A model generated the notes under the pieces. The model had not been told where the DNA came from, ran no database searches, and worked only from the letters and a program-made list of their open reading frames with translations. A DNA stretch of 64,000 nucleotides, taken from positions 4,154,001-4,218,000 of the forward strand of contig NZ_CP040812.1 in assembly GCF_006159205.1 (NCBI RefSeq), given 5' to 3'. Both the position numbers and the translations under genes were made by a program. This DNA comes from Antarcticibacterium flavum. GTDB lineage: Bacteria > Bacteroidota > Bacteroidia > Flavobacteriales > Flavobacteriaceae. Of this stretch, positions 1 to 64,000 are shown piece by piece; the stretch's first letter is position 1, and the number at the start of each line of letters is the position of its first letter.

Positions 1-1035
1 GAAAGAAGCCCTGTGTTTTACGATCTCAAAACCCGGCTGTTGAAATCCGGTCACCAGCTCATCGAGTAAAAAGATCTTATTGGCATCATAATCTTCTTCC
101 TGCATCTCCACTTCAATAAGAGTATCTAGTTCCTTAACGCTTCCCGGCTCCCTTAATTTTTGCTGAAGCTCTTCCAGGCTGCCACTTATTTTCAAAAGGC
201 TGCGGAAGACCGGAACCGGAATACTTTGAGGTTCTCCTAAAGCGGCCGTGTCCAGCAACAGAACTCTTTTTTCATCCCGCCTTTCACTGAAAGATAGTGG
301 CAGGGGAGAGCCGCTGTAGTAAGTTGGTACGGCTGCATTGACCTTTTGGGGTTTATGGATATGCCCCAGGGCGATATATTCAAAATAGTCCCCGAACTGA
401 AGCGCATTAAAGGCTGCCTGGTTCCCAATTTGAATATCCCGTTCACTCTCAGAAGTTTCGGCCCCGGCAGCAAAGAGGTGGCCCATAGCAATGGCCGGCA
501 CCCCTGGAAATTGCTGTTCACAGATCTCTGCTGCTCTGGAAAAAGTAAGCTGAATGCCTTTTCGAAGGGCTTCCAGCCTATCCTCATACGTATGCCCATC
601 CCCGGCACTTCGAAGATCTGAATCCCTTAGATAGGGTAGGGCGGCTATCACTACTTCTGTTTCGCCCTGCTCATTTTTTACCGGTATAATTACCTCCTCC
701 AGGTCTTCCGGGAGTCCGCCAATTACGTGCATATCCAACTCCCGCAGGATCTCTGCAGGGGCATTGAGCATAGCAGGGGAATCGTGGTTCCCGCCTGTGA
801 GGATGATCTTGCAGTTGAACTTACGCAGCTCCATTAGAGCGCGGTAATATTGCCGGCGGGCATCTGAAGAGGGATTGGCAAGATCAAATATATCCCCGGA
901 CACCAACAGGACGTCTACTTTCTCTTTTTCAATGGTGTTTCCCAGCCATTTTATAAAAAGATCAAAGTCCCTGGCCAGGTCGTGTTTATGCAGTTTTTTA
1001 CCTATATGCCAGTCGGCAGTATGGAGGATCTTCAT
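1..1035 (-). CDS. sbcD: Exonuclease SbcCD subunit D (partial, C-terminus outside window)
   Basis: Nuclease subunit of the SbcCD (Mre11-Rad50-like) complex, which opens hairpins and trims DNA ends in the cytoplasm. 345 codons are present, with no stop before the left edge; family members are about 400 residues, so the C-terminal tail is missing. The N-terminus reads MKILHTADWHIGKKLH, giving the first metal ligands (D8, H10), followed by VSGDIFD, GGNHD and, further on, GHIHKP, which are the calcineurin-like phosphoesterase motifs in the expected order. The start is the ATG at 1033-1035. sbcC would be expected just beyond the left edge. I checked the frame across 230-300 and found it intact. Confidence 0.9.
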   Translation of the reverse strand, partial: MKILHTADWHIGKKLHKHDLARDFDLFIKWLGNTIEKEKVDVLLVSGDIFDLANPSSDARRQYYRALMELRKFNCKIILTGGNHDSPAMLNAPAEILRELDMHVIGGLPEDLEEVIIPVKNEQGETEVVIAALPYLRDSDLRSAGDGHTYEDRLEALRKGIQLTFSRAAEICEQQFPGVPAIAMGHLFAAGAETSESERDIQIGNQAAFNALQFGDYFEYIALGHIHKPQKVNAAVPTYYSGSPLPLSFSERRDEKRVLLLDTAALGEPQSIPVPVFRSLLKISGSLEELQQKLREPGSVKELDTLIEVEMQEEDYDANKIFLLDELVTGFQQPGFEIVKHRASF

Positions 1036-1237
1036 GAATTCAGTTTTTATTTTTCAGCAGTTTCCGAAAATAAGAAAACTACCGGAAAAGATGAGTATGC
1101 TTTTAGAAATGTAAAAATAAGTTTGCAGGGCGACAAGAGGTGACGTTATTGGCTGCAATTACAATGAAATTAATCTTTCTCTTCAGCAGCCATTCAGAAT
1201 AAAACAGGAGATATATGGCTTCAGAAAAACAGAGAAC

Positions 1238-1690
1238 CTATTGGAGCAATTTTTGTTTTTGCTTCTCAAATTCTTCCGCAGTAATTACCCCCTGGTCCAG
1301 TAATGATTTAAGTTTGGTTAACTCATCTGCAATGCTAAATACTGGAGAGGAGCTGCCGGGTGTAGAGCGATTATTATATGCATTAATATATTTCGCGCAC
1401 AGGGCCTTTATCTCATTCGCCTCTTTTTTCCAGAACCCGTGAACGTGTATGGGATCATTGCCCGTACTTTTTATTGTAATAGTAGAACCAAATAGGTGGC
1501 TGTCCACAGTCACTCCTGTAATATTTTTAAAGTGAAGGGTTTCGGTATCTTCAGAGACCAGGTGAAAGTTCTTCCTTCGAAATTCTATATGCTCCTCGTC
1601 TATGACCAGTACATTGGGCGTAAAGGGATGAAGGTCCCGGGTCAGGGTTCTAAGGAAATAATTTGATTTAAAGATTACCGGCTCTGTCAT
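1238..1690 (-). CDS. SHOCT-domain protein with PH-like N-terminal domain
   Basis: 150 residues, no signal peptide or membrane segment. The N-terminal two thirds (about 1-105) are beta-rich with a pattern like bacterial PH domains (HFKNITGVTVDSHLFGSTITI). The last 30 residues (IADELTKLKSLLDQGV then TAEEFEKQKQKLL) form a SHOCT helical hairpin, a short module usually found at protein C-termini and thought to mediate oligomerisation. No enzymatic motif is visible. It is monocistronic: sbcD starts about 200 bp away on the same strand. Function unknown; the domain call is from pattern recognition only. Confidence 0.75.
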   Translation of the reverse strand: MTEPVIFKSNYFLRTLTRDLHPFTPNVLVIDEEHIEFRRKNFHLVSEDTETLHFKNITGVTVDSHLFGSTITIKSTGNDPIHVHGFWKKEANEIKALCAKYINAYNNRSTPGSSSPVFSIADELTKLKSLLDQGVITAEEFEKQKQKLLQ

Positions 1691-1854
1691 ATTGCAAGGT
1701 TGATGTTACTGCACAATTTAAAGTTTTTAATCAAAGCCTGCAATAGCTGTAAGTAATGTAGATTTTGTTTGACCAGTCCTTAAGAATATTCTGTATTAAA
1801 ATATTCTTAATGCCTTTCCATAGCTGCATCAATTCAATTATATTAAAAGAGACA

Positions 1855-2535
1855 ATGAAGGACCAAATGAAAACTGAACCATCCCCCGGTTACTATCCGC
1901 CTTATGAGGAAACGCTGAATGTTATCTCCCATGGCTTTGGATTTGTTTTAAGTATCCTTGGCCTGGTGTTGCTTATTGACCGGGCAGCTAATTTTGGAGA
2001 TTCTGTCCTCCTGGCTAGTTTTAGCATTTTTGGAGCAAGTATGATCCTGCTCTATGCGGCCTCTACATTTTACCATAGCGCCACCAATAAAAGATTGAGG
2101 TACAGGTTAAATATCCTGGACCACGCCGCTATTTATGTACTTATTGCCGGCACATATACCCCTTTTGCCCTTGTAACCATCCAGGGAGTTACGGGGTGGA
2201 GTATGTTTGGTGTAGTTTGGGCTATGGCCTTAATTGGGGTAATACTAAAATTATTCTATACCGGGCGTTACCATACTCTTTCTACTGTAATGTATGTGGT
2301 AATGGGTTGGATCATTGTGTTTGCCATCAAACCTCTTTTTGAAAACCTGGACCTTCCCGGCCTGCTGTGGCTTTTTGCCGGTGGTATTTCTTACACTTTG
2401 GGGGCAGTTATCTTTAGTCTTGACAGGATAAAATACAATCACGCCATCTTTCACCTGTTTGTACTTGCCGGCAGTTTTTGCCATTTTCTTTCTATTTATT
2501 TCTATGTTTTACCCGGAGAACCTGTAGGGATGTGA
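1855..2535 (+). CDS. Haemolysin III / PAQR family membrane protein
   Basis: About 226 residues with seven predicted transmembrane segments. The family signature is present: HGFGF near the N-terminus, FYHS after TM2, LDHAAIYVLIAGTYTP in the middle and a late histidine pair (HLFVLAGSFCHF). These conserved His/Asp/Ser residues form the metal site of the PAQR/alkaline-ceramidase-like superfamily. Substrate in bacteria is unsettled; some members affect membrane fluidity. An upstream TTG at 1765 would add 30 residues with no homology-like pattern, so I chose the ATG at 1855, preceded by AAAAGAGA (1867 is an alternative ATG). The gene is followed by the promoter of the TetR operon. Confidence 0.85.
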   Translation: MKDQMKTEPSPGYYPPYEETLNVISHGFGFVLSILGLVLLIDRAANFGDSVLLASFSIFGASMILLYAASTFYHSATNKRLRYRLNILDHAAIYVLIAGTYTPFALVTIQGVTGWSMFGVVWAMALIGVILKLFYTGRYHTLSTVMYVVMGWIIVFAIKPLFENLDLPGLLWLFAGGISYTLGAVIFSLDRIKYNHAIFHLFVLAGSFCHFLSIYFYVLPGEPVGM

Positions 2536-2570
2536 GGTACAGAATACCCTTCTAAATTTTTGGTGTAATA

Positions 2571-2603
2571 TTTGCAAATGTGATAGTAATACTATTACCT
2601 TTG
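2571..2603 (+). promoter_or_regulatory. Promoter and palindromic operator of the TetR-led exporter operon
   Basis: TTTG at 2571-2574 and TACCTTTG at 2596-2603 are separated by 21 bp and match the Bacteroidota sigma-ABfr consensus (TTTG / TAnnTTTG). Between them lies a perfect 13-base palindrome, ATAGTAATACTAT (2583-2595), overlapped by a second dyad, GTAATACTATTAC. A start site near 2610 would leave a leader of about 13 bases before the ATG at 2623. The palindrome fills the spacer, where a bound TetR dimer would block RNA polymerase, so autoregulation is inferred. Confidence 0.6.
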
Positions 2604-2622
2604 CAGGTATAAGGTTTAAATA

Positions 2623-3309
2623 ATGAAGCAATTATTTTCAGGGTTAAAAATTGGAGTAAACGAGGACCTCTATGTCAAGGATCCCGAGTCCTCTGCTTTG
2701 GGAAAGAAAATAGTAGAAAAAAGTATTCTACTTATTGATGAGATTGGATTTGAAAGTTTTACCTTCAAGAAACTGGGGGTGGAAATTAAATCCAACGAAA
2801 GTAGTATTTACAGGTACTTTGAAAATAAACATAAGTTATTGCTCTATCTCACTTCCTGGTATTGGGCCTGGAAGGAATATCAACTTGTTTTTGCAACCAA
2901 CAATAATGAGGATGCAGAGCAGGTGCTGGAAACTGCAATTAATATTTTAACCAGGCGTGTCAAAAAAGATTCACTTACTTCTCACATAGATGAAGTAATT
3001 CTCAATCGGGTGGTGGTCAATGAATACTCCAAGTCCTACCTTACAAAAGAGGTAGATAAAGAATATAAAGACGGGTACTTTGAAGTATACAACCGTCTTA
3101 TCCTCCGGCTAAAAAAGATGATACTGGCAGTTAATAACAATTATCCATTTGCCGCTGCCCTTGCCAGTACAGTGGTGGAAGGTGGGTTGCATCAACATTT
3201 TCTAAGGGAACATTTTCCTGCGCTTACAGATTGTAATGAGAATATAAGCCCGGCCGAGTATTTCAATTTCCTGGTCCTTTCATCTTTAAAATATCAAAAG
3301 AATGGCTAA
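2623..3309 (+). CDS. TetR/AcrR-family transcriptional regulator
   Basis: 228 residues. Residues about 25-75 form a TetR-type helix-turn-helix, including the diagnostic recognition-helix motif SSIYRYFENKHKLL. The C-terminal ligand-binding half is poorly conserved, as is usual. The first 20 residues precede the helical domain as an extra N-terminal arm. The stop codon overlaps the next start by 8 bases (ATGGCTAA), so it is translationally coupled to the exporter genes it probably controls. A palindrome sits in its own promoter (2583-2595), consistent with repression of the whole operon until an effector binds. The effector is unknown. Confidence 0.85.
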   Translation: MKQLFSGLKIGVNEDLYVKDPESSALGKKIVEKSILLIDEIGFESFTFKKLGVEIKSNESSIYRYFENKHKLLLYLTSWYWAWKEYQLVFATNNNEDAEQVLETAINILTRRVKKDSLTSHIDEVILNRVVVNEYSKSYLTKEVDKEYKDGYFEVYNRLILRLKKMILAVNNNYPFAAALASTVVEGGLHQHFLREHFPALTDCNENISPAEYFNFLVLSSLKYQKNG

Positions 3310-4963
3310 AAAAACTAACTCTTCTATTAAAAGGCTTACCGGCCTTTTAAAACTTGACAGGAAGGATATTTTACAAATCATTTATTATGCAATCTTCGCA
3401 GGATTATTGAATATGGCCGTTCCGCTTGGAATACAGGCCATTGTAAACCTTATCCAGGGTGGGAGGGTGAGCACTTCGTGGATCATCCTGGTGATCCTGG
3501 TAACCGCAGCTGTTGGTTTAGTGGGGCTTCTGGAGATTATGCAAATTCGAATTGTGGAGAATATTCAGCAAAAAATATTTACCAGGTCATCTTTTGAGTT
3601 TACCTACAGGTTTCCGCGAATAAAAATGAATGAATTCAAGAATGTTTATCCGCCCGAGCTGGCAAACAGGTTTTTTGACACCCTTACTGTCCAAAAAGGG
3701 ATATCAAAAATCCTTTTGGATCTACCGGCGGCCGTGCTTCAAATCTTTTTTGGATTGATCCTGTTATCCCTGTATCATCCATTTTTTATAATTTATGGTC
3801 TGCTGCTTGTAGCCCTCATATATTTTGTTTTCAAATTTACAGCTATGCGTGGGCTTGAGACCAGTTTGGATGAATCCAAACACAAATATAAAGTGGCCCA
3901 CTGGCTACAGGAAGTAGCCCGGTCCTTATTAAGCTTTAAAATTTCAGGAAGTACAAGCCTGGCGATGGACAAGAATGACAGGCTAACAGACAAATACCTG
4001 GGGGCACGGGAAAATCACTTTCAAATCCTGAAGATCCAATTCATAAAACTGGTTGTATTTAAGGTACTTGTAACCGGAGGGTTGCTCGCAATAGGAGGTA
4101 TGCTTGTACTAAACCAGGAGATGAACATAGGACAGTTTGTTGCTGCAGAGATCATTATACTTCTTATACTGGCATCTGTAGAAAGATTAATAAAAGGCCT
4201 GGAGGTTATTTACGATACCCTTACATCCCTTGAAAAAATGGGCCAGCTTGTGGATAAAGAACTGGAAAAGGAAGAAGGCAGAAACAGGCTGGATGATAAA
4301 GGGCCATTGAACCTTGAAATTAACGATGTAGGCTACAGGGTAGATAGTAAAACGATACTTTCAGATATTTCCTTTGACCTGGCAGCGGGCGAAAAAGTAT
4401 TGCTTAAAGGCCCAAATGGAAGCGGCAGGACAAGCCTCTTAAAACTTGTTGGTGGGATAAATGAAATAAGTCAGGGAAATATTTACATAAATAATGTTTC
4501 CATCAATGGTCTCAAATTGAATGAATACAGGAAGAGGCTGGGGATTTTTCTTGCCGAGGAATTTCCTTTTGAAGGGACCTTACTGGAAAATATAACTTTT
4601 GGTGATCCAAACGTTCCCGAGAGGGATGTATATTGGGCAATTGAACACGCGGGACTCTCCCAGTTTGTAAAGGAGCAGCCCGAGGGCATTCACACAGAAA
4701 TCCTTCCGGAAGGAAAATACCTTTCCACCTTAATAGGAAAAAGGATCCTTTTGGCACGGGCAATTGCTAAAAAACCGGATATCCTCATACTTAAAGAACC
4801 TTTGGAGATGTTTGAACAGGAGGAAGCAAACAGGATGCTTGAGTTCTTTACAGATCCTGCTCATAAATGGTCAATCTTGGTAGCCAGCCAAAACCCGGTT
4901 TGGGAGAAAGTATGTAATAAAATAATACGCCTTGAAAAAAGGGGTGATAAACATAAATTTTAG
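3302..4963 (+). CDS. ABC transporter-like protein with degenerate ATPase domain
   Basis: 553 residues: a transmembrane domain of about six helices (residues 25-300) and a nucleotide-binding domain (335-550), the layout of HlyB/type I exporter half-transporters without a peptidase domain. The fold motifs are recognisable but every catalytic position is altered: Walker A GPNGSGRT has Arg376 for Lys; the Q-loop Gln is Ala418; the signature LSGGQ reads LSTLI (474-478); Walker B ILILKEP has Lys498 for Asp; the switch His region reads ASQNP (528-532). ATP hydrolysis is therefore doubtful. It lies between the TetR gene and an HlyD-type adaptor, so it was probably the inner-membrane part of a tripartite exporter. 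It may act as a pseudo-ATPase or pair with another subunit. Confidence 0.85.
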   Translation: MAKKTNSSIKRLTGLLKLDRKDILQIIYYAIFAGLLNMAVPLGIQAIVNLIQGGRVSTSWIILVILVTAAVGLVGLLEIMQIRIVENIQQKIFTRSSFEFTYRFPRIKMNEFKNVYPPELANRFFDTLTVQKGISKILLDLPAAVLQIFFGLILLSLYHPFFIIYGLLLVALIYFVFKFTAMRGLETSLDESKHKYKVAHWLQEVARSLLSFKISGSTSLAMDKNDRLTDKYLGARENHFQILKIQFIKLVVFKVLVTGGLLAIGGMLVLNQEMNIGQFVAAEIIILLILASVERLIKGLEVIYDTLTSLEKMGQLVDKELEKEEGRNRLDDKGPLNLEINDVGYRVDSKTILSDISFDLAAGEKVLLKGPNGSGRTSLLKLVGGINEISQGNIYINNVSINGLKLNEYRKRLGIFLAEEFPFEGTLLENITFGDPNVPERDVYWAIEHAGLSQFVKEQPEGIHTEILPEGKYLSTLIGKRILLARAIAKKPDILILKEPLEMFEQEEANRMLEFFTDPAHKWSILVASQNPVWEKVCNKIIRLEKRGDKHKF

Positions 4964-4968
4964 AGATT

Positions 4969-6318
4969 ATGCTTAATATATCTCAGGAAAAATTAAATAG
5001 AAAAGTAGATCTTTCCCAATATAAGGCAGGAAAACGCGCTTTTCATCACAGGCACAATAAATGGTTCAACAGGATCCTGCTGGGCTTCAGCATCCTGCTG
5101 TTAATAATTTTATTTCTACCCTGGACGCAAACGGTAAGCGGTAAGGGAAGTGTAACTACTTTAAGCCCTGAGCATCGCCCGCAAACTATTCAATCTCCCA
5201 TCCCGGGGAGGATAGAGAGGTGGTATGTGCAGGAAGGGGATTTTGTAAATAAAGGAGATACTATTATTCATATTTCCGAAGTGACCAACCAATACTTTGA
5301 TCCATTACTGGTAGAGCGTACCGGGGAGCAGCTCACCGCGAAATCAGGTTCAGTAGAATCGTATAGAGGCAAGGTTACAGCCCTGGGTTCACAAATAAAT
5401 GCTATAAATAATGAAAGAGCATTAAAGACGCAACAGGCGGCAAATAAGCTGCAGCAGGCACGATTAAAAGTAAGAAGCGACAGTATTGACCTGGAAGCGG
5501 CCCAAACCAATCTTCAAATCGCCAGGACCCAGTTGGAACGAATACAGCAATTACAACAGGAGGGATTAATGGCCCTGCCAGATGTGGAACAGGCCAGGTT
5601 GAAACTTCAGGAGACCCAGGCGAGGGAGATCTCTGCCAGGAACAGATTGCTTGCGAGTGAGAATGAGGTAATTAATGCGGAAATTGAGATAAGCCGGATT
5701 GATGCTGAATATGACGATAAAATTTCCAAGACAGAAAGCGATTTGTTTACAGCACAGTCCAATCAATTTGATGCTGAAGCACAGGTAAGCAAACTGGAAA
5801 ATGATTTCACCAATTACAGCATCAGGAACCAGATGTATTACATTCTGGCCCCACAAAGCGGATATATTAACCGGGCTCTTCGCGCGGGGATTGGAGAAAC
5901 CTTTAAAGAAGGTGAGCGCCTGGTAGGTATTATGCCGTCTGATTTTCAATTGGCGGTAGAAACATTTGTACGGCCTCTGGATGTCCCTCTTTTGCATAAG
6001 GGTGAGAAGGTAAGGGTGCAGTTTGATGGGTGGCCGTCAATTGTTTTTAGTGGCTGGGAAAACCTGTCTTTTGGTACTTATGGCGCTCGCGTTGTTGCAG
6101 TAGAAAACTTTATAAGTCCTAATGGATTGTACCGGGTACTCCTGGAACCAGATCCAGATGATCACCCCTGGCCACGCGATGTGAGGATTGGCAGTGGAGC
6201 TTCAACCCTGGCTTTGCTGGAAGAAGTGCCAATATGGTATGAGATATGGAGGAATCTTAATGGATTCCCGCCAAATTATTATCAGCCTCAAACGGCTGCA
6301 ACAGATAATGTAAAATAA
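4969..6318 (+). CDS. HlyD-family membrane fusion protein
   Basis: 449 residues. A short cytoplasmic N-terminus is followed by one transmembrane helix (about 33-55), a lipoyl-like half-motif (QSPIPGRIERWYVQEGDFV, about 80-98), a long alpha-helical coiled coil (about 110-285, rich in Gln, Ala and Glu heptads), the second lipoyl half (ILAPQSGYINRALRAGIGE) and a beta-barrel/membrane-proximal C-terminus. This is the periplasmic adaptor that links an inner-membrane ABC protein to a TolC-type channel. It starts 5 bases after the ABC gene, and its stop overlaps the tolC start by one base (TAATG). No defect is visible in this gene. Confidence 0.9.
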   Translation: MLNISQEKLNRKVDLSQYKAGKRAFHHRHNKWFNRILLGFSILLLIILFLPWTQTVSGKGSVTTLSPEHRPQTIQSPIPGRIERWYVQEGDFVNKGDTIIHISEVTNQYFDPLLVERTGEQLTAKSGSVESYRGKVTALGSQINAINNERALKTQQAANKLQQARLKVRSDSIDLEAAQTNLQIARTQLERIQQLQQEGLMALPDVEQARLKLQETQAREISARNRLLASENEVINAEIEISRIDAEYDDKISKTESDLFTAQSNQFDAEAQVSKLENDFTNYSIRNQMYYILAPQSGYINRALRAGIGETFKEGERLVGIMPSDFQLAVETFVRPLDVPLLHKGEKVRVQFDGWPSIVFSGWENLSFGTYGARVVAVENFISPNGLYRVLLEPDPDDHPWPRDVRIGSGASTLALLEEVPIWYEIWRNLNGFPPNYYQPQTAATDNVK

Positions 6319-7725
6319 TGAGAATTAAGAACTTCCTTATTATCCTGATAATTTTACTGGGGGAAAATCTACAGGCACAGGAGCGGTTGCCGCAGGTCCT
6401 TACCTTTGAGGAATATCTGGCATTTGTAAAGCAATATCATCCCGTCGCAAGGCAGGCAGGATTACAATTGAGTATGGCTGAAGCTGAGCTGCTGCGTGCC
6501 AGGGGAGGGTTTGATCCAAAAATAGAGGTAGATTATGACAGAAAGGAATTTAAGAATACAGAGTACTACGATATCCTGAATTCCACTTTCAAAATTCCCA
6601 CCTGGTATGGGATTGAGCTTAAAGCAAATTTTGAACAGAACCAGGGGTATATCTTAACCCTCAAAAAACGGTGCCAGAGGATGGGCTTTTTAGTGCAGGG
6701 GTATCTGTAGATGTAGGACAGGGAATGTTTATAAATCAACGTATGGCATCCCTTCGTACTGCCAGGATCTACAGGGACCAGTCCTTGGCAGAGCGTGACC
6801 TTATGGTAAATGAGGTGCTTTATGACGCAGCATTGGCATATTTCGACTGGTTAAGGGTTTATAATGAAATGATCATCTATGAGGGTTCCTTGAAAATGCC
6901 GTGGAACGATATGACGGGATTGCAAGGAATGCCAGGCTGGGGGCAATTCCTGCCATTGATACTGTAGAAGCAAGGATATCTGTCCAAAACAGGATCCTGG
7001 ATATGGAGCAGGCGAGAGTAGATTTGGTGAAGGAGCGGCTGGATCTTTCCAATTTTTTGTGGCTTGACAATAATACTCCCGTAGAGTTACAACCAGATAT
7101 GATGCCGGACACCAATCTTCTTCCAAAAGTAAATGTAGTCCTGGACCTGCCGGAAATAATTGAACCGGGCGTTATCCCCGAGAATCATCCACAGCTTAGA
7201 TCAATGGAATTGGGATTACGTGCCCTGGAGGTGAACCGGCGGCTTATGGCCAACAGGTTATTACCGGAAATAAATCTTGAGTATAATTTTCTTACCCAGG
7301 AGCCCGATGAGTTTCAAAGCCTTACACGTGCCAATTATAAAGCAGGGGTGAGATTTAGTTTTCCCTTGTTCCTTAGAAAGGAACGCGGGGAACTGCGGCT
7401 GGCGAATTTCAGGATACAGGACGCAGAGTTTGATTTGCAGCTCAATGAAAGACAGTTGGAGAACAGGTTGCTGGCCGTATTCCAGGAATTGGAGTCTTAT
7501 AGCATTCAAACGCAAATGGCAGTGGAAATGGTGGAGAATTATGCCACGCTCCTCGCGGCAGAAGAGCGCAGGATGAGCTTTGGAGAAAGCTCCCTATTCC
7601 TTATTAATACCCGGGAGACCAGGTTAATCGAGGCGCGCCTTAAACAAAACGATATCCTTAATAAATACCTGTACGCAAAGGCAAGGTTGTTTCGCAACCT
7701 GGGGATCATTCCCAATGCCGATTAA
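6318..7725 (+). pseudogene. TolC-family outer membrane channel, two frameshifts
   Basis: Three consecutive reading frames together encode one TolC-like protein of about 469 residues. Frame 1 (from 6318) has a signal peptide ending in LQAQ; it shifts by -1 at about 6653-6656, after ...NQGYI, to continue as NPQKTVPEDGLFSAGV. A second -1 shift at about 6891-6896 (TTGAAAATG) leads from ...IIYEGSL into NAVERYDGIARNARLGAIPA and on to a normal C-terminus. Each shift is repaired by adding one base, and no other damage is seen. The protein would be the trimeric outer-membrane duct of the exporter encoded upstream. Either the strain has lost the channel or the sequence has two one-base deletions. Confidence 0.85.
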
Positions 7726-7860
7726 GTTAAAACGGAAAACTTAAAAGCAGAAAGCGACAGCGGAAACCGGGAAGGAAGACCGGGGTGACCCCCGCAATAA
7801 AATGAAAAAAAGCTATATAAAATTAAATGTAGGTTTCCACTGCACGCCAGGAAGTCTTGA

Positions 7861-8841
7861 TCATTCTGCTTTTACTATACTAAATTCTGCCCTTGACCCT
7901 CCAGATAAGAGAACATCCAAATGCGCATAAAGCACATAGATATCATTTCTTTTTACAGTTGCTGTGGTTGGAAAAACAGCTCCTGTAGGGAATTCTGCTA
8001 TTAAAGATGCAGATTCCCACCTGTCATTGGTTCGAAAGGTTTGTACGCTGGCATTTTCGCCACCAAAATCATTACTTACTATGACCAGCTCATTAGGGTT
8101 CTTAAGGTAAATACCGTCAGGAAAATTGAGTTCTACCGGGAGATCTACCGCCGTAAAATTATCGGGAGTGTCCATAGGGAATTTTATAAGCTCTCCAGAA
8201 TCTGTCTTGCTTACCAGGAGAAAACCCCTGGGATCATAATCTATTCCGTTAAGGCCAAAACTACCTTCTGCAGGTATGAAGTCTTCATTTTCATAGAAAA
8301 TTTTGGCATTTCCCTGCAGATCCACTTTATAGATTACACCGGCAAAACTATCTGTAACATAGGCATTCCCATGCTGGTCTACAGTAACATCATTGGCGAA
8401 ATTGGCTCCCGGGGTCAAACCTCCAAGGTCTGTATAAAATATCCTGTTTCCTTCCAGATCATAAGCGCCAAGCCCTGCCAGCGATTCCAGGGAGGCATTG
8501 GCCACCAGCACCCGTTTACGGGTATGGTCAATGTGTATCCCTATTGTAGCAACAAGATCATCGTCACTCACCCATACTGAATATACCCCGTCTTTCACCT
8601 GCCCAATATTCCCGCGCGTAATTGATGTAATAAGAAAACGGTCATTTCTTATATCATATTCTATCCCCTCGGGATATAGATCCTGTTCTTCAATAGTTAT
8701 TACCTGTGCTTTATGAGCCTTTTGCTTTGCACTAAGGTTTGCAACCTCATTTATTTCATTTACATCATGAGTGTTGGCCGTACAGGCAAAAAGTAAAACA
8801 AGCAGCAACCTTGCAGAGGTTGAAAGGAAAGATATTTTCAT
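7861..8841 (-). CDS. SMP-30/gluconolactonase-like beta-propeller lipoprotein
   Basis: 326 residues with a lipoprotein signal (LLLVLLFACTAN, Cys at about 20), so probably anchored in the periplasm or outer membrane. The rest has repeated blade-like units typical of SMP-30/NHL propellers: YPEGIEYD, NDVTVDQHGNAYVTDS, LNGIDYDPRGFLLVSK, FPDGIYLK. Conserved Glu/Asn/Asp positions of the metal site in SMP-30 lactonases are partly recognisable (PEGIEYD, NDVTVD). Substrate cannot be told. It is monocistronic, separated from its upstream neighbour by an interspersed repeat. The 135-bp interval before it (7726-7860) contains a short GC-rich hairpin and no gene. Confidence 0.75.
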   Translation of the reverse strand: MKISFLSTSARLLLVLLFACTANTHDVNEINEVANLSAKQKAHKAQVITIEEQDLYPEGIEYDIRNDRFLITSITRGNIGQVKDGVYSVWVSDDDLVATIGIHIDHTRKRVLVANASLESLAGLGAYDLEGNRIFYTDLGGLTPGANFANDVTVDQHGNAYVTDSFAGVIYKVDLQGNAKIFYENEDFIPAEGSFGLNGIDYDPRGFLLVSKTDSGELIKFPMDTPDNFTAVDLPVELNFPDGIYLKNPNELVIVSNDFGGENASVQTFRTNDRWESASLIAEFPTGAVFPTTATVKRNDIYVLYAHLDVLLSGGSRAEFSIVKAE

Positions 8842-8986
8842 AACTTAGAATTTATGTTATTAAATGACTTTGCCGGGAGGATCTTAATTTCAGTTTAAAG
8901 TTAAAAATCTTTTTATTGAGTTTAGCCTAATAACCTATAAATCAAATTGTTATTGTAATAATTACGGGAAATCCTGTATTTATAAT

Positions 8987-9211
8987 TATTGGTGTTCGAT
9001 TAAAAAAAATTAAAATTTTTTTTAGTCTTTTATATAAATAGCCTGAATACATATCAACCTCAACCAGGGAGTGGTTTTGGATCTGAAATAGTTCAGGGAA
9101 ATTCAAATTTTTTAATAATGGTAAACGATTATTTTCCACACACTCAGTTTTTGGTCTGGATTCTATATTCCAGCAGCGTGAGGGATCTGGAATCTTTTAC
9201 CGGGCAGTATG
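8987..9211 (+). repeat. MITE-like interspersed element, copy 1
   Basis: A 225-bp non-coding element in the 410-bp gap 8842-9251, which holds no gene. The left end TATTGGTGTTCGATTAAAA and right end TTTTACCGGGCAGTATG are imperfect inverted repeats related to CATTGTTGTCCG. Inside are the conserved left module (CATATCAACCTCAACCAGGG, 9050-9069, with hairpin AACCA/TGGTT) and right module (GGTCTGGATTCTATATTCCA, 9153-9172). Flanks share ATTTATA, a possible target duplication. It ends 40 bp upstream of the Crp/Fnr start, so regulatory signals of that gene may lie in or next to it. Confidence 0.7.
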
Positions 9212-9251
9212 AATTTATATAGTATTTTTACTGGACCTAGAATTTTTACTT

Positions 9252-9884
9252 ATGCTTGAAGATTTAAAAAAGAATTCCCTCTTTAATTTTGAAGAAGCCC
9301 TGTTAAAGGAAATCGAAGAAACCGGCAGCCTTAAAAAGTATAAAGGAGGGGATAAACTTATAGAGATTGGAGATTATGTAACAGCCATGCCTTTGCTGCT
9401 TAATGGAGCCGTAAAAATCCTGAGGGAGGATAAGGATGGCGATGAACTATTATTGTACTTCCTGGAAAGTGGGGATACCTGTGCGATGACCCTTTCCTGT
9501 TGTCTTGGACAAACCCGCAGTGAAATACGAGCTGTGGTTGAGCGGGATGCTACTGTAATTATGATACCCATAGCTAAAATGGAAGAATGGACTTCAAAAT
9601 TCAAATCCTGGCGCAACTTTGTCTTTGAAAGTTACCACAACAGGCTTTCAGAAATGCTGGATACCATAGACACCATTGCATTTCTTAATATGGACCAGAG
9701 GCTTATGAAGTATTTAAGGGATAAGGCAATGATCAATAAAAATGACCTGCTGCAGGTTACCCACCAGGAAATAGCCTATGATCTCCATACCTCCCGTGTA
9801 GTGATTTCAAGGTTACTTAAAAAACTTGAAATTGAAGGTAAAATAACATTGCAGCGCAATAGCATAAAAGTAGTAGATCTATAG
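9252..9884 (+). CDS. Crp/Fnr-family transcriptional regulator
   Basis: 210 residues: cyclic-nucleotide-binding-like beta-roll (about 20-115), dimerisation helix (about 118-150) and a Crp-type winged helix (about 155-208) with the recognition segment HQEIAYDLHTSRVVISRLLK. The beta-roll lacks a clear cAMP phosphate-binding cassette. It has Cys77, Cys83 and Cys84 in the segment DTCAMTLSCCLGQTR instead of an FNR N-terminal cysteine cluster. Many Bacteroidota have this form, and its ligand is not established; redox sensing through these cysteines is a guess. The gene stands alone between two copies of the interspersed element (8987-9211 and 9941-10154), both in the same orientation. Confidence 0.85.
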   Translation: MLEDLKKNSLFNFEEALLKEIEETGSLKKYKGGDKLIEIGDYVTAMPLLLNGAVKILREDKDGDELLLYFLESGDTCAMTLSCCLGQTRSEIRAVVERDATVIMIPIAKMEEWTSKFKSWRNFVFESYHNRLSEMLDTIDTIAFLNMDQRLMKYLRDKAMINKNDLLQVTHQEIAYDLHTSRVVISRLLKKLEIEGKITLQRNSIKVVDL

Positions 9885-9940
9885 CTAAACCATCTCTAAT
9901 CTATTTTCCTAAAGAAAGGTGCCAGTACCTCCTTATTGAA

Positions 9941-10154
9941 AACTGTTGTCCAATTACAATACCTAAAAAATTCCTCAAGCTATATAAAAGTCAGAGAAAA
10001 AAGCAAACTCGCTATCAGGTTAGTTTTGATTATTAAATATTCTAAAAAATTCCAATTTCTTCAGCAGAGGGTAAGTGATTTTTACCCGTACCTTTAGTCT
10101 AAATTCTAGATTCCATAAGCGCAGCGGTCCAGACTCTTTTACTTACCAGGAATG
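9941..10154 (+). repeat. MITE-like interspersed element, copy 2 (degenerate)
   Basis: A 214-bp element in the 293-bp gap between the Crp/Fnr gene and the next gene. The left end AACTGTTGTCCAATTACAAT resembles the family terminus. The right module is well kept (AGTCTAAATTCTAGATTCC, then GCGCAGCGGTCCAGACTCTT), ending ACTTACCAGGAATG. The left module is eroded, with only scattered matches (CTATCAGGTTAGTTTTGAT). No convincing target duplication is seen. It ends 23 bases before the ATG at 10178, so the promoter of that gene probably lies within the element. Confidence 0.55.
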
Positions 10155-10177
10155 CTTGAAATTTTGTAAATTCACTT

Positions 10178-10630
10178 ATGGCAGCAGGAAAAAAAGACAT
10201 CATATTTGTGGGAATTCAGTTTTTGCTTTTTGCAGCCTATTTGTTTGAGGTACCCCACTGGAGTTTAAATTTACCTTCCAATGTGGACCTGGTGCATTTA
10301 GGACTGGCAATAGCCGGAATAGTAATTATTCTTGTGGCAATGCTACAATTGAATAAAAACCTTTCCCCTTTTCCTACCCCTAAAAAAAATTCGGCCTTAG
10401 TTACTACAGGTCTTTTTCAATATTTCAGGCATCCAATTTACACCGGTATTATGATCACCGCCATTTTCTTTGGGCTGTATCTCAATTCCGGATACAAACT
10501 TATGATAGCCGTACTTCTTATTATTCTTTTTTATTTTAAAAGTAACTATGAGGAACAGGGGCTGGAAGATAAATTCCCCGGGTATAAAGGGTATAAAGCA
10601 TCTACAGGCCGTTTTTGGCCACGGTTTTAA
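10178..10630 (+). CDS. Isoprenylcysteine carboxyl methyltransferase-like membrane protein
   Basis: 150 residues with four to five hydrophobic helices. The C-terminal half has the ICMT/PEMT-type signature: GLFQYFRHPIYTGIM followed by EEQGLEDKFPGYKGYK, the SAM-binding pattern of small integral-membrane methyltransferases. Bacterial members methylate lipids or other membrane substrates; the substrate here is unknown. It is the first of three closely spaced genes (gaps of 12 and 3 bases) with an MBL-fold hydrolase and a soluble methyltransferase, probably one transcript. The start ATG follows TTTTGTAAATTCACTT and lies just outside an interspersed element. Confidence 0.8.
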   Translation: MAAGKKDIIFVGIQFLLFAAYLFEVPHWSLNLPSNVDLVHLGLAIAGIVIILVAMLQLNKNLSPFPTPKKNSALVTTGLFQYFRHPIYTGIMITAIFFGLYLNSGYKLMIAVLLIILFYFKSNYEEQGLEDKFPGYKGYKASTGRFWPRF

Positions 10631-10642
10631 TAATTTTGATAT

Positions 10643-11683
10643 ATGTTCAAACGTTTTGGAAAGGCTCCTGCAGGTAACAGGCAGGAAAGGATCAAATTAC
10701 AGGAAAACTACAGAGACGGGAAATTCCATAATCTGGAGCCAACAGCCGTTAGTCCTAAAGATGTTTCTTTTTTTAAAGTTTTGAAGGAATTCATCACCCG
10801 TCCAAATTCTGTTACTCCCGCCAGGGAAGTACCTATAAAAAAAACCGATCTTTTTAAGCTCCCCAAAGACAAAATTTCGGTTGTTTGGTTTGGACATTCT
10901 TCTTATTTGATAAATTATAAGGGCTTTGTGATTTTAATAGATCCTGTCTTTAGCGGAAATGCTTCTCCCGTAAAATTCTTTGGAAAACCTTTTAAAGGAA
11001 CCAATATTTATATGGCAGATGATTTTCCTCAGATCGATCTCCTGTTGATCACTCATGATCATTACGACCATCTCGATTACCCTTTTATAAAGCAAATAAA
11101 AGATAAGGTAAAGAAGGTGGTTTGTTCCCTGGGCGTGGGAGCGCACCTGGAGCTTTGGGGTATCCCACATGAGAAGATCATCGAACTCGGTTGGCAGGAA
11201 GAATTAAAGGTAAATAATGAACTAAATATTACTGCATTGCCCTCCAGGCATTTTTCCGGAAGGTCCACCAAAAGGTTCAATACCCTCTGGTCCTCATTTG
11301 CTTTGATCTGGAATGACTGCCGCATATATGTAGGGGGAGATTCCGGATACAGCCCGCAGTTCAGGGAAATTGGAGAACAATTTGGAAATTTTGACCTTGC
11401 TTTTTTAGAGTGTGGGCAATACAGTCAATACTGGCCCCAAATTCATATGATGCCGGAAGAAACTGTAAAAGCTGCACGGGATCTCAACGCGAAAATCCTT
11501 TTCCCTGTTCATTGGGGAAAGTTTGTGCTTTCCATACACCCCTGGAATGAACCTATAAATCGTATGGTTGCTGAAGCTAATAAAAAAGACCAGGATTTTG
11601 TTGCTCCGCACATAGGTGAAATGTATATTTTAGGTGAAAAATACGATCAAAAGGAATGGTGGAATTTCGAAGATAATGGATAA
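10643..11683 (+). CDS. MBL-fold metal-dependent hydrolase (NAPE-PLD/UlaG-like)
   Basis: 346 residues, cytoplasmic. Metallo-beta-lactamase-fold motifs appear in order: WFGHSSYLI and VILIDPVF near residue 80-110, the zinc motif THDHYDHLD, then LPSRHFSGR, YVGGDSGY (bridging Asp), and the final PVHWGKF histidine. This arrangement, with a long N-terminal extension and the RHFSGR segment, fits the N-acyl-phosphatidylethanolamine phospholipase D-like branch. All metal ligands are present, so an active di-zinc phosphodiesterase or lactonase is expected; the substrate is not evident. It is tightly packed between two methyltransferase genes. Confidence 0.85.
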   Translation: MFKRFGKAPAGNRQERIKLQENYRDGKFHNLEPTAVSPKDVSFFKVLKEFITRPNSVTPAREVPIKKTDLFKLPKDKISVVWFGHSSYLINYKGFVILIDPVFSGNASPVKFFGKPFKGTNIYMADDFPQIDLLLITHDHYDHLDYPFIKQIKDKVKKVVCSLGVGAHLELWGIPHEKIIELGWQEELKVNNELNITALPSRHFSGRSTKRFNTLWSSFALIWNDCRIYVGGDSGYSPQFREIGEQFGNFDLAFLECGQYSQYWPQIHMMPEETVKAARDLNAKILFPVHWGKFVLSIHPWNEPINRMVAEANKKDQDFVAPHIGEMYILGEKYDQKEWWNFEDNG

Positions 11684-11686
11684 ACT

Positions 11687-12301
11687 ATGGAGGAAACAAA
11701 AGAACACTGGGAGAAGATCTATAAAACAAAGGACTTGAAAGAGGTGAGCTGGTATCAGGAAAAACCCCGGCCATCTTTAAATTATATACAATCCCTGGAG
11801 CTGGATAAAGATGCAGCGATCATTGATGTTGGTGGAGGCGATAGTTTCCTGGCAGATCATCTTCTTGCTGAAGGTTATTCAAATATTACTGTGCTTGATA
11901 TTTCTGAAGAAGCCATCAACAGGGCTAAGAAAAGGTTGGGAAAGAAGGCCGGAAAAATTACCTGGATAACTGCCGATGCAGGTGATCTTAAACTGAAAGA
12001 ATCCTATGACCTGTGGCACGACCGGGCAGCTTTTCATTTTTTAACTGCAGAGGAAAAGATAGAAAACTACCTGAAGTCTATGAAGGCTCATGTCAAAAAG
12101 GGTGGTTATGTTATCCTTGGAACATTTTCAGAAAAAGGGCCGGAGAAATGCAGCGGCATCAAGATCAAACAGTATTCATTGCACGAAATGGCCGATCTTT
12201 TCGTAGAGGATTTTGAAATTGTGGACAGTGAAAATATAGACCACATAACCCCTACTGAAGCTATCCAAAACTTTAGTTTCGGAATTTTTAAGAAGTTATA
12301 G
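11687..12301 (+). CDS. Class I SAM-dependent methyltransferase
   Basis: 204 residues. A Rossmann-like methyltransferase with motif I DVGGGDSFLADHL (about 44-56), the acidic ribose-binding residue in VLDISEEAI, motif II ITADAGDL and a DLWHDRAAFHF segment typical of small thiopurine-/tellurite-type or generic methyltransferases. The start ATG at 11687 is 3 bases after the MBL-fold gene, implying co-transcription. It converges on the TlpA-like gene, with only 8 bases between the two stop codons and no obvious terminator. Substrate unknown. Confidence 0.85.
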   Translation: MEETKEHWEKIYKTKDLKEVSWYQEKPRPSLNYIQSLELDKDAAIIDVGGGDSFLADHLLAEGYSNITVLDISEEAINRAKKRLGKKAGKITWITADAGDLKLKESYDLWHDRAAFHFLTAEEKIENYLKSMKAHVKKGGYVILGTFSEKGPEKCSGIKIKQYSLHEMADLFVEDFEIVDSENIDHITPTEAIQNFSFGIFKKL

Positions 12302-12309
12302 ATAAATAA

Positions 12310-12891
12310 TCACTTCTGTTCCAGCAGGAATTCCCTGAATTCAGCAGTGTCAAAATCTCCCATTCCAATATGGGTGAGCACCAGTTCGCCTTCAGCATTA
12401 ATTACAAAGGTGGTGGGGATACTTTGGGTTATATACATATCTGGCATTCCCTTCACCGTTTCGTAGATCTCAAAGCTGTAATTATTCTTTTCTACAAAAT
12501 CCACTGCCTTTTGAAATTTGTGGTCCAGGGAGAGCATGATAAAAACTATATCCTCATCTTTTAGATCCCGGTAGAGATTTTCAATATCGGGCATTTCCAC
12601 AATACAGGGAGGGCACCAGGTTGCCCAAAGATTCATAAAGATCACCTTGCCACGAAATTCCTCCAGATTTACTTCTTCCCCTTCGGAATTTAAAAGCTGA
12701 AGCTGGAAATCGGCTGCCGGATAATTCCTCTTTGTCCCGGCTTCTGAATTTTTTTCAGCTGTGTCTTCAACTTTTGCTGTCTCCTGCAGAGTACTAAAAA
12801 CATTTGTTTGCAGCCCAAGAAAAATTAATCCGCCGGCGATAACTAAAATGCTTCCAAAGACCAGGAGGTTCTTCTTTATTTTTTTATTCAT
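12310..12891 (-). CDS. TlpA-like membrane-anchored thioredoxin
   Basis: 193 residues. One N-terminal transmembrane helix or uncleaved signal (about 8-26) anchors a periplasmic thioredoxin fold (about 58-193). The redox motif is WCPPC (residues 92-96), in NLWATWCPPCIVEMP, and the cis-proline loop reads SIPTTFVI. TlpA/ResA-type proteins reduce disulfides in periplasmic proteins or apocytochromes, with electrons from a CcdA/DsbD protein encoded elsewhere. It is monocistronic. A 178-bp divergent gap separates it from the desaturase gene at 13069. Confidence 0.9.
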   Translation of the reverse strand: MNKKIKKNLLVFGSILVIAGGLIFLGLQTNVFSTLQETAKVEDTAEKNSEAGTKRNYPAADFQLQLLNSEGEEVNLEEFRGKVIFMNLWATWCPPCIVEMPDIENLYRDLKDEDIVFIMLSLDHKFQKAVDFVEKNNYSFEIYETVKGMPDMYITQSIPTTFVINAEGELVLTHIGMGDFDTAEFREFLLEQK

Positions 12892-13068
12892 ACAATGCCA
12901 GATTTAACCCCTTTAAGTTGCGAGTGGATCAATTCAATTCGCCTGCGAAGATAGATTTTCATTTTTACTCTAAATGTGACAATTGTTACATTTCGCCAAA
13001 TTTTTAAAGTTCCCGGCATACCTGGGTGTAACATTAGTTACTTTAAGTTCTCCAGAGATTGAGTAATT

Positions 13069-14025
13069 TTGCATCTAAACCTCGATTACTTGAAATACTT
13101 CAGGATCATTCAGGATTCGTTTATCGGATATTTTAATTACCTGGTGGGAGAGATCACCAATCCTTCGTGGGGTAATTACTTTTACTGGCTCATTGGCCTG
13201 TCCCTCCTGGTATGGGCAGTGGAGATCCTTGTTCCCTGGCGCAGGAAGCAGAAGATATTCAGGAAGGATTTCTGGCTGGATAGCTTTTATATACTCTTTA
13301 ATTTTTTCCTCTTTTCTCTTATTGGTTATAATGCGATCTCCAATGTGGGGGTGGAACTTTTTAATGATTTTCTAAGCCTGTTTGGTATTACGAATCTCGT
13401 TGCCATAGAAGTGCAGGCGTTCCCGGTTTGGGCACAGCTGGCTATTATGCTGGTAATAGCCGACTTTATCCAGTGGAATGTGCACCGGCAGCTTCACAGA
13501 CAGCCATGGCTCTGGGAATTCCATAAAGTTCATCATAGTGTGAAGGAGATGGGCTTTGCCGCCCAGTTTCGGTTTCATTTTATGGAAACCATCATCTATA
13601 AGACCGTGCAATACATTCCTCTTGCTATGATAGGATTCGGCATACAGGAATTTATTATTGTTCATATGTTTGCAGTGCTCGTAGGGCACCTAAACCATGC
13701 GAATATAGGTTGGGGTTATGGGATTTTTGGTTATATTTTCAATAACCCAAAAATGCACATCTGGCATCATTCCAAAGCACTTCCAGAAGAGCACCCGCAC
13801 GGGATGAATTATGGCCTCACCCTGAGTATCTGGGATTATCTATTTGGAACCGCTTATGTGCCTCACGATGGAAAGGATATTGAACTCGGATTTGAAGGAG
13901 ATGAGGATTTTCCTAAAACATTTACAGGGCAGGTAGTTTTTCCGTTCAGGAAAGAAAGACCTCTTCAACCTAATGATACTCTACAGAAGGAAAAATCCAA
14001 CCTGGTTTATAGAGAAAGAAAATAG
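13069..14025 (+). CDS. Fatty acid hydroxylase / sterol desaturase family protein
   Basis: 318 residues, integral membrane, with four to five helices. The diiron histidine clusters of the superfamily are present: HRQLH, HKVHHS, and a late HIWHHSK, plus HLNHAN. Such enzymes hydroxylate or desaturate lipid or carotenoid-like substrates; the target is not clear. No ATG exists before residue 120, so translation must begin at TTG 13069, TTG 13090 or another rare codon. An in-frame stop at 13060 limits the extension. TTG 13069 also overlaps a TAATTTTG promoter-like motif (13064-13071), which would favour the later start. The assigned start is uncertain. Confidence 0.8.
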   Translation: MHLNLDYLKYFRIIQDSFIGYFNYLVGEITNPSWGNYFYWLIGLSLLVWAVEILVPWRRKQKIFRKDFWLDSFYILFNFFLFSLIGYNAISNVGVELFNDFLSLFGITNLVAIEVQAFPVWAQLAIMLVIADFIQWNVHRQLHRQPWLWEFHKVHHSVKEMGFAAQFRFHFMETIIYKTVQYIPLAMIGFGIQEFIIVHMFAVLVGHLNHANIGWGYGIFGYIFNNPKMHIWHHSKALPEEHPHGMNYGLTLSIWDYLFGTAYVPHDGKDIELGFEGDEDFPKTFTGQVVFPFRKERPLQPNDTLQKEKSNLVYRERK

Positions 14026-14049
14026 CCGTCTCTGGCTATATACCTCAAG

Positions 14050-14079
14050 ACCTTCGAAAAATTCTCTGAAGGTTTTTTT
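14050..14079 (+). terminator. Rho-independent terminator after desaturase gene
   Basis: ACCTTC (14050-14055) pairs with GAAGGT (14068-14073) around a short loop, followed by seven T residues. It lies 25 bp after the desaturase stop. Confidence 0.65.
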
Positions 14080-14171
14080 GTGCCTATTGTTTAGAAATTC
14101 AGCAGTAAAAGCCTTGAAAGTTTTTTATATTTACAACACAAGTATAAAATAGCCAGTCTAAACAAATAATA

Positions 14172-14657
14172 ATGGAAAAAAAATATAAGGTAAAGGTGAA
14201 CGATTCCCTGGAGTATAATTTTTCTGAAGAGGAGATAAAGGCCCTGGATTCGCAAAAAATATCTGCATCACAATACCATCTTTTACAAAATAACCGCTCT
14301 TTTAAAGCTGAGGTCCTGGAGGCCGGATTTTTAAAGAGAGAGTATTCGGTTAAGATCAACAACAATACCTACAACATTAAAATTTCCAATGAACTGGACC
14401 TGCTCATAGAAGAGATGGGGCTTTCCCTTGGTACTTCCCAACTGGTAAACGATCTTAAAGCACCTATGCCGGGATTAATTCTGGATGTGAACATCAAGGC
14501 CGGGGATGAGGTGAAAGAAGGGGATTATCTCCTGGTGCTGGAAGCCATGAAAATGGAAAATACACTTACCGCTCCAAGAGACGGGGTAGTGAAATCTGTT
14601 TCAGTTAAAAAAGGGGAAACTGTGGATAAAAACCAGTTGCTGGTGGAGATGGAGTAG
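14172..14657 (+). CDS. Biotin carboxyl carrier protein of acyl-CoA carboxylase
   Basis: 161 residues. The C-terminal 75 residues are a biotinyl domain with the biotin acceptor motif EAMKMEN (Lys127), preceded by KAPMPGLI, the paired half-motif. The N-terminal 90 residues are the linker domain often seen in flavobacterial propionyl-/methylmalonyl-CoA-type carboxylases. Its operon partners are a biotin carboxylase (14721) and a carboxyltransferase (16209), so it carries CO2 between those two active sites. It ends at a TAG that runs directly into a GC-rich repeat. Confidence 0.9.
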   Translation: MEKKYKVKVNDSLEYNFSEEEIKALDSQKISASQYHLLQNNRSFKAEVLEAGFLKREYSVKINNNTYNIKISNELDLLIEEMGLSLGTSQLVNDLKAPMPGLILDVNIKAGDEVKEGDYLLVLEAMKMENTLTAPRDGVVKSVSVKKGETVDKNQLLVEME

Positions 14658-14680
14658 CCCCCCGGCCCCCGAAGGGGATG
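14656..14680. repeat. GC-rich intergenic palindrome-like repeat, copy 1
   Basis: AGCCCCCCGGCCCCCGAAGG followed by GGATG, immediately after the stop codon of the carrier-protein gene. A near-identical unit occurs at 17868-17892. The C-run and G-run can form a short hairpin within the operon mRNA. Confidence 0.6.
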
Positions 14681-14720
14681 TTAAAAAGCAAGCTTTCAGA
14701 ATTAAAAAGATCAATTTTAA

Positions 14721-16175
14721 ATGAAAAAAATATTAGTCGCCAATCGTGGTGAGATTGCCCTTAGGGTAATGAGAACAGTTCAAAAAATGGGGATCAAGAC
14801 CGTGGCAGTCTTTTCTGTGGCAGATCGTAATGCGCCCCACGTAAAATTTGCCGATGAGGCTGTTTGTATAGGAGAAGCGCCATCAAATGAGTCTTACCTG
14901 CTGGGAGATAAAATTATCAAAGTTGCCAAAGAACTGGGAGTGGATGGCATTCACCCCGGATACGGATTCCTTAGTGAGAACGCTGATTTTGCCGAAAAAG
15001 TGGAGCAAAACGGCATTACCTGGATAGGACCGGGATCTAAAGCCATACGCGTTATGGGTAGTAAACTTGCTGCCAAGGATGCGGTGAAGGATTATGGGAT
15101 CCCAATGGTTCCCGGAATAGACGAAGCTATTACAGATGTGGAGAAAGCGAAAAAGATCGCTAATGAGATTGGATTCCCTATTCTAATAAAAGCCTCTGCG
15201 GGGGGTGGAGGTAAGGGAATGCGTATTGTGGAGAAGGAAAAGGATGTGGAAGATCAAATGAAGCGCGCTATAAGCGAGGCAGAATCGGCTTTTGGAGACG
15301 GATCTGTATTTATTGAAAAATATATTGGTTCCCCGCGCCACATTGAGATACAAGTATTATCTGATACTCACGGAAATACCCTGCACCTCTTTGAAAGGGA
15401 GTGCAGCATTCAAAGAAGGCACCAGAAGGTGGTTGAAGAAGCCCCCTCTGTTGTTCTTACTGAAGAAATTCGGAAAAAAATGGGAGAAGCGGCCGTGAAG
15501 GTGGCTATGGCTTGCGACTATGTAGGCGCGGGAACGGTGGAGTTCCTTCTTGATGAAAACAAGAATTTCTATTTCCTGGAAATGAATACCCGCCTGCAGG
15601 TGGAGCATCCTGTGACCGAGATCATTACCGGGCTGGACCTGGTGGAACAACAAATAAAGGTAGCCAGGGGAGAGAAACTGGAGTTTGGCCAGGAGGATCT
15701 TAGGATAAAAGGACATGCGGTGGAACTTCGTATCTACGCAGAGGATCCTCTGGATAATTTTATGCCAAGTGTAGGGCTTCTGGAAAAATATCGCACTCCC
15801 GCGGGAGAAGGAATAAGGCTGGATGATGGTTTTGAAGAGGGAATGGAAGTCCCTATTTACTATGATCCCATGCTGGCAAAATTGATCACTTATGGAAAGA
15901 GCAGGGAAGAAGCCATCCAGCGTATGCTGTATGCCATAAATAATTATGAAGTGCAGGGAGTGATGACCACCCTGCCCTTCGGGAAATTTGTATTTGAGCA
16001 TGAAGCCTTCCGCAGCGGAAATTTTGATACCCACTTCGTGAAGAATTATTATTCAGCTGAAAAACTTCAGCAGGAGATAGAGGAAGAAGCTAAACTCGCC
16101 GGGTTAATTGCCCTGAAGAAATACCTGGAGGACCAGAAACAGTTAAGGGTACCGGGAAGTAAGGTACAGGAGTAG
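14721..16175 (+). CDS. Biotin carboxylase subunit of acyl-CoA carboxylase
   Basis: 484 residues. Catalyses ATP-dependent carboxylation of biotin. N-terminal biotin carboxylase domain starts MKKILVANRGEIALRV; the ATP-grasp domain has KASAGGGGKGMRIV (glycine-rich loop) and ends with EMNTRLQVEHPVTE, the catalytic Glu/Arg region; a C-terminal biotin-carboxylase domain follows to about residue 450. Length is slightly more than E. coli AccC (449), with an extra helical C-terminus typical of stand-alone acyl-CoA carboxylase subunits. It lies between the carrier and carboxyltransferase genes. An accC-type symbol would be ambiguous because the partners suggest propionyl-CoA as substrate. Confidence 0.92.
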   Translation: MKKILVANRGEIALRVMRTVQKMGIKTVAVFSVADRNAPHVKFADEAVCIGEAPSNESYLLGDKIIKVAKELGVDGIHPGYGFLSENADFAEKVEQNGITWIGPGSKAIRVMGSKLAAKDAVKDYGIPMVPGIDEAITDVEKAKKIANEIGFPILIKASAGGGGKGMRIVEKEKDVEDQMKRAISEAESAFGDGSVFIEKYIGSPRHIEIQVLSDTHGNTLHLFERECSIQRRHQKVVEEAPSVVLTEEIRKKMGEAAVKVAMACDYVGAGTVEFLLDENKNFYFLEMNTRLQVEHPVTEIITGLDLVEQQIKVARGEKLEFGQEDLRIKGHAVELRIYAEDPLDNFMPSVGLLEKYRTPAGEGIRLDDGFEEGMEVPIYYDPMLAKLITYGKSREEAIQRMLYAINNYEVQGVMTTLPFGKFVFEHEAFRSGNFDTHFVKNYYSAEKLQQEIEEEAKLAGLIALKKYLEDQKQLRVPGSKVQE

Positions 16176-16208
16176 CAAGTCAAAATTACCAATTCAACAA
16201 GAAATTAC

Positions 16209-17750
16209 ATGAGCCAGAATATAGAAAAACTGAATGAGAAGATTAAGCTTGCCCATTTAGGGGGAGGTGAAAAACGAATAGAGAGACAACACGAAAAGAA
16301 AAAACTTACTGCCCGGGAGCGGGTGGATTACCTGCTGGACGAAGGTTCCTTTGAGGAGATAGGGATCCTGGTTACCCACCGTACTACAGATTTTGGTATG
16401 GATAAGCAAAAGTATTATGGTGATGGGGTAGTTACCGGTTATGGTACTATCAATGGCCGGCTTGTGTATGTTTTTGCACAGGATTTTACTGTTTTTGGAG
16501 GAGCGCTTTCTGAAACCCATGCAGAGAAGATATGTAAGGTAATGGACCATGCAATGAAAGTAGGGGCTCCTATTATCGGGCTCAACGATTCAGGCGGAGC
16601 GAGAATACAGGAAGGAGTACGATCCCTGGGCGGTTATGCCGATATTTTTTATAGGAATGTGCAGGCCTCCGGAGTGATCCCTCAAATTTCAGCAATTATG
16701 GGCCCTTGTGCCGGGGGTGCGGTTTACAGCCCTGCTATGACAGATTTTACCCTTATGGTGGAGGATACCAGTTATATGTTCGTTACCGGGCCAAACGTTG
16801 TAAAAACCGTGACCAATGAAAGTGTAACTTCTGAAGAACTTGGAGGTGCGAGTACGCATTCAACAAAATCGGGAGTGACACATTTGACTTCTGTAAACGA
16901 TATTACCTGCCTGGAGGATATCAAGAAATTAATAAGTTACCTCCCGCAGAACAATAAGCAAACCCCTGAAAAATTACCTTTTGAAGTTAAAGAGGAAATA
17001 AGGGAATCCCTTGAGGGCATTGTGCCCGATAGTGCAAATAAGCCCTATGACATGCACGAGGTGATCACCGGGATCATTGATGAGGATTCTTTTTTCGAGA
17101 TACATAAGAATTATGCCGATAATATTATCGTAGGATTTGCGAGGCTGGGAGGCAGGAGCATAGGGATAGTTGCAAATCAGCCAATGAGTCTTGCAGGGGT
17201 TTTAGATGTTGATTCTTCTAAAAAAGCCGCAAGGTTCACCAGGTTCTGTGACTGCTTTAATATTCCGTTACTGGTTCTCGTGGACGTCCCGGGATTCCTG
17301 CCGGGAACGGACCAGGAGTGGAACGGGATCATCCTGCATGGTGCAAAGCTGCTTTATGCCCTTAGTGAAGCCACAGTTCCAAGAGTAACCGTGATCACCC
17401 GGAAAGCCTACGGTGGTGCTTATGATGTGATGAACTCCAAACACATTGGTGCCGATCTGAACTTCGCCTGGCCAACCGCAGAGATCGCCGTGATGGGAGC
17501 CAAGGGAGCTTCAGAGATCATCTTCAGAAAAGAGATACAGGAAGCAGCAGACCCGGAATTAAAACTCTCAGAAAAAGAAGCCGAGTATGCTGAAAAATTC
17601 GCCAACCCTTTTGAAGCAGCAAAACGCGGATTCATCGATGAGGTCATCATGCCAAAAGATACGCGCAGGAAACTGCTGAAGGCATTTAGTATGCTGGAAA
17701 ATAAAACCGTGTTGAGGGCAGATAGGAAGCATGGGAATATTCCGTTGTAG
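16209..17750 (+). CDS. Acyl-CoA (propionyl-CoA type) carboxylase, carboxyltransferase beta subunit
   Basis: 513 residues, the usual length of PccB/MmdA-type carboxyltransferases. Two crotonase-like halves: the N-half has [18 protein letters not shown] and [12 protein letters not shown] (oxyanion hole); the C-half has [16 protein letters not shown] and [15 protein letters not shown]. With the upstream carrier and biotin carboxylase it forms a complete three-subunit enzyme, most likely making methylmalonyl-CoA from propionyl-CoA; an MmdA-type decarboxylase is less likely because no membrane subunit is present. The last codons (CCG TTG TAG) merge into a period-7 repeat that starts at the stop codon. 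Confidence 0.9.
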
Positions 17751-17860
17751 GGTTGTCGGTTGTCGGTTGTGAGTTGTCGGTTGTTGGTTGAAAAAAGTTG
17801 TAGGTTGTAGGTTGTAGGTTGTAGGTTGAAAAAAAAGTTGTCGGTTGTCGGTTGAAAAAA
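17744..17860 (+). repeat. Heptanucleotide tandem repeat (GGTTGTC / GGTTGTA)
   Basis: Period-7 repeat of about 117 bp starting inside the carboxylase stop codon (GTTGTAG, 17744-17750). The order is about five GGTTGTC-type units, GGTTGAAAAAA, four GGTTGTA-type units, GGTTGAAAAAAAA, two GGTTGTC units, GGTTGAAAAAA. Units with C and units with A at the last base are kept in separate blocks bounded by A-runs. No coding role is seen. Similar period-7 arrays are found after genes in other Bacteroidota. Confidence 0.85.
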
Positions 17861-17867
17861 GTGGAAA

Positions 17868-17892
17868 AGCCCCCCGGCCCCCAAATGGGGAG
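17868..17892. repeat. GC-rich intergenic palindrome-like repeat, copy 2
   Basis: AGCCCCCCGGCCCCCAAATG then GGGAG. It matches 14656-14680 except for a few bases between the C-run and the G-run, and it follows the heptanucleotide array. Confidence 0.6.
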
Positions 17893-17997
17893 AAATAAAC
17901 TCCGTGAAACTCTTTTTTTAACTCCTTTTGAACTCGGCGGTTAAACCGCCAATATCCTCGAGAAAATGGCGAATAATTTCGTCTGAACAAGCAAGAA

Positions 17998-18020
17998 ACA
18001 GAAAACAGAAAACAGAAAAC
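17998..18020 (+). repeat. Short ACAGAAA heptamer array
   Basis: Three tandem ACAGAAA units plus AC, ending 6 bases before the ATG at 18027. The period is again seven, but the motif differs from the array at 17744-17860. It replaces the usual leader and ribosome-binding region of the next gene. Confidence 0.6.
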
Positions 18021-18026
18021 GCTTTC

Positions 18027-18932
18027 ATGAAATTCAAAAAGATAGTTTGCATAGATAAAACGAAACTTAAGCCCTGGGCAATTGAGGAATTGCAGGAGCA
18101 TTGTGAGGAAAAGATCGCGAACTATACAGATTATCCGGAAACGCAGGAAGAGGTCATTGAGCGCATAGGAGATGCTGAGGTTGTTTTTGTTTCCTGGCAT
18201 ACAAAGATTGATGAGGAGGTCATTAAAAGGTGCCCGAATCTTCAATATATTGGAATGTGCTGCAGCCTTTATGATGGTGAGTCGGCAAACGTGGCAGTGA
18301 ATTTTGCGAGGGAGCGGGGAATTACCGTTACCGGAATTAGAGATTACGGGGATCCCGGGGTGGTAGAGTTCATAATAAGTGAACTGGTAAGATTGCTGCA
18401 TGGGCTGGGGGAGTGGCAGTGGAAAGAAATGCCCCTGGAGCTTACCCAAAGGAAGATCGGGATAATTGGTCTGGGAGTTACAGGACAGCTGCTGGCAAAA
18501 TGTTTGTTACCATTTGGGGCCGACCTGTACTACTTCAGCCGGACCAGGAAGCAGGAATGGGAGGAGAAGGGAGTGAAATACCTGCCGCTGGAAGAGCTGC
18601 TGGAAAAAGTTGAGATCCTTTCCATTCATTTGCCAAGGAATACAGAGATCCTTCAGCAAAAAGAATTTGAAAAATTTGGATCTGGAAAGATCCTTATCAA
18701 TACTTCCCTGGGATTGCCGTTTGACGAGAAAGCCTTCAGCAGCTGGATTAATCATACCGGCAATTTTGCGATTTTTGACGGGGATGGGAAAAAGGAACTT
18801 TCAGAAAAAACAGAGAAAATGGAGTGCGTTATTACAGCCTCAAAAAGTGCGGGCTGGAGTGCCGAGACTCATGAGCGACTGGCTCAAAAGGTGATGGAGA
18901 ATTTCAGGGAGTTTATGAAGGAATATTTTTGA
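18027..18932 (+). CDS. D-2-hydroxyacid dehydrogenase-like protein lacking catalytic residues
   Basis: 301 residues from the ATG at 18027 (an earlier ATG at 17928 reads through repeat DNA and is unlikely). The central NAD-binding fold has GIIGLGVTGQLLAK (about 141-154), and the overall length and order match D-isomer-specific 2-hydroxyacid dehydrogenases. However, the catalytic triad of that family is not recognisable: the Arg of the INTARG motif is replaced (INTSLG), the Glu segment reads FDGDGKKE, and the catalytic His of TPHIAG is lost (TASKSAGWS). It may be a non-catalytic NAD-binding protein or use different chemistry. It is monocistronic, ending 3 bases from the convergent TRIC-like gene. 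Confidence 0.75.
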   Translation: MKFKKIVCIDKTKLKPWAIEELQEHCEEKIANYTDYPETQEEVIERIGDAEVVFVSWHTKIDEEVIKRCPNLQYIGMCCSLYDGESANVAVNFARERGITVTGIRDYGDPGVVEFIISELVRLLHGLGEWQWKEMPLELTQRKIGIIGLGVTGQLLAKCLLPFGADLYYFSRTRKQEWEEKGVKYLPLEELLEKVEILSIHLPRNTEILQQKEFEKFGSGKILINTSLGLPFDEKAFSSWINHTGNFAIFDGDGKKELSEKTEKMECVITASKSAGWSAETHERLAQKVMENFREFMKEYF

Positions 18933-18935
18933 ATA

Positions 18936-19562
18936 TTATTTTTTTTCCACAGGGGCCAGGTCGAAGTTGGGAAGGGAGATCCTGTATTTGACCACTATAA
19001 GCCTAATGCTGATAATAATTAAGGAGGTAACTACATAAATAACATCTGTATTTACCCCTAGCTCATTTAAAAGGATAAAAGCCAGTCCTCCTGTGAGAGA
19101 AGCTGTGGCATAGATCTCTTTCCTGAAGATCACCGGGATCTCTGCTACCAGGATGTCCCGTAAAACCCCACCAAAAGTTCCTGTCATCGCCCCAAGGGTA
19201 ATACAAATAATGGGATCAAGCCCGTTTTGCAGGCCTATTTCTACCCCCGTTATTGTAAATACTCCAAGGCCTATGGTGTCAAAAAGAAAAAGTGAGGTTT
19301 TAAGGTAATTGATCTTATTTCTGAAAATAATTGCCAGGACAGTCACCACTCCAATGAAATATATATAAATGGTATTATCCATCCAGGTAGGGGTGGCACC
19401 AATCAAAATATCCCTAAGCGTTCCGCCACCAATGGAAGTTACAAATGCAATAATAAAGATCCCGAAGAGGTCCAGCTTCCTGTTCATTGCCGCAAGTGCA
19501 CCAGAAATGGCAAAAGCAACCGTACCCAGTAGATCCAATATGTTGAAAAGGCTTAATTCCAT
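18936..19562 (-). CDS. TRIC (YicG/UPF0126) family cation channel-like membrane protein
   Basis: 208 residues, seven transmembrane segments formed by two repeats of three helices plus one. Each repeat holds the glycine-rich motif of the family: GGGTLRDILIG in the first and GGVLRDILVAEIP in the second, with FAISGALAAMN near the N-terminus. Prokaryotic TRIC homologues form trimeric cation channels; some related YicG proteins may be exporters. It reads convergent to the dehydrogenase-like gene, and its 5' side opens on the 643-bp gene-free gap that carries two nested repeat elements. Confidence 0.88.
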   Translation of the reverse strand: MELSLFNILDLLGTVAFAISGALAAMNRKLDLFGIFIIAFVTSIGGGTLRDILIGATPTWMDNTIYIYFIGVVTVLAIIFRNKINYLKTSLFLFDTIGLGVFTITGVEIGLQNGLDPIICITLGAMTGTFGGVLRDILVAEIPVIFRKEIYATASLTGGLAFILLNELGVNTDVIYVVTSLIIISIRLIVVKYRISLPNFDLAPVEKK

Positions 19563-19630
19563 TTAGCCTGCAAAGATATCTTTTTTATTTCCGGTTACCT
19601 TGTAATTACCAAAAAGTAGGAATTTGAAAC

Positions 19631-20084
19631 CATTGTTGTCCGATAAAAATATGTAAATTTTCCTTAACCCTTTCCGTGTATAGCAGAAGACATATCAACC
19701 CCGACCAGGGGGTGGTCTTGGATCTTAAATAAATTTGGAAATTTCACGTCATTGGGGTCCGATTAAAATAATGTGAATTTACGTTAAGTCTTGCTACATA
19801 TAGTCCGAGGTCTTATCAACCTCCACCGGGAGTGGTTTTGAATCTAAATTAATTAAAAAAATCCAGGCAGTTTAAAATTGGATAAACATCTAATTTTCAA
19901 AAACATAAATTTAGTCTGGTTTCTATATTCTAGCAGCGGAAGCGGTCCAGACTCTTTTACCGGACAACAATGATTTTAAGTTTTGAAACAGAAGGTAGCT
20001 AACCATTTTTTAAGCACTCATATTTTGGTCCGGATTCTAGATTCCAGTAGCGCAGCGGTCCAGACTTTTAAACGTGCAACAATG
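19631..20084 (+). repeat. MITE-like interspersed element, copy 3 (outer, interrupted by copy 4)
   Basis: The outer element begins CATTGTTGTCCGATAAAA (19631) and ends ACGTGCAACAATG (20084); without the inserted inner copy it is about 231 bp. Left module at 19690-19725 with hairpin GACCA/TGGTC; right module GGTCCGGATTCTAGATTCCA (20027-20046) to CAGCGGTCCAGAC. Its flanks are ATTTGAAAC (19622-19630) and ATTTGGAAC (20085-20093), 8 of 9 identical, a convincing target duplication. The whole gap 19563-20205 (643 bp) holds no gene; besides these elements it contains the trxB leader. Confidence 0.75.
19750..19972 (+). repeat. MITE-like interspersed element, copy 4 (inner, nested)
   Basis: The best preserved copy, 223 bp. 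Left end CATTGGGGTCCGATTAAAAT, right end TTTTACCGGACAACAATG, inverted relative to each other. The right module has a 7-bp stem, AGTCTGG (19913-19919) with CCAGACT (19947-19953); the left module has CCAC/GTGG. Flanks ATTTCACGT (19741-19749) and ATTTTAAGT (19973-19981) match at 7 of 9 positions. It sits inside copy 3 between that copy's left and right modules. Confidence 0.75.
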
Positions 20085-20205
20085 ATTTGGAACTTATTGA
20101 GGCGATGAGTATCTTGTATTAAAGGAAGAATTCAAAAGTTCCACACTTTTTAAGTAAGCTTTTACCTATTCTTCCTACTTTTACAGTATTAAAAACAAAA
20201 CAACC

Positions 20206-21180
20206 ATGACAGATAAAATTGAGCGTATTAAATGTCTTATTATAGGATCAGGGCCGGCGGGATATACCGCTGCTATTTATGCTGCCCGGGCAGATATGCA
20301 CCCTGTGATGTACACAGGAATGGAACCCGGAGGTCAACTTACAACAACCACAGAGGTTGATAACTTCCCCGGTTATCCAGATGGTGTGGATGGGCCTTCA
20401 ATGATGATAGACCTCCAGAAACAGGCAGAGCGCTTTGGAACCCAGGTTAGGATAGGGATGGTGACCGAGGTTGAGCTAAGCACAGAGCACGGCGGGATCC
20501 ATAAAGCCTGTATAGATAATGCCGATTGGGTTGAGGCTGAAACAGTTATTATTTCAACCGGAGCAACGGCTAAATATTTAGGCCTTCCAAGTGAACAGCG
20601 CCTTAGAGGTGGGGGAGTATCTGCCTGCGCCGTTTGTGACGGATTCTTCTATAAAGGACAGGATGTTGCCATAGTGGGTGGTGGAGACACTGCTGCTGAA
20701 GAGGCTACGTACCTTGCTAACATTTGTAACAAGGTGACTATGCTGGTTAGGGGCGATGAGATGCGTGCTTCCAAAGCAATGCAGCACAGGGTTACCAATA
20801 CCAGGAATATAGACCTGCGTTATAATACTGAAGTTGATGAGGTGATAGGAGAGCAGGTGGTTGAAGGTTTAAGGATGGTAAATAACAAGACCGGTGAAAA
20901 AGAAGTGATCGACATTACAGGATTATTCATCGCCATTGGCCATAAGCCTAACACTGAAATTTTTAAAGGTCAGCTGGATATGGATGATATGGGATACCTT
21001 ATTACCAAAGGAAAATCCACAAAGACCAATCTTCCCGGAGTTTTTGCTTCAGGAGATGTACAGGATAAGGAATACAGGCAAGCTATCACGGCAGCCGGGA
21101 CAGGATGTATGGCAGCCCTTGATGCAGAGCGGTATTTAACGACTGTAGAGGAAACCACAGAAAAGGAGATTACGGCTTAG
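20206..21180 (+). CDS. trxB: Thioredoxin-disulfide reductase
   Basis: 324 residues. NADPH-dependent flavoenzyme that reduces thioredoxin. FAD-binding motif IIGSGPAGYTAAIYAARA at about 12-29, redox-active CAVC (Cys141, Cys144) in GVSACAVCDGFFYKG, NADPH-binding VGGGDTAAEEATYL and the C-terminal FAD motif GVFASGDVQDKEYRQA. All are canonical for low-molecular-weight TrxB. The gene is monocistronic, preceded by the nested repeat elements (ending 121 bp upstream) and followed by a clear terminator. Confidence 0.96.
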   Translation: MTDKIERIKCLIIGSGPAGYTAAIYAARADMHPVMYTGMEPGGQLTTTTEVDNFPGYPDGVDGPSMMIDLQKQAERFGTQVRIGMVTEVELSTEHGGIHKACIDNADWVEAETVIISTGATAKYLGLPSEQRLRGGGVSACAVCDGFFYKGQDVAIVGGGDTAAEEATYLANICNKVTMLVRGDEMRASKAMQHRVTNTRNIDLRYNTEVDEVIGEQVVEGLRMVNNKTGEKEVIDITGLFIAIGHKPNTEIFKGQLDMDDMGYLITKGKSTKTNLPGVFASGDVQDKEYRQAITAAGTGCMAALDAERYLTTVEETTEKEITA

Positions 21181-21200
21181 GCCAATTCTTTATAAAATAA

Positions 21201-21225
21201 AAAAGTCCCGCGAGGGACTTTTTTT
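21201..21225. terminator. Bidirectional terminator between trxB and a small lipoprotein gene
   Basis: AAAAGTCCC (21201-21209) pairs with GGGACTTTT around GCGA and continues in T residues; the A-run on the left makes it work on both strands. It lies between two convergent genes. Confidence 0.85.
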
Positions 21226-21242
21226 GTTGGAAGATGTTAATA

Positions 21243-21482
21243 TTAATTATCATCATTATCGATCTTCACTTTTTTCTTGACCTCTCCATCATCATCGGTT
21301 TTGATCTTGATCTTTTTGTCATCGGTCTTGATCTTCACCTTTTGGCCATCATCGCTAACCTTCACGTCGGCACCTTCTGCCCTTAGCTGGTCAAGATCAT
21401 CGGCCTCATTGGCTTCCCTGCAGGAAACAAGTGCTAAACTAAGTACAGATGTATAAAAAAATGGTTTTAAAAAGCTTTTCAT
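21243..21482 (-). CDS. Small lipoprotein with Lys/Asp-alternating tail
   Basis: 79 residues. A lipoprotein signal ends at LALVSCREA (Cys about 21), so the mature part is about 58 residues, anchored to a membrane. After an acidic linker (EADDLDQLRAEGADVK) the rest is a low-complexity series of Lys-Val/Ile-Lys and Asp-Asp units (VKIKTD, IKIKTDDD, VKIDNDD), which suggests short beta-strand repeats or a charged, disordered tail. No family recognised. It shares the terminator with trxB and starts about 60 bp downstream of the end of the 84-residue gene. Confidence 0.65.
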   Translation of the reverse strand: MKSFLKPFFYTSVLSLALVSCREANEADDLDQLRAEGADVKVSDDGQKVKIKTDDKKIKIKTDDDGEVKKKVKIDNDDN

Positions 21483-21545
21483 TTTTCTTATTAATTGGTT
21501 AATAGGCCAGAAAGATATTTAAACCATTGCACCCGGCAACTTCAT

Positions 21546-21800
21546 TTAACTTCCCGCATGATGTTTCTTCTTATACATCCCGGTCGCGTTTAACAAGTGA
21601 CAGTGGGAGGGAGGCAATGTATTAATGACAATATTTTTATATTCACATATACCTTCTTTCCCGGTCTTTAGCGGGTTGCTGTATTGCATCTCAATACGGA
21701 TATCTGCCTCTACCGGAGTAGAAATTTGATGTTCTTCCGGTGCCATTCCCAACAAATTGAGGATGGTGGCAACAACAAAATGTGCAGCAGTAGTCATCAC
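21546..21800 (-). CDS. Hypothetical protein coupled to the PspC gene
   Basis: 84 residues, starting with an ATG that overlaps the PspC-gene stop (TGATG), the usual sign of translational coupling. The N-terminus (MMTTAAHFVVATILNLLG) is mildly hydrophobic; the rest is polar with two Cys and a His/Lys-rich end (KKKHHAGS). I recognise no family. The coupling supports a real gene, but its length and lack of motifs leave a chance that it is a spurious open frame in the operon's 3' region. Confidence 0.4.
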   Translation of the reverse strand: MMTTAAHFVVATILNLLGMAPEEHQISTPVEADIRIEMQYSNPLKTGKEGICEYKNIVINTLPPSHCHLLNATGMYKKKHHAGS

Positions 21801-23578
21801 TTGTTCTTTTGAAGTTCAATACCGTCTCTATTTATTCTTACAGCCTTAACATCATCTGTGATGTTGACCCCATTTTTGTTCACACGAATTCTCACCTGGT
21901 CGTTACCGGTGGTATCTCCACCTTCAATATCAATTGTTCCTTCAAATTCATCCTCATCCCAGGAGTTATTGTTCTCCCATGATTCATCGCTTTCCCAGGC
22001 ATCGCTTTCCTCGACAGGACAATCTTCGCAAATTGCCGTGTTATTCCCAATCTTCAGGAATTTTTCTTCAGAATTGTAGTCAAGGATATTCCCGTAGTAA
22101 TCTGATGACCTGTGGTAATACGCCACGTTCTTATCTGTGTAAAGCGTGGAACCTTCAGGTAAATAAAGCACCACTCTCACCTCCTGGTTTCGGTAATTAT
22201 TTTGAAGAGCAGTCGTAAGGTGAGAATCAAGGAACAATTTTCCGTCCACGAAATTAGTATTGTAGCTTATTTCACTCGCTCTGTCCCTGGCACTCCTGGA
22301 ATCGCCTCCATCTGCCATCTTAATGATCTCCATTCTCGCAAGTGAATCCCTGGTAGATTTTACTACCAGGCGTACATCTGTATTATACATTACCTTACGG
22401 TTTTCCTCATCTACCTTTATTTGGACCCCACTCCTGTAACGATAAACTCCAGAGGAGTATTGAGGATCATTTTGCATTGCCACGTAAAGTGTGTCCTGAG
22501 AGGTAACCGGAAGGGTTTCCGTGATCACCACTTCCCCCTCAAAAGCCCGTTGCGTTGCCTGTTGTATTCCTATTACGGCAAGACCTATGATAGATAATAA
22601 CCAAAGGCCGAGCAGTACAAGTTTTGCAGGGGTGCCAATAGATCTCAACTTTTTCACAAGGATCTTTAAACCAAGTATGAAAAGAAAGAAGAAAGGTATT
22701 CCCACAGCAAAGAAGGTAAGCAGTGAAATTAACCACAACGGTGCTCCAATTGCGGCCATCTCAATATAATCTGTCCAGGGGGCATCAAATAACCCAAAGG
22801 TTCCCACGGTGAACAATCCAATAAAGAGCCCTATTAAAGTTGTTCCTGCAATAAGGAGAAGAAGTACTCCTATAAGCTTTACAAAGATATTAAGGATGAA
22901 AAGGATACCAGATCCAATTCCTGTTGCCGCAGAGGAAGCACCAGATTTAGCCTGGTTGCCGTATTTTTGATAATCGACACTTCTAACTTTCCCTGCGACA
23001 TCATCAAAACCCTCACGTATCTTCCTTTCAATATTTGTAATATTTACTTCCTCACCGCGCATAGATAATTTATCTGCGGTAGTTTTAGCTTCAGGCACAA
23101 AGATCCAAAGGGCTATATATATTAGAATAAAAGCACCACTGGAGGCAATGGTAAGAACGATCCATAACAATCTTACCCATATAGGAGCTATTCCTAAATA
23201 ATGACCAAGACCGGAGGAAACCCCTCCAACATAGGAATGTTCTGTATCCCTAAACAATTGTTTACCTGTAGTGTGAGGACGGGCATAGACAGGTTCATCT
23301 TCAAAGATCTCCTCGTCTACCATATAATCCTCTGGCTGTCCCATGATTGCGATAACCTCGTCTACCTCCTTAGAGCTAACCACCTGGCGATCTGTCTTCA
23401 TTTTTTCGCTGAAGAGTTCGGCTATACGGGCTTCAATATCGGCAATGATCTCATCACGTCCCTGGGTATTGGTTAGAGAACGTTTTATCGCATCGAGGTA
23501 ATGTTGCAATTTGGCGTAAGCATCCTCATCTATATGAAAGAAAACGCCTGCAAGATTTATATTAACTGTCTTATTCAT
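21797..23578 (-). CDS. PspC-domain membrane protein
   Basis: 593 residues. An N-terminal cytoplasmic segment (1-100) has an IADIEARIAELFSEK helix, followed by a PspC domain (about 108-170; LFRDTEHSYVGGVSSGLGHY, then a membrane helix and IALWIFVPE). Several more helices (about 235-370) lead to an extracytoplasmic C-terminal region, beta-rich and acidic (WESDESWENNNSWDEDEF). PspC domains act in envelope-stress sensing. It is co-transcribed with a PadR-type regulator (8-base overlap), a common Bacteroidota pair, which suggests PadR-controlled expression of an envelope-stress protein. Confidence 0.88.
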   Translation of the reverse strand: MNKTVNINLAGVFFHIDEDAYAKLQHYLDAIKRSLTNTQGRDEIIADIEARIAELFSEKMKTDRQVVSSKEVDEVIAIMGQPEDYMVDEEIFEDEPVYARPHTTGKQLFRDTEHSYVGGVSSGLGHYLGIAPIWVRLLWIVLTIASSGAFILIYIALWIFVPEAKTTADKLSMRGEEVNITNIERKIREGFDDVAGKVRSVDYQKYGNQAKSGASSAATGIGSGILFILNIFVKLIGVLLLLIAGTTLIGLFIGLFTVGTFGLFDAPWTDYIEMAAIGAPLWLISLLTFFAVGIPFFFLFILGLKILVKKLRSIGTPAKLVLLGLWLLSIIGLAVIGIQQATQRAFEGEVVITETLPVTSQDTLYVAMQNDPQYSSGVYRYRSGVQIKVDEENRKVMYNTDVRLVVKSTRDSLARMEIIKMADGGDSRSARDRASEISYNTNFVDGKLFLDSHLTTALQNNYRNQEVRVVLYLPEGSTLYTDKNVAYYHRSSDYYGNILDYNSEEKFLKIGNNTAICEDCPVEESDAWESDESWENNNSWDEDEFEGTIDIEGGDTTGNDQVRIRVNKNGVNITDDVKAVRINRDGIELQKNK

Positions 23579-23915
23579 GATTCTTGTTTTTTTGATTGGT
23601 GACGATGGTTACAGCTGTTTGTAGTTCCTCCCAGGTATGGGTTAGTTCTTTTAAAAATACCTTTCCTGTATCTGTGAGGCCGTAATATTTTCGTGGGGGG
23701 CCACTAGTGGATTCTTCCCAGCGATAATTGAGCAATCCTGCATTTTTAAGCCGGGTGAGTAGGGGGTAAATAGTTCCTTCCACAACCAGCAACTTTGCAT
23801 CCTTTAAGGTGTCAAGGATCTCTGCGACATAAGCATCATTGTCTTTAAGGACAGAGAGGATGCAGTACTCCAGAACTCCCTTACGCATTTGCGCTTTGGT
23901 GTTTTCAATCTTCAT
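23571..23915 (-). CDS. PadR-family transcriptional regulator
   Basis: 114 residues, the short PadR type (subfamily 2). Winged-helix signature: GVLEYCILSVLKDND, VVEGTIYPLLTRLKNAGLL and the wing SGPPRKYYGLTDTGK, then a C-terminal dimerisation helix. Such proteins usually repress neighbouring genes. The start overlaps the DUF4870 gene stop by 4 bases and the end overlaps the PspC gene by 8 bases, so all three form one operon, probably autoregulated from the promoter at 24456-24489. Confidence 0.92.
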   Translation of the reverse strand: MKIENTKAQMRKGVLEYCILSVLKDNDAYVAEILDTLKDAKLLVVEGTIYPLLTRLKNAGLLNYRWEESTSGPPRKYYGLTDTGKVFLKELTHTWEELQTAVTIVTNQKNKNHE

Positions 23916-24436
23916 TGTCTTGGATTTTGAGTGTTGTTAAACTGTTCATTTTTTGATTGATGGTTTTCTACCGGAGTAGGTTTGATGAAATTGATGGTAA
24001 GCGGATATTCATAGTACTTCCCTTCACTGGCCTTCACGGTGGCGGTAATCACTGCAACTATTTCCAATATAAACAGTGCGAGCAGGATAGTTCCCATAAC
24101 CCCGATGAAAATAAGTATGGGTAAAGCATGTATCATCTGGAAAAATTCGTGGAATTGATTATGGAAGATCATATGGTTAATAGATTCCATTCTCACTCCA
24201 AAAAAGATGATGCCGGCAATGGATAGGCAAACCAGCAGGATGAAATAGAGAAATATGCTTATTTGAAAATTTAGCGCCTGCTTCCCATGATTATCCACAA
24301 AAGGATCATTTTGTTTTGCTGTCCAGAGGATAAGCGGCAGGATGAAATTTCCAAGAGGGATGAAATACTTGGAGAATGTGGATAAATGAATGACGGCTGC
24401 CATTGTTTTGTCCGGTTTTAAGGTTGATGTTTCCAT
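23912..24436 (-). CDS. DUF4870-domain membrane protein
   Basis: About 174 residues from the ATG at 24436 (METSTLKPDKTMAAVIH); a start 51 bases upstream is possible but falls on the promoter. Three to four transmembrane segments; the conserved core HLSTFSKYFIPLGNFILPLILW and DNHGKQALNFQIS is the DUF4870 signature. Function unknown; in Bacteroidota it is often encoded with PadR and PspC genes, as here, pointing to an envelope role. It is the first gene of the operon. Confidence 0.85.
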   Translation of the reverse strand: METSTLKPDKTMAAVIHLSTFSKYFIPLGNFILPLILWTAKQNDPFVDNHGKQALNFQISIFLYFILLVCLSIAGIIFFGVRMESINHMIFHNQFHEFFQMIHALPILIFIGVMGTILLALFILEIVAVITATVKASEGKYYEYPLTINFIKPTPVENHQSKNEQFNNTQNPRQ

Positions 24437-24455
24437 AATGATTGATTTTCTTATA

Positions 24456-24489
24456 CAAATATATATCTTAAAGATGGTATTATGCAAAA
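24456..24489 (-). promoter_or_regulatory. Promoter of the DUF4870-PadR-PspC operon
   Basis: On the minus strand TTTTG (24489-24485) and TATATTTG (24463-24456) are separated by 21 bp, matching the Bacteroidota consensus. Transcription would start near 24449, about 13 bases before the ATG at 24436. Confidence 0.6.
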
Positions 24490-24574
24490 CAAAGTACTAA
24501 ATATTTTTACGAATTGGCAAAATTTAACATTTCGCTATGTTGGAAAATTTGAATACTTTTAGCAAAAATCACTC

Positions 24575-25054
24575 ATGAACCTCAGTCCAGGCAAGCTTAA
24601 CAAGTTCCTTATGGTTAAATTACCCAGTGCATGGTTATGCGGTGTACGGGTAAAAAAAATTAACAAACATTCCTGTGAAGTAGGTGTAAAGCATCGCTGG
24701 ATAAATCAAAATCCGTTCAATTCGATGTACTTTGCTGTACAAGCCATGGCTGCCGAGCTAAGCACAGGTGCTCTTGTGATGTCACAAATCAAGGAGAGCG
24801 GGGAGAAAATCTCCATGCTCGTTGCACAAAACAAGGCGAGTTTTACAAAGAAAGCTACGGGCAGGATTAGGTTTATTTGTGAAGATGGCGACAGGATCAC
24901 AAAAGCAATTGAAAATACTACTGTGAGCGGGGAGGGGGAAACCTTCTGGATGAAATCTACCGGTTATAACGAAGAAGGGGTTGAAGTATCTGTTTTCGAA
25001 TTTGAGTGGACAATTCGTAAAAAAGTTCGCAGCGAAAAGAAGACTTCAGGATAG
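24575..25054 (+). CDS. DUF4442 (hotdog-fold thioesterase-like) protein
   Basis: 159 residues, soluble. The pattern MVKLPSAWLCGVRVKKI, RWINQNPFNSMYFAVQAMAAELSTG and MLVAQNKASFTKKATGRI is that of DUF4442, a hotdog-fold family related to acyl-CoA thioesterases. The catalytic residues of classical PaaI-type enzymes are not obvious, so activity is uncertain. Monocistronic, divergent from the PadR/PspC operon. The following 279-bp gap (25055-25333) shows no gene, only the leader of the 64-residue gene. Confidence 0.78.
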   Translation: MNLSPGKLNKFLMVKLPSAWLCGVRVKKINKHSCEVGVKHRWINQNPFNSMYFAVQAMAAELSTGALVMSQIKESGEKISMLVAQNKASFTKKATGRIRFICEDGDRITKAIENTTVSGEGETFWMKSTGYNEEGVEVSVFEFEWTIRKKVRSEKKTSG

Positions 25055-25333
25055 TCTGTTTCTTTTCTACGAAGAAATCGGCAAACTGTTCTTGATTTCT
25101 GCAATTCCCCAGGAAAATAAAATTAACACCTGCTGCCAATCATAGTAATACAAGGGGTTGATTAATTATCACTATCAAACTGCAGTCTCAAATCGACAAG
25201 TGGGAAATGTTAAAATAAGTTTTACTCAAACGTTTTCGTAATATTTTTCTTATATTTAAATTGTTTAAAGATAATGCCTATTGCTTCACAATTACTTTTC
25301 TAATTCAATCAACAACCTAAATAGTTTCAAATT

Positions 25334-25528
25334 ATGGCGAGAGCGATGTTTGAATACACCAAAACGGTCCTTTCGAAGGTAAGTTTTGATGCGGTATTGT
25401 TCTGCAAAGAAGTTAAGAAGGCACTCCAAAGACTTTTACCTCATGAAATCGAGGAATTAAAGATCTGGATCATCTCCCTAACAAGGCAGAACCCCGAACT
25501 AAACCAATGTTTAATCTTATTAAAATAA
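25334..25528 (+). CDS. Small conserved hypothetical protein (64 aa)
   Basis: 64 residues, soluble and basic: MARAMFEYTKTVLSKVSFD, LFCKEVKKALQRLLPHEIEEL, ending QCLILLK. I recall near-identical small proteins in other Flavobacteriaceae, but no function is known. Support for a real gene is the ATG start, the amphipathic helical pattern and a strong terminator directly at its stop codon. It may have a long leader, since the upstream 279 bp hold no other gene; TATATTTA at about 25251 is a weak -7-like element. Confidence 0.7.
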   Translation: MARAMFEYTKTVLSKVSFDAVLFCKEVKKALQRLLPHEIEELKIWIISLTRQNPELNQCLILLK

Positions 25529-25554
25529 AAAAGCGGCCTGCGGGCCGCTTTTTT
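25527..25554. terminator. Terminator after the 64-aa gene
   Basis: AAAAAAGCGGCC (25527-25538) pairs with GGCCGCTTTTTT (25543-25554) around TGCG; strong GC stem with T tail. The symmetrical A/T runs allow it to serve the convergent oxyR gene as well. Confidence 0.9.
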
Positions 25555-25589
25555 ATTCTTTAAACTACCTGTGTGTGTATAAAGTATAA

Positions 25590-26543
25590 TTATCTCAGCT
25601 TTTCATTGGTTTTAAGCGGACTGATTATTTTCACATTCTGAAAAGCTATTGCGCCTTTTACTACCCCTGCTATTGTGCTTCTTAATGCTTCAATGATCTG
25701 TATCTTAAGTTCGCTTTTGTTATAAATTAGGCTTACCTCCCTTGCCGGGACAGGATCGCTGAACATTCTAAGTTGTTTGCTTTCACTTTCCTTAATATCC
25801 AGGGTGTGAAGATAGGGTAGTAATGTCATGCCCAATCCTTCATTAGATAATTTTACAAGGGTTTCAAAGCTACCGCTCTCCAGCTGGAATTTATCATTTT
25901 CGTAATCCCTGGAAGCTTTGCAAAGATTCAATATCCCGTCTTTAAAACAATGGCCATCCTCCAGCAGGAGCATATCATCTATCTCAAGATCTTCAACCTC
26001 TATCTTGTCCTTTTTCGACAATCTATGGCCGGCAGGTACATAAGCTACGAAAGGTTCGTAATATAACACCTGTTCTTTTATTCCTTGCAGTTCAAGAGGA
26101 GTGGCTGCTATGGCAGCATCGAGATGCCCATCCTTAAGCCGCTCAACAATTGCCTCTGTATTAAGCTCCTCGATCTTTAATTTTACCCTTGGGTATTTCT
26201 TTATAAAGTTGTTAAGGAACATGGGCAAAAGGGTGGGCATTATCGTGGGAATGACTCCCAGGCGAAATACACCACCTATAAATCCTTTTTGTTGGTCTAC
26301 TATATCCTGGATCCTGTCACTTTCATTTACAATATTCCTGGCCTGGGTGACAATTTTTCTTCCGGTCTCAGTAAGCTGGATTGGTTTTTTGCTCCTGTCA
26401 AAGATCTGTACATCAAGTTCCTCTTCGAGTTTTTGAATTTGCATGCTCAATGTGGGTTGGGTTACAAATACCTTTTGAGCTGCTTTTGTAAAGTTTTGGT
26501 GTTCTGCAACAGCAAGAACATATTGTAGCTGGGTGATCGTCAT
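25590..26543 (-). CDS. oxyR: OxyR-like hydrogen peroxide-inducible genes activator
   Basis: 317 residues, LysR family. N-terminal helix-turn-helix (1-60; NFTKAAQKVFVTQPTLSMQIQKLE) and a periplasmic-binding-like regulatory domain. The redox pair is present at the same numbers as in E. coli OxyR: Cys199 and Cys208 in DGHCFKDGILNLCK. It therefore should sense H2O2 by disulfide formation and activate peroxide-defence genes. It stands alone, and no catalase or ahpC gene adjoins it in this window. A TACATTTG -7 element lies upstream. Confidence 0.92.
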   Translation of the reverse strand: MTITQLQYVLAVAEHQNFTKAAQKVFVTQPTLSMQIQKLEEELDVQIFDRSKKPIQLTETGRKIVTQARNIVNESDRIQDIVDQQKGFIGGVFRLGVIPTIMPTLLPMFLNNFIKKYPRVKLKIEELNTEAIVERLKDGHLDAAIAATPLELQGIKEQVLYYEPFVAYVPAGHRLSKKDKIEVEDLEIDDMLLLEDGHCFKDGILNLCKASRDYENDKFQLESGSFETLVKLSNEGLGMTLLPYLHTLDIKESESKQLRMFSDPVPAREVSLIYNKSELKIQIIEALRSTIAGVVKGAIAFQNVKIISPLKTNEKLR

Positions 26544-26566
26544 AAAGCCTTGAAATATTACAGCTG

Positions 26567-26574
26567 CAAATGTA
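26567..26574 (-). promoter_or_regulatory. Putative -7 promoter element of oxyR
   Basis: TACATTTG on the minus strand fits TAnnTTTG, about 24 bases upstream of the oxyR ATG. No clear -33 TTTG is found at the normal distance, so activator-dependence or a weak promoter is possible. Confidence 0.4.
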
Positions 26575-26623
26575 TTGATTTTTTCTATTCGAAAAATTCC
26601 TTACTGCTACTTTTACCTATAGT

Positions 26624-27052
26624 TTAACGACTAAGATTAATCGTCATTTCCATTGTAGTGTCATCAACCTCAAATTTGGCATCTTCCCATCGTGGTGGTC
26701 CAAAAGGGTTGAAGATATTATTTGAAATCCCATAATCTTCCTGCGGCATTCCGGAAGCTTCAAAATCCATACGTCCATTGGAATTCCTGTCGTGTAAAAC
26801 TGAAAGGCCATAAGTTCCCGCAGGGACGTTTTCAAATACAAGAGTTACCTTTCCATTCTCTATCTTCCCGCTTTTGGCTCCAAATTCAGCTTCTGTCCTC
26901 ATAAATGTTTCCTTGCTGTAAAGACCGGCCAGCACCTCTCCTTCATTGCTTTTAATATTTTCCACTACCACCGTTAGAGTAGCTGTTTTTCCTTCCTGGG
27001 AGAATGCTGAATTAAAAGCAAACATAAGCATTAAAAAAATGATCGTTTTCAT
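26624..27052 (-). CDS. DUF2141-domain secreted protein
   Basis: 142 residues. A signal peptide ending AFNSAFSQ (about 18) precedes a compact all-beta domain. The pattern TVVVENIKSNEGEVLAGLY, FENVPAGTYGLSVLHDRNS and GRMDFEASGMPQEDYGISN is characteristic of DUF2141, a small periplasmic family with no assigned function. It ends 80 bp upstream of the oxyR start and may share regulation with it. Its own promoter may use TATCTTTG at 27082-27089 (minus). Confidence 0.85.
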   Translation of the reverse strand: MKTIIFLMLMFAFNSAFSQEGKTATLTVVVENIKSNEGEVLAGLYSKETFMRTEAEFGAKSGKIENGKVTLVFENVPAGTYGLSVLHDRNSNGRMDFEASGMPQEDYGISNNIFNPFGPPRWEDAKFEVDDTTMEMTINLSR

Positions 27053-27081
27053 AATTTATAGTTTAAGGTTATTAATACGAT

Positions 27082-27089
27082 CAAAGATA
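27082..27089 (-). promoter_or_regulatory. Putative -7 promoter element of the DUF2141 gene
   Basis: TATCTTTG on the minus strand fits TAnnTTTG, 30 bases upstream of the ATG at 27052. No good -33 element. Confidence 0.35.
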
Positions 27090-27151
27090 TAGGGCAGGGC
27101 AGGCCCCTAAAAAGTAAAGGTTCCCAACTGTAGAAAAAAGGGGATGAAGTG

Positions 27152-28483
27152 TTAGAGGATCCCGCGAGCCTTGATCTCCAGGTATTTATTAATGGTGTTC
27201 ACGGTTAAATCCTCGGGCCTGGTAAGTAAGGTTTGGATCCCGTGTTGCTGGAGTTTCCTGGCCATAAGCCTCTTCTCATATGCAAAATCCTCAGCAATGG
27301 TTTGGTGAGCGATTCCCGGAATGTTTGTCATTTGGGTTTTTACCACCTTTTCCAGTTCCACGTTTTCAAAGAAGATTACTACGAGTACGTGATGTTTTGC
27401 CAATGCCTGCAGGTAACCCAGGTTTCTTCCCAGGGCATTCATATGTTCAAAATTGGTATAGAGGAGCAGCAGGCTGCGCTGGCGTACTTTTCTCTTAAGG
27501 AGCGTGTATAACATCCCAAAGTCTGAATCCAGAAAATCTGTATTAATGTTATAAAGGTTCTCAAGGATCTGGTTGAGGTAGGTACGTTTGGCATTGGCCG
27601 GCAGGATACTACCGGGTTTATTGGAGAAGGAGATCACCCCTGTTTTATCCTTTTTTTGCAAAGCTACATTGGAAAAAGCCAAGGTACTGTTAATAGCATA
27701 ATCCAAAAGGCTAAGCCCGTTAAAGGGCATTTTCATCACACGCCCGGTATCAATTATGGAATATACCGGTTGGGCCTTTTCATCCTGATATTGATTAACC
27801 ATTAACCCGGGTTGTTTTGCAGTAGCTTTCCAGTTGATACTTCTCACATCATCGCCCGCAACATATTCCTTTATTTGTTCAAATTCCTGGGTATGGCCAA
27901 TTCTTCTTATCTTTTTAAGGCCTGCCTGTCTTAACCTGTTATCTATTGCAAGGAAATCATACTGCCTCATTTGTATGAATGAAGGGTAAACTTTTACAGT
28001 TGCCTCCTCATCAAACACCATCCTTTTCTTGAGCATTTTAAAAGCAGAGGACACATAGATGTTCAATTTTCCAAAGGTATATTCACCCCGCTCCACCGGT
28101 CTTAAACCATAATCAAAGCCCGAAGTTTGCCCTGCACCCAGGATAAGGTTTTGCTGAAAATCCCGCTTCTGGAATTGTACCGGGATCTCATCTATTATTT
28201 CCAGAAAAACCCTGAACTTATAAGTGTTGGTCACATGTACGTAAACCTGATTGTTATCTGAATTTGATAACTTCTCTGGAACCCGCCTTTGAGCCGTGAT
28301 CCCTATCTTATTATATAAAGCTATAAAATCAATAAGTAATAAAATGAAAAGCAGGACAGCTATGAGCCAGGCAGGAGTATATAGGATAGGAAACCAATAG
28401 GAGAACAGGAATAATACGGCAAGGCTAAAAACCGCCGTAAACACCCGTTGGTGAAAATATATGGACTTAAAGGTTTTAAGCAC
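27152..28483 (-). CDS. DUF58-domain protein of the MoxR locus
   Basis: 443 residues from a GTG start directly after the MoxR stop (0-base gap). Two N-terminal transmembrane helices (about 15-55) precede a cytoplasmic or extracytoplasmic region; the DUF58 core is at about 190-260 (EFEQIKEYVAGDDVRSINWKATA), a von Willebrand factor A-like fold (YSIIDTGRVM). In MoxR loci DUF58 proteins are thought to act with the AAA ATPase in protein or complex assembly. It is the last gene of the operon that begins at 33241. Confidence 0.9.
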   Translation of the reverse strand: MLKTFKSIYFHQRVFTAVFSLAVLFLFSYWFPILYTPAWLIAVLLFILLLIDFIALYNKIGITAQRRVPEKLSNSDNNQVYVHVTNTYKFRVFLEIIDEIPVQFQKRDFQQNLILGAGQTSGFDYGLRPVERGEYTFGKLNIYVSSAFKMLKKRMVFDEEATVKVYPSFIQMRQYDFLAIDNRLRQAGLKKIRRIGHTQEFEQIKEYVAGDDVRSINWKATAKQPGLMVNQYQDEKAQPVYSIIDTGRVMKMPFNGLSLLDYAINSTLAFSNVALQKKDKTGVISFSNKPGSILPANAKRTYLNQILENLYNINTDFLDSDFGMLYTLLKRKVRQRSLLLLYTNFEHMNALGRNLGYLQALAKHHVLVVIFFENVELEKVVKTQMTNIPGIAHQTIAEDFAYEKRLMARKLQQHGIQTLLTRPEDLTVNTINKYLEIKARGIL

Positions 28484-29482
28484 CTACCTTGGTATTTCTA
28501 TTGTATTTGCGATAATATCAATTACATTTTCCTGGGTAATGCCTTCCATTTCCCTTTCAGGTGAGAGGATAACCCTGTGAGCCAGGACAGGAGCCAGTAT
28601 CTTTTTGATATCCTCAGGAATTACAAAATCCCTCCCTTCAATAGCAGCCATAGCCTTACCGGCATTCATTACTGCAATGGTGGCACGTGGCGACGCCCCC
28701 AAATAGAGGTGAGGATGATTACGTGTTTTAATGACCAGTTGTGCAATGTAATTCAGTAATTTTTCCTCAACACGAACCTCCCTTATCTGCACCTGCAGGG
28801 CCTGCAGTTGTTCGGGGGTAAGTACAGGAGTTATATTAGCTTCAGGCAAAGCTCCTTTTCTTTCATGATGTGACTGCAGGATCCTTACTTCCTCTTCGGC
28901 AGTAGGGTAATCTACTTTTATTTTAAACAAAAAGCGGTCTAGTTGAGCTTCGGGCAAGGCATACGTACCTTCCTGCTCAATAGGGTTTTGAGTTGCCACT
29001 ACCATAAAAGGTGGTTTCATTTCATACTTCTTTCCATCTATGGTAATTTGTCGTTCCTCCATCACCTCGAACAGAGCCGCCTGTGTTTTGGCAGGCGCCC
29101 GGTTAATTTCGTCTATAAGGACAATATTTGAGAATATAGGTCCCGGTTTGAAATCAAAACCAGAGGTTTTTGAGTTGAGGACAGATGTTCCCAGGACATC
29201 GCTGGGCATAAGATCTGGAGTAAATTGTATCCTGCTAAATTCTGTTTCCAGGGTACGGGCAAATAATTTTGCAGTTACGGTCTTGGCTACCCCCGGTACC
29301 CCCTCAATGAGTACGTGGCCATTGGCCAGCAATCCCGCTATTAGCAATTCAATGAACCTATCCTGCCCAATTATGACCTGGCCCAACTGGCCTTTAAGAT
29401 CCTGTACTGCCTTCTGTAATTCTTCAAGGGGAATACGGTTATGAAAATGTATTTCTTCGTTTGGAGTGACTTCGTTATTCAT
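28484..29482 (-). CDS. MoxR-family AAA+ ATPase
   Basis: 332 residues. Walker A GVPGVAKT (61-68), Walker B IVLIDEINRAP, sensor 1 VVATQNPIEQEGTY and sensor 2 GASPRATIA, all intact. MoxR ATPases are chaperone-like and help to assemble or activate metal or protein complexes, often with a VWA/DUF58 partner, encoded here next door. Spacing to the DUF4350 gene is 6 bases, and to the DUF58 gene 0 bases. Confidence 0.95.
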   Translation of the reverse strand: MNNEVTPNEEIHFHNRIPLEELQKAVQDLKGQLGQVIIGQDRFIELLIAGLLANGHVLIEGVPGVAKTVTAKLFARTLETEFSRIQFTPDLMPSDVLGTSVLNSKTSGFDFKPGPIFSNIVLIDEINRAPAKTQAALFEVMEERQITIDGKKYEMKPPFMVVATQNPIEQEGTYALPEAQLDRFLFKIKVDYPTAEEEVRILQSHHERKGALPEANITPVLTPEQLQALQVQIREVRVEEKLLNYIAQLVIKTRNHPHLYLGASPRATIAVMNAGKAMAAIEGRDFVIPEDIKKILAPVLAHRVILSPEREMEGITQENVIDIIANTIEIPR

Positions 29483-29488
29483 GTAGTA

Positions 29489-30678
29489 CTATTGTTTATA
29501 GGAATCTATTTTTTCATTAAGTTCCCTTAATTCTTCTTTACTAATTTCCGGTTTTCGGGATATATCTGTAAATAATGCCCTTAGATCATTAATATCTTCA
29601 ATGCTGTGGCCGCTTTTTTGGGATAGTTCCCTAAGAGTTTTCTCCTCCTGCCAGGCTGAAAAGATCCTGTACCTGGTTCGAATATAATCATAAAAATGAT
29701 CAATTTTTTTAAGCGCCAGGGCTTTGTATTGTTTCTGTTCCAGGTAAAGGTCTGCAATTGTCCTGGAGTATTCGTAGGTTTGATTTTTAAGCGGTTCAAC
29801 CACCGGTACCGGCCGTTGTTTCCTCTTGCCTTCGAATATGATAAAGAGAACAGCACCTATAAGGATAAAATAGTAAGCCCATTTTAGCGCCCTGTTATTA
29901 AGAAGTATATAAAGGGGGGAAGTGTGAAATTTTTTTCCGGTTTTATAGTATCTATCCCAGTATACAGGCCCTTTGTTATCAAGATATGCCAGTACTCCCT
30001 CAGCATATTTATAGTTATCCTCCTTCAGCAAAAAATAATTGCTGAAAGCTTCGGGAAAGGAATGAATATAAATATTTCCCTTACCCCATTCTGAATGTAA
30101 AAATAGCGGATAAGCTTCCTCTTGTGACCTATATTCTTTAAGACTTCCTACTCCAAGGATCGTATGCTTTAAGGTATCAATCCTGCTGAAATATTCCAGG
30201 TTCACGTCGTGGTCAAAGTGCCAGGCATTTGATTGCTGAAGCTTTTTATTAACCAGGCTCACATAGGGACGGGAGGTAAAATTTCCGCCGGGGATTAGTG
30301 TAGATGTTTCCAGTTGCAGGGTGTCACGAAGTGATTCACTAAAATATGATGCAGCGAGAAAAACTGTATTCCCTTCTTCTACCCAGTTAAGGATTTTCTT
30401 AACCTCTGCTTTGTCAAAATCAAGGTAGTTGTTTAAAAAGAAATAAGTACCACCAGGTTCTGAATTCAGAAATTCAAATGGCGGTACATCTACCTTCTCC
30501 AAATTTACACCGGTATCCCCCAGGATTCGTAAAAAATAAAACTTCCCAATGCTATCCTGTCTGTTTCAAGATAACTGGGATTCCAGTTGACAGGATCAGG
30601 TTCAGATGCCTCCAAGTAGGTAAGCAGTAAAACCATAAGCAGGATAAGTCCCATGGCAAATTTACCTCCTCTAGTCAT
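29489..30678 (-). pseudogene. DUF4350-domain protein, one frameshift near the N-terminus
   Basis: The main frame reads 337 residues from 30502. Upstream, from ATG 30678, a second frame encodes the missing start: a membrane helix (MGLILLMVLLLTYLEA), then WNPSYLETDRIALGS. The two join as IALGSFYFLRILGDTGVNLE if one base is added near 30535-30545 (GGAAGTTTT run); total about 396 residues, the family norm. The C-terminal half has another helix (about 235-255 of the main frame) and a cytoplasmic tail. In the MoxR locus it follows the DUF4129 gene, overlapping its stop by 8 bases. Role unknown. The deletion may be an assembly error. Confidence 0.8.
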
Positions 30679-31429
30679 GGGTGTAGGATTTTAGTGTGGC
30701 ATTAATCTTATTGAAATTCTCCTGAACCCTGTTAAAATCTCCTGCCGACACCTCAAAATTTCCGTACCAGATGAAATTGTAAAGTCTGATGATCCTTCTC
30801 ACCGAATTTTGCAATTCATTTTCTTTTATTTCAGCAAGATAATCGGCATTGGTCTTTTGGTATTCATAATTTATGATTCCGTTACTGTCCAGTTGTTTAA
30901 GAAGCCTGAGGTAATAATACCTAACTGCTAGCCGATAATCCCCCCGTGCTATTGCCTCTTCAATAAGGCCAGAAATATCTGCCTTCTGGATTATTTCTTC
31001 CTCTTCATTAAAGATCACCCCGGGTTGCTCCATCTCTCCAAGGAAAGAGGCGCCGGGATTGAGCCTTATAAATAACCACACAATAAATCCCAAAATTGCA
31101 ATGATAATAAGGTAGGGGAGCAGTTTTAAAAGAAAAGTGAGAATAGAGTTTGCCTGGTATTCTCCAAACAGCCAGTTTAGGAACTGTTGATACTTCATAT
31201 CCAGCCATTTTTTGAAACGGGTCCACCATGAATCCTTTTCGATCTCATTTAAATAATCAAATGCTTTGAGCTGGCGGTAATCCTCGAGCTTAGCTGAATC
31301 AAAAACCACGGGTTCCACCTCCCTTATCGTATCATACTGCACTACCGGCCTTGGGGCAATACTATCCTTTTGAGCAGGAAAGGCATTACTGCAGTAGAAA
31401 ATGCTAATAAGGAGGAGGAATAACTTCAT
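30671..31429 (-). CDS. DUF4129-domain protein of the MoxR locus
   Basis: 252 residues. Signal peptide (MKLFLLLISIFYCSNAFPA), a transmembrane helix at about 100-125 (LPYLIIIAILGFIVWLFI), then the cytoplasmic DUF4129 domain (about 150-245; AIARGDYRLAVRYYYLRLLKQL), helical. Members occur almost only with MoxR and DUF58 genes; some resemble transglutaminase-linked domains. It starts one base over the preceding gene's stop (31429) and overlaps the start of the DUF4350 gene by 8 bases, so the operon is tightly coupled. Confidence 0.88.
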   Translation of the reverse strand: MKLFLLLISIFYCSNAFPAQKDSIAPRPVVQYDTIREVEPVVFDSAKLEDYRQLKAFDYLNEIEKDSWWTRFKKWLDMKYQQFLNWLFGEYQANSILTFLLKLLPYLIIIAILGFIVWLFIRLNPGASFLGEMEQPGVIFNEEEEIIQKADISGLIEEAIARGDYRLAVRYYYLRLLKQLDSNGIINYEYQKTNADYLAEIKENELQNSVRRIIRLYNFIWYGNFEVSAGDFNRVQENFNKINATLKSYTHD

Positions 31430-32286
31430 TAATGATTTCCCAGGTTATCTATAGTTTCAAAGGTGCCAGTAAGGTTTTTATGCTCATTGAGGTTAAAGTA
31501 AATAAACGTAATAGCAATGATCGTAATGGTAGAGAGCAGGTATTGGATAAGGGAAGAGATCACGTTAAGCACCATAAATGGCCAATCCATAAACGCTTCA
31601 GGATTGGCTGCAGATCCTTCCTGAACCATTGTAAACGCTTTTATGAACATATAAATCAACATAGGCATCTGGAAGACAAGGCCTATGATATAAACCAGCA
31701 ACCAGACGACCAGGAGTGTGATAAAGGTCATCCACCAGTGATCTTTAATAAGCTCAAAACAATAGCCTATAGATTCTGTTACACTATATCTTTTAAAAAC
31801 CAGCACGGCAGATGCAAAACTTAGCGGGACGATCAAATAGATCCCGGGAATAATAAACACAATTAGGCCGGCAATTATGAGGATAGCAGATATTATAGAA
31901 AGCAATATAAGTTTGAAGAAATCCTGCTGCACCCCTTGCTTTACATCCTTGGGTTTGACCTCTCCATTATGCAGGGTATAGGATTTTATATAATGAAGGA
32001 TTGTACCGTAGAGCGCGGCATAAAAAAGTAATAATGCGGCTGCAAGAATAAGAAAGGCAAAGAGAAAATTGGTAAACCCACTGCTTATTGCCTGGAAAGG
32101 ACTACCCGCTACTGCATAGGTGTAATAGGAGATTGCAGCCAAAAGAATAAGAAAATATGGCCCCGTAATACTGGTCATCAATTTAAGCAAAGGCTTGTAA
32201 TTTTCCCTTATAAATTTAAATGTGACAGTTAAAATGTCACCTAATTCCCTTTGTTTTTTAAACTGGATATTACTATTTGTTTGCAT
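31429..32286 (-). CDS. Integral membrane protein of the MoxR locus
   Basis: 285 residues with six or more hydrophobic helices (about 40-65, 75-110, 135-175, 190-225, 240-265). Sequence features such as GDILTVTFKFIRENYKPLL and FIIPGIYLIVPLSFASAVLVF resemble the membrane domain of glycerophosphodiester phosphodiesterase-like proteins, but no catalytic domain is present. It lies between the SpoIIM-like gene (14-base overlap) and the DUF4129 gene (1-base overlap), the standard position of this protein in Bacteroidota. Function unknown. Confidence 0.8.
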   Translation of the reverse strand: MQTNSNIQFKKQRELGDILTVTFKFIRENYKPLLKLMTSITGPYFLILLAAISYYTYAVAGSPFQAISSGFTNFLFAFLILAAALLLFYAALYGTILHYIKSYTLHNGEVKPKDVKQGVQQDFFKLILLSIISAILIIAGLIVFIIPGIYLIVPLSFASAVLVFKRYSVTESIGYCFELIKDHWWMTFITLLVVWLLVYIIGLVFQMPMLIYMFIKAFTMVQEGSAANPEAFMDWPFMVLNVISSLIQYLLSTITIIAITFIYFNLNEHKNLTGTFETIDNLGNH

Positions 32287-33241
32287 TTAATTTTTTGTTG
32301 TTTAGATAGATAGGATAGTAGACATAGTAGAACAGGATGCTAAGCAACGAAACAGTTATTATTATAATTGCAAGGAAGTCTGGCATTCCCGTAAGCCTGG
32401 TAACAAAGCCCTCGAGAAATCCCGCGATTATAAAAAAGGGAATGGTGCTTAATACAATTTTAAGTCCTTCTTTGACCCCTTTAACAAACGAGGTAAGCCG
32501 GGGATATGTCCCCGGAAAAAGGATGCTTTTACCAACTACCAGTCCTGCGCATCCCGCAATAATTATTACAGATATCTCAATGGTGCCATGGATCCAGATC
32601 GTTCTGGCAGATTCCCAAAGCATTCCCTGCTCGTGAAAAAAATACTGAAAGGACCCCAGCATAATGGCATTTTGCATGAGGATGTAAACGGTTCCCAGGC
32701 CGGCAAGGATGCCAAAAGTATAAGCCATAAGGGCCACCCGTATATTATTTATGGTGATACCCAGGAACATATCGACCTCTCCCATTTGCTTATACACGGC
32801 CATAGGATCTTCCCTGGCTATATTCTCGAGAGTCATATTAACATAGGCATCGCCTAATATCGCTCTTACAAATGCAGCATCACTCGATGCCGAAAAAACA
32901 CCTACAGCTATAAAAATACTGAATATCAAAAAGCTCAAAAGCAGCTGTTTTTGATGCCTGTAAAACATTTTGGGAAAATCGCGGGTGTAAAAGTTCAAAA
33001 AAACGTTTCCAGGTTCTTTTCTGTTGGTATAAATCCTTTGATGTGCCTTTGCTGCCAGCCCATTAAGATAGGTAACGGTATTGCTGCCGGAATAAAAGGT
33101 TTTTGCGTAGCTAAGATCATCTGTTACCTCCAGGTAAAGATGGGAAATAGCCTGAGGATCTGGAGATTTTTTATTGTGTAGCTCCTCTTCGAATTTCAGC
33201 CATTTATTCTTATTTTGCTTCACGAAAGCAGCCTCGCGCAT
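32273..33241 (-). CDS. SpoIIM-like (stage II sporulation protein M family) membrane protein
   Basis: 322 residues. It begins MREAAFVKQNKNKWLKFEEE, the typical start of the Bacteroidota family, then a helical cytoplasmic region to about 105 and five transmembrane helices. The name comes from a fold shared with Bacillus SpoIIM; this organism would not sporulate, so the role is different, probably in the MoxR-associated membrane complex. It is the first gene of the minus-strand operon (33241 down to 27152) and is divergent from the RDD gene with a 34-bp gap. Confidence 0.88.
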   Translation of the reverse strand: MREAAFVKQNKNKWLKFEEELHNKKSPDPQAISHLYLEVTDDLSYAKTFYSGSNTVTYLNGLAAKAHQRIYTNRKEPGNVFLNFYTRDFPKMFYRHQKQLLLSFLIFSIFIAVGVFSASSDAAFVRAILGDAYVNMTLENIAREDPMAVYKQMGEVDMFLGITINNIRVALMAYTFGILAGLGTVYILMQNAIMLGSFQYFFHEQGMLWESARTIWIHGTIEISVIIIAGCAGLVVGKSILFPGTYPRLTSFVKGVKEGLKIVLSTIPFFIIAGFLEGFVTRLTGMPDFLAIIIITVSLLSILFYYVYYPIYLNNKKLNANK

Positions 33242-33275
33242 GAGTCAGGATATTTGTCTCAAAGAAACGTATTAA

Positions 33276-33992
33276 ATGGATAATTTTCAAATAGAAACCG
33301 CTCAAAATATAGGGATTCACCAAAATGTCGCAGGGATAGGAGAAAGGATCCTTGCATTCTTAATAGATACCTTGATCCTTACGGGATTTGCCATTCTAAC
33401 CTCCCTGGCAATATCTGGCCTTGGCTTAGGGGGTGGAGAACTTTGGGTTTATTACCTTGTTGTTGGACTGCCCATTTTCCTATATTACCTGCTATGGGAA
33501 ACTTTTAATAATGGCCAAAGCCCGGGGAAAGCAGCGCTGGATCTAAGGGTTGTAAGGCTGGATGGTGCCAGGCCCAGGTTTAACCAGTTTATTGTAAGAT
33601 GGTTGTTAAGGATCGTAGATATCTCTATAAGCAGTGGTGCAGTGGCCGTGGTAACCATATTACTTAACGGCAAAGGCCAACGTTTAGGCGATCTGGCCGC
33701 CGGTACTACCGTGATCACTGAAAAAAAACAGGTCAACCTCTCACAAACCATTTTAATGGATTTACCAGAGAATTTTGAGCCAACCTACCCGCAGGTAATT
33801 GCCCTCAAGGACCGCGATATCCAGGATATCAAGAGGATCTATAATGATGCCCGGCAGTATGGAAATCACAAGGTTATTGTTACCCTGTCCCAGAAGATCG
33901 CCAGTATAATTGAGGTAGAGCCAAAAGAAAAGCCGGTAGATTTTGTAAGGATAATTTTAAGGGATTACAATTATTACACCCAGGGAAATTAA
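33276..33992 (+). CDS. RDD-family membrane protein
   Basis: 238 residues. The RDD domain (about 18-150) has ERILAFLIDTLIL, GQSPGKAALDLRVVRLDGARP and GQRLGDLAAGTTVI, with two to three membrane helices. The last 80 residues are a soluble tail (KDRDIQDIKRIYNDAR), a Bacteroidota feature. RDD proteins may act as small-solute or ion exchangers. It is divergently paired with the MoxR operon, as in many relatives. Its TAA is two bases from the interspersed element at 33994. Confidence 0.88.
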   Translation: MDNFQIETAQNIGIHQNVAGIGERILAFLIDTLILTGFAILTSLAISGLGLGGGELWVYYLVVGLPIFLYYLLWETFNNGQSPGKAALDLRVVRLDGARPRFNQFIVRWLLRIVDISISSGAVAVVTILLNGKGQRLGDLAAGTTVITEKKQVNLSQTILMDLPENFEPTYPQVIALKDRDIQDIKRIYNDARQYGNHKVIVTLSQKIASIIEVEPKEKPVDFVRIILRDYNYYTQGN

Positions 33993-33993
33993 T

Positions 33994-34212
33994 CACTGTT
34001 GTTGGTATAAGAGTCTGGACCGCTACCGCTGCTGGAATATAGAACCTGGACTAAAATCTAAGTCTTTTAAAAACATCGTTTTACACACTTTTTAAAAGCC
34101 TGAATTTTCTTAAACTGAATTAGATTCGGGACCACCCCCATGTTAAGATTGATATGACCTGTGGCTATTTATACAAGGCCTAACGTATTCAAATTTTAAT
34201 AGGACATCAATG
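33994..34212 (-). repeat. MITE-like interspersed element, copy 5 (reverse orientation)
   Basis: 219 bp filling almost all of the 225-bp gap between two convergent stop codons (33992 and 34218). Plus-strand left end CACTGTTGTTGGTATAAGAG, right end TTTTAATAGGACATCAATG. The right module GAGTCTGGACCGCTACCGCT (34010-34029) and left module (about 34120-34165) read in reverse. Ten-base flanks GGAAATTAAT and GATAATTAAT agree at 8 positions, a likely target duplication. No gene or terminator is seen in it. Confidence 0.7.
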
Positions 34213-34217
34213 GATAA

Positions 34218-34961
34218 TTAATCAAGGACCTCTACTTCGAGGTAAATATTCCTTAATGGCCATTCTCCTTCTCCTACCTCCTGTGCGGCAATTTCATCAA
34301 CAACATCCATCCCGCTGGTAACACGCCCAAAAACTGTATGGTCATTATCAAGATGATGGGCCCCACGGTGACTTTGTACGATAAAGAACTCATAAGGAGA
34401 AGAAGCCTTACTCACATTTTGTTCACTGTATTTTGCTGCTGAAAAGGCCCCCCTGGTATGGCGGTGCCCTGCTTCAAATTCGCTTGGAACAAGATAGGAG
34501 CCAATATAATTCCTTTTGCGGCTGGTATCCCTGTTATCTGAATTTCCTCCCTGTATCACGAAACCTTCTGCAACCCGGTGAAAAAAGGTATTGTCAAAAT
34601 ATCCACGTTTTATCAGGTAAATAAAATTGGCCCTGTGTAAGGGGGTGTCCCGGTAAAGCTGTACATCTATATCTCCAAAGCGTGTTTTTATCCTTACCCG
34701 GGTTTCTGGATTCTCTTCCCCGTATTTTGTCATAAACGGAATAAACTCTTCCTGAACTATAAGCGGCCCAATCTTATCTTCTTTCTCCAGGGAAGTGGTT
34801 TCCTTCTTTTCCACTTTTTCCTGCTGTTCTTTTTCAACTCCGGCAGTATCTTCAATCGCCGGAGGAGATGTAGTGATATTTTTACTTGACTTTTCCTTAT
34901 CTTCACAACTTGCAAAAGAGAGAAATAACGTACAGAGAAGGATTGAAAGGTATCGTGACAT
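34218..34961 (-). CDS. Cyclophilin-type peptidyl-prolyl isomerase lipoprotein
   Basis: 247 residues from the ATG at 34961. A lipoprotein signal (LLCTLFLSFASCEDK, Cys about 19), then a 70-residue acidic low-complexity linker (EKEQQEKVEKKETT) and a cyclophilin domain (about 90-247) with FHRVAEGFVIQGGNSD and HRGAHHLDNDHTVFGRV. The active-site Arg (FHRV) and Gln (IQGG) are kept, so isomerase activity in the periplasm is likely. The start codon overlaps that of the divergent Nudix gene in the tetranucleotide CATG (34959-34962). TAAATTTG at 34998-34991 is a -7 candidate. Confidence 0.88.
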   Translation of the reverse strand: MSRYLSILLCTLFLSFASCEDKEKSSKNITTSPPAIEDTAGVEKEQQEKVEKKETTSLEKEDKIGPLIVQEEFIPFMTKYGEENPETRVRIKTRFGDIDVQLYRDTPLHRANFIYLIKRGYFDNTFFHRVAEGFVIQGGNSDNRDTSRKRNYIGSYLVPSEFEAGHRHTRGAFSAAKYSEQNVSKASSPYEFFIVQSHRGAHHLDNDHTVFGRVTSGMDVVDEIAAQEVGEGEWPLRNIYLEVEVLD

Positions 34962-35604
34962 GGATTTTAATGAGTTTAAATATAAGATATCAAATTTAAC
35001 AAATTTAGAACTTCCCGGCGAGGAGGCACAGCATAAATTGGCCCCCGTCCTTCGAATAAAAGAACTGGAAGAAATCTCAGCGGCTAAATCCAGGACTTCC
35101 AACAAAGCAGGGGTACTTGCTGTTTTTTATCCAGATCCAAAGGACATTACGCACCTCGTGCTCATACTTCGAAAAACCTATAAAGGTGTTCATTCGAACC
35201 AGGTTGGTTTCCCGGGAGGAAGGGTGGAATTATATGATAAGAATCTAAAACATACGGCTTTAAGAGAGACAGAGGAGGAGGTGGGGATACCCAAAGAAAA
35301 TGTCAAAGTCGTAAAGAAATTGACCAGGCTCTACATTCCTCCAAGTAACTTTTGGGTACATCCCTATGTAGGGTTTGTGGAAAGCACTCCCAGCCTGGTA
35401 CCACAGGAGAGCGAAGTGGAAAAAATCCTGGAAGTGGATGTTGATCATTTTTTAGATGACAGGAACGTTATTACCCAAAGGTTAAGTACATCCTATGCCC
35501 AAAACATTGAGGTGCCGGCGTTTTCCCTAAATGGTCATGTAGTATGGGGCGCCACGGCAATGATGTTGAGCGAGATGAAAGAATTACTTAAACAGGTGCT
35601 GTAA
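34960..35604 (+). CDS. Nudix hydrolase, CoA pyrophosphatase-like
   Basis: 214 residues from the ATG at 34960. Nudix box GGRVELYDKNLKHTALRETE, continuing EEVG (about 86-109), preceded by HSNQVGFPGG, the pattern of the CoA/NUDT7-type subgroup that cleaves coenzyme A or acyl-CoA to 3',5'-ADP and phosphopantetheine. Metal-binding Glu residues are intact. A longer reading frame from 34795 runs through the opposite-strand cyclophilin gene and is not expected to be used. The ATG at 34960 shares CATG with the divergent ATG, so its promoter must lie in the cyclophilin coding region. Confidence 0.88.
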   Translation: MDFNEFKYKISNLTNLELPGEEAQHKLAPVLRIKELEEISAAKSRTSNKAGVLAVFYPDPKDITHLVLILRKTYKGVHSNQVGFPGGRVELYDKNLKHTALRETEEEVGIPKENVKVVKKLTRLYIPPSNFWVHPYVGFVESTPSLVPQESEVEKILEVDVDHFLDDRNVITQRLSTSYAQNIEVPAFSLNGHVVWGATAMMLSEMKELLKQVL

Positions 35605-35616
35605 TTTTTGAATTAT

Positions 35617-35624
35617 TATATTTG
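35617..35624 (+). promoter_or_regulatory. Putative -7 promoter element of the acyltransferase gene
   Basis: TATATTTG fits TAnnTTTG and lies 49 bases upstream of the ATG at 35673; no -33 partner at the usual spacing. Confidence 0.4.
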
Positions 35625-35672
35625 CCCGCTTTTAATTGGTAATTTAGTAATCAAAGCAGCTATTATTAGAAG

Positions 35673-36476
35673 ATGGGAATTTTTAAGAGAAATCCATTTG
35701 GACATATACTTTTTCTAAAAAAGTGGCTTATCCGTATTTTTGGTGTCTTAACACATCGCAGGTACAGGGGATTCAATGAATTGAAGATCGAGGGGTCTGA
35801 AATCATAAGGAATTTGCCCAATACCAATGTGCTTTTTGTTTCCAACCATCAAACTTATTTTGCCGATGTTACTGCGATGTTCCACGTCTTTAATGCCAGT
35901 TTGAGCGGGAGGGAGGATTCCATAAAAAATCTTGGATACATCTGGCAACCCAAACTCAATATTTATTATGTGGCAGCTAAAGAAACCATGCAGGCCGGGC
36001 TTCTTACCAGGATCATGGCCTATGCGGGAGCTGTATCTGTAGAACGTACCTGGAGGGCAAAAGGAACAGAAGTACAGCGTGAGGTGAATCCTAATGATAC
36101 TGAAAATATTGGTGTGGCTCTTAAGGATGGCTGGGTAATAACTTTTCCGCAGGGTACCACCAAACCTTTTAAGCCAATTAGAAAAGGAACAGCTCATATT
36201 ATCAAACAATATAAGCCCGTGGTGATACCAATAGTAATAGACGGCTTTCGCCGGGCATATGATAAAAAAGGAATCAGGATCAAAAAAAGAGGGATTCTCC
36301 AAACATTCCAGATAAAGCCACCATTGGAGTTCGACTATGAAAATGAGACCGTGGAGGAAATTGTGGAGAAGCTGGAATATTCAATTGAGCAACATCCATC
36401 TTTTCTTAAAGTGATTCCAAGAGAAGAGATAGACGCGGTTGAAAAGCTCAATGAAAAAAGGAGGTGGGAATATTAA
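35673..36476 (+). CDS. 1-acyl-sn-glycerol-3-phosphate acyltransferase (PlsC-like)
   Basis: 267 residues. Acyltransferase motif NHQTYFAD (HX4D, about 56-63) and a second block FPQGTTKPFKPIRKGTAHI, where the usual EGTR reads QGTT. This family transfers acyl groups to lysophosphatidate or related lipids at the membrane. An N-terminal hydrophobic segment (HILFLKKWLIRIFGVL) can anchor it. The Glu-to-Gln change is seen in some Bacteroidota members and need not abolish activity. Monocistronic with its own -7-like element; it converges on the desaturase gene at 36528. Confidence 0.82.
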   Translation: MGIFKRNPFGHILFLKKWLIRIFGVLTHRRYRGFNELKIEGSEIIRNLPNTNVLFVSNHQTYFADVTAMFHVFNASLSGREDSIKNLGYIWQPKLNIYYVAAKETMQAGLLTRIMAYAGAVSVERTWRAKGTEVQREVNPNDTENIGVALKDGWVITFPQGTTKPFKPIRKGTAHIIKQYKPVVIPIVIDGFRRAYDKKGIRIKKRGILQTFQIKPPLEFDYENETVEEIVEKLEYSIEQHPSFLKVIPREEIDAVEKLNEKRRWEY

Positions 36477-36527
36477 CCCCGTCTGCAGTTGTCTCCCTGC
36501 CAGTAAGCGTGGCAATATTTCTATTTA

Positions 36528-37517
36528 CTAGTTCTCGACAGCAACTCCTTTTTCGATAACCGATTTTTTCCTTACTACAGTGGCAGCCGGTTTAAGTTTT
36601 TGTGATTCCATAAGCTCCTTTTGCATTTCCTTTACCGTTTTGGTGCTGCCATCATGACTCCAGCCGGGAGGCCCAAAGACATACATAAATTTATGTCTCC
36701 AGTTCCTGGACTTTTTAGTGTCTTCCCATATATTTTTATACTCATGGGAGAGGATCACCCATAAATTATAGGAATTGGGAGGAGTGGATACCCCATATTC
36801 AATATCAATGTTTTCGTCATATTCTTTCCAGGTTCCAAAGATGCGGTCAAAGATGTTTAGAATTCCGCCGTGGTTCTTATCCATATACTCCAAATTACGC
36901 GCGTGGTGAACCTGGTGCATTGTGTGGGTGTTAATAAACTTTTCGAAAATACCCAATTTGGGGATGTATTGGGAATGTAACTGAAATTGCCAAAGGGCTT
37001 CAATTCCAAGGCATACCACCAGCATTTCTGGAGGGAAACCTATCATTACGATCCACACATAAAAAAATGGTTTATAAAGTATTGTGAACCAACCATTCCT
37101 AATTGCAGTCCCTAAATTGAAGTTATCTGAAGAATGATGAACTATATGTGCTGCCCAAAAAAACCGAACCATATGGTTTTGACGATGGAACCAGTAATAC
37201 GTAAAATCATCGGCCAGCATACATAGGATCCATACATACCAGGCGTATCCAAAAGATTCATATCCAAAAATATTCATTCTTACCCCATCAACCACAGGAT
37301 TAAATATCTCGTATACAAAATTGAATATAAGGATTACCGCTATTGTTTTGACCAGGGCGCCCAAAACAGCAGAACCTATTCCCAGTAACAAACTGGAGGT
37401 AAGATCCTTCCATTGATAAAGATCTTTTTGACCATGGGTTTTGCTATAGGTAAGCTCCAGCAGGATCATTCCTAAAAATACCGGAACCCCGTATACCAGC
37501 GGGTTTGTGAATTCCAT
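36528..37517 (-). CDS. Fatty acid hydroxylase / sterol desaturase family protein (second copy)
   Basis: 329 residues, four to five transmembrane helices. Histidine clusters of the diiron site: HRQNH, HIVHHSS and HTMHQVHHARN. The family includes sterol desaturases, beta-carotene hydroxylases and alkylglycerol monooxygenases; the pattern here (HRQNHMVRFFWAAHIVHH) resembles the alkylglycerol-monooxygenase-like branch. It differs from the protein at 13069, which lacks the C-terminal extension. The 223-bp gap 37518-37740 contains no gene. Confidence 0.85.
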   Translation of the reverse strand: MEFTNPLVYGVPVFLGMILLELTYSKTHGQKDLYQWKDLTSSLLLGIGSAVLGALVKTIAVILIFNFVYEIFNPVVDGVRMNIFGYESFGYAWYVWILCMLADDFTYYWFHRQNHMVRFFWAAHIVHHSSDNFNLGTAIRNGWFTILYKPFFYVWIVMIGFPPEMLVVCLGIEALWQFQLHSQYIPKLGIFEKFINTHTMHQVHHARNLEYMDKNHGGILNIFDRIFGTWKEYDENIDIEYGVSTPPNSYNLWVILSHEYKNIWEDTKKSRNWRHKFMYVFGPPGWSHDGSTKTVKEMQKELMESQKLKPAATVVRKKSVIEKGVAVEN

Positions 37518-37740
37518 TTACCTTATAGTTTAGAAGGGTCCAAAAGGAAAAATTGCACCCGTTTTAGAATTGCTATAAATTAATGAAATGTGGTGAAAGC
37601 CGGAAGGATTAACTAATAAAAATTATATAAAATTTTTTTATCACCTGAGAGCGAATGTAAAATGATAGTACCTTTTTATCCAATTAGAATAATTTCATCA
37701 AAATAGTTATCTAAAGAAACGGCACCAGGTTTACCTCAGT

Positions 37741-38379
37741 TTACATCTCGAGTTTTTTTAATTCTTTGTAATTCCTATTTAAACGTTTAAGGAGTATGCC
37801 GTATATCACCCTGTAGAACAGCCATATAAGACCAAGTAACATTCCAAAGAACAATGCCATTACACCAATAAAAATAGCCCATTGTGTGAAGGTAAAGGTG
37901 TATTTGGAAACATCATCTACCTGTACCGTATAAGGATGGTAATAAAAAGCAAAATATGTATAGACCAGGGTCGTAACTGCTGTAGAAATAAGGATATAAG
38001 CAATATAGCATTTTACCGTCTTCCTGGTTTTAAGGATATTTTTCATTAGTGTTGAGGAATCATCTGTGGCAGAGATACGCTGGTAGTTCCTGTAAAACAA
38101 ATAGATAAAGAAAAATGTGATCCCGTAGCTTACTATATAGGCTGCAATGGTAAATTCCTTCAAATGGAGGCGCTCCATTTCCTTCCAATAATCATTGTCT
38201 GCAAAAAAGATAGTGATAAGGGCCCAGAAAAGAAATTCAAGTATACTTATAACAAATATCCATTTTACAATAGAAGAAGATTTCTTCCAAAGCATGTTAT
38301 AGATCTGGTCATAACTTAGCCGGGGATAGTTCCCTTCCTGTTTCTTCCAGTCCTTTTTTAATAACTCCAGTTCATCCAT
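37741..38379 (-). CDS. Membrane protein encoded with an ECF sigma factor
   Basis: 212 residues. A 30-residue N-terminal cytoplasmic segment (MDELELLKKDWKKQEGNY) precedes four hydrophobic helices (about 38-60, 75-100, 125-150, 165-190). I recognise no named family, but it starts 4 bases after the sigma-factor stop, and such membrane partners in Bacteroidota are often placed as possible anti-sigma regulators. The N-terminus does not show a zinc-binding anti-sigma (ZAS) motif, so that role is an inference from position. Confidence 0.7.
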   Translation of the reverse strand: MDELELLKKDWKKQEGNYPRLSYDQIYNMLWKKSSSIVKWIFVISILEFLFWALITIFFADNDYWKEMERLHLKEFTIAAYIVSYGITFFFIYLFYRNYQRISATDDSSTLMKNILKTRKTVKCYIAYILISTAVTTLVYTYFAFYYHPYTVQVDDVSKYTFTFTQWAIFIGVMALFFGMLLGLIWLFYRVIYGILLKRLNRNYKELKKLEM

Positions 38380-38383
38380 ATGG

Positions 38384-38878
38384 TTACGGATTTATAATAC
38401 TTTTTAATTTGGTTTTCACCCTGTTCATCTTTACCCTGGCATTTACTTCGGTAATACCCAGTGTTTCAGATATCTCCCTGTAATTTTTGTCTTCGAGATA
38501 AAGAAAGATCAGGGCCTTTTCAATATCATTCAGCTCTTTAATTGCGCTGTACATTACTTTTAACTGCTGCTCTGTAGCATCATCATATTCCTCTACATGG
38601 ATCCTAAAATGAACGGTATCGTAATCCTGTGTCTGTATTCCTCTCTTTTTCTTACGATATAATGTAATGGCTGTATTAAGTGCTACCCTATACATCCAGG
38701 TACTAAATTTTGAATCACCACGAAATTTTGGATAAGCTTTCCACAGCTGGATGGTAATTTCCTGGAACAGGTCATTATGTGATGCCTGGTCGTTGGTATA
38801 GATTCTACAGATCTTGTGCACAATGTTCTGGTTCTTTTCCAGATTGCTCACAAACTTATGTTCAAGTTCTTTATTCAC
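38384..38878 (-). CDS. ECF-type RNA polymerase sigma factor
   Basis: 164 residues from a GTG start. Sigma-70 region 2 (about 12-75; NDLFQEITIQLWKAYPKFRG and FSTWMYRVALNTA) and region 4 (about 110-162; LEDKNYREISETLGI, VNARVKMNRVKTKL), with the short linker typical of ECF factors. Target promoters are unknown. The gene is followed 4 bases later by a membrane protein gene of probable linked function. Confidence 0.93.
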   Translation of the reverse strand: MNKELEHKFVSNLEKNQNIVHKICRIYTNDQASHNDLFQEITIQLWKAYPKFRGDSKFSTWMYRVALNTAITLYRKKKRGIQTQDYDTVHFRIHVEEYDDATEQQLKVMYSAIKELNDIEKALIFLYLEDKNYREISETLGITEVNARVKMNRVKTKLKSIINP

Positions 38879-39042
38879 AGGTTGTGGTTAGCACAGAGTA
38901 AGTCTTAAGATTATTCAATTTGTTACAGATTTAAACCGTAATTTCTTACAAAATGTTTTGCCTTCCAGACTTTGAATGGGCAATATCGGGAGATTTAACT
39001 AATTTTTGCAAGAATTTAAGCGAGCCTCTGGCCGCTAAATAA

Positions 39043-39050
39043 TAACTTTG
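39043..39050 (+). promoter_or_regulatory. Putative -7 promoter element of the NDH-2 gene
   Basis: TAACTTTG fits TAnnTTTG, 15 bases upstream of the ATG at 39065. A TTTG at about 39003 is too far for a standard -33 element. Confidence 0.4.
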
Positions 39051-39064
39051 AAAAAACCCGGTAT

Positions 39065-40366
39065 ATGAATATCCCTAAAAGTGATTTACCCAGAGTTGTA
39101 ATAATAGGCGGCGGATTTGCCGGAATCACTCTCACCAGAAAATTACTTAAAGAAGATTTTCAAACAGTTTTACTTGATCGCAATAACTTTCACACATTCC
39201 AACCTTTGCTATACCAGGTTTCGACCTCTGGTTTGGAACCAGATTCCATAGCTTATCCTTTAAGAAAGATAACACGTTCCAGTGACAGGGCATTTTTTAG
39301 AATGGCAGAAGTGGAAAGTATCGATCCTGAAAAAAATACTATTTATACCAATATTGGAGAGATGGTATATGACTACCTTGTCATTGCAACCGGGTCCAAG
39401 ACCAATTTCTTTGGAAACAAAAGCATAGAAGAGCACGGGATGTGGATGAAGACAGTGCCTCAGGCCCTTAATATACGTAGTTTAATCCTGGAAAACCTGG
39501 AGCAGGCAGTGATCACAGATGATCCTGTAAAGAGAAAGGCTTTGCTCACTTTTATTCTTGTTGGAGCCGGCCCTACAGGAGTGGAATTAAGTGGTGCCAT
39601 AGCCGAATTAAAACGAAACATCGTGCCTCAGGACTATCCCGACCTAAATCCTGATGAAATGGAGATCCATCTGCTGGAAGGCCTGGACAGGGTACTGCCG
39701 CCAATGAGTGAAGAGGCTTCTGCAAAGGCCCATAAGTTCCTTAAAGAACTGGGGGTACAGGTACATCTTAATACGATGGTAGAATCCTATGACGGGGAAA
39801 ACGTAACAACAAATACAGACAGGGTCTTTAAATCATCTACTTTTATATGGAGTGCGGGAGTAACGGGAGCACCTGTAAAAGGATTGAATGCATCGGCATT
39901 AGTTGAGGCTGCAAACCGGTATGAAGTTAATGTGTTTAACCAGGTGAACGGGTATGAGAATATATTTGCCATTGGTGACATTGCTGTAATGCAAAATGAA
40001 GAATACCCCAGGGGACATCCCATGGTTGCCCAGCCGGCCATACAGCAGGGAAAACATTTAGCTCAAAATTTAAAGCGCCTTGTAAAAGGGGAAAAGCTGG
40101 AACCTTTTCATTATAAAGATAAAGGTACCATGGCCACGGTTGGGAGAAACCGGGCGGTGGTAGACCTGGATAAATGGAAATTTGGAGGCTTCTTTGCCTG
40201 GTTCGTCTGGATGTTCATCCACCTATGGTATCTTATTGGCTTCAGGAACCGTCTTGTTACATTCTTTAACTGGGTCTATAATTATATCAACTATGATAAG
40301 GCTGCCCGTTTAATAATAAGACCTTTTAAGGGAGCCAAGGAAAAGATGGAAGACAGGAGGGTGTAA
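39065..40366 (+). CDS. ndh: Type II NADH dehydrogenase (NDH-2-like)
   Basis: 433 residues. FAD-binding VVIIGGGFAGITLTRKLL (about 11-28), quinone/FAD segment FQPLLYQVSTSGLEP, NAD(H)-binding FILVGAGPTGVELSGAIAEL (about 164-183) and C-terminal FAD motif IFAIGD. A C-terminal amphipathic stretch (WFVWMFIHLWYLIGF) attaches it to the membrane. It oxidises NADH and reduces quinone without proton pumping. Monocistronic; the 189-bp gap after it holds nothing recognisable. Confidence 0.9.
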   Translation: MNIPKSDLPRVVIIGGGFAGITLTRKLLKEDFQTVLLDRNNFHTFQPLLYQVSTSGLEPDSIAYPLRKITRSSDRAFFRMAEVESIDPEKNTIYTNIGEMVYDYLVIATGSKTNFFGNKSIEEHGMWMKTVPQALNIRSLILENLEQAVITDDPVKRKALLTFILVGAGPTGVELSGAIAELKRNIVPQDYPDLNPDEMEIHLLEGLDRVLPPMSEEASAKAHKFLKELGVQVHLNTMVESYDGENVTTNTDRVFKSSTFIWSAGVTGAPVKGLNASALVEAANRYEVNVFNQVNGYENIFAIGDIAVMQNEEYPRGHPMVAQPAIQQGKHLAQNLKRLVKGEKLEPFHYKDKGTMATVGRNRAVVDLDKWKFGGFFAWFVWMFIHLWYLIGFRNRLVTFFNWVYNYINYDKAARLIIRPFKGAKEKMEDRRV

Positions 40367-40555
40367 AGCTATTTCGTCCTTAAAATTACATTTCATCCAT
40401 TCAAATCAACAATTCAGTAATATCCTATTGGTTTAACCCATTCTTTGATAGAAATTTACCCTGTATAAGAATTTATTGCTGAAGTCCTTATTTAATATCT
40501 TTAAGACTTCTTCTGAAGGTTTTTATACCCGGAAAATTTTATATGTCAAATTGAA

Positions 40556-41890
40556 ATGAAAGGATTTTTTAAAACAATTGTAATTGGCCTTCTAATAGGG
40601 ATAATTCTTTTTATACTGGAAAACAGCTTTAGGATTATTTCTGGAGGCAGTATTACCTGGAATTTAAGAACGCTTCACAATTTAGGGCTCTATATTCTTT
40701 ATAGTATTCCCTTAAGTCTAGTGAATGGATATTTGTTTGATTATTTCAATTCCCTTAAATGGGAAAGAAATTCGAAATACCGGTTTTGGATTGGTCTTTT
40801 CGGGTCGGTGTTTGTAACTCTCTTCACGATCTTTGTAATTAGGATCATTCACCGGGTTGCGTTCCAGGGGTTGAGCTTTGAAGAATTTTTCAGCTCAGAG
40901 AATCCCCAGTTCTATTTTATAGCTTTGTTGATCACTCTTGTAATCGCTCTATTTTTTCACGTAATTCATTTTTACCGGCTCGCCCAGGAAAAGAAGGTGA
41001 CAGAGCAAAAGATCATTGCCGGTACTGCCTCTGCTCAATTTGAAAGTCTTAAGAACCAGATAGACCCTCACTTTTTGTTTAACAGTTTAAATGTACTCAC
41101 CTCATTAATTGAAGAAAATCCAGACAATGCCCAAAAATTCACTACTTCTCTATCTAAGATCTACAGGTATGTGCTGGAACAAAAAGATAAGGAACTCATC
41201 GAGGTAGAGGAGGAGTTACGTTTTGCTTCAACCTATATGGAACTGCTTAAAATGAGGTTTGAAGGGAGCGTGTTCTATGAGGCACCCGCTACTCCAGAGA
41301 ATCCCGATGCCAAAGTAGTGCCGCTATCTCTACAGCTCCTCCTCGAGAATACGGTGAAACATAATGTAGTAAGCGAGAATAGGCCATTGTACATACGAAT
41401 TTATGAGGAGGCCGGTTACCTGGTCGTGGAAAATAACCTGCAAAAAAAGGAGATCATTCAATCCCGGCAGGGGGTAGGTCTAAAGAATATTGAAGAAAGA
41501 TACAGCCTTGTCACATCGAGAAAGGTCCTTATAGAAGAGGATGAAGATATGTTTAAGGTACGTATCCCATTATTAACCAAACAAATTGTTGTCATGGAAG
41601 CACAAAGATCAAACAAGGAGAATGCTTATTTTACCGCAAAAGCCAGGGTAAAGGAAATGAAAGAGTTTTACGGGAATTTACTTTCCTATTGCCTGGTAAT
41701 ACCATTTTTAATCTTTATTAATTACAGGACTTACTGGGAATTCCAATGGTTTTGGTTTCCGCTGCTGGGGTGGGGATTAGGCCTCACCATCCATGCTTTC
41801 ACAGTATTTGGCTATGGGGCGAAGTGGGAAGAAAACAAGATCCGTGAAATTATGGAAAAAGAAGAAATGACAAAAACCGGCTGGAAATAA
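40556..41890 (+). CDS. LytS-type sensor histidine kinase with C-terminal 2TM domain
   Basis: 444 residues. Four N-terminal transmembrane helices (about 5-140), then a His_kinase domain with the phospho-acceptor QIDPHFLFNSLNVLTSLIEE (His172) and an HATPase-like segment (LLLENTVKHN, GVGLKNIEERY). Residues 350-440 add a 2TM domain (ARVKEMKEFYGNLLSY...), which occurs again as a separate protein in the next gene. It probably phosphorylates the LytTR regulator encoded at 42353. Its stop overlaps the next start by one base (TAATG). Confidence 0.88.
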   Translation: MKGFFKTIVIGLLIGIILFILENSFRIISGGSITWNLRTLHNLGLYILYSIPLSLVNGYLFDYFNSLKWERNSKYRFWIGLFGSVFVTLFTIFVIRIIHRVAFQGLSFEEFFSSENPQFYFIALLITLVIALFFHVIHFYRLAQEKKVTEQKIIAGTASAQFESLKNQIDPHFLFNSLNVLTSLIEENPDNAQKFTTSLSKIYRYVLEQKDKELIEVEEELRFASTYMELLKMRFEGSVFYEAPATPENPDAKVVPLSLQLLLENTVKHNVVSENRPLYIRIYEEAGYLVVENNLQKKEIIQSRQGVGLKNIEERYSLVTSRKVLIEEDEDMFKVRIPLLTKQIVVMEAQRSNKENAYFTAKARVKEMKEFYGNLLSYCLVIPFLIFINYRTYWEFQWFWFPLLGWGLGLTIHAFTVFGYGAKWEENKIREIMEKEEMTKTGWK

Positions 41891-42210
41891 TGGAAAGAAA
41901 ATATAATGAGGACAACTCCTATAAAGTTGCTCAAAAAAGAGTTAAGGATATAAAAGGTTTCTATATACACCTGCTTGTTTACATCTTTATCAACGCAGCG
42001 ATATTGATCCCGCAGTTCATTGGCAAAAATATATGGGTGGAGCTGGGAGACATTTCAAATTATTTCACCCTGTTCTTTTGGGGAATAGGACTATTAGCCC
42101 ATTGGGCCGGTGTTTTTGGCCCCGGGTGGGTTCTGGGAAGAAAATGGGAGGAAAAAAAGATAAAGGAACTCATGGACAGGGAAATGCAGGAAAGGAGAAA
42201 GTGGGAATAA
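41890..42210 (+). CDS. Small 2TM-domain membrane protein
   Basis: 106 residues, two transmembrane helices separated by a short loop (about 25-45 and 60-80), ending with a basic/acidic helix (KWEEKKIKELMDREM). The sequence YKVAQKRVKDIKGFYIHLLVY matches the C-terminal domain of the kinase upstream (ARVKEMKEFYGNLL), so the domain has been duplicated or split off. Likely a partner of the kinase. The gap to the regulator gene is 142 bp with no other gene. Confidence 0.85.
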   Translation: MERKYNEDNSYKVAQKRVKDIKGFYIHLLVYIFINAAILIPQFIGKNIWVELGDISNYFTLFFWGIGLLAHWAGVFGPGWVLGRKWEEKKIKELMDREMQERRKWE

Positions 42211-42352
42211 TTGTATTTTTATCAACCTTGCCTGGTAAAAAGTGGCAGCGTTTCCCTTCGAGAAACTGGATTTCGAATCCCATTCTCTGGACATTGGAAC
42301 CCTTGGGAAGCCATCGGGTGTTTCAATGGCATAAAATAATAAAATCGAACCT

Positions 42353-43126
42353 ATGAAAGCCGTCATAATTGAAGATGAAAAACCTGCTGCAAGACGTTTA
42401 AACAGAATGTTGGAGAAACTGGACGTGGAGATCATTTCCACCCTGCATTCTGTAGAACAGTCAATTGCCTGGTTCAATGAGCAGGTGCACCCCGATATTA
42501 TTTTCCTGGATATACAGCTTAACGATGGACTTTCCTTTGAGATATTTGAGTCACTGGAGATCAAAAGTGCCATAATATTCACTACAGCCTATGATGAGTA
42601 CGCGCTGCAGGCCTTTAAACTCAACAGCATTGATTACTTGTTGAAACCAATAGATGAGGAGGAGCTACAGGCTGCGGTAAGTAAATATCGTTCATTTTTT
42701 AGGGAAAGGGAAGTCGGTAAACCGGCAGACCACACACGATTAAATTTTGAAGATATTAAAAAACTTCTCATAAATCCCATAGAAAGAAAATACAAGAAGC
42801 GGTTTACAGTTAAAATAGGACAGCACCTCAAAATGGTTCCTGTAGAAGAAATTGAATGTTTTTATAGTGAAAATAAAGGGACCTATATTTTTACAGCTGA
42901 AGGTAGGAACTATCCTCTGGAATGCTCTCTGGAAAACCTCGCAGAAGAACTTACACCAGCAAATTTTTTCAGGGTAAATCGAAAATTCTATGTTAACCTA
43001 AACTCTATACAGGATATTGTAAGTTACTCCAATTCCCGGCTAAAGATTAAGTTGAATAAATATAAAGAACAGGAAATCATAGTTGCCCGTGAAAAAGTAA
43101 AGGAATTCCGGGAGTGGCTAGAGTAA
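42353..43126 (+). CDS. LytTR-family response regulator
   Basis: 257 residues. Receiver domain 1-120 with the acidic pocket (Glu7/Asp8), phospho-acceptor Asp53 (HPDIIFLDIQLND) and Lys98 (YLLKPI); a LytTR DNA-binding domain (about 150-255) with FTVKIGQHLKMVPVEEI and FFRVNRKFYVNLNSI. With the kinase at 40556 it forms a complete two-component system; target genes are not in evidence. A terminator follows directly. Confidence 0.93.
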   Translation: MKAVIIEDEKPAARRLNRMLEKLDVEIISTLHSVEQSIAWFNEQVHPDIIFLDIQLNDGLSFEIFESLEIKSAIIFTTAYDEYALQAFKLNSIDYLLKPIDEEELQAAVSKYRSFFREREVGKPADHTRLNFEDIKKLLINPIERKYKKRFTVKIGQHLKMVPVEEIECFYSENKGTYIFTAEGRNYPLECSLENLAEELTPANFFRVNRKFYVNLNSIQDIVSYSNSRLKIKLNKYKEQEIIVAREKVKEFREWLE

Positions 43127-43130
43127 ATTA

Positions 43131-43162
43131 AAAAAGCGCAACCAGAAGATCGCGCTTTTTTT
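43131..43162. terminator. Terminator of the LytS/LytTR operon
   Basis: AAAAAGCGC (43131-43139) pairs with GCGCTTTTT (43152-43160) around a 12-base loop. The symmetrical A/T tracts allow use by the convergent SOD gene as well. Confidence 0.75.
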
Positions 43163-43180
43163 AAAATTTGTATGGAGTAT

Positions 43181-43765
43181 TTATTCCTCTATGCTTCCGC
43201 ATCCAACTCTGGTTCCTGCGTCTCCGGATGGCTGAGATTCAAAATCATCTACCCCGTCGTGTATTACGACAGATTTTCCTACAATATTCTTAGTATCGTC
43301 ATCACATCCAATACACCACTCATCTGTAGTCATGGTAATTGTACCATTTCCATTTGCATCAACCTTAAAGTTTCCTATGTCCCCTTTATGATATCCCTCT
43401 GGGGCACCCCATTTCCCGTGGCGTTCCCGGGTTGGGTTCCAGTGGCCTCCGGCAGATGAACCATCCTCTGCAGAGCAGTCTGCACTTTCATGCAGGTGGA
43501 TAGCGTGCATTCCTTCAGAAAGGCCATCGATCACTGCAGTCATAGTTACTTCCCCATTCTCTTCGGTGAAAACAACGTTTCCTGAAAGATCACTACCGCT
43601 TTTGGCTTCAAGGGTCACTCGTATTTTTTTTGCTTCTTCGGTTTGTGTATCCTGGGTCATCTGGGTTTCAGTTTCCAGTTCTGTCTCATTTTCCCGGTTT
43701 TCATTTTTACAGCCTGTAATTGCAACTGCTGCACAAAATAAAAATGTTAAGCTTAATTTTTTCAT
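43181..43765 (-). CDS. Cu/Zn superoxide dismutase-like lipoprotein
   Basis: 194 residues. Lipoprotein signal ending AVAITGCKNEN (Cys19), then an acidic linker. Copper/zinc ligands are complete: HAIHLHE (two His), GGHWNP, the zinc loop HGKWGAPEGYHKGDIGNF (His, His, Asp) and VVIHDG, with the catalytic-type Arg in GTRVGCG. The conserved disulfide Cys pair is present (ADCS and VGCG). An extra pair of Cys occurs in a loop EWCIGCDDDTKN. It should detoxify superoxide in the periplasm. The 293-bp gap 43766-44058 has no gene. Confidence 0.92.
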   Translation of the reverse strand: MKKLSLTFLFCAAVAITGCKNENRENETELETETQMTQDTQTEEAKKIRVTLEAKSGSDLSGNVVFTEENGEVTMTAVIDGLSEGMHAIHLHESADCSAEDGSSAGGHWNPTRERHGKWGAPEGYHKGDIGNFKVDANGNGTITMTTDEWCIGCDDDTKNIVGKSVVIHDGVDDFESQPSGDAGTRVGCGSIEE

Positions 43766-44058
43766 AATCGTTGAAGATTAAATTTAGTGATTAGTAGGAC
43801 TAAAGTAAACTGAATCTAAAGATTCACCAAAGATTTAAGGATTGCTTAACATAGCAGCAGAAGGCATAAGGAGTCAAAATCAAGTTTGTTTTATCCTTGA
43901 AAGTACTGGTTTTCAATTAACTTTTTAAAGTTGAAAATGAGCTATCAAAAAACTACTTAAAAGTGTTGTGCTAATATCCTGAATTACATTATTGTATTTT
44001 ATTTAACTAATAAATTTCAAAATAATAATTATTATAGCTTTCATATAAGATACAACCT

Positions 44059-45153
44059 ATGGTTAGGAGAAAGTTACAAAAAGCAAATACTGTTTTACTT
44101 TTTTGTTTTCTGATTATTGTCGGGTTGTACTATGGATCTTCTTTTTTGATCCCCCTCACCTTTGCAATTTTCTTTGCCACCCTGGTATTTCCTGTAAGTA
44201 ATTTTATGGAAAAGAAATGGAACATGGGCCGGGTAGTTTCTTCTTTTCTGAGTACCCTTCTTCTTTTTATTGGGATTGGCCTTTTGATCTTTTTCCTATT
44301 CCGCCAGCTGGGAGTTTTCCTTAATGATCTTATCGACCGTAAGGATGACATCCTTGGTTATTTGAATTCGATGCAGGTAGAGCTTATGGAATCTACCGGC
44401 TTCACGGTGGAACAGCAGGAAAATATGATAAAAGAAAAAATGGCTTCGATCCTTCAGGGAATTCAGGGATTTATCACAGGTTTATTAGGTGGGATTACAG
44501 GGATCCTTGGAAATTTTTTCCTGGTACTTATATATGTGCTTTTACTTCTTATAAACCGGGATAAATTTGTGGATTTCATTATGAAGTACATTTCTGGGGA
44601 GAACAAGGAAGAGGCACGGGAAATTATGCAGCAGACCAGGAAGGTGGCTCATAAATATCTATGGGGCAGGATACAGGTAATGACCCTGCTTGGAATTATG
44701 TATACCATCACGTTCCTGGCTTATGACCTTGAGCATGCCGGCCTGTTGATCATATTTGGAGTAATCATTACTATTATTCCTTATATAGGACCTTTATTAA
44801 GTGGGATCCTTCCTATCCTGTTTATGATCATATTTGGGGGAAGCTCCCTGGAAATAATTAGTTTTTCGATATTGGTTATAATCATTCAATTGATTGAAAG
44901 TTATGTGCTGGAGCCTGTCATCATTGGGTCTGAAGTACAGCAAAGCCCCTTGTTCGTAATTATAGCCATTATCCTGGGCGGGGCTTTATGGGGAGCTGCA
45001 GGGCTCATATTGTTTGTACCAATTTTTGGGATACTTAAGATCATCTTTGATCACAGCCGGGAATTAAAACCACTAGGCTTTCTTATTGGCTATGAAAGGC
45101 CGGGAGCTGGAGAAGATTTCTTTGAGAAAATAAAGGAAAAACTTAAGAATTAG
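44059..45153 (+). CDS. AI-2E family transporter
   Basis: 364 residues with eight predicted transmembrane helices: an N-terminal pair (about 12-55), one at about 60-85, a central soluble stretch (about 90-150), and five more, including IPYIGPLLSGILPI, the conserved family motif near residue 240. The family was named for autoinducer-2 export in E. coli, but many members transport other solutes, for example Na+/H+ exchange. Substrate unresolved. Monocistronic, followed by a 237-bp gap (45154-45390) that contains nothing recognisable. Confidence 0.88.
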   Translation: MVRRKLQKANTVLLFCFLIIVGLYYGSSFLIPLTFAIFFATLVFPVSNFMEKKWNMGRVVSSFLSTLLLFIGIGLLIFFLFRQLGVFLNDLIDRKDDILGYLNSMQVELMESTGFTVEQQENMIKEKMASILQGIQGFITGLLGGITGILGNFFLVLIYVLLLLINRDKFVDFIMKYISGENKEEAREIMQQTRKVAHKYLWGRIQVMTLLGIMYTITFLAYDLEHAGLLIIFGVIITIIPYIGPLLSGILPILFMIIFGGSSLEIISFSILVIIIQLIESYVLEPVIIGSEVQQSPLFVIIAIILGGALWGAAGLILFVPIFGILKIIFDHSRELKPLGFLIGYERPGAGEDFFEKIKEKLKN

Positions 45154-45390
45154 TATCCACTTTTCTTCTGGAAAAACATTCACAGATGATCATCAAAATT
45201 CAGAAACTATGCTTTAAGTCGCGGGGCTTGAAAATTTGACACTTCACCAACAGTGCATGAAAATTAGAAATCTATAGTGTTTCAGAATTTTATCCATCCC
45301 CAGGACAATCTAGATTTACTATTTTATTTTTTACAGAAAGACTTCGGTTAAATTTCCTGTGTTTTAACCAGACAGCATTCAGATAAAATC

Positions 45391-46601
45391 TCATTTAATT
45401 AATTGAGTCTGAATATCTACAGAGGCGTGCAGGGTTTTATGCACAGGGCATTTATCTGCTATTTCCAGGAGGCGCTGTCTTTGTTTTTCATCCAGGTCAC
45501 CAGTGATAATGATATCTCTTTGAAACGTATCTATTTTTGCTGAAGTATTCTCACAGTCCTCACAATCTTTGGCGTGTGCTTTAGAATGATTTACATGTGT
45601 TTCCACGTCCTCAAGTGGCCATTTTTTTCTGCGGGCGTACATTTGCAGGGTCATTGATGTACAGGAAGCCAGAGCAGCCGAAAGAAGGTCATAAGGGGAG
45701 GGGCCATAATCATTACCTCCAAAACTCTCAGGTTCATCTGCAATAAAGGAATGGTTCCCGGCTCGCATATAGGTAGTGTATCCCGTTTCTCCCAGTTGAG
45801 CCACAACCTGATGTTTTGATTGTGGTTCAGGAATTTGCGGGTGGTCCAGGTATCTGTAAGCCCAGCTGGCAATAATTGATCCCGCGTAAAGGGAATCTTC
45901 CTTATTGGTTAAAAGATGGTCCCCCCGTCAAGGGAGACAAAACTCTTAGGATGTCTGGCTGCCTTATACAATTCTTCTGCATTCTTTACTTCCACCACAC
46001 GGTCCTGGGGTGAGTGCAAAATAAGAAGTGCTTTATTTAAGTCCCTCACACGGCTTTCAAGGGTATGCGATTCGAGGTCCAGAAGGAACTGTTTCTTTAT
46101 TTTAAAAGGCCTGCCACCAATATTTATGGTTGCAGCACCCTCTGTTTTAATTTCATCCAATCCCTCTTCCAGTAGGTGGGTGACGTGGGAAAGGGTAGAA
46201 GGGGAACCAATGGTGGTGACGGCTTTTACCTCAGGTAATTGATGGGCAGCAACTAAAACTGCGGCTCCCCCCAAGGAATGCCCAATGAGGAGCGAGGGTG
46301 TTTTATGATTTTCAGTAAGATATTTGGCGGCGCTAAGGAGATCCTCAACATTGCCTGAAAAATTTGTATCTGTAAAATCACCTTCACTTTCTCCCAGTCC
46401 AGTAAAATCAAATCTAAGCACTCCAAAACCTTTTTGAGTAAGGGATGTACAAATATTCTTTACGGCTTTAAAATTTTTATTGCAGGTAAAGCAATGGGCA
46501 AAAAGGGCAAAATTATGAGGTTCCTGGTTCATTGGTAATTCCAGGTAACCGGCAAGCTTTACATTGTCATCGTTATCAAAAAAAATCTTGGTTGTGATCA
46601 T
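45391..46601 (-). pseudogene. Bifunctional alpha/beta hydrolase - OsmC fusion protein, one frameshift
   Basis: Two frames that belong to one fused gene. From 46601 a hydrolase-4-type alpha/beta hydrolase reads to SFVSLDGG and stops; nucleophile motif GHSLGGAAV is intact. One extra base in the C6 run at 45921-45926 (G6 on the coding strand) restores LDGGDHLLTNKEDSLYAGSI and continues into an OsmC domain (from about 45830) with LASCTSMTLQMYARR and KCPVHKTL, the peroxidatic Cys pair. Total about 403 residues, the usual length. As sequenced, the hydrolase lacks its catalytic His (DHLL). Likely an assembly error or a slippage-prone G run. Confidence 0.88.
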
Positions 46602-46640
46602 ATTTTTTAATTTCTATGAAAATAAGTAAAAAATTGGTAG

Positions 46641-46674
46641 AAAAAGAAAAAGCTGCACGGGGAGGTGCAGCCTT
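46641..46674 (-). terminator. Terminator of the sugar-oxidation operon
   Basis: On the minus strand GCTGCAC-type stem (46652-46658 with 46665-46671), loop of six bases, followed by TTTTTCTTTTT. It lies just after the DUF1080 gene. Confidence 0.8.
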
Positions 46675-46694
46675 TAAAATGAATTAAAAATTTT

Positions 46695-47453
46695 CTATTG
46701 TTCCAGTTCCCTTATCTTAATGTTACGGTACCAAACTTTATCGCTGTGATCCTGCAGGGCTATATGGCCGGTGCGATGTTTTCCAAAATCCTCCCAGTCG
46801 CTGAATTTGGAGTTCTGTACAAGTTTATCCCATTCCTCTCCATGTAAAGGAAACTCGGTAGTGGTGGTACCATTAAGGGTTACACTACCTTTATTTTCTG
46901 TATGATCTATTCGCAGCACCATAGTATTCCATTCACCTGCAGGTTTTGTGACGTCGCTGGAAGGCTCTACCATATCATATAAAGCTCCTGCCTGTCTTAT
47001 GGGACCATTTTGTGCATCTGGATGCGCTTTATTGTCCAGGACCTGTATCTCAGGGCCGGTCAAATATGGTTCATTGAACTGCTCTTCTTCCTGCACTCCC
47101 CACATGATCCCGCTGTTACCGCCTTCAGAAATTTTCCATTCCAGGGAGAGTTCAAAATTGGTATACTCTTCTTCTGTAATAATATTTTCTGTACCCTCGC
47201 GTTGCCCTTCAGCAGGAGTAAAGGCTATGGCACCGTCTTCCACCTGCCATTGGGTTATTTCATTGGAATTGTAGGCTTTCCACCCTTGCAGATCCTCTCC
47301 ATTGAAGAGATCTCTTTCTTCCGGTTCGCTTTCTTGTTGCATTGTTTCTTCTTTAGTTTGCATTAGGTCATCTTCTTCTCTCTCCCTGTCATTGTCCTTA
47401 CAGCTTAGGGTAAAAACGGCAACAGCCATTAATAAAATACTCGTTTTTTTCAT
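46695..47453 (-). CDS. DUF1080 (3-keto-disaccharide hydrolase family) lipoprotein
   Basis: 252 residues. Lipoprotein signal ending FTLSCKDND (Cys18), an acidic linker (about 20-45), then a concanavalin-like jelly roll typical of DUF1080: DLFNGEDLQGWKAYN, FELSLEWKISEGGNSGIMWG, TGPEIQVLDNKAH and HTGHIALQDH-like ending RTGHIALQDHSDKVWYRNI. The family includes hydrolases that cleave 3-keto-glycosides. It is the last gene of an operon with two TIM-barrel isomerases, a Gfo/Idh/MocA dehydrogenase and a permease, which supports a role in oxidised-sugar breakdown in the periplasm. Confidence 0.88.
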   Translation of the reverse strand: MKKTSILLMAVAVFTLSCKDNDREREEDDLMQTKEETMQQESEPEERDLFNGEDLQGWKAYNSNEITQWQVEDGAIAFTPAEGQREGTENIITEEEYTNFELSLEWKISEGGNSGIMWGVQEEEQFNEPYLTGPEIQVLDNKAHPDAQNGPIRQAGALYDMVEPSSDVTKPAGEWNTMVLRIDHTENKGSVTLNGTTTTEFPLHGEEWDKLVQNSKFSDWEDFGKHRTGHIALQDHSDKVWYRNIKIRELEQ

Positions 47454-47462
47454 ATAGTTGAT

Positions 47463-48518
47463 TTAATTGGTTCCAAGGATCTTCTTTAATTTTTCCTCAT
47501 CGATTTCACTGCCTGCAAAGTCATCAAATTTCTTTTGAGTAGCTTCAATGATATGCTTTTGAATAAATGCAGCACCTTCTCGAGCTCCCTGTTCGGGGGA
47601 TTTTATACAACATTCCCATTCCATTACAGCCCAGACATCGCAGCCATATTGGGTAAGTTTGGAGAATATCGTCTTAAAATCAACCTGCCCATCTCCAGGG
47701 TGCCTGTATCTTCCTGCGCGGTCTATCCAGTCTGAATAACCGCCAAATGTTCCTTTTTTTCCGGTAGGATTGAATTCAGCATCCTTTACGTGGAACATCT
47801 TTATGTAATCATGATAATGATCTATGTATTCGATATAATCCAGCTGTTGCAAAATAAAATGGCTTGGATCATATAAGAGGTTCACTCGCTTGTGATTATT
47901 TGTTGCATCCAGGAACCTCTCAAAAGTCACCCCATCGTGCAGGTCTTCTCCCGGGTGTACTTCATAACACACGTCAACCCCCACTTCATCAAAGGCATTT
48001 AAGATGGGCATCCATCGCTTTGCCAGTTCAGCAAAACCCATTTCTACAAGGCCCTGAGGGCGTTGAGGCCAGGGGTGGGCAGTATGCCAAAGAAGGGAGC
48101 CACTAAAGGTTCCATGAACATCCAGCCCCAGATGGCGGCTTGCTCGTGCACAACTTTTAAGCTGCTCTACTGCCCAGGCAGTTCTTTCTTTTGGATTATT
48201 CTTATAAGCATCTGGTGCAAAATTATCGAACATTGTATCATAAGCCGGGTGAACCGCGACTAGTTGCCCTTGTAAATGAGAAGCAAGCTCTGTGATCGCA
48301 AGGCCGTAGGATTCTATTTTTCCTTTAAGGTCATCACAGTAGGTCTTGCTTTCCCCGGCCTTGTTGATATCTATCAATGCCTTTTCCCAGGTTGGGATCT
48401 GTATTCCTTTGTAACCAAGATCTGCCGCCCATTTGCATAGGCCGTCAAGGGAGTTAAAAGGTGGTTTATCATCCATGAACTGCGCCAGGTAAACAGCCGG
48501 TCCTTTGATTGTTTTCAT
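47463..48518 (-). CDS. Sugar phosphate isomerase/epimerase-like TIM-barrel protein
   Basis: 351 residues, cytoplasmic (no signal peptide), xylose isomerase-like TIM barrel. Metal-binding residues fit the family: YEVHPGEDLHDG (Glu/His), NLLYDPSHF (Asp, His), HVKDAEF (His, Asp) and MEWEC (Glu). It has a 9-base gap to the DUF1080 gene and 20 bases to the dehydrogenase gene. In related loci such proteins isomerise or epimerise keto-sugars. Substrate not determined. Confidence 0.85.
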   Translation of the reverse strand: MKTIKGPAVYLAQFMDDKPPFNSLDGLCKWAADLGYKGIQIPTWEKALIDINKAGESKTYCDDLKGKIESYGLAITELASHLQGQLVAVHPAYDTMFDNFAPDAYKNNPKERTAWAVEQLKSCARASRHLGLDVHGTFSGSLLWHTAHPWPQRPQGLVEMGFAELAKRWMPILNAFDEVGVDVCYEVHPGEDLHDGVTFERFLDATNNHKRVNLLYDPSHFILQQLDYIEYIDHYHDYIKMFHVKDAEFNPTGKKGTFGGYSDWIDRAGRYRHPGDGQVDFKTIFSKLTQYGCDVWAVMEWECCIKSPEQGAREGAAFIQKHIIEATQKKFDDFAGSEIDEEKLKKILGTN

Positions 48519-48538
48519 ATTAAATATTGTTTTGGTTC

Positions 48539-49678
48539 CTATTCATCTATCTCTACCCAGATGTTTCCCTGCCGGTGAGATTCTACTGCTTTTTCTATAA
48601 AATTCATTCCCCTTATCCCATCGTGTATTGTAGGGAATTCCCCCGGGTGATAGTCCTCTTTTCTAATAGCACGCGCAACTCCTTTATAGATATTGCCCAT
48701 GGAATCAAAGATACCCTCCGGGTGTCCAGGTGGAAGTTTTGTGCCGTCCAGGGATAATTTGCTATTATAGGCGTGCCCCGGTTTCAGGACCCTCATAGGC
48801 TCTCCCTCTTCGAGAAGATATAAATAATTCGGGTTTTCCTGTTCCCATTTCAGGCCCGCCTTTTCTCCATAGATACTCACGGTAAAATTATTTTCTTCCC
48901 CCGTTGCTATCTGGCTGGTCCTAATTACTCCTTTTACATATTCGTCGAACCGCAGGAGAATTGTGCCGTCAATATCCATACGATTATCCCTGTACAGGTA
49001 ATTAAGATCTGCAAGGATATTCTTGACTTCCATACCACTTACGTATTCTATCATATCAAAGGCGTGGGTTCCAATATCCCCCACACAGCAACTTATTCCC
49101 GATTTTTCAGGATTGAGTCTCCAGGTATTCGCTCTTTTTTCCTCATCGTGAATGATTGGATTTATCCACCCCTGGTAATATTGTACATCAATTTTCTGGA
49201 TCTTTCCCAGGACTCCTTCAGCAATCATCTCTTTCATTTGGCGTACCATTGGGTACCCGGTATAGGTATAGGTTACGGCAAATATGGAATTTGAATTTTT
49301 ATAAGTTTCCTCCAGGATCTTTGCTTCTTCATATGTGGTGGTCAACGGTTTTTCACATATCACGTGAAAATCATTTTCCAAAAGCTGTTTGGCCATTGGG
49401 TAATGAAGGAAGTTGGGAGTGAGAATTGATACTACCTGCACTCTTTCCTCCTCGGGAAGGGCATTCTCTGCAGCTATTAGGCCATCGAGGTCCTTATAGA
49501 TCCTGTTGGTCCCAATTCCAATTTTCCTGGCAAAATTTTGGCTTTCTTCCAGGTCAACATTGAAGACACCTCCTACCACTTCGAATTGATCAAACATTCC
49601 CGATGCTACCCTGTGAAGGATTCCAATAAGGGAATCACCACCACCACCCAGAATAGCAAGTTTTATTTTTTTACTCAT
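48539..49678 (-). CDS. Gfo/Idh/MocA family oxidoreductase
   Basis: 379 residues. N-terminal dinucleotide-binding motif LAILGGGGDSLIGILHRVAS (about 7-26), a central ICEKPLTTTYEEA segment (conserved Lys of EKP) and the substrate domain with DIGTHAFDMIEYVSG (catalytic His/Asp). NAD(P)-dependent sugar dehydrogenases of this family act at C1, C2 or C3 positions. It belongs to an operon with two TIM-barrel isomerases and a DUF1080 hydrolase, suggesting reduction of a 3-keto-sugar or similar step. No signal peptide, so cytoplasmic. Confidence 0.88.
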   Translation of the reverse strand: MSKKIKLAILGGGGDSLIGILHRVASGMFDQFEVVGGVFNVDLEESQNFARKIGIGTNRIYKDLDGLIAAENALPEEERVQVVSILTPNFLHYPMAKQLLENDFHVICEKPLTTTYEEAKILEETYKNSNSIFAVTYTYTGYPMVRQMKEMIAEGVLGKIQKIDVQYYQGWINPIIHDEEKRANTWRLNPEKSGISCCVGDIGTHAFDMIEYVSGMEVKNILADLNYLYRDNRMDIDGTILLRFDEYVKGVIRTSQIATGEENNFTVSIYGEKAGLKWEQENPNYLYLLEEGEPMRVLKPGHAYNSKLSLDGTKLPPGHPEGIFDSMGNIYKGVARAIRKEDYHPGEFPTIHDGIRGMNFIEKAVESHRQGNIWVEIDE

Positions 49679-49687
49679 TTTGTATTT

Positions 49688-50925
49688 TTAAAAGTTTTCT
49701 ACTACTTTTTTATCTAGCTTCTCATTTTTAAAGAAAATAGCAAATAATATCATTACAACAAAGGCAAATCCTGCGGGAACTATCCAGATACTTTCCCAGT
49801 CGTGGCTGCCATCGGGGTTAAGATACATATCACTTATTTGTCCTGCAACCCAAAATCCTATTAACATACCAACGCCATATGTGGCAAGGGTAATTAACCC
49901 CTGTGCTGCACTTTTAATTTTAGGCCCTGCCTTGGAATCGGTATAGATTTGGCCGGCTACAAAGAAGAAGTCATAACATATCCCGTGAAGCGCTATTCCA
50001 ATGATGAGCATATACATAAGTTCTCCCGCATCGCCATATGCAAATAATAAATACCTAAGCGCCCAGGTCAGCATTCCCGCCAAAAGAGTGATCTTAAAGC
50101 CGAATTTTTTAAAGAAGAAAGGCAGTAGCAGGAGGAATAATACCTCTGAAATTTGTCCGATAGTCATCATAGCCGTAGGATCTTCCATTCCAACTTCAGC
50201 AAGGAAAGGGTTTGCATTCTGGTAATAAAAGGCAAGCGGAATACAAATAAGTACAGAAGAGATAAAGAACATAAGGAAATTCCTGCCTTTTAATAAAGCC
50301 AGAGCCTCCAGTCCAAGAATATCCCTAAGGGTAACCTTCTCGTCTTTACTGCTTGGAGGAGTCTTAGGCAAGGTAAAACTGAAAAGTCCCAGTACAGCTG
50401 AAGCGATTGCTACCATAAGAAAAGTGTACCTAAGCATTCCCACTGCGCGGGCTGCAGGTGCATCCCAGGCAAAGACCAAACTTATCACTAATCCTGAGAT
50501 GATCCATCCCAGGGTACCAAACACCCTTATGCCAGAAAATTGTTTTTCGGGATCATTCATTTGGAAAAAAGATATTGAATTTACCAGTGCCAGTGTAGGC
50601 ATATAGATGATCATATATCCCAAAACATAGGGATAGAAGGTAGCAAAATCCTCGCTTTGATACATCATGTAGAGCAGCCCTGCTCCTGCAAGGTGAAGGA
50701 AGCCCAGAATGCGCTCGGCATTGAAGAACCTATCTGCAATTAACCCGATAATGAAGGGAGCTATTATAGCCCCCAGGATTGTGTTGAAAAAGCCATGGCA
50801 GTTTGTCCACCCGTGGCCTGTAAATTATTTCCAAGAAAAGTTCCAAGAGTTACAAACCAACCACCCCAAATAAAGAATTCAAGGAACATCATTGTAGACA
50901 ATTGAAAGCGTACAGTATTTTTCAT
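49688..50925 (-). pseudogene. MFS permease (nucleoside/sugar transporter-like), one frameshift
   Basis: The long frame from 50668 lacks the first two helices, but the ATG at 50925 opens a frame MKNTVRFQLSTMMFLEFFIW that ends at QSWGL. Adding one base to the run at 50770-50774 (G5 on the coding strand) gives FSTQSWGAIIAPFIIGLIAD and joins the rest, giving about 412 residues with 12 helices. The NupG/NHS-type pattern suggests uptake of a nucleoside or sugar. It lies 9 bases from the dehydrogenase gene and 17 bases after the isomerase gene, as part of the same operon. Real inactivation or an assembly deletion are both possible. Confidence 0.85.
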
Positions 50926-50942
50926 GCAATGAAAGTTGGTGA

Positions 50943-51950
50943 TTAGTTATTTAATTTTTGTCCTTCTTCGATTAAAAGGTCTCTGGTTGCAATTATACCT
51001 TCTTCAGCGCTTAGATCTTGCCCTTCAAATTCAACCCCAATATAACCTGTATAGCCTGCATCCTTTACGATTTGAAGCATCCTGCCGTAGTCGATGCTGG
51101 TTTCCTGCCCATTTTCATCAAATTCATAGGATTTTGCACTTACGGCCATAGCGTGAGGCATCATCTCTTCAACGCCCTGATATTTTGGATATTCATCTAC
51201 ACAAGCAGCTTCCCAGCGTTCACCGCCTTCACGTTTTAAGCAAAAATTTCCAAAATCTGGCAGGGTACCACAGTTTTCCATATTCACACCTTCCATAACT
51301 TCTACAAGTAATGCAGCGTTGGAGGAAAGGTAGCCGTGATTCTCTACGAGAACATTGATGTTTTTCCCGGCTGCATAATCTGAAAGTTTTTTAAGGCCAT
51401 CTATCGAGGCTGCTTTCCATTCTTCAGGCTTGTCACTACCAAAAAGGTTTACTCTAATGGCCTTTGCTCCAAGAAAACTGGCAGCATCTACCCATTTCTT
51501 ATGATTCTCAACCGCCTGGTTTCTTTCCTCTTCATTTGGTATTGCAAGGTCTCCTTCACCATCTACCATAATAAGGACATTTTCTACATTATATCTATTA
51601 CTTCTGTTTTTAAGAGTATCCAGTAAAGATTGCATAGCTTCAGGTGAATTACCTGCTTTTTCCAGCCATGGATTATACAGCCCACTTACATATTCAATTC
51701 CTTCAAATCCAAGTTCATTCGCTTTTTCAGCAAAATCAAGAGGATCCATTTCACCTTCGAAAATTGGGCGGCTTAGCGACCATTGTGCAAGGGACAACTT
51801 GAAAAACAGCTCTTCTTCTATATTTTCATCGGTTTGCTGTTCAGCAGTATCTACATTTTTTTTGTCTTCATTTTTACATGAACTAAAACCTGCAAGGAAC
51901 AGGAGAGCGAGGAATAAAGAAGATAAAAATTTTGTTAATTTTTGGGTCAT
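50943..51950 (-). CDS. Sugar phosphate isomerase/epimerase-like lipoprotein
   Basis: 335 residues. Lipoprotein signal ending FLAGFSSCKNED (Cys25), an acidic segment, then a xylose isomerase-like TIM barrel (about 50-335): SLAQWSLSRPIF, GFEGIEYVSGLY, NVLVENHGYLSS (Glu/His), ..GTLPDFGNF (Asp), VEFEGQDL (Glu). Its periplasmic location contrasts with the cytoplasmic isomerase at 47463, so it probably acts on a product of the GMC dehydrogenase. It is the first gene of the minus-strand operon and is divergent from the GMC gene across 154 bp. Confidence 0.85.
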   Translation of the reverse strand: MTQKLTKFLSSLFLALLFLAGFSSCKNEDKKNVDTAEQQTDENIEEELFFKLSLAQWSLSRPIFEGEMDPLDFAEKANELGFEGIEYVSGLYNPWLEKAGNSPEAMQSLLDTLKNRSNRYNVENVLIMVDGEGDLAIPNEEERNQAVENHKKWVDAASFLGAKAIRVNLFGSDKPEEWKAASIDGLKKLSDYAAGKNINVLVENHGYLSSNAALLVEVMEGVNMENCGTLPDFGNFCLKREGGERWEAACVDEYPKYQGVEEMMPHAMAVSAKSYEFDENGQETSIDYGRMLQIVKDAGYTGYIGVEFEGQDLSAEEGIIATRDLLIEEGQKLNN

Positions 51951-52055
51951 GTTTAAGGCTTAAAAGGTTAATTTAATTTTAAAGTTTAGATGGTTTTTTT
52001 AGAATCTTAAATGTAGACTTTTTTTTAAACCTGTAAAATACTAAACAATAATTGA

Positions 52056-52063
52056 TATATTTG
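52056..52063 (+). promoter_or_regulatory. Putative -7 promoter element of the GMC dehydrogenase gene
   Basis: TATATTTG fits TAnnTTTG, 41 bases before the GTG start at 52105. The -33 partner is not clear. It lies in the 154-bp divergent gap shared with the isomerase operon. Confidence 0.45.
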
Positions 52064-52104
52064 GCTCAATACGTTAACCCAAATAGTAAACTAATAACCA
52101 GATT

Positions 52105-53805
52105 GTGAGTAAAATTTATGAAAACGACACTTATGACGCTATCGTTGTAGGAACAGGAATTAGTGGCGGTTGGGCCGCTAAGGAATTATGTGAAAAAGGT
52201 TTTAAAACTTTGGTGCTGGAGAGGGGACGCATGGTTAAACATGTGGAAGACTATCCAACGATGAACGATGACCCTTGGGACTATAAGTTTAAAGGGCAGG
52301 TTCCACGTGAGGAAGCTAAAAGGCAGGAAAAGCAGGCACGAACAGGTTATACTGTTAATGAGGCGAGTAAACACTGGTTTGTAGATGATGTGAAGCATCC
52401 ATATAATGAGGTTAAGAGATTTGACTGGATGAGGGGATACCATGTTGGCGGAAGATCAATAATGTGGGGTAGACATAGTTATAGATTAAGCGACCTGGAT
52501 TTTACAGCCAACCAACAAGAAGGTGTGGCAGTAGACTGGCCAATAAGATATAAAGACATTGCACCCTGGTATGATTATGTAGAATCTTTCGTGGGAATAA
52601 GCGGGGAAAATCTTGGCTTAAGCCAGTTGCCAGATGGTAAATTCCTTCCCCCCATGGAATTAAATTGTGTGGAGGATCATTTGAGGAAAAATATGGCTGA
52701 AAATTTTGAAGGCCGTGTTTTAACCGCGGGACGGGTAGCCCATATTACAGGTGATAAACAATTTGAAGGCCGCGCAGCCTGCCAATATAGGAACAGGTGT
52801 ATTAGAGGCTGTCCTTATGGAGCTTACTTTAGCAGTAACTCTTCGACCTTACCTGCTGCAGAACGTACAGGGAATATGACATTAAGACCAAATTCTGTCG
52901 TGCACGAGGTGATGTATGATGCAGATAATAAACGGGCGACCGGTGTAAAAATAATCGATGCTGAAACAAAGGAAACCATAGAATATAAAGCCAATGTTAT
53001 CTTTTTATGCGCATCTGCCATTGCATCTACCAGTATTTTAATGCAGTCAAAATCTGACCGATTCCCGAATGGAATGGGTAATGACAGTGGTGAACTTGGG
53101 CATAATGTGATGGACCATCATTTTAAAGCCGGCGCCTCTGGTAGATATGAAGGTTTTGAAGATATGTACTATAAAGGTCGAAAACCAAACGGAATCTATT
53201 TACCGCGTTTTAGAAACCTAAACGGGAGTGACAATCTTGGATTCACCCGTGGGTATGGATACCAGGGAGGTGCCAGCCGTGGAGACTGGGCTGCAAACAT
53301 TGCAGAAGCAGGATATGGAAAGGAACTTAAAGAAGCTATAGTAAAACCGGGAGGTTGGAATATGGGCCTCATGGGCTTTGGTGAAACACTACCTTATCAT
53401 GAAAATAAAATGACCCTGGATTATGATAAGCTGGATGAATGGGGACTGCCAACTGTAACTTTTGATGCCGAATTTAAAGAAAACGAGCTTCAAATGCGCA
53501 AAGATATGGTCGAGCAGGCTGTTGCCATGCTGGAGAAAGCCGGGTTTAAAGATGTGAACGGTTACGACGATATTGGAGCCCCTGGTTTGGGTATTCATGA
53601 AATGGGAACTGCAAGAATGGGTAGAGACCGTAAGACCTCTGTCCTAAATGGTAATAACCAGGTGCACGATGTGCCGAATGTGTATGTTACAGATGGTTCT
53701 TTCATGACCTCTGCCGCCTGCCAGAATCCTTCATTGACGTACATGGCTATGACTGCCCGTGCAGCCGATCATGCATCAAAGAATTTCAAAAAGTCCAATG
53801 CATAA
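52105..53805 (+). CDS. GMC-family oxidoreductase (sugar 3-dehydrogenase-like large subunit)
   Basis: 566 residues from a GTG start. FAD-binding motif DAIVVGTGISGGWAAKELC (about 10-28), GGRSIMWGRHSYR near 117-129, and the C-terminal GMC half with the catalytic His in GIHEMGTARMG and Asn in CQNPSLTYMA. This layout, with CxxxCPYG (RGCPYGAYFS), fits membrane-associated flavoprotein sugar dehydrogenases that pass electrons to a cytochrome through a small subunit. That subunit is encoded next (53815), and the opposite-strand operon encodes keto-sugar enzymes, so oxidation of a sugar or glycoside C3 hydroxyl is the probable reaction. Confidence 0.9.
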   Translation: MSKIYENDTYDAIVVGTGISGGWAAKELCEKGFKTLVLERGRMVKHVEDYPTMNDDPWDYKFKGQVPREEAKRQEKQARTGYTVNEASKHWFVDDVKHPYNEVKRFDWMRGYHVGGRSIMWGRHSYRLSDLDFTANQQEGVAVDWPIRYKDIAPWYDYVESFVGISGENLGLSQLPDGKFLPPMELNCVEDHLRKNMAENFEGRVLTAGRVAHITGDKQFEGRAACQYRNRCIRGCPYGAYFSSNSSTLPAAERTGNMTLRPNSVVHEVMYDADNKRATGVKIIDAETKETIEYKANVIFLCASAIASTSILMQSKSDRFPNGMGNDSGELGHNVMDHHFKAGASGRYEGFEDMYYKGRKPNGIYLPRFRNLNGSDNLGFTRGYGYQGGASRGDWAANIAEAGYGKELKEAIVKPGGWNMGLMGFGETLPYHENKMTLDYDKLDEWGLPTVTFDAEFKENELQMRKDMVEQAVAMLEKAGFKDVNGYDDIGAPGLGIHEMGTARMGRDRKTSVLNGNNQVHDVPNVYVTDGSFMTSAACQNPSLTYMAMTARAADHASKNFKKSNA

Positions 53806-53814
53806 AAAAGTATT

Positions 53815-54459
53815 ATGAATAGAAGACAAGCTTTAAAAAATTTAGGACTGGGAGCAGGGATCATGGTTGTGGGGCCCACGACCCTGGGCCTGCTACAAAG
53901 TTGTAAGAATGATCCAAAGGTGGATTGGGAACCGGTTTTCCTCTCTGTTTCCAATGGAGCTGCCTTAAAACAGGTATTGAATATTATACTTCCTGCTACA
54001 GAAACGCCGGGCGCTAATGATCTTAATATTGCCAATTTCATAGATTCCTATATGAACGAGGTGGCAAGTGAGGAAAGGCAAAGAAATTTTAATAGAGGTG
54101 CCAACGCCTTTGCCGCGGCTTTTAATGATATGTTCGATAAGGAGCCTGAAAACGGTGATGAAGAAGAATACCGGCAGATCGTTGATAAATATTTAAGGGC
54201 CACCCCTGAGCAACGTGAGGATTATATGCGCCGAAATACAGAGACGCAGGATCCAATGGATAAGGATCCCGAAGAAAAAATGGATTTTGAGGCCGGGGCT
54301 TATTCTTATCTTACAGATGTAAGGGGAATGGCAATTTGGGCCTGGAAAGCCAGCGAGGAAATTGGTGAAAATGTCCTGTGGTATGATCCTATCCCTGGCG
54401 AATATATTGCCTGCGGCCCGGTGACAGAACTAGGCAGCGGGAAGGCAATGTCATTATAA
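53815..54459 (+). CDS. Gluconate 2-dehydrogenase subunit 3-like protein (Tat substrate)
   Basis: 214 residues. It begins MNRRQALKNLGLGAGIMVVG: an RR motif, hydrophobic core and Cys, a Tat-type signal, possibly a lipoprotein (LLQSCKND, Cys about 30). The mature part has the subunit 3 pattern ILPATETPGANDLNIANFID and ends near EYIACGPVTELGSG. Subunit 3 escorts the GMC flavoprotein through the Tat system and supports electron transfer. The gap to the GMC gene is 9 bases, so they are co-expressed. No cytochrome c gene follows; that partner must be elsewhere. Confidence 0.88.
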   Translation: MNRRQALKNLGLGAGIMVVGPTTLGLLQSCKNDPKVDWEPVFLSVSNGAALKQVLNIILPATETPGANDLNIANFIDSYMNEVASEERQRNFNRGANAFAAAFNDMFDKEPENGDEEEYRQIVDKYLRATPEQREDYMRRNTETQDPMDKDPEEKMDFEAGAYSYLTDVRGMAIWAWKASEEIGENVLWYDPIPGEYIACGPVTELGSGKAMSL

Positions 54460-54476
54460 AAATTTTTTTACGTGAT

Positions 54477-54507
54477 AAAAAAGGGGCTGGTGAAGAAGCC
54501 CCTTTTT
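54477..54507. terminator. Terminator between GMC operon and SRPBCC gene
   Basis: AAAAAGGGGCT (54478-54488) pairs with AGCCCCTTTTT (54497-54507) around GGTGAAGA. It serves both convergent genes. Confidence 0.9.
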
Positions 54508-54538
54508 ATTTAAAATATATCCTGTAAGGAAATACTAT

Positions 54539-55432
54539 CTATTTTAAAGGTAAATAAATATCTGCTCGCCAAAACCTTGAATCACCTCCCAACTCAGGAT
54601 TTTCCTGGAAGATCTCCAGGGGAGTCTTTGTTATTTCGTGATTATTCTTTTCAGCATAATCCAGAATCCTTATCCAGGCAAGGTGAGAGTACATATAATT
54701 TCCATTATAAATTGCGTGAATGGAATTCTTTGCCGGGAAATCTTTAAAGTAAATACCTTTCGCAGGAACTTTTATACTACCTGTACCAATAGGAAAACAA
54801 AATTCATAAAAGATCTTGTTAGCTGGAAGATCCCAGTTGTTAACCTGTATCCTTGGCTTTCCTGCCATTTCCAATTCATTTTGCTTCATAAATTCAGCCA
54901 GCCTGCCAATTGTTTGCATCATATCCCCGGCCTTTTTTTCTATTTTGTTTTCGAGCGATATGCAAGCACAGGTTGCAGCAGGTGAAGGCACCATTCCGGT
55001 AATCTCCACCTTATATTGTTCGGTATCCATTTCAAGGGCCCACTTTAATCTTTTTAGATCCTGTGATAGAATTTCCTGCGTAGTGCTGCTGCCGGTGAGT
55101 AATTGTAGCCTGGAAAGAAAAGTATTCTCCTCATTTACCAGAACCTTTACCCTGGTTGTACTATCATTTTCTTCTTCAAAGAGCCATGTTATTTCCAGAT
55201 TAGTACCTTCAACACTGGCTTGTTGCTCAATTTCATTAAACGGGGTACGATTTAGGTCATTAATATTCCCTAAGTTTTCATAATCGAATGCCAGGATCTT
55301 CTGGTATACCTCCCCGGGCAGACCAGCTGCCTTAAAACTTATTGAATAATCGTAGCTTTTCAAGATAAAATACCATATTCCCAAAACAGCAAGCAGGAGC
55401 AAAAAAATGCGAATCAAATTGGTCTTATGCAT
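54539..55432 (-). CDS. SRPBCC / GyrI-like effector-binding domain protein
   Basis: 297 residues. An N-terminal membrane helix (about 7-25, FLLLLAVLGIWYFIL) anchors an extracytoplasmic part. Residues 30-150 resemble an SRPBCC (Bet v1-like) helix-grip domain; 155-297 resemble the AraC-effector-binding/GyrI fold (IFYEFCFPIGTG, HAIYNGNYMYSHLAWIRI). This two-domain arrangement is common in Bacteroidota and likely binds small hydrophobic ligands. No DNA-binding domain. It starts 13 bases beyond the haloperoxidase stop on the same strand and may be co-transcribed. Confidence 0.75.
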   Translation of the reverse strand: MHKTNLIRIFLLLLAVLGIWYFILKSYDYSISFKAAGLPGEVYQKILAFDYENLGNINDLNRTPFNEIEQQASVEGTNLEITWLFEEENDSTTRVKVLVNEENTFLSRLQLLTGSSTTQEILSQDLKRLKWALEMDTEQYKVEITGMVPSPAATCACISLENKIEKKAGDMMQTIGRLAEFMKQNELEMAGKPRIQVNNWDLPANKIFYEFCFPIGTGSIKVPAKGIYFKDFPAKNSIHAIYNGNYMYSHLAWIRILDYAEKNNHEITKTPLEIFQENPELGGDSRFWRADIYLPLK

Positions 55433-55445
55433 TCAAGTTGGGAAA

Positions 55446-56779
55446 TTACATATTTAAAGGCTGTAAGGCAAGATCTTTTACGACGTGGGCCCCAAGGTTC
55501 AATCCCTGGGATAAACCTTCTTCAATAGCACTCCTATAGTGTATACCGCCGTAAAGCCTGCTTAAAGCAGCCTCGTTGGCTGCCTGGTGAAAAGAATTAA
55601 AGGACCTTACCGGCAGGCCATATTTTACTTCGGTATCGTCATCATAAGAAAAGTCCTCTCCAAACAATTGGGTCAAAACGGTTGCCGCAGCTCCAGATAC
55701 TACAGAGTGGCCACTGGGATATTCCGGAAAGGGAGGGGTTTGTAGTACCGGTGCCCAGTTTTCATCTATAAAGCTGTTAATTAGAGTTTCGGGCCGTATA
55801 AGCTCACTACTATATTTTTCTTCCCAGCAGCTTATAAAAGCATCGGCAATGGCAACAGATGTTGCGGCATAGGCATATACCGTCCTGTCAAAATCCAGAT
55901 CCCTTTTTTTACTGGCAATTTTCGTAATTCCCATCCAATGGCCGCCCGGGGTAATTTTTTTGGTTGCAAACATAAGGTGCCCCCGCTGAGTTGATACATA
56001 GGGGTTACAGTCCCAGAACCTGGCTGTTTGTATCTCCTCGCTTTCATTACCAAGAGTATCGAGTGAATATCTCAAAGTATAAACTTCCATAAGCTCTTGT
56101 TGGAATTTAGAATTTTTTCCATAGAAAATTCAGGTGGGGGAGCGGGTTTAAATTGTGAGGCCGAGTCCATGGAAAATGTTCTTATTTTAGCCCAGTGAGG
56201 CTCAATTCCATCCATATAAAGTGGGGGAGTAGGCTGCCAGCGATGGGGCTCATCTGAATATACAGAAAATTTTGGAAGGGTGCGGGTCTCCTTGTAATTA
56301 TCCTTACTTTTCCAGTTTGCAACGTGGCCGGCTACTTCCAATCCGTAATTCTTTGAAGCTTCAAAAACCCTCTTATTTTGTTTTTTCCAGGCAGTATAAA
56401 GGCTATCGCGATAAGTTAGAAGTTCATTTTCTGAAAAAATAAGCTGCTTTCCTATCTCCATATGCGCTATAAGGGCAGCGAGCTGGAAATTAATGTTTGC
56501 TGTGGTATCTGGATCGGGTAAAGGTTCGAAATCTTTATAAGTATGGGAGAATGATTTTAATTTGTTATTTCCCTTTACCAGAACCTCATAAGCTGCAATA
56601 TTAGAATAGGCATAGATCCTGCTGGCAACAGGAGGAGAAAAAATATCGTGCACCATGATCTCCGTTAGCCGGTCCATGGCATTGTGATAATCCCCTGCAG
56701 TTATCTCAATAGGTTCTGCCTGTTTCTCACAGCCGCCCAGCAGTAATGCTATGATAAAAATATGCAGAATATTCCTCAT
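55446..56779 (-). pseudogene. Vanadium-dependent haloperoxidase / PAP2-like lipoprotein, one frameshift
   Basis: Two frames of one gene. From ATG 56779 a lipoprotein signal (IIALLLGGCEKQ) and N-terminal helical domain read to NSNKSLWK then stop; one added G near 56093-56099 (AACAAGAGC to AACAAGGAGC) gives NSNKELMEVYTLRYSLDTLG and continues to a normal end; total about 444 residues. The C-terminal part carries the haloperoxidase/PAP2 residues: FATKKITPGGHW, YPSGHSVVSGA and SRLYGGIHYR. Whether it uses vanadate or acts as a phosphatase cannot be told. It lies one base after the VCBS gene stop (56781) in the same operon. Confidence 0.85.
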
Positions 56780-56780
56780 C

Positions 56781-59700
56781 TTATTTTGCAAGTTTGTAAA
56801 ATTGTGGCTTGTCATTGTTCACTGTTACCATTAAATATCTTTCTCCATCAATCCTTATTATCGCAAGATTTCTCACACTCTTTTGGGTAAGGTTAAGCCC
56901 CAGGTGGTCTGCTTCAATTATTTTTCCTGATGAAGTGATCATAGCACCCGCCAGGCTACTGAAGTTCCCATGGTATGGGGTTACACCAAAATAATTTCCT
57001 GCAACCAATGCTTCATTTTCCCCGTCATTGTTAAAATCCTCTACTAAAAAGGAGGTAATCGGTGCTACCTGTAAAGGAGCTTCAAACTCTTTAAAAGTAA
57101 ATGTTCCGCCTGAATTTAGCAAATATCCAGAGGCCATTGTTTCGACTGTTAAAAGCTCTGCCTTTTCCAGTTGTTCCTTATCAAAGATCTCTTCTATAGT
57201 TTTGCCTGCAAAATTCTTGTATGCAGGAAACTTTTTCCTTAGATAAGATAGCTGGCTCACCAGTTCATCCAATCCTGCAACGGGGTAATATTGACCATTT
57301 CTGGAATAGGCCACTATAGTTTCGGTACTGCCGTTACCATCAAAATCGCCGTAATACATACGCAATGGCTCATTTTTGCTGGCATTGAATTTCGTGTTTA
57401 AGCCCCAATTACCCAATAAATAATCCATTTTGCCATCACCGTTTATATCAAAGGGAATAATACTTTGCCACAGCCCTTTGAGATGTTCCTTTGTAAATTG
57501 GGAGGTCCTGTCCTTCAGAATTCCGTTTTCATTTCTAAAGAACCGCGGACTCATCCATTCTCCCACCACAATAAGATCTTTGTTATTGTCACCGTCAAAA
57601 TCTGTCCAAATAGCATCAGTTACCATGCCAATATTCCTTAATTCTTCATTCTCTATAATTTCGAAGCTCCCCTTGTTGTTCTTAAGAAGGTAGGAGCCGG
57701 GGATCTTTCCGAAGTTATTGGAAACAGCGCCACTACCTATAAAGAGGTCCTGGAATCCGTCATTATCATAATCATACGCCCTTACTACCTTCCCATTTTC
57801 ATAGTAGGAGGGAAGTTCATTTTTGCTGAAGGTCTTACCGTCATTTACATAATACCGGTCAAGCAGGGCCTTGCTATCTCCATAGAATTCCCCTCCCCCC
57901 GAAACCACAAATAGGTCCTTGTGGCCATTGTTATTGAGGTCTTCTGCAATGACTGAAATATCCTCGGTAATAGAGTCATTTAAGATATCGCTGAAATTCT
58001 GTTTTTTGAATCCCCGGGAGGATTGGTAGTATATAGAAGACGGCGCAAGTTTTGAACCTCCAAAGAAAATATCATCAAGCCCGTCCCCATTAAAGTCGGC
58101 CACTACACTGGCAGGGCCGCGGTCTGAAATTTTATAGGGAATAAGTTTTTGCCGGTTAAAGTCCACATAATTGTTTTCTTTATGAACATAGTCTATACCC
58201 GGGATTGAATCAATTTTGGTAAAAAAAGGCTCCGGTTTTGGAAAGACCTTTTTATAATTAACATTCTCCCTGTTTTCCCCCGGCGTGAGGTTGAGAGTTT
58301 GATTTAGCCGTACATCATATAATCTTTCAGCAGTATTATCTGGCCATATTACCAGCAGGGAATCTACTTTTTGCAGGTCACCATAACCAAAATGAATGAT
58401 TGGCTCAGACGAGGATTGGAAACCCCGTGTGGTATATAATTGTTTCAGCTGCATATTTCCGTTATGGTAAGAGATCACTTTAGAGCCAATACCAAATGTG
58501 TTGGGAGCAGTAAAATTCATTTTTATCTTTAAATAAGAAGAATTTCCTGCGAAGTTGTTTACATATAAAGTTGCGGGGTGGTTAATATTATTGGTTACAA
58601 TATCCATTGCTCCATTATTATTAAGGTCGCCCCAGGCGGCGCCAGTGGAGATTATGGAATCCCTGCCAAACCATTTACCCGATTGATCACTGAACTTTAG
58701 ATCCCGGGAGCCCCGAAGGATGTAATTATGAACCTTTCCACTTGGCATCATATCCAGAGCTTTCTGGTCTACAAGCTTGGTAGTGGTGATCTTTTGCTGT
58801 ATTTGTTCATTGGATACGTATTTTATATAATCAAGATCATTAGGCCGTCGTGGTATACCTGTGGCTATAAAAACATCCTGATGCCCATCGAGGTCAAGGT
58901 CCACAAAAAGAGGGCTCCAGCTCCAGTCTGTCGCTGCAAGGCCGCTGTACAATCCCATTTCCTGAAAATATTCCCCACTCCGGTTTATTTGCAACATATT
59001 ACGGGTGTATTGCTGGTGGTAATTAAGCCGGTTGATCTTCATATTATGAAGGTCCAGTGGGTCATCTCCCATAGAGGCTTTAAGCACCTTTTCGTCTTCG
59101 GGGAGCATGTCCAGGGTTAAGATATCTGGATACCCGTCATTGTTCACATCCCCCACGTCACTCCCCATAGAGAACCTGCTTACATGGGTGAATTTTTCTT
59201 TAAGTTCTTCAGTAAAAGTGCCATCTCCGTTATTGATATAGTAATAATCATCTTCATGGAAATCATTGCTTACGTAAATATCTGTAAGACCATCATTATT
59301 GAAATCGGCCGTTGCCAGTCCTAGTCCATACCCGTTTGCACCACCGTATATTCCCGCTTCTTCACTTACATCTATGAACTTTCCGTTATCATTTCGAAAT
59401 AATTTATCTCCACTTTCTACAGTACGATTATTTCTTATATCTGCCGGGCCATAAGTATTTACTGTATGTACCGCATGGTTTAAAAGATACATATCCAGAT
59501 CGCCATCATTATCATAATCAAAAAAAGCCGCGGTAGAGGAGTAGTTTTGAATTGCCAGGCCATATTTTTCAGCTTCTTCCGTAAACGTATTGTCCCCGTT
59601 ATTGATGAATAGTTCATTCTTCCCGCGTAATCCATTAATGCCTACCACTGCACAAACATAAATATCCAGGTAGCCGTCCCCATTGACATCGGCCATGGTT

Positions 59701-60071
59701 ACGCCCGTATTCCAGCTTGAATTACCTGCAACCCCGGCAGTTTTTGTTATATCCTCAAACTTCATGTTCCCCTGGTTTAAGAAAAGCTTATTTGGAACCT
59801 GATTGCCTGTTAAATATATATCGGGAAGGCCATCATTATTAATATCGCCAATGGCAACACCACCGCCATTGTAGAAGTACAAATAATCCAGAATGTTCAA
59901 GACATCTGTTTCTGTAAGGGTGTTGGTGAAATCAAGTCCTGTTTCCTTAACAGCCGGCGTCTTGAAGAGAAACTCCTCTTTAGGGTCGTTTTTACAGCCT
60001 GTGACAATAAAAAATACTGCTGTCAAGAGCAGGGGTAAAAATGAACCTATGTAATTATTGAGCTTACCCAT
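56781..60071 (-). CDS. VCBS/FG-GAP repeat lipoprotein with ASPIC/UnbV domain (second copy)
   Basis: 1096 residues. Lipoprotein signal ending FIVTGCKND (Cys26). Repeated FG-GAP/VCBS units with Asp-rich Ca-binding loops (DINNDGLPDIYLTG, DVNGDGYLDIYV, DYDNDGDLDMYLLN, DVNNDGYPDILTLD and others), forming beta-propellers; at about 555-600 an ASPIC/UnbV element (DSLLVIWPDNTAERLYD). Such proteins are surface or periplasmic binding partners in Bacteroidota SusCD loci. It overlaps the upstream paralogue by one base and is followed by the haloperoxidase gene. Confidence 0.92.
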   Translation of the reverse strand: MGKLNNYIGSFLPLLLTAVFFIVTGCKNDPKEEFLFKTPAVKETGLDFTNTLTETDVLNILDYLYFYNGGGVAIGDINNDGLPDIYLTGNQVPNKLFLNQGNMKFEDITKTAGVAGNSSWNTGVTMADVNGDGYLDIYVCAVVGINGLRGKNELFINNGDNTFTEEAEKYGLAIQNYSSTAAFFDYDNDGDLDMYLLNHAVHTVNTYGPADIRNNRTVESGDKLFRNDNGKFIDVSEEAGIYGGANGYGLGLATADFNNDGLTDIYVSNDFHEDDYYYINNGDGTFTEELKEKFTHVSRFSMGSDVGDVNNDGYPDILTLDMLPEDEKVLKASMGDDPLDLHNMKINRLNYHQQYTRNMLQINRSGEYFQEMGLYSGLAATDWSWSPLFVDLDLDGHQDVFIATGIPRRPNDLDYIKYVSNEQIQQKITTTKLVDQKALDMMPSGKVHNYILRGSRDLKFSDQSGKWFGRDSIISTGAAWGDLNNNGAMDIVTNNINHPATLYVNNFAGNSSYLKIKMNFTAPNTFGIGSKVISYHNGNMQLKQLYTTRGFQSSSEPIIHFGYGDLQKVDSLLVIWPDNTAERLYDVRLNQTLNLTPGENRENVNYKKVFPKPEPFFTKIDSIPGIDYVHKENNYVDFNRQKLIPYKISDRGPASVVADFNGDGLDDIFFGGSKLAPSSIYYQSSRGFKKQNFSDILNDSITEDISVIAEDLNNNGHKDLFVVSGGGEFYGDSKALLDRYYVNDGKTFSKNELPSYYENGKVVRAYDYDNDGFQDLFIGSGAVSNNFGKIPGSYLLKNNKGSFEIIENEELRNIGMVTDAIWTDFDGDNNKDLIVVGEWMSPRFFRNENGILKDRTSQFTKEHLKGLWQSIIPFDINGDGKMDYLLGNWGLNTKFNASKNEPLRMYYGDFDGNGSTETIVAYSRNGQYYPVAGLDELVSQLSYLRKKFPAYKNFAGKTIEEIFDKEQLEKAELLTVETMASGYLLNSGGTFTFKEFEAPLQVAPITSFLVEDFNNDGENEALVAGNYFGVTPYHGNFSSLAGAMITSSGKIIEADHLGLNLTQKSVRNLAIIRIDGERYLMVTVNNDKPQFYKLAK

Positions 60072-63000
60072 TAGTTCAATTTGTATATTTCAGGAGACTC
60101 ATTATTTTTTCCCGCAATGAGGAATTTTTCCCCTTTCCTATTAGTGAACAGGCGAAGGGCACGTACCTGTCCTTTTAAAATAAGACCTGATTCTTCAGGT
60201 TTCATGATATGGTAGGAGCTTTCTTTACTTCTGTTTAAAACGATCCCCTGGTTGGCATCCAGGCGGGTAAACTGTGGTTTGAGATTATGGTTATTCCCGG
60301 CTAGAATGATATTTTTATTACCCACTTTAGTTTCAAATATTTCAAGGGCATGAATGCTGGATAATTGCACCTCGGCTGGTAATTCTTCCACTGTAAAAGT
60401 GCCATCTCCATTATTGATAGCCACCATACTTTTAAACGTTGAAATATTCTTTACTATAGAGTTTTCCAGGATCTCTGCTGAAAATAATTGGTCTATGGAC
60501 CTTTTCGCATATTCAGAGAATTTGAGGTTTTGTTTTTTGATAGAAGAAATTTGTCCTGCAAGTTCCCTTCTTAAATGAACGGGAATATCTTTTCCATTAA
60601 TTGGACGGGTGAAAATTTGTTCAATAGTACCATTATTATCAAAGTCGTTGATGTAAACCTTAACAGGTCCTTCCAAAGAAGGGTTATAGAATGAATTGGT
60701 ACCCCGGTTGCCCAGGATGAGATCCTTATGGCCATTGTTGTTAAGATCTATTGCAGCAACAGCCGTCCAGGCACCCGTAAATTCATCAAGGTTGGTATTA
60801 TATGGGAGCAAGCCCTGGGGAGTGGATCTGAATATTTTAGGTGCCATCCAGTCTCCTGTGACTACCAGGTCTTTTTTCCCATCTCCATCCATATCCTCCC
60901 AAATAGCAGAGGTAATCATCCCGATATTTTTTAACTCAAATGCCTTTGCTTCTGTTACATCCTTAAAATTCCCATTACCATCATTTTCCAGTAACTGGTG
61001 AGTAGGGTTTATGCCATAAATGCCCGGGACACTGCGACTTCCAATAAAAAGGTCCAGGTCTCCATCCCCATCAAAATCGTGAGCGGTTACTACTGCCGCA
61101 TTATGTCCTGTAGATGGTAATGTATTTTCCAACCGCACAAAATTTGCATTTCCCCTGTTTTCATAAATTCTTGGTTGATAAAGAGAGCCTTCAGCACGAA
61201 CATTGTTACCTCCAGAAACTACTATAAGATCTTTTTTACCATTTCCTGTAACATCTGCAAAAATGGCATCGACATCTTCAAATTCTGCATCCTGGATAAA
61301 TATCTCATTATTAGCTTCTGTAAAATTACCGGGAGAACGCTGCAGGTATAATTTCCCTGGCTGGTTGCGGGCGCCTCCAATAAAAATATCCTCATTACCG
61401 TCACCATCCACATCACCCACAGCAAGAGCAGGTCCTTCCCTTGAAAGCATTTGATGTATTAGCCCCTCATAGTCAAAATCCACGTAATTGTCTTCCTTAT
61501 GAGCCTGTAGCTTGTGGTTGTGCTGGCTAAATAGGGGAGTGGTGGAAGGCACAGGTACTGAAATATCGAAATCTGCATTCTGTTGGTCCAACATAAGCAC
61601 CTGGTTCACAGCTATATCATAAACCATCTCAATTTGCCGGTTTGGCCATATAACCTGCAAGGAATCTATTTTTACGGCTTCACCAAGTCCAAAGGTAAGG
61701 GCATAATCTATGGAGGATTGGAAGCCCCGTGTAGGGATCAATTCCTGGTAAATGATTTTATCTTTTATATAGAGGTTTACGCGGCTGCCTATTGCAAAGG
61801 TGTTTTTTCCTTCTCCTTTAAGGTTGACCTTCAGGAAATTGTTAGCGGTCATTTTATCTGAATTATTTCTATAAACAGAAAGCTCACTATTCACATTGCT
61901 CACAATAAGGTCTAAATCCCCATCCCCGTCAAGATCCCCATAAGCAGAACCATTTGAGAAACCCGGGGTAGCCAGTCCCCAATCTTCAGCTACATTTTCG
62001 AAGGTAAGGTTCCCATTATTTTTAAAAGCATAGTTTGGAATGGGAGTACTTGGCATTTGATTGAGGATTGAATCAAATTCCTTCTTTTTGCCGGTAAGTA
62101 CCATTTTTTGAAGTATATCATTGGCAAAAAAGTCCATGAAATCCTGGTTTGTAAGGTCATGATAAATCCCGTTGCTTACAAAGATATCCTTGAAACCGTC
62201 ATTATCCATATCAAAGATAAGGGCACCCCAGCTCCAGTCTGTTTCAGCGACCCCGCTGTAAAATGCTATTTCGCTAAAGGTGTTATTGGTATTGTTAAGC
62301 TGCAGGGTGTTCTGCATATACTGGTGGTAAAAATCATTATCCAGTTTGCGTTTGTAAAGGTCGTACCGCTCGAAATCACTTGTGTTCTTTAGCCGTTCAT
62401 CATCCTCTGGCAACATATCTGTTACAAAAATTTCCGGAAAGCCGTCATTATTGATATCGGCCAGATCTGCCCCCATGGAGGAAAGGCTTAAATGAGAAAT
62501 ATAATCTTTAATTTGTTCCCTAAAAGTACCGTCGCCCTGGTTGATGTACAGATAATCCCGTTCATAAAAATCATTGGATACATATATATCGGGTAGATTG
62601 TCATTATTTACATCGCCAATGGTAACACCCAGACCAAAGCCAATAAGGCTCCCATAGATGCCGGCCTCTTCACTCACATCTTCAAAAACTCCATTGTTGT
62701 TTTTCAGCAATTTATCGCCCCCGCCTTTAAAAACTTCAGGCAGGTTCCAGTCATCACTTCTTAAATCTCTTTTATTGGCATATCCCAGGCTTGAAACCGG
62801 AATAAAACTGTTATTGAGGATGTACACATCAAGATCTCCATCCCCATCAAAATCAAAAAATGCGGCATGGGTGGTAAAACCATTCTCATCAAGATTATAT
62901 TGAGCTGCAGCCTCTGTAAATGTAAGGTCACCATTATTAATGAACAATTCATTGCGGCGGTCTTCACCTTCTATATTCCCTGCATTGCTTACATAAATAT

Positions 63001-63439
63001 CAAGATAGCCGTCGTGATTGATATCCACAAGAGTTACTCCTGTAGACCAGGCTTTAGTGCCTCCTGTTCCTGAAGTTGCTGTGATATCCTTGAATTTAAA
63101 GTCGCCCAGGTTGAGGTAGAGTTTATTTTCACCCATATTTGAAGTGAGGTAAACATCTGGCAGGCCATCATTATTGATATCACCAATTCCTACCCCGGCT
63201 CCATTATAAAAATTACGGTATTTGAAGATATTAAAGTCCTTTTCGTTCTTTACCTGGTTTGTAAAATCTATTCCCGTTTCCTCTGCAGGGACTTTGCTGA
63301 ATAAGAAGTCTTTCTGCTCCTTTTTTTCCCCGGTATTGTTTTGATCTTTTTTAACACATGCTGCTGCCAATAACAAGCCTATCAATGAGAGAAGTACCTG
63401 TTTAGGGATTTGTTGTAGCTGGTAGGAATAGTGCATCAT
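60071..63439 (-). CDS. VCBS/FG-GAP repeat lipoprotein with ASPIC/UnbV domain (first copy)
   Basis: 1122 residues, a paralogue of the next gene with the same plan: lipoprotein signal (LLLAAACVKKDQ, Cys about 28), many FG-GAP/VCBS repeats (GIGDINNDGLPDVYLTS, DINHDGYLDIYVSN, DFDGDGDLDVYILN, DMDNDGFKDIFVSN) and an ASPIC/UnbV segment (DSLQVIWPNRQIEMVYD). The tandem paralogues probably form part of the same outer-membrane assembly as the SusCD pair. A terminator-like hairpin precedes it, so its expression relative to susD may be reduced. Confidence 0.92.
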   Translation of the reverse strand: MMHYSYQLQQIPKQVLLSLIGLLLAAACVKKDQNNTGEKKEQKDFLFSKVPAEETGIDFTNQVKNEKDFNIFKYRNFYNGAGVGIGDINNDGLPDVYLTSNMGENKLYLNLGDFKFKDITATSGTGGTKAWSTGVTLVDINHDGYLDIYVSNAGNIEGEDRRNELFINNGDLTFTEAAAQYNLDENGFTTHAAFFDFDGDGDLDVYILNNSFIPVSSLGYANKRDLRSDDWNLPEVFKGGGDKLLKNNNGVFEDVSEEAGIYGSLIGFGLGVTIGDVNNDNLPDIYVSNDFYERDYLYINQGDGTFREQIKDYISHLSLSSMGADLADINNDGFPEIFVTDMLPEDDERLKNTSDFERYDLYKRKLDNDFYHQYMQNTLQLNNTNNTFSEIAFYSGVAETDWSWGALIFDMDNDGFKDIFVSNGIYHDLTNQDFMDFFANDILQKMVLTGKKKEFDSILNQMPSTPIPNYAFKNNGNLTFENVAEDWGLATPGFSNGSAYGDLDGDGDLDLIVSNVNSELSVYRNNSDKMTANNFLKVNLKGEGKNTFAIGSRVNLYIKDKIIYQELIPTRGFQSSIDYALTFGLGEAVKIDSLQVIWPNRQIEMVYDIAVNQVLMLDQQNADFDISVPVPSTTPLFSQHNHKLQAHKEDNYVDFDYEGLIHQMLSREGPALAVGDVDGDGNEDIFIGGARNQPGKLYLQRSPGNFTEANNEIFIQDAEFEDVDAIFADVTGNGKKDLIVVSGGNNVRAEGSLYQPRIYENRGNANFVRLENTLPSTGHNAAVVTAHDFDGDGDLDLFIGSRSVPGIYGINPTHQLLENDGNGNFKDVTEAKAFELKNIGMITSAIWEDMDGDGKKDLVVTGDWMAPKIFRSTPQGLLPYNTNLDEFTGAWTAVAAIDLNNNGHKDLILGNRGTNSFYNPSLEGPVKVYINDFDNNGTIEQIFTRPINGKDIPVHLRRELAGQISSIKKQNLKFSEYAKRSIDQLFSAEILENSIVKNISTFKSMVAINNGDGTFTVEELPAEVQLSSIHALEIFETKVGNKNIILAGNNHNLKPQFTRLDANQGIVLNRSKESSYHIMKPEESGLILKGQVRALRLFTNRKGEKFLIAGKNNESPEIYKLN

Positions 63440-63513
63440 TTGACTATAAAAAGGAATTAAATTTCCTATGGATTTGGAGCTACAATTTAACAGAATTTTT
63501 TGAAGCAGGAAAT

Positions 63514-63552
63514 AAAAAAAGGGCTTAAAAGATAAACTCTTAAGCCCCGTTT
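63514..63552 (-). terminator. Intra-locus terminator between SusD and VCBS genes
   Basis: On the minus strand GGGCTTAA (63547-63540) pairs with TTAAGCCC (63528-63521), followed by a T7 run (63520-63514). It lies 20 bp after the SusD stop. Confidence 0.75.
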
Positions 63553-63571
63553 TTATTATTAAATAATCCTG

Positions 63572-64000
63572 TTAATATCCCGGATTTTGGACCAGGTTAG
63601 GATTGGAAGTTAATGCTATAGATGGGATTGGGAAAAGATTTCTGGTATCATCTGTTGCAGGTTTGAATTCCCATGCTTCAGTGAATTGTCCAAATCTTAT
63701 AAGATCCTGTCTTCTCCACATTTCAATATAGAGTTCCCTACCTCTTTCATCGAGCATATCCTGCTCTGTTAAAGATCCAAGAGGAGAGGCTTGTCTTAAT
63801 TCCCTTAGCTCATTTACAAGTGCCAGGGCGTCTCCACCTGTACCACCTCTCATGATAGCTTCTGCCTTCATTAAGTGGGCATCTGCATACCTGAACAGAA
63901 CCATATGTCCTGTGTACGCACCATTCGTAGGATGATATTTAAGTACTCTAATACCAGTACTCTCATTATTACCCAGAAGTCCTGGTAATTCTTTGGTGTA
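63572..64000 (-). CDS. SusD/RagB-family nutrient-binding lipoprotein (partial, N-terminus outside window)
   Basis: 142 residues of the C-terminal domain; the frame is open to the right edge. Diagnostic SusD features: MVLFRYADAHLMKAEAIMRGG (TPR-like helix), ALALVNELRELRQ, ERGRELYIEMWRRQDLIRFGQF and the closing NLFPIPSIALTSNPNLVQNPGY. SusD is the surface lipoprotein that captures glycans or other ligands for a SusC TonB-dependent channel, which should lie to the right of the window. The genes downstream (VCBS pair, haloperoxidase) belong to the same locus. Confidence 0.92.
   Translation of the reverse strand, partial: YTKELPGLLGNNESTGIRVLKYHPTNGAYTGHMVLFRYADAHLMKAEAIMRGGTGGDALALVNELRELRQASPLGSLTEQDMLDERGRELYIEMWRRQDLIRFGQFTEAWEFKPATDDTRNLFPIPSIALTSNPNLVQNPGY

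Follow-up and report, generated by a model that had tools for sequence, protein, structure and literature searches.

A multi-copy family of about 225-bp MITEs in Antarcticibacterium flavum, most likely moved by an IS4-family transposase with a PF14294 domain

Introduction

The described systems closest to the elements reported here are the MITEs of Porphyromonas gingivalis, namely BrickBuilt, MITE239, MITE464/PgRS and MITE700 (PMC4596501), the insertion sequences (ISs) of the IS4 family, and the TAACTGA heptamer direct repeats recorded from Beggiatoaceae, Cyanobacteria and five Bacteroidetes (PMC4679880). The window analysed in this study is a stretch of 64,000 bases of Antarcticibacterium flavum and sits in a single-contig genome of 4.35 Mb (bases 4154001-4218000; the host genome). 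A sequence-only reading of this window had claimed that five gene-free segments are copies of one non-autonomous transposable element with inverted ends. The family is of a known kind; no earlier description of it was found in the literature searched, with ISfinder and most subscription journals outside that search.

Results

Five copies of one element in the window

All five segments are copies of one family: they have common ends and modules, and the family is present in multiple copies in the genome. The positions given for them in the sequence-only reading are right to within a base or two; the copy at 8987, for example, ends at 9212 and not at 9211. The copies and their flanking duplications are:

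8987..9212, plus strand: full-length copy, its right end degenerate (first given as 8987-9211)
8978-8986 / 9213-9221: imperfect 9-bp duplication of the copy at 8987 (7/9)
9941..10154, plus strand: diverged element copy of 214 bp, its clear duplication gone (3/9)
19631..20084, plus strand: outer element copy, split by the inner copy
19622-19630 (ATTTGAAAC) / 20085-20093 (ATTTGGAAC): duplication of the outer copy (8/9, by eye)
19750..19972, plus strand: inner element copy of 223 bp, nested within the outer copy 19631-20084
19741-19749 / 19973-19981: duplication of the inner copy (7/9)
19913..19954, plus strand: right module of the inner copy
33994..34212, minus strand: element copy between two convergent genes
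33984-33993 / 34213-34222: duplication of the copy at 33994 (8/10), overlapping the stop codon of gene 33276-33992

When the copies are aligned, they show common ends, a left module (ATCAACCTC...GGGGGTGGTTTTGAATCT), an AT-rich and more variable middle, and a right module (AGTCTAGGTTCTATATTCTAGCAGCGGAAGCGGTCCAGACTC). The right module together with the right end is the best-kept part across species, whose interiors differ. That the ends are inverted held true, while the terminus first read did not: the consensus left end is CATTGGTGTCCGATTAAAA and not CATTGTTGTCCGATAAAA, and the two ends of the consensus agree at 15 of 25 positions, which all fall in the outer 18 (positions judged by eye). The family has the terminal inverted repeats of a MITE. 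The window copies are old and their duplications decayed.

Another repeat of the window lies at 59271-63196, where a 51-nt unit is present in eight imperfect copies, 156 bp apart three times. They fall within two very long frames of the reverse strand, a layout like that of tandem-domain proteins.

Copies in the host genome

A search of the host genome with the inner copy (19750-19972) gave at least 41 matches (E-values from 4.7e-113 to 1.6e-6; best 40 of 104 candidates), and a search with one copy from a second subfamily gave at least 43 (best 40 of 98 candidates). In the 317,794 bases of the host genome that were covered, namely the stretches around elements and ISs, 63 clusters were counted. 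Four of them are, pair by pair, fragments of two single copies, which leaves about 61 elements as a lower bound, and one additional copy (L223) lies beyond the 63 clusters. The genome-wide search thus found many copies besides the five of the window.

Twelve of the 63 clusters are shorter than 195 bp and 51 are near full length. Both ends are within 6 mismatches of 19 in 47 of these 51, and these 47 copies are the set used for statistics; the copy at 33994-34212 is outside this set, having more than 6 mismatches in its right end. The 47 copies are between 214 and 232 bp long (median 225 bp, GC content 37%). Their longest stop-to-stop frame has a median of 40 and a maximum of 75 codons: the elements have no coding capacity for a transposase. 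Pairwise identity among the copies has a mean of 0.71 (range 0.51-1.00), which suggests that most copies are old; closer groups exist, for example with 93-94% identity.

Two near-identical copies (G000:C1:24634-24854 and 4343724-4343943) have 24-bp flanks that are identical on both sides and are therefore probably one insertion within a duplicated segment. At G000:C1:3683726-3684085, a truncated element immediately adjoins a full-length one in the same orientation, and this is another stacked insertion.

Evidence for transposition

Target duplications of 9 or 10 bp, called at an identity of at least 8/9 or at least 9/10, flank 22 of the 47 copies (14 at 9 bp and 8 at 10 bp); in the control, 1.7% of 2162 mismatched pairs of left and right flanks have such a duplication. 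Flank identity is clearly in excess solely at lengths 9 and 10. The other 25 of the 47 copies have no clear duplication. Nesting is evident too, as one window copy is inserted in another.

An orthologous empty site was found for one copy, the one at 33994-34212. Its downstream gene is present in 13 of the 21 genomes searched, host included, and in six of the 12 relatives it is adjoined by the upstream gene. In five of these six, at most a few bases lie between the two genes; in the sixth (G011) there is a gap of roughly 210 nt in which recognisable element ends are absent. The upstream gene was not visible in the loci of the six other relatives. For the copy at 8987, the upstream gene was found near the regulator gene in the host genome only. 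At 9941, both neighbour genes are in one locus in five relatives, with a distance of about 850-1300 nt in four of them and of about 94 nt, without element ends, in the fifth (G001); the spacing in G001 is compatible with an empty site. The comparisons at 8987 and 9941 are left out of the evidence.

The left and right modules are better kept than the middle, and the right module is common to several species; both observations would suit a repeated structured non-coding RNA or regulatory cassette in place of a transposon. This explanation has next to no chance of being correct: as the main explanation it is already contradicted by the target duplications and the empty site, and nesting also speaks against it, as do the absence of any Rfam match in the window at gathering scores and a consensus fold of 39 copies that has two pairs, neither covarying. 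A secondary regulatory effect of the elements is possible. The segments are confirmed as a genuine non-autonomous MITE-type DNA transposon family, in line with what the sequence-only reading had proposed; of the two outcomes that this reading had named as refuting it, a lack of further genomic copies and a lack of orthologous empty sites, neither occurred.

A hairpin of the right module acting as terminator was considered and rejected: the arms are direct 7-bp units that pair inconsistently (by eye), and there is no such fold in the 39-copy consensus structure.

Elements in other species

The exact pattern of the right-module core has matches in 8 of 60 genomes, the host included, and the reversed control pattern has none; one of the eight (G043) has an apparent chance match inside a gene. 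There are 57 right-module matches in total, of which 30 were read. The host consensus and one host copy were aligned with seven elements from four other genomes, which together with the host rows are 209-238 bp long. Identity to the host consensus is 0.56-0.80 in the left 25 bp, 0.67-0.78 in the right 60 bp and 0.24-0.40 in the middle (values without a computed chance level). Four of the seven elements have a perfect 9-bp duplication, namely that of Gillisia limnaea, both Gelidibacter elements and one of G006 (by eye). These data define a family of mobile elements common to Gillisia and Gelidibacter.

The core of the module is also found free-standing, with 7-bp repeats around it and element ends absent: eight core places were read in the host genome, five of which are elements and three free (L244, L246 and L250). 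In a separate set of 27 stretches, five (from Gelidibacter and G. limnaea) have element ends (by eye) and several more, of Flavobacteriaceae origin, resemble free-standing arrays; several from unrelated bacteria are apparent chance matches.

Candidate transposases

The sequence-only reading had placed the parent transposase outside the window, and indeed none of the 34 PF01609 matches of the host genome is inside. Loci were available for 30 of these matches, and 28 were compared in five groups. One group consists of nine ISs (L061-L069) of 1415-1416 bp with ends CACTGGCGTCCGGTAAA, which show 3 differences from the element right end within the outer 17 positions; all nine have a perfect 10-bp duplication. 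The ends of the other four groups differ from this element-like type. Two ISs of G. limnaea (L097 and L106; 1381-1383 bp) have the ends CATTAGTGTCCGATAAAA and a perfect 9-bp duplication each, and one of them has stops in its gene. Their ends resemble the element left end and are not equal to it; the first 18 bases of the G. limnaea IS recur at the start of the Gelidibacter element in L098. G. limnaea has four further PF14294 ISs, whose ends are of another type (TACTAGTGATGCG).

When one protein per IS was tested, NF033592 (IS4 family) matched with 214.7 and 215.1 bits (cut-off 115), and PF14294 (DUF4372) and PF01609 were above cut-off in both proteins. In the IS translations, YKQRWQIELLFKRLK and YKHRWQIETMFKRLK fit Y(2)R(3)E(6)K (by eye), the signature of the IS4 family. 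ISs of the IS4 family with PF14294 and PF01609, nine in the host genome and two in G. limnaea, are the likely movers, and this would tie the elements to those IS4 transposases that carry PF14294, an uncharacterised domain.

Of 16 Gillisia genomes, three have a PF14294 match, and elements of this build are present in each of the three; they are three of the four Gillisia genomes with right-module matches in elements (Fisher p about 0.007, calculated by hand from a small sample and with 30 of the 57 matches read). Across a broader set of 199 genomes of the bacterial family, PF14294 matches occur in 18. The fourth element-bearing Gillisia, G006, has no PF14294 match. It has 18 right-module matches, of which eight were read: seven have both element ends and the eighth is cut by the contig. 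Neither of its two PF01609 loci has element-like ends. Gelidibacter G028 has no PF14294 match either. In G002, loci were available for 28 of 67 PF01609 matches and none has a pair of element-like ends; three of the 28 have a single end match with 2 mismatches. The duplication is always 10 bp for the nine host ISs and more often 9 bp for the elements. These findings and the differing ends of the four further G. limnaea ISs speak against a PF14294 mover; the 25 copies that lack a clear duplication and the gap in G011 also count against the explanation given next.

We regard it as very probable that the segments are a multi-copy family of about 225-bp MITEs moved by an IS4-family DDE transposase with PF14294. 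Such a transposase would recognise the inverted ends, excise the element and then paste it into a staggered cut of 9-10 bp, the repair of which would give rise to the flanking duplications. As no IS with the exact element ends was found in the host genome, we can only infer that PF14294 IS4 transposases mobilise the elements in trans, and as most copies also look old, the original partner IS may have been lost. The missing exact-end IS, and the elements of G006 and Gelidibacter G028 that occur without a PF14294 match, would suit a transposase outside the PF14294 and PF01609 group, with a merely coincidental likeness to IS4 ends. We think this improbable, given that the outer 17 bases are similar around TGTCCG or CGTCCG, that IS4 ISs and elements both have duplications of 9-10 bp, that both have the same landing preference in the host genome (see below), and that PF14294 is present in three of the four element-bearing Gillisia genomes.

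A search with the end pattern CATTGTTGTCCGA, allowing at most 1 mismatch, gave 42 places in the host genome, 30 of them with loci, and no IS partner emerged. The sole one of these 30 loci without an element match, L037, is a chance match inside a transposase gene that is presumably of the IS66 type (by eye). Among the other 12 places, the one at 1594152 is element-free and falls within a frame of 254 codons.

Two sets of PF01609 ISs, L084-L087 and L088-L090, apparently lie inside terminator-like inverted repeats (arms judged by eye), with flanks that read like two hairpin arms around the IS; their duplications are 8 bp (4/4) and 4 bp (3/3), respectively.

Heptad landing sites

With the flanks joined, 15 of the 47 element sites reach a lag-7 self-identity of 0.45, an arbitrary threshold that is also reached by 6.3% of 3000 control spots sampled from 36,530 intergenic positions of the stretches around elements and ISs. 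Lag 14 is also raised at the element sites and lags 6, 8 and 13 are raised slightly; lags 5, 9, 11 and 12 are not. Four of the nine sites of the ISs L061-L069 reach 0.45 and six reach 0.43, which fits one machinery acting on the elements and the nine ISs. For the other PF01609 ISs of the host genome, 17 sites were scored and all stay below 0.45 (highest 0.43); these are the sites with script-found ends among 19 loci tried, and several, mainly of groups C and B, lack a clear duplication, so that their boundaries are less sure. In other genomes, none of nine PF14294 ISs with an end pair reaches 0.45, three of the nine being without clear duplication. Outside this set of nine are the four G. limnaea ISs with ends TACTAGTGATGCG, of which one (L101) is inside 7-bp repeats (by eye). 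A preference for landing in 7-bp arrays is thus supported in the host genome and was not seen as a general feature beyond it, and it may partly reflect how rich the host genome is in such arrays.

Arrays of 7 bp, with many different units and often with GCAGCGNAGCGGTC inserts, are found in Gillisia, Gelidibacter and other Flavobacteriaceae; examples from the host are the flanks of the elements at 3758350, 1228384 and 4289854, and L228, L230, L236 and L246.

A broader reading is put forward here as doubtful. A lineage of about 220-bp elements would keep its ends and the 60-bp right module, with an interior that is replaced, or diverged beyond recognition, between species. The right module would itself consist of a few 7-bp units arrayed around GCAGCGNAGCGGTC, of the kind that is also free-standing, apparently intergenic, in Flavobacteriaceae and that is the preferred landing site here, and each element would then bring along a copy of its landing site, or would be seeding such arrays. 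Two features merit further attention, the conserved right module and the preference for landing in heptamer arrays. Should this preference be real, it would help to show what PF14294 transposases recognise and how the heptamer arrays of several Flavobacteriaceae arose.

Comparison with known systems

The MITEs of P. gingivalis are alike in that they come from the same phylum, are short, lack a transposase gene and have inverted ends like those of ISs in the same genome; short tandem repeats inside two of them are a further likeness (PMC4596501). Their ends match the IS5 family and their duplications are short or irregular (PMC4596501), whereas the present elements have ends like those of the IS4 family (PF14294) and duplications of 9-10 bp. 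The 7-bp repeats described here serve as landing sites and contribute to a module at one end of the element; they do not form an internal minisatellite.

The ISs of the IS4 family (PF14294 and PF01609, NF033592) resemble the elements in their outer 17 bases and share their duplication lengths; they differ in their size of 1381-1416 bp, in encoding a transposase and in having no right module in the ends read.

The TAACTGA repeats are also mostly intergenic and also consist of a tandem 7-bp unit (PMC4679880). That study deals with a single heptamer (PMC4679880), whereas the landing sites of the present elements are built from many different heptamers.
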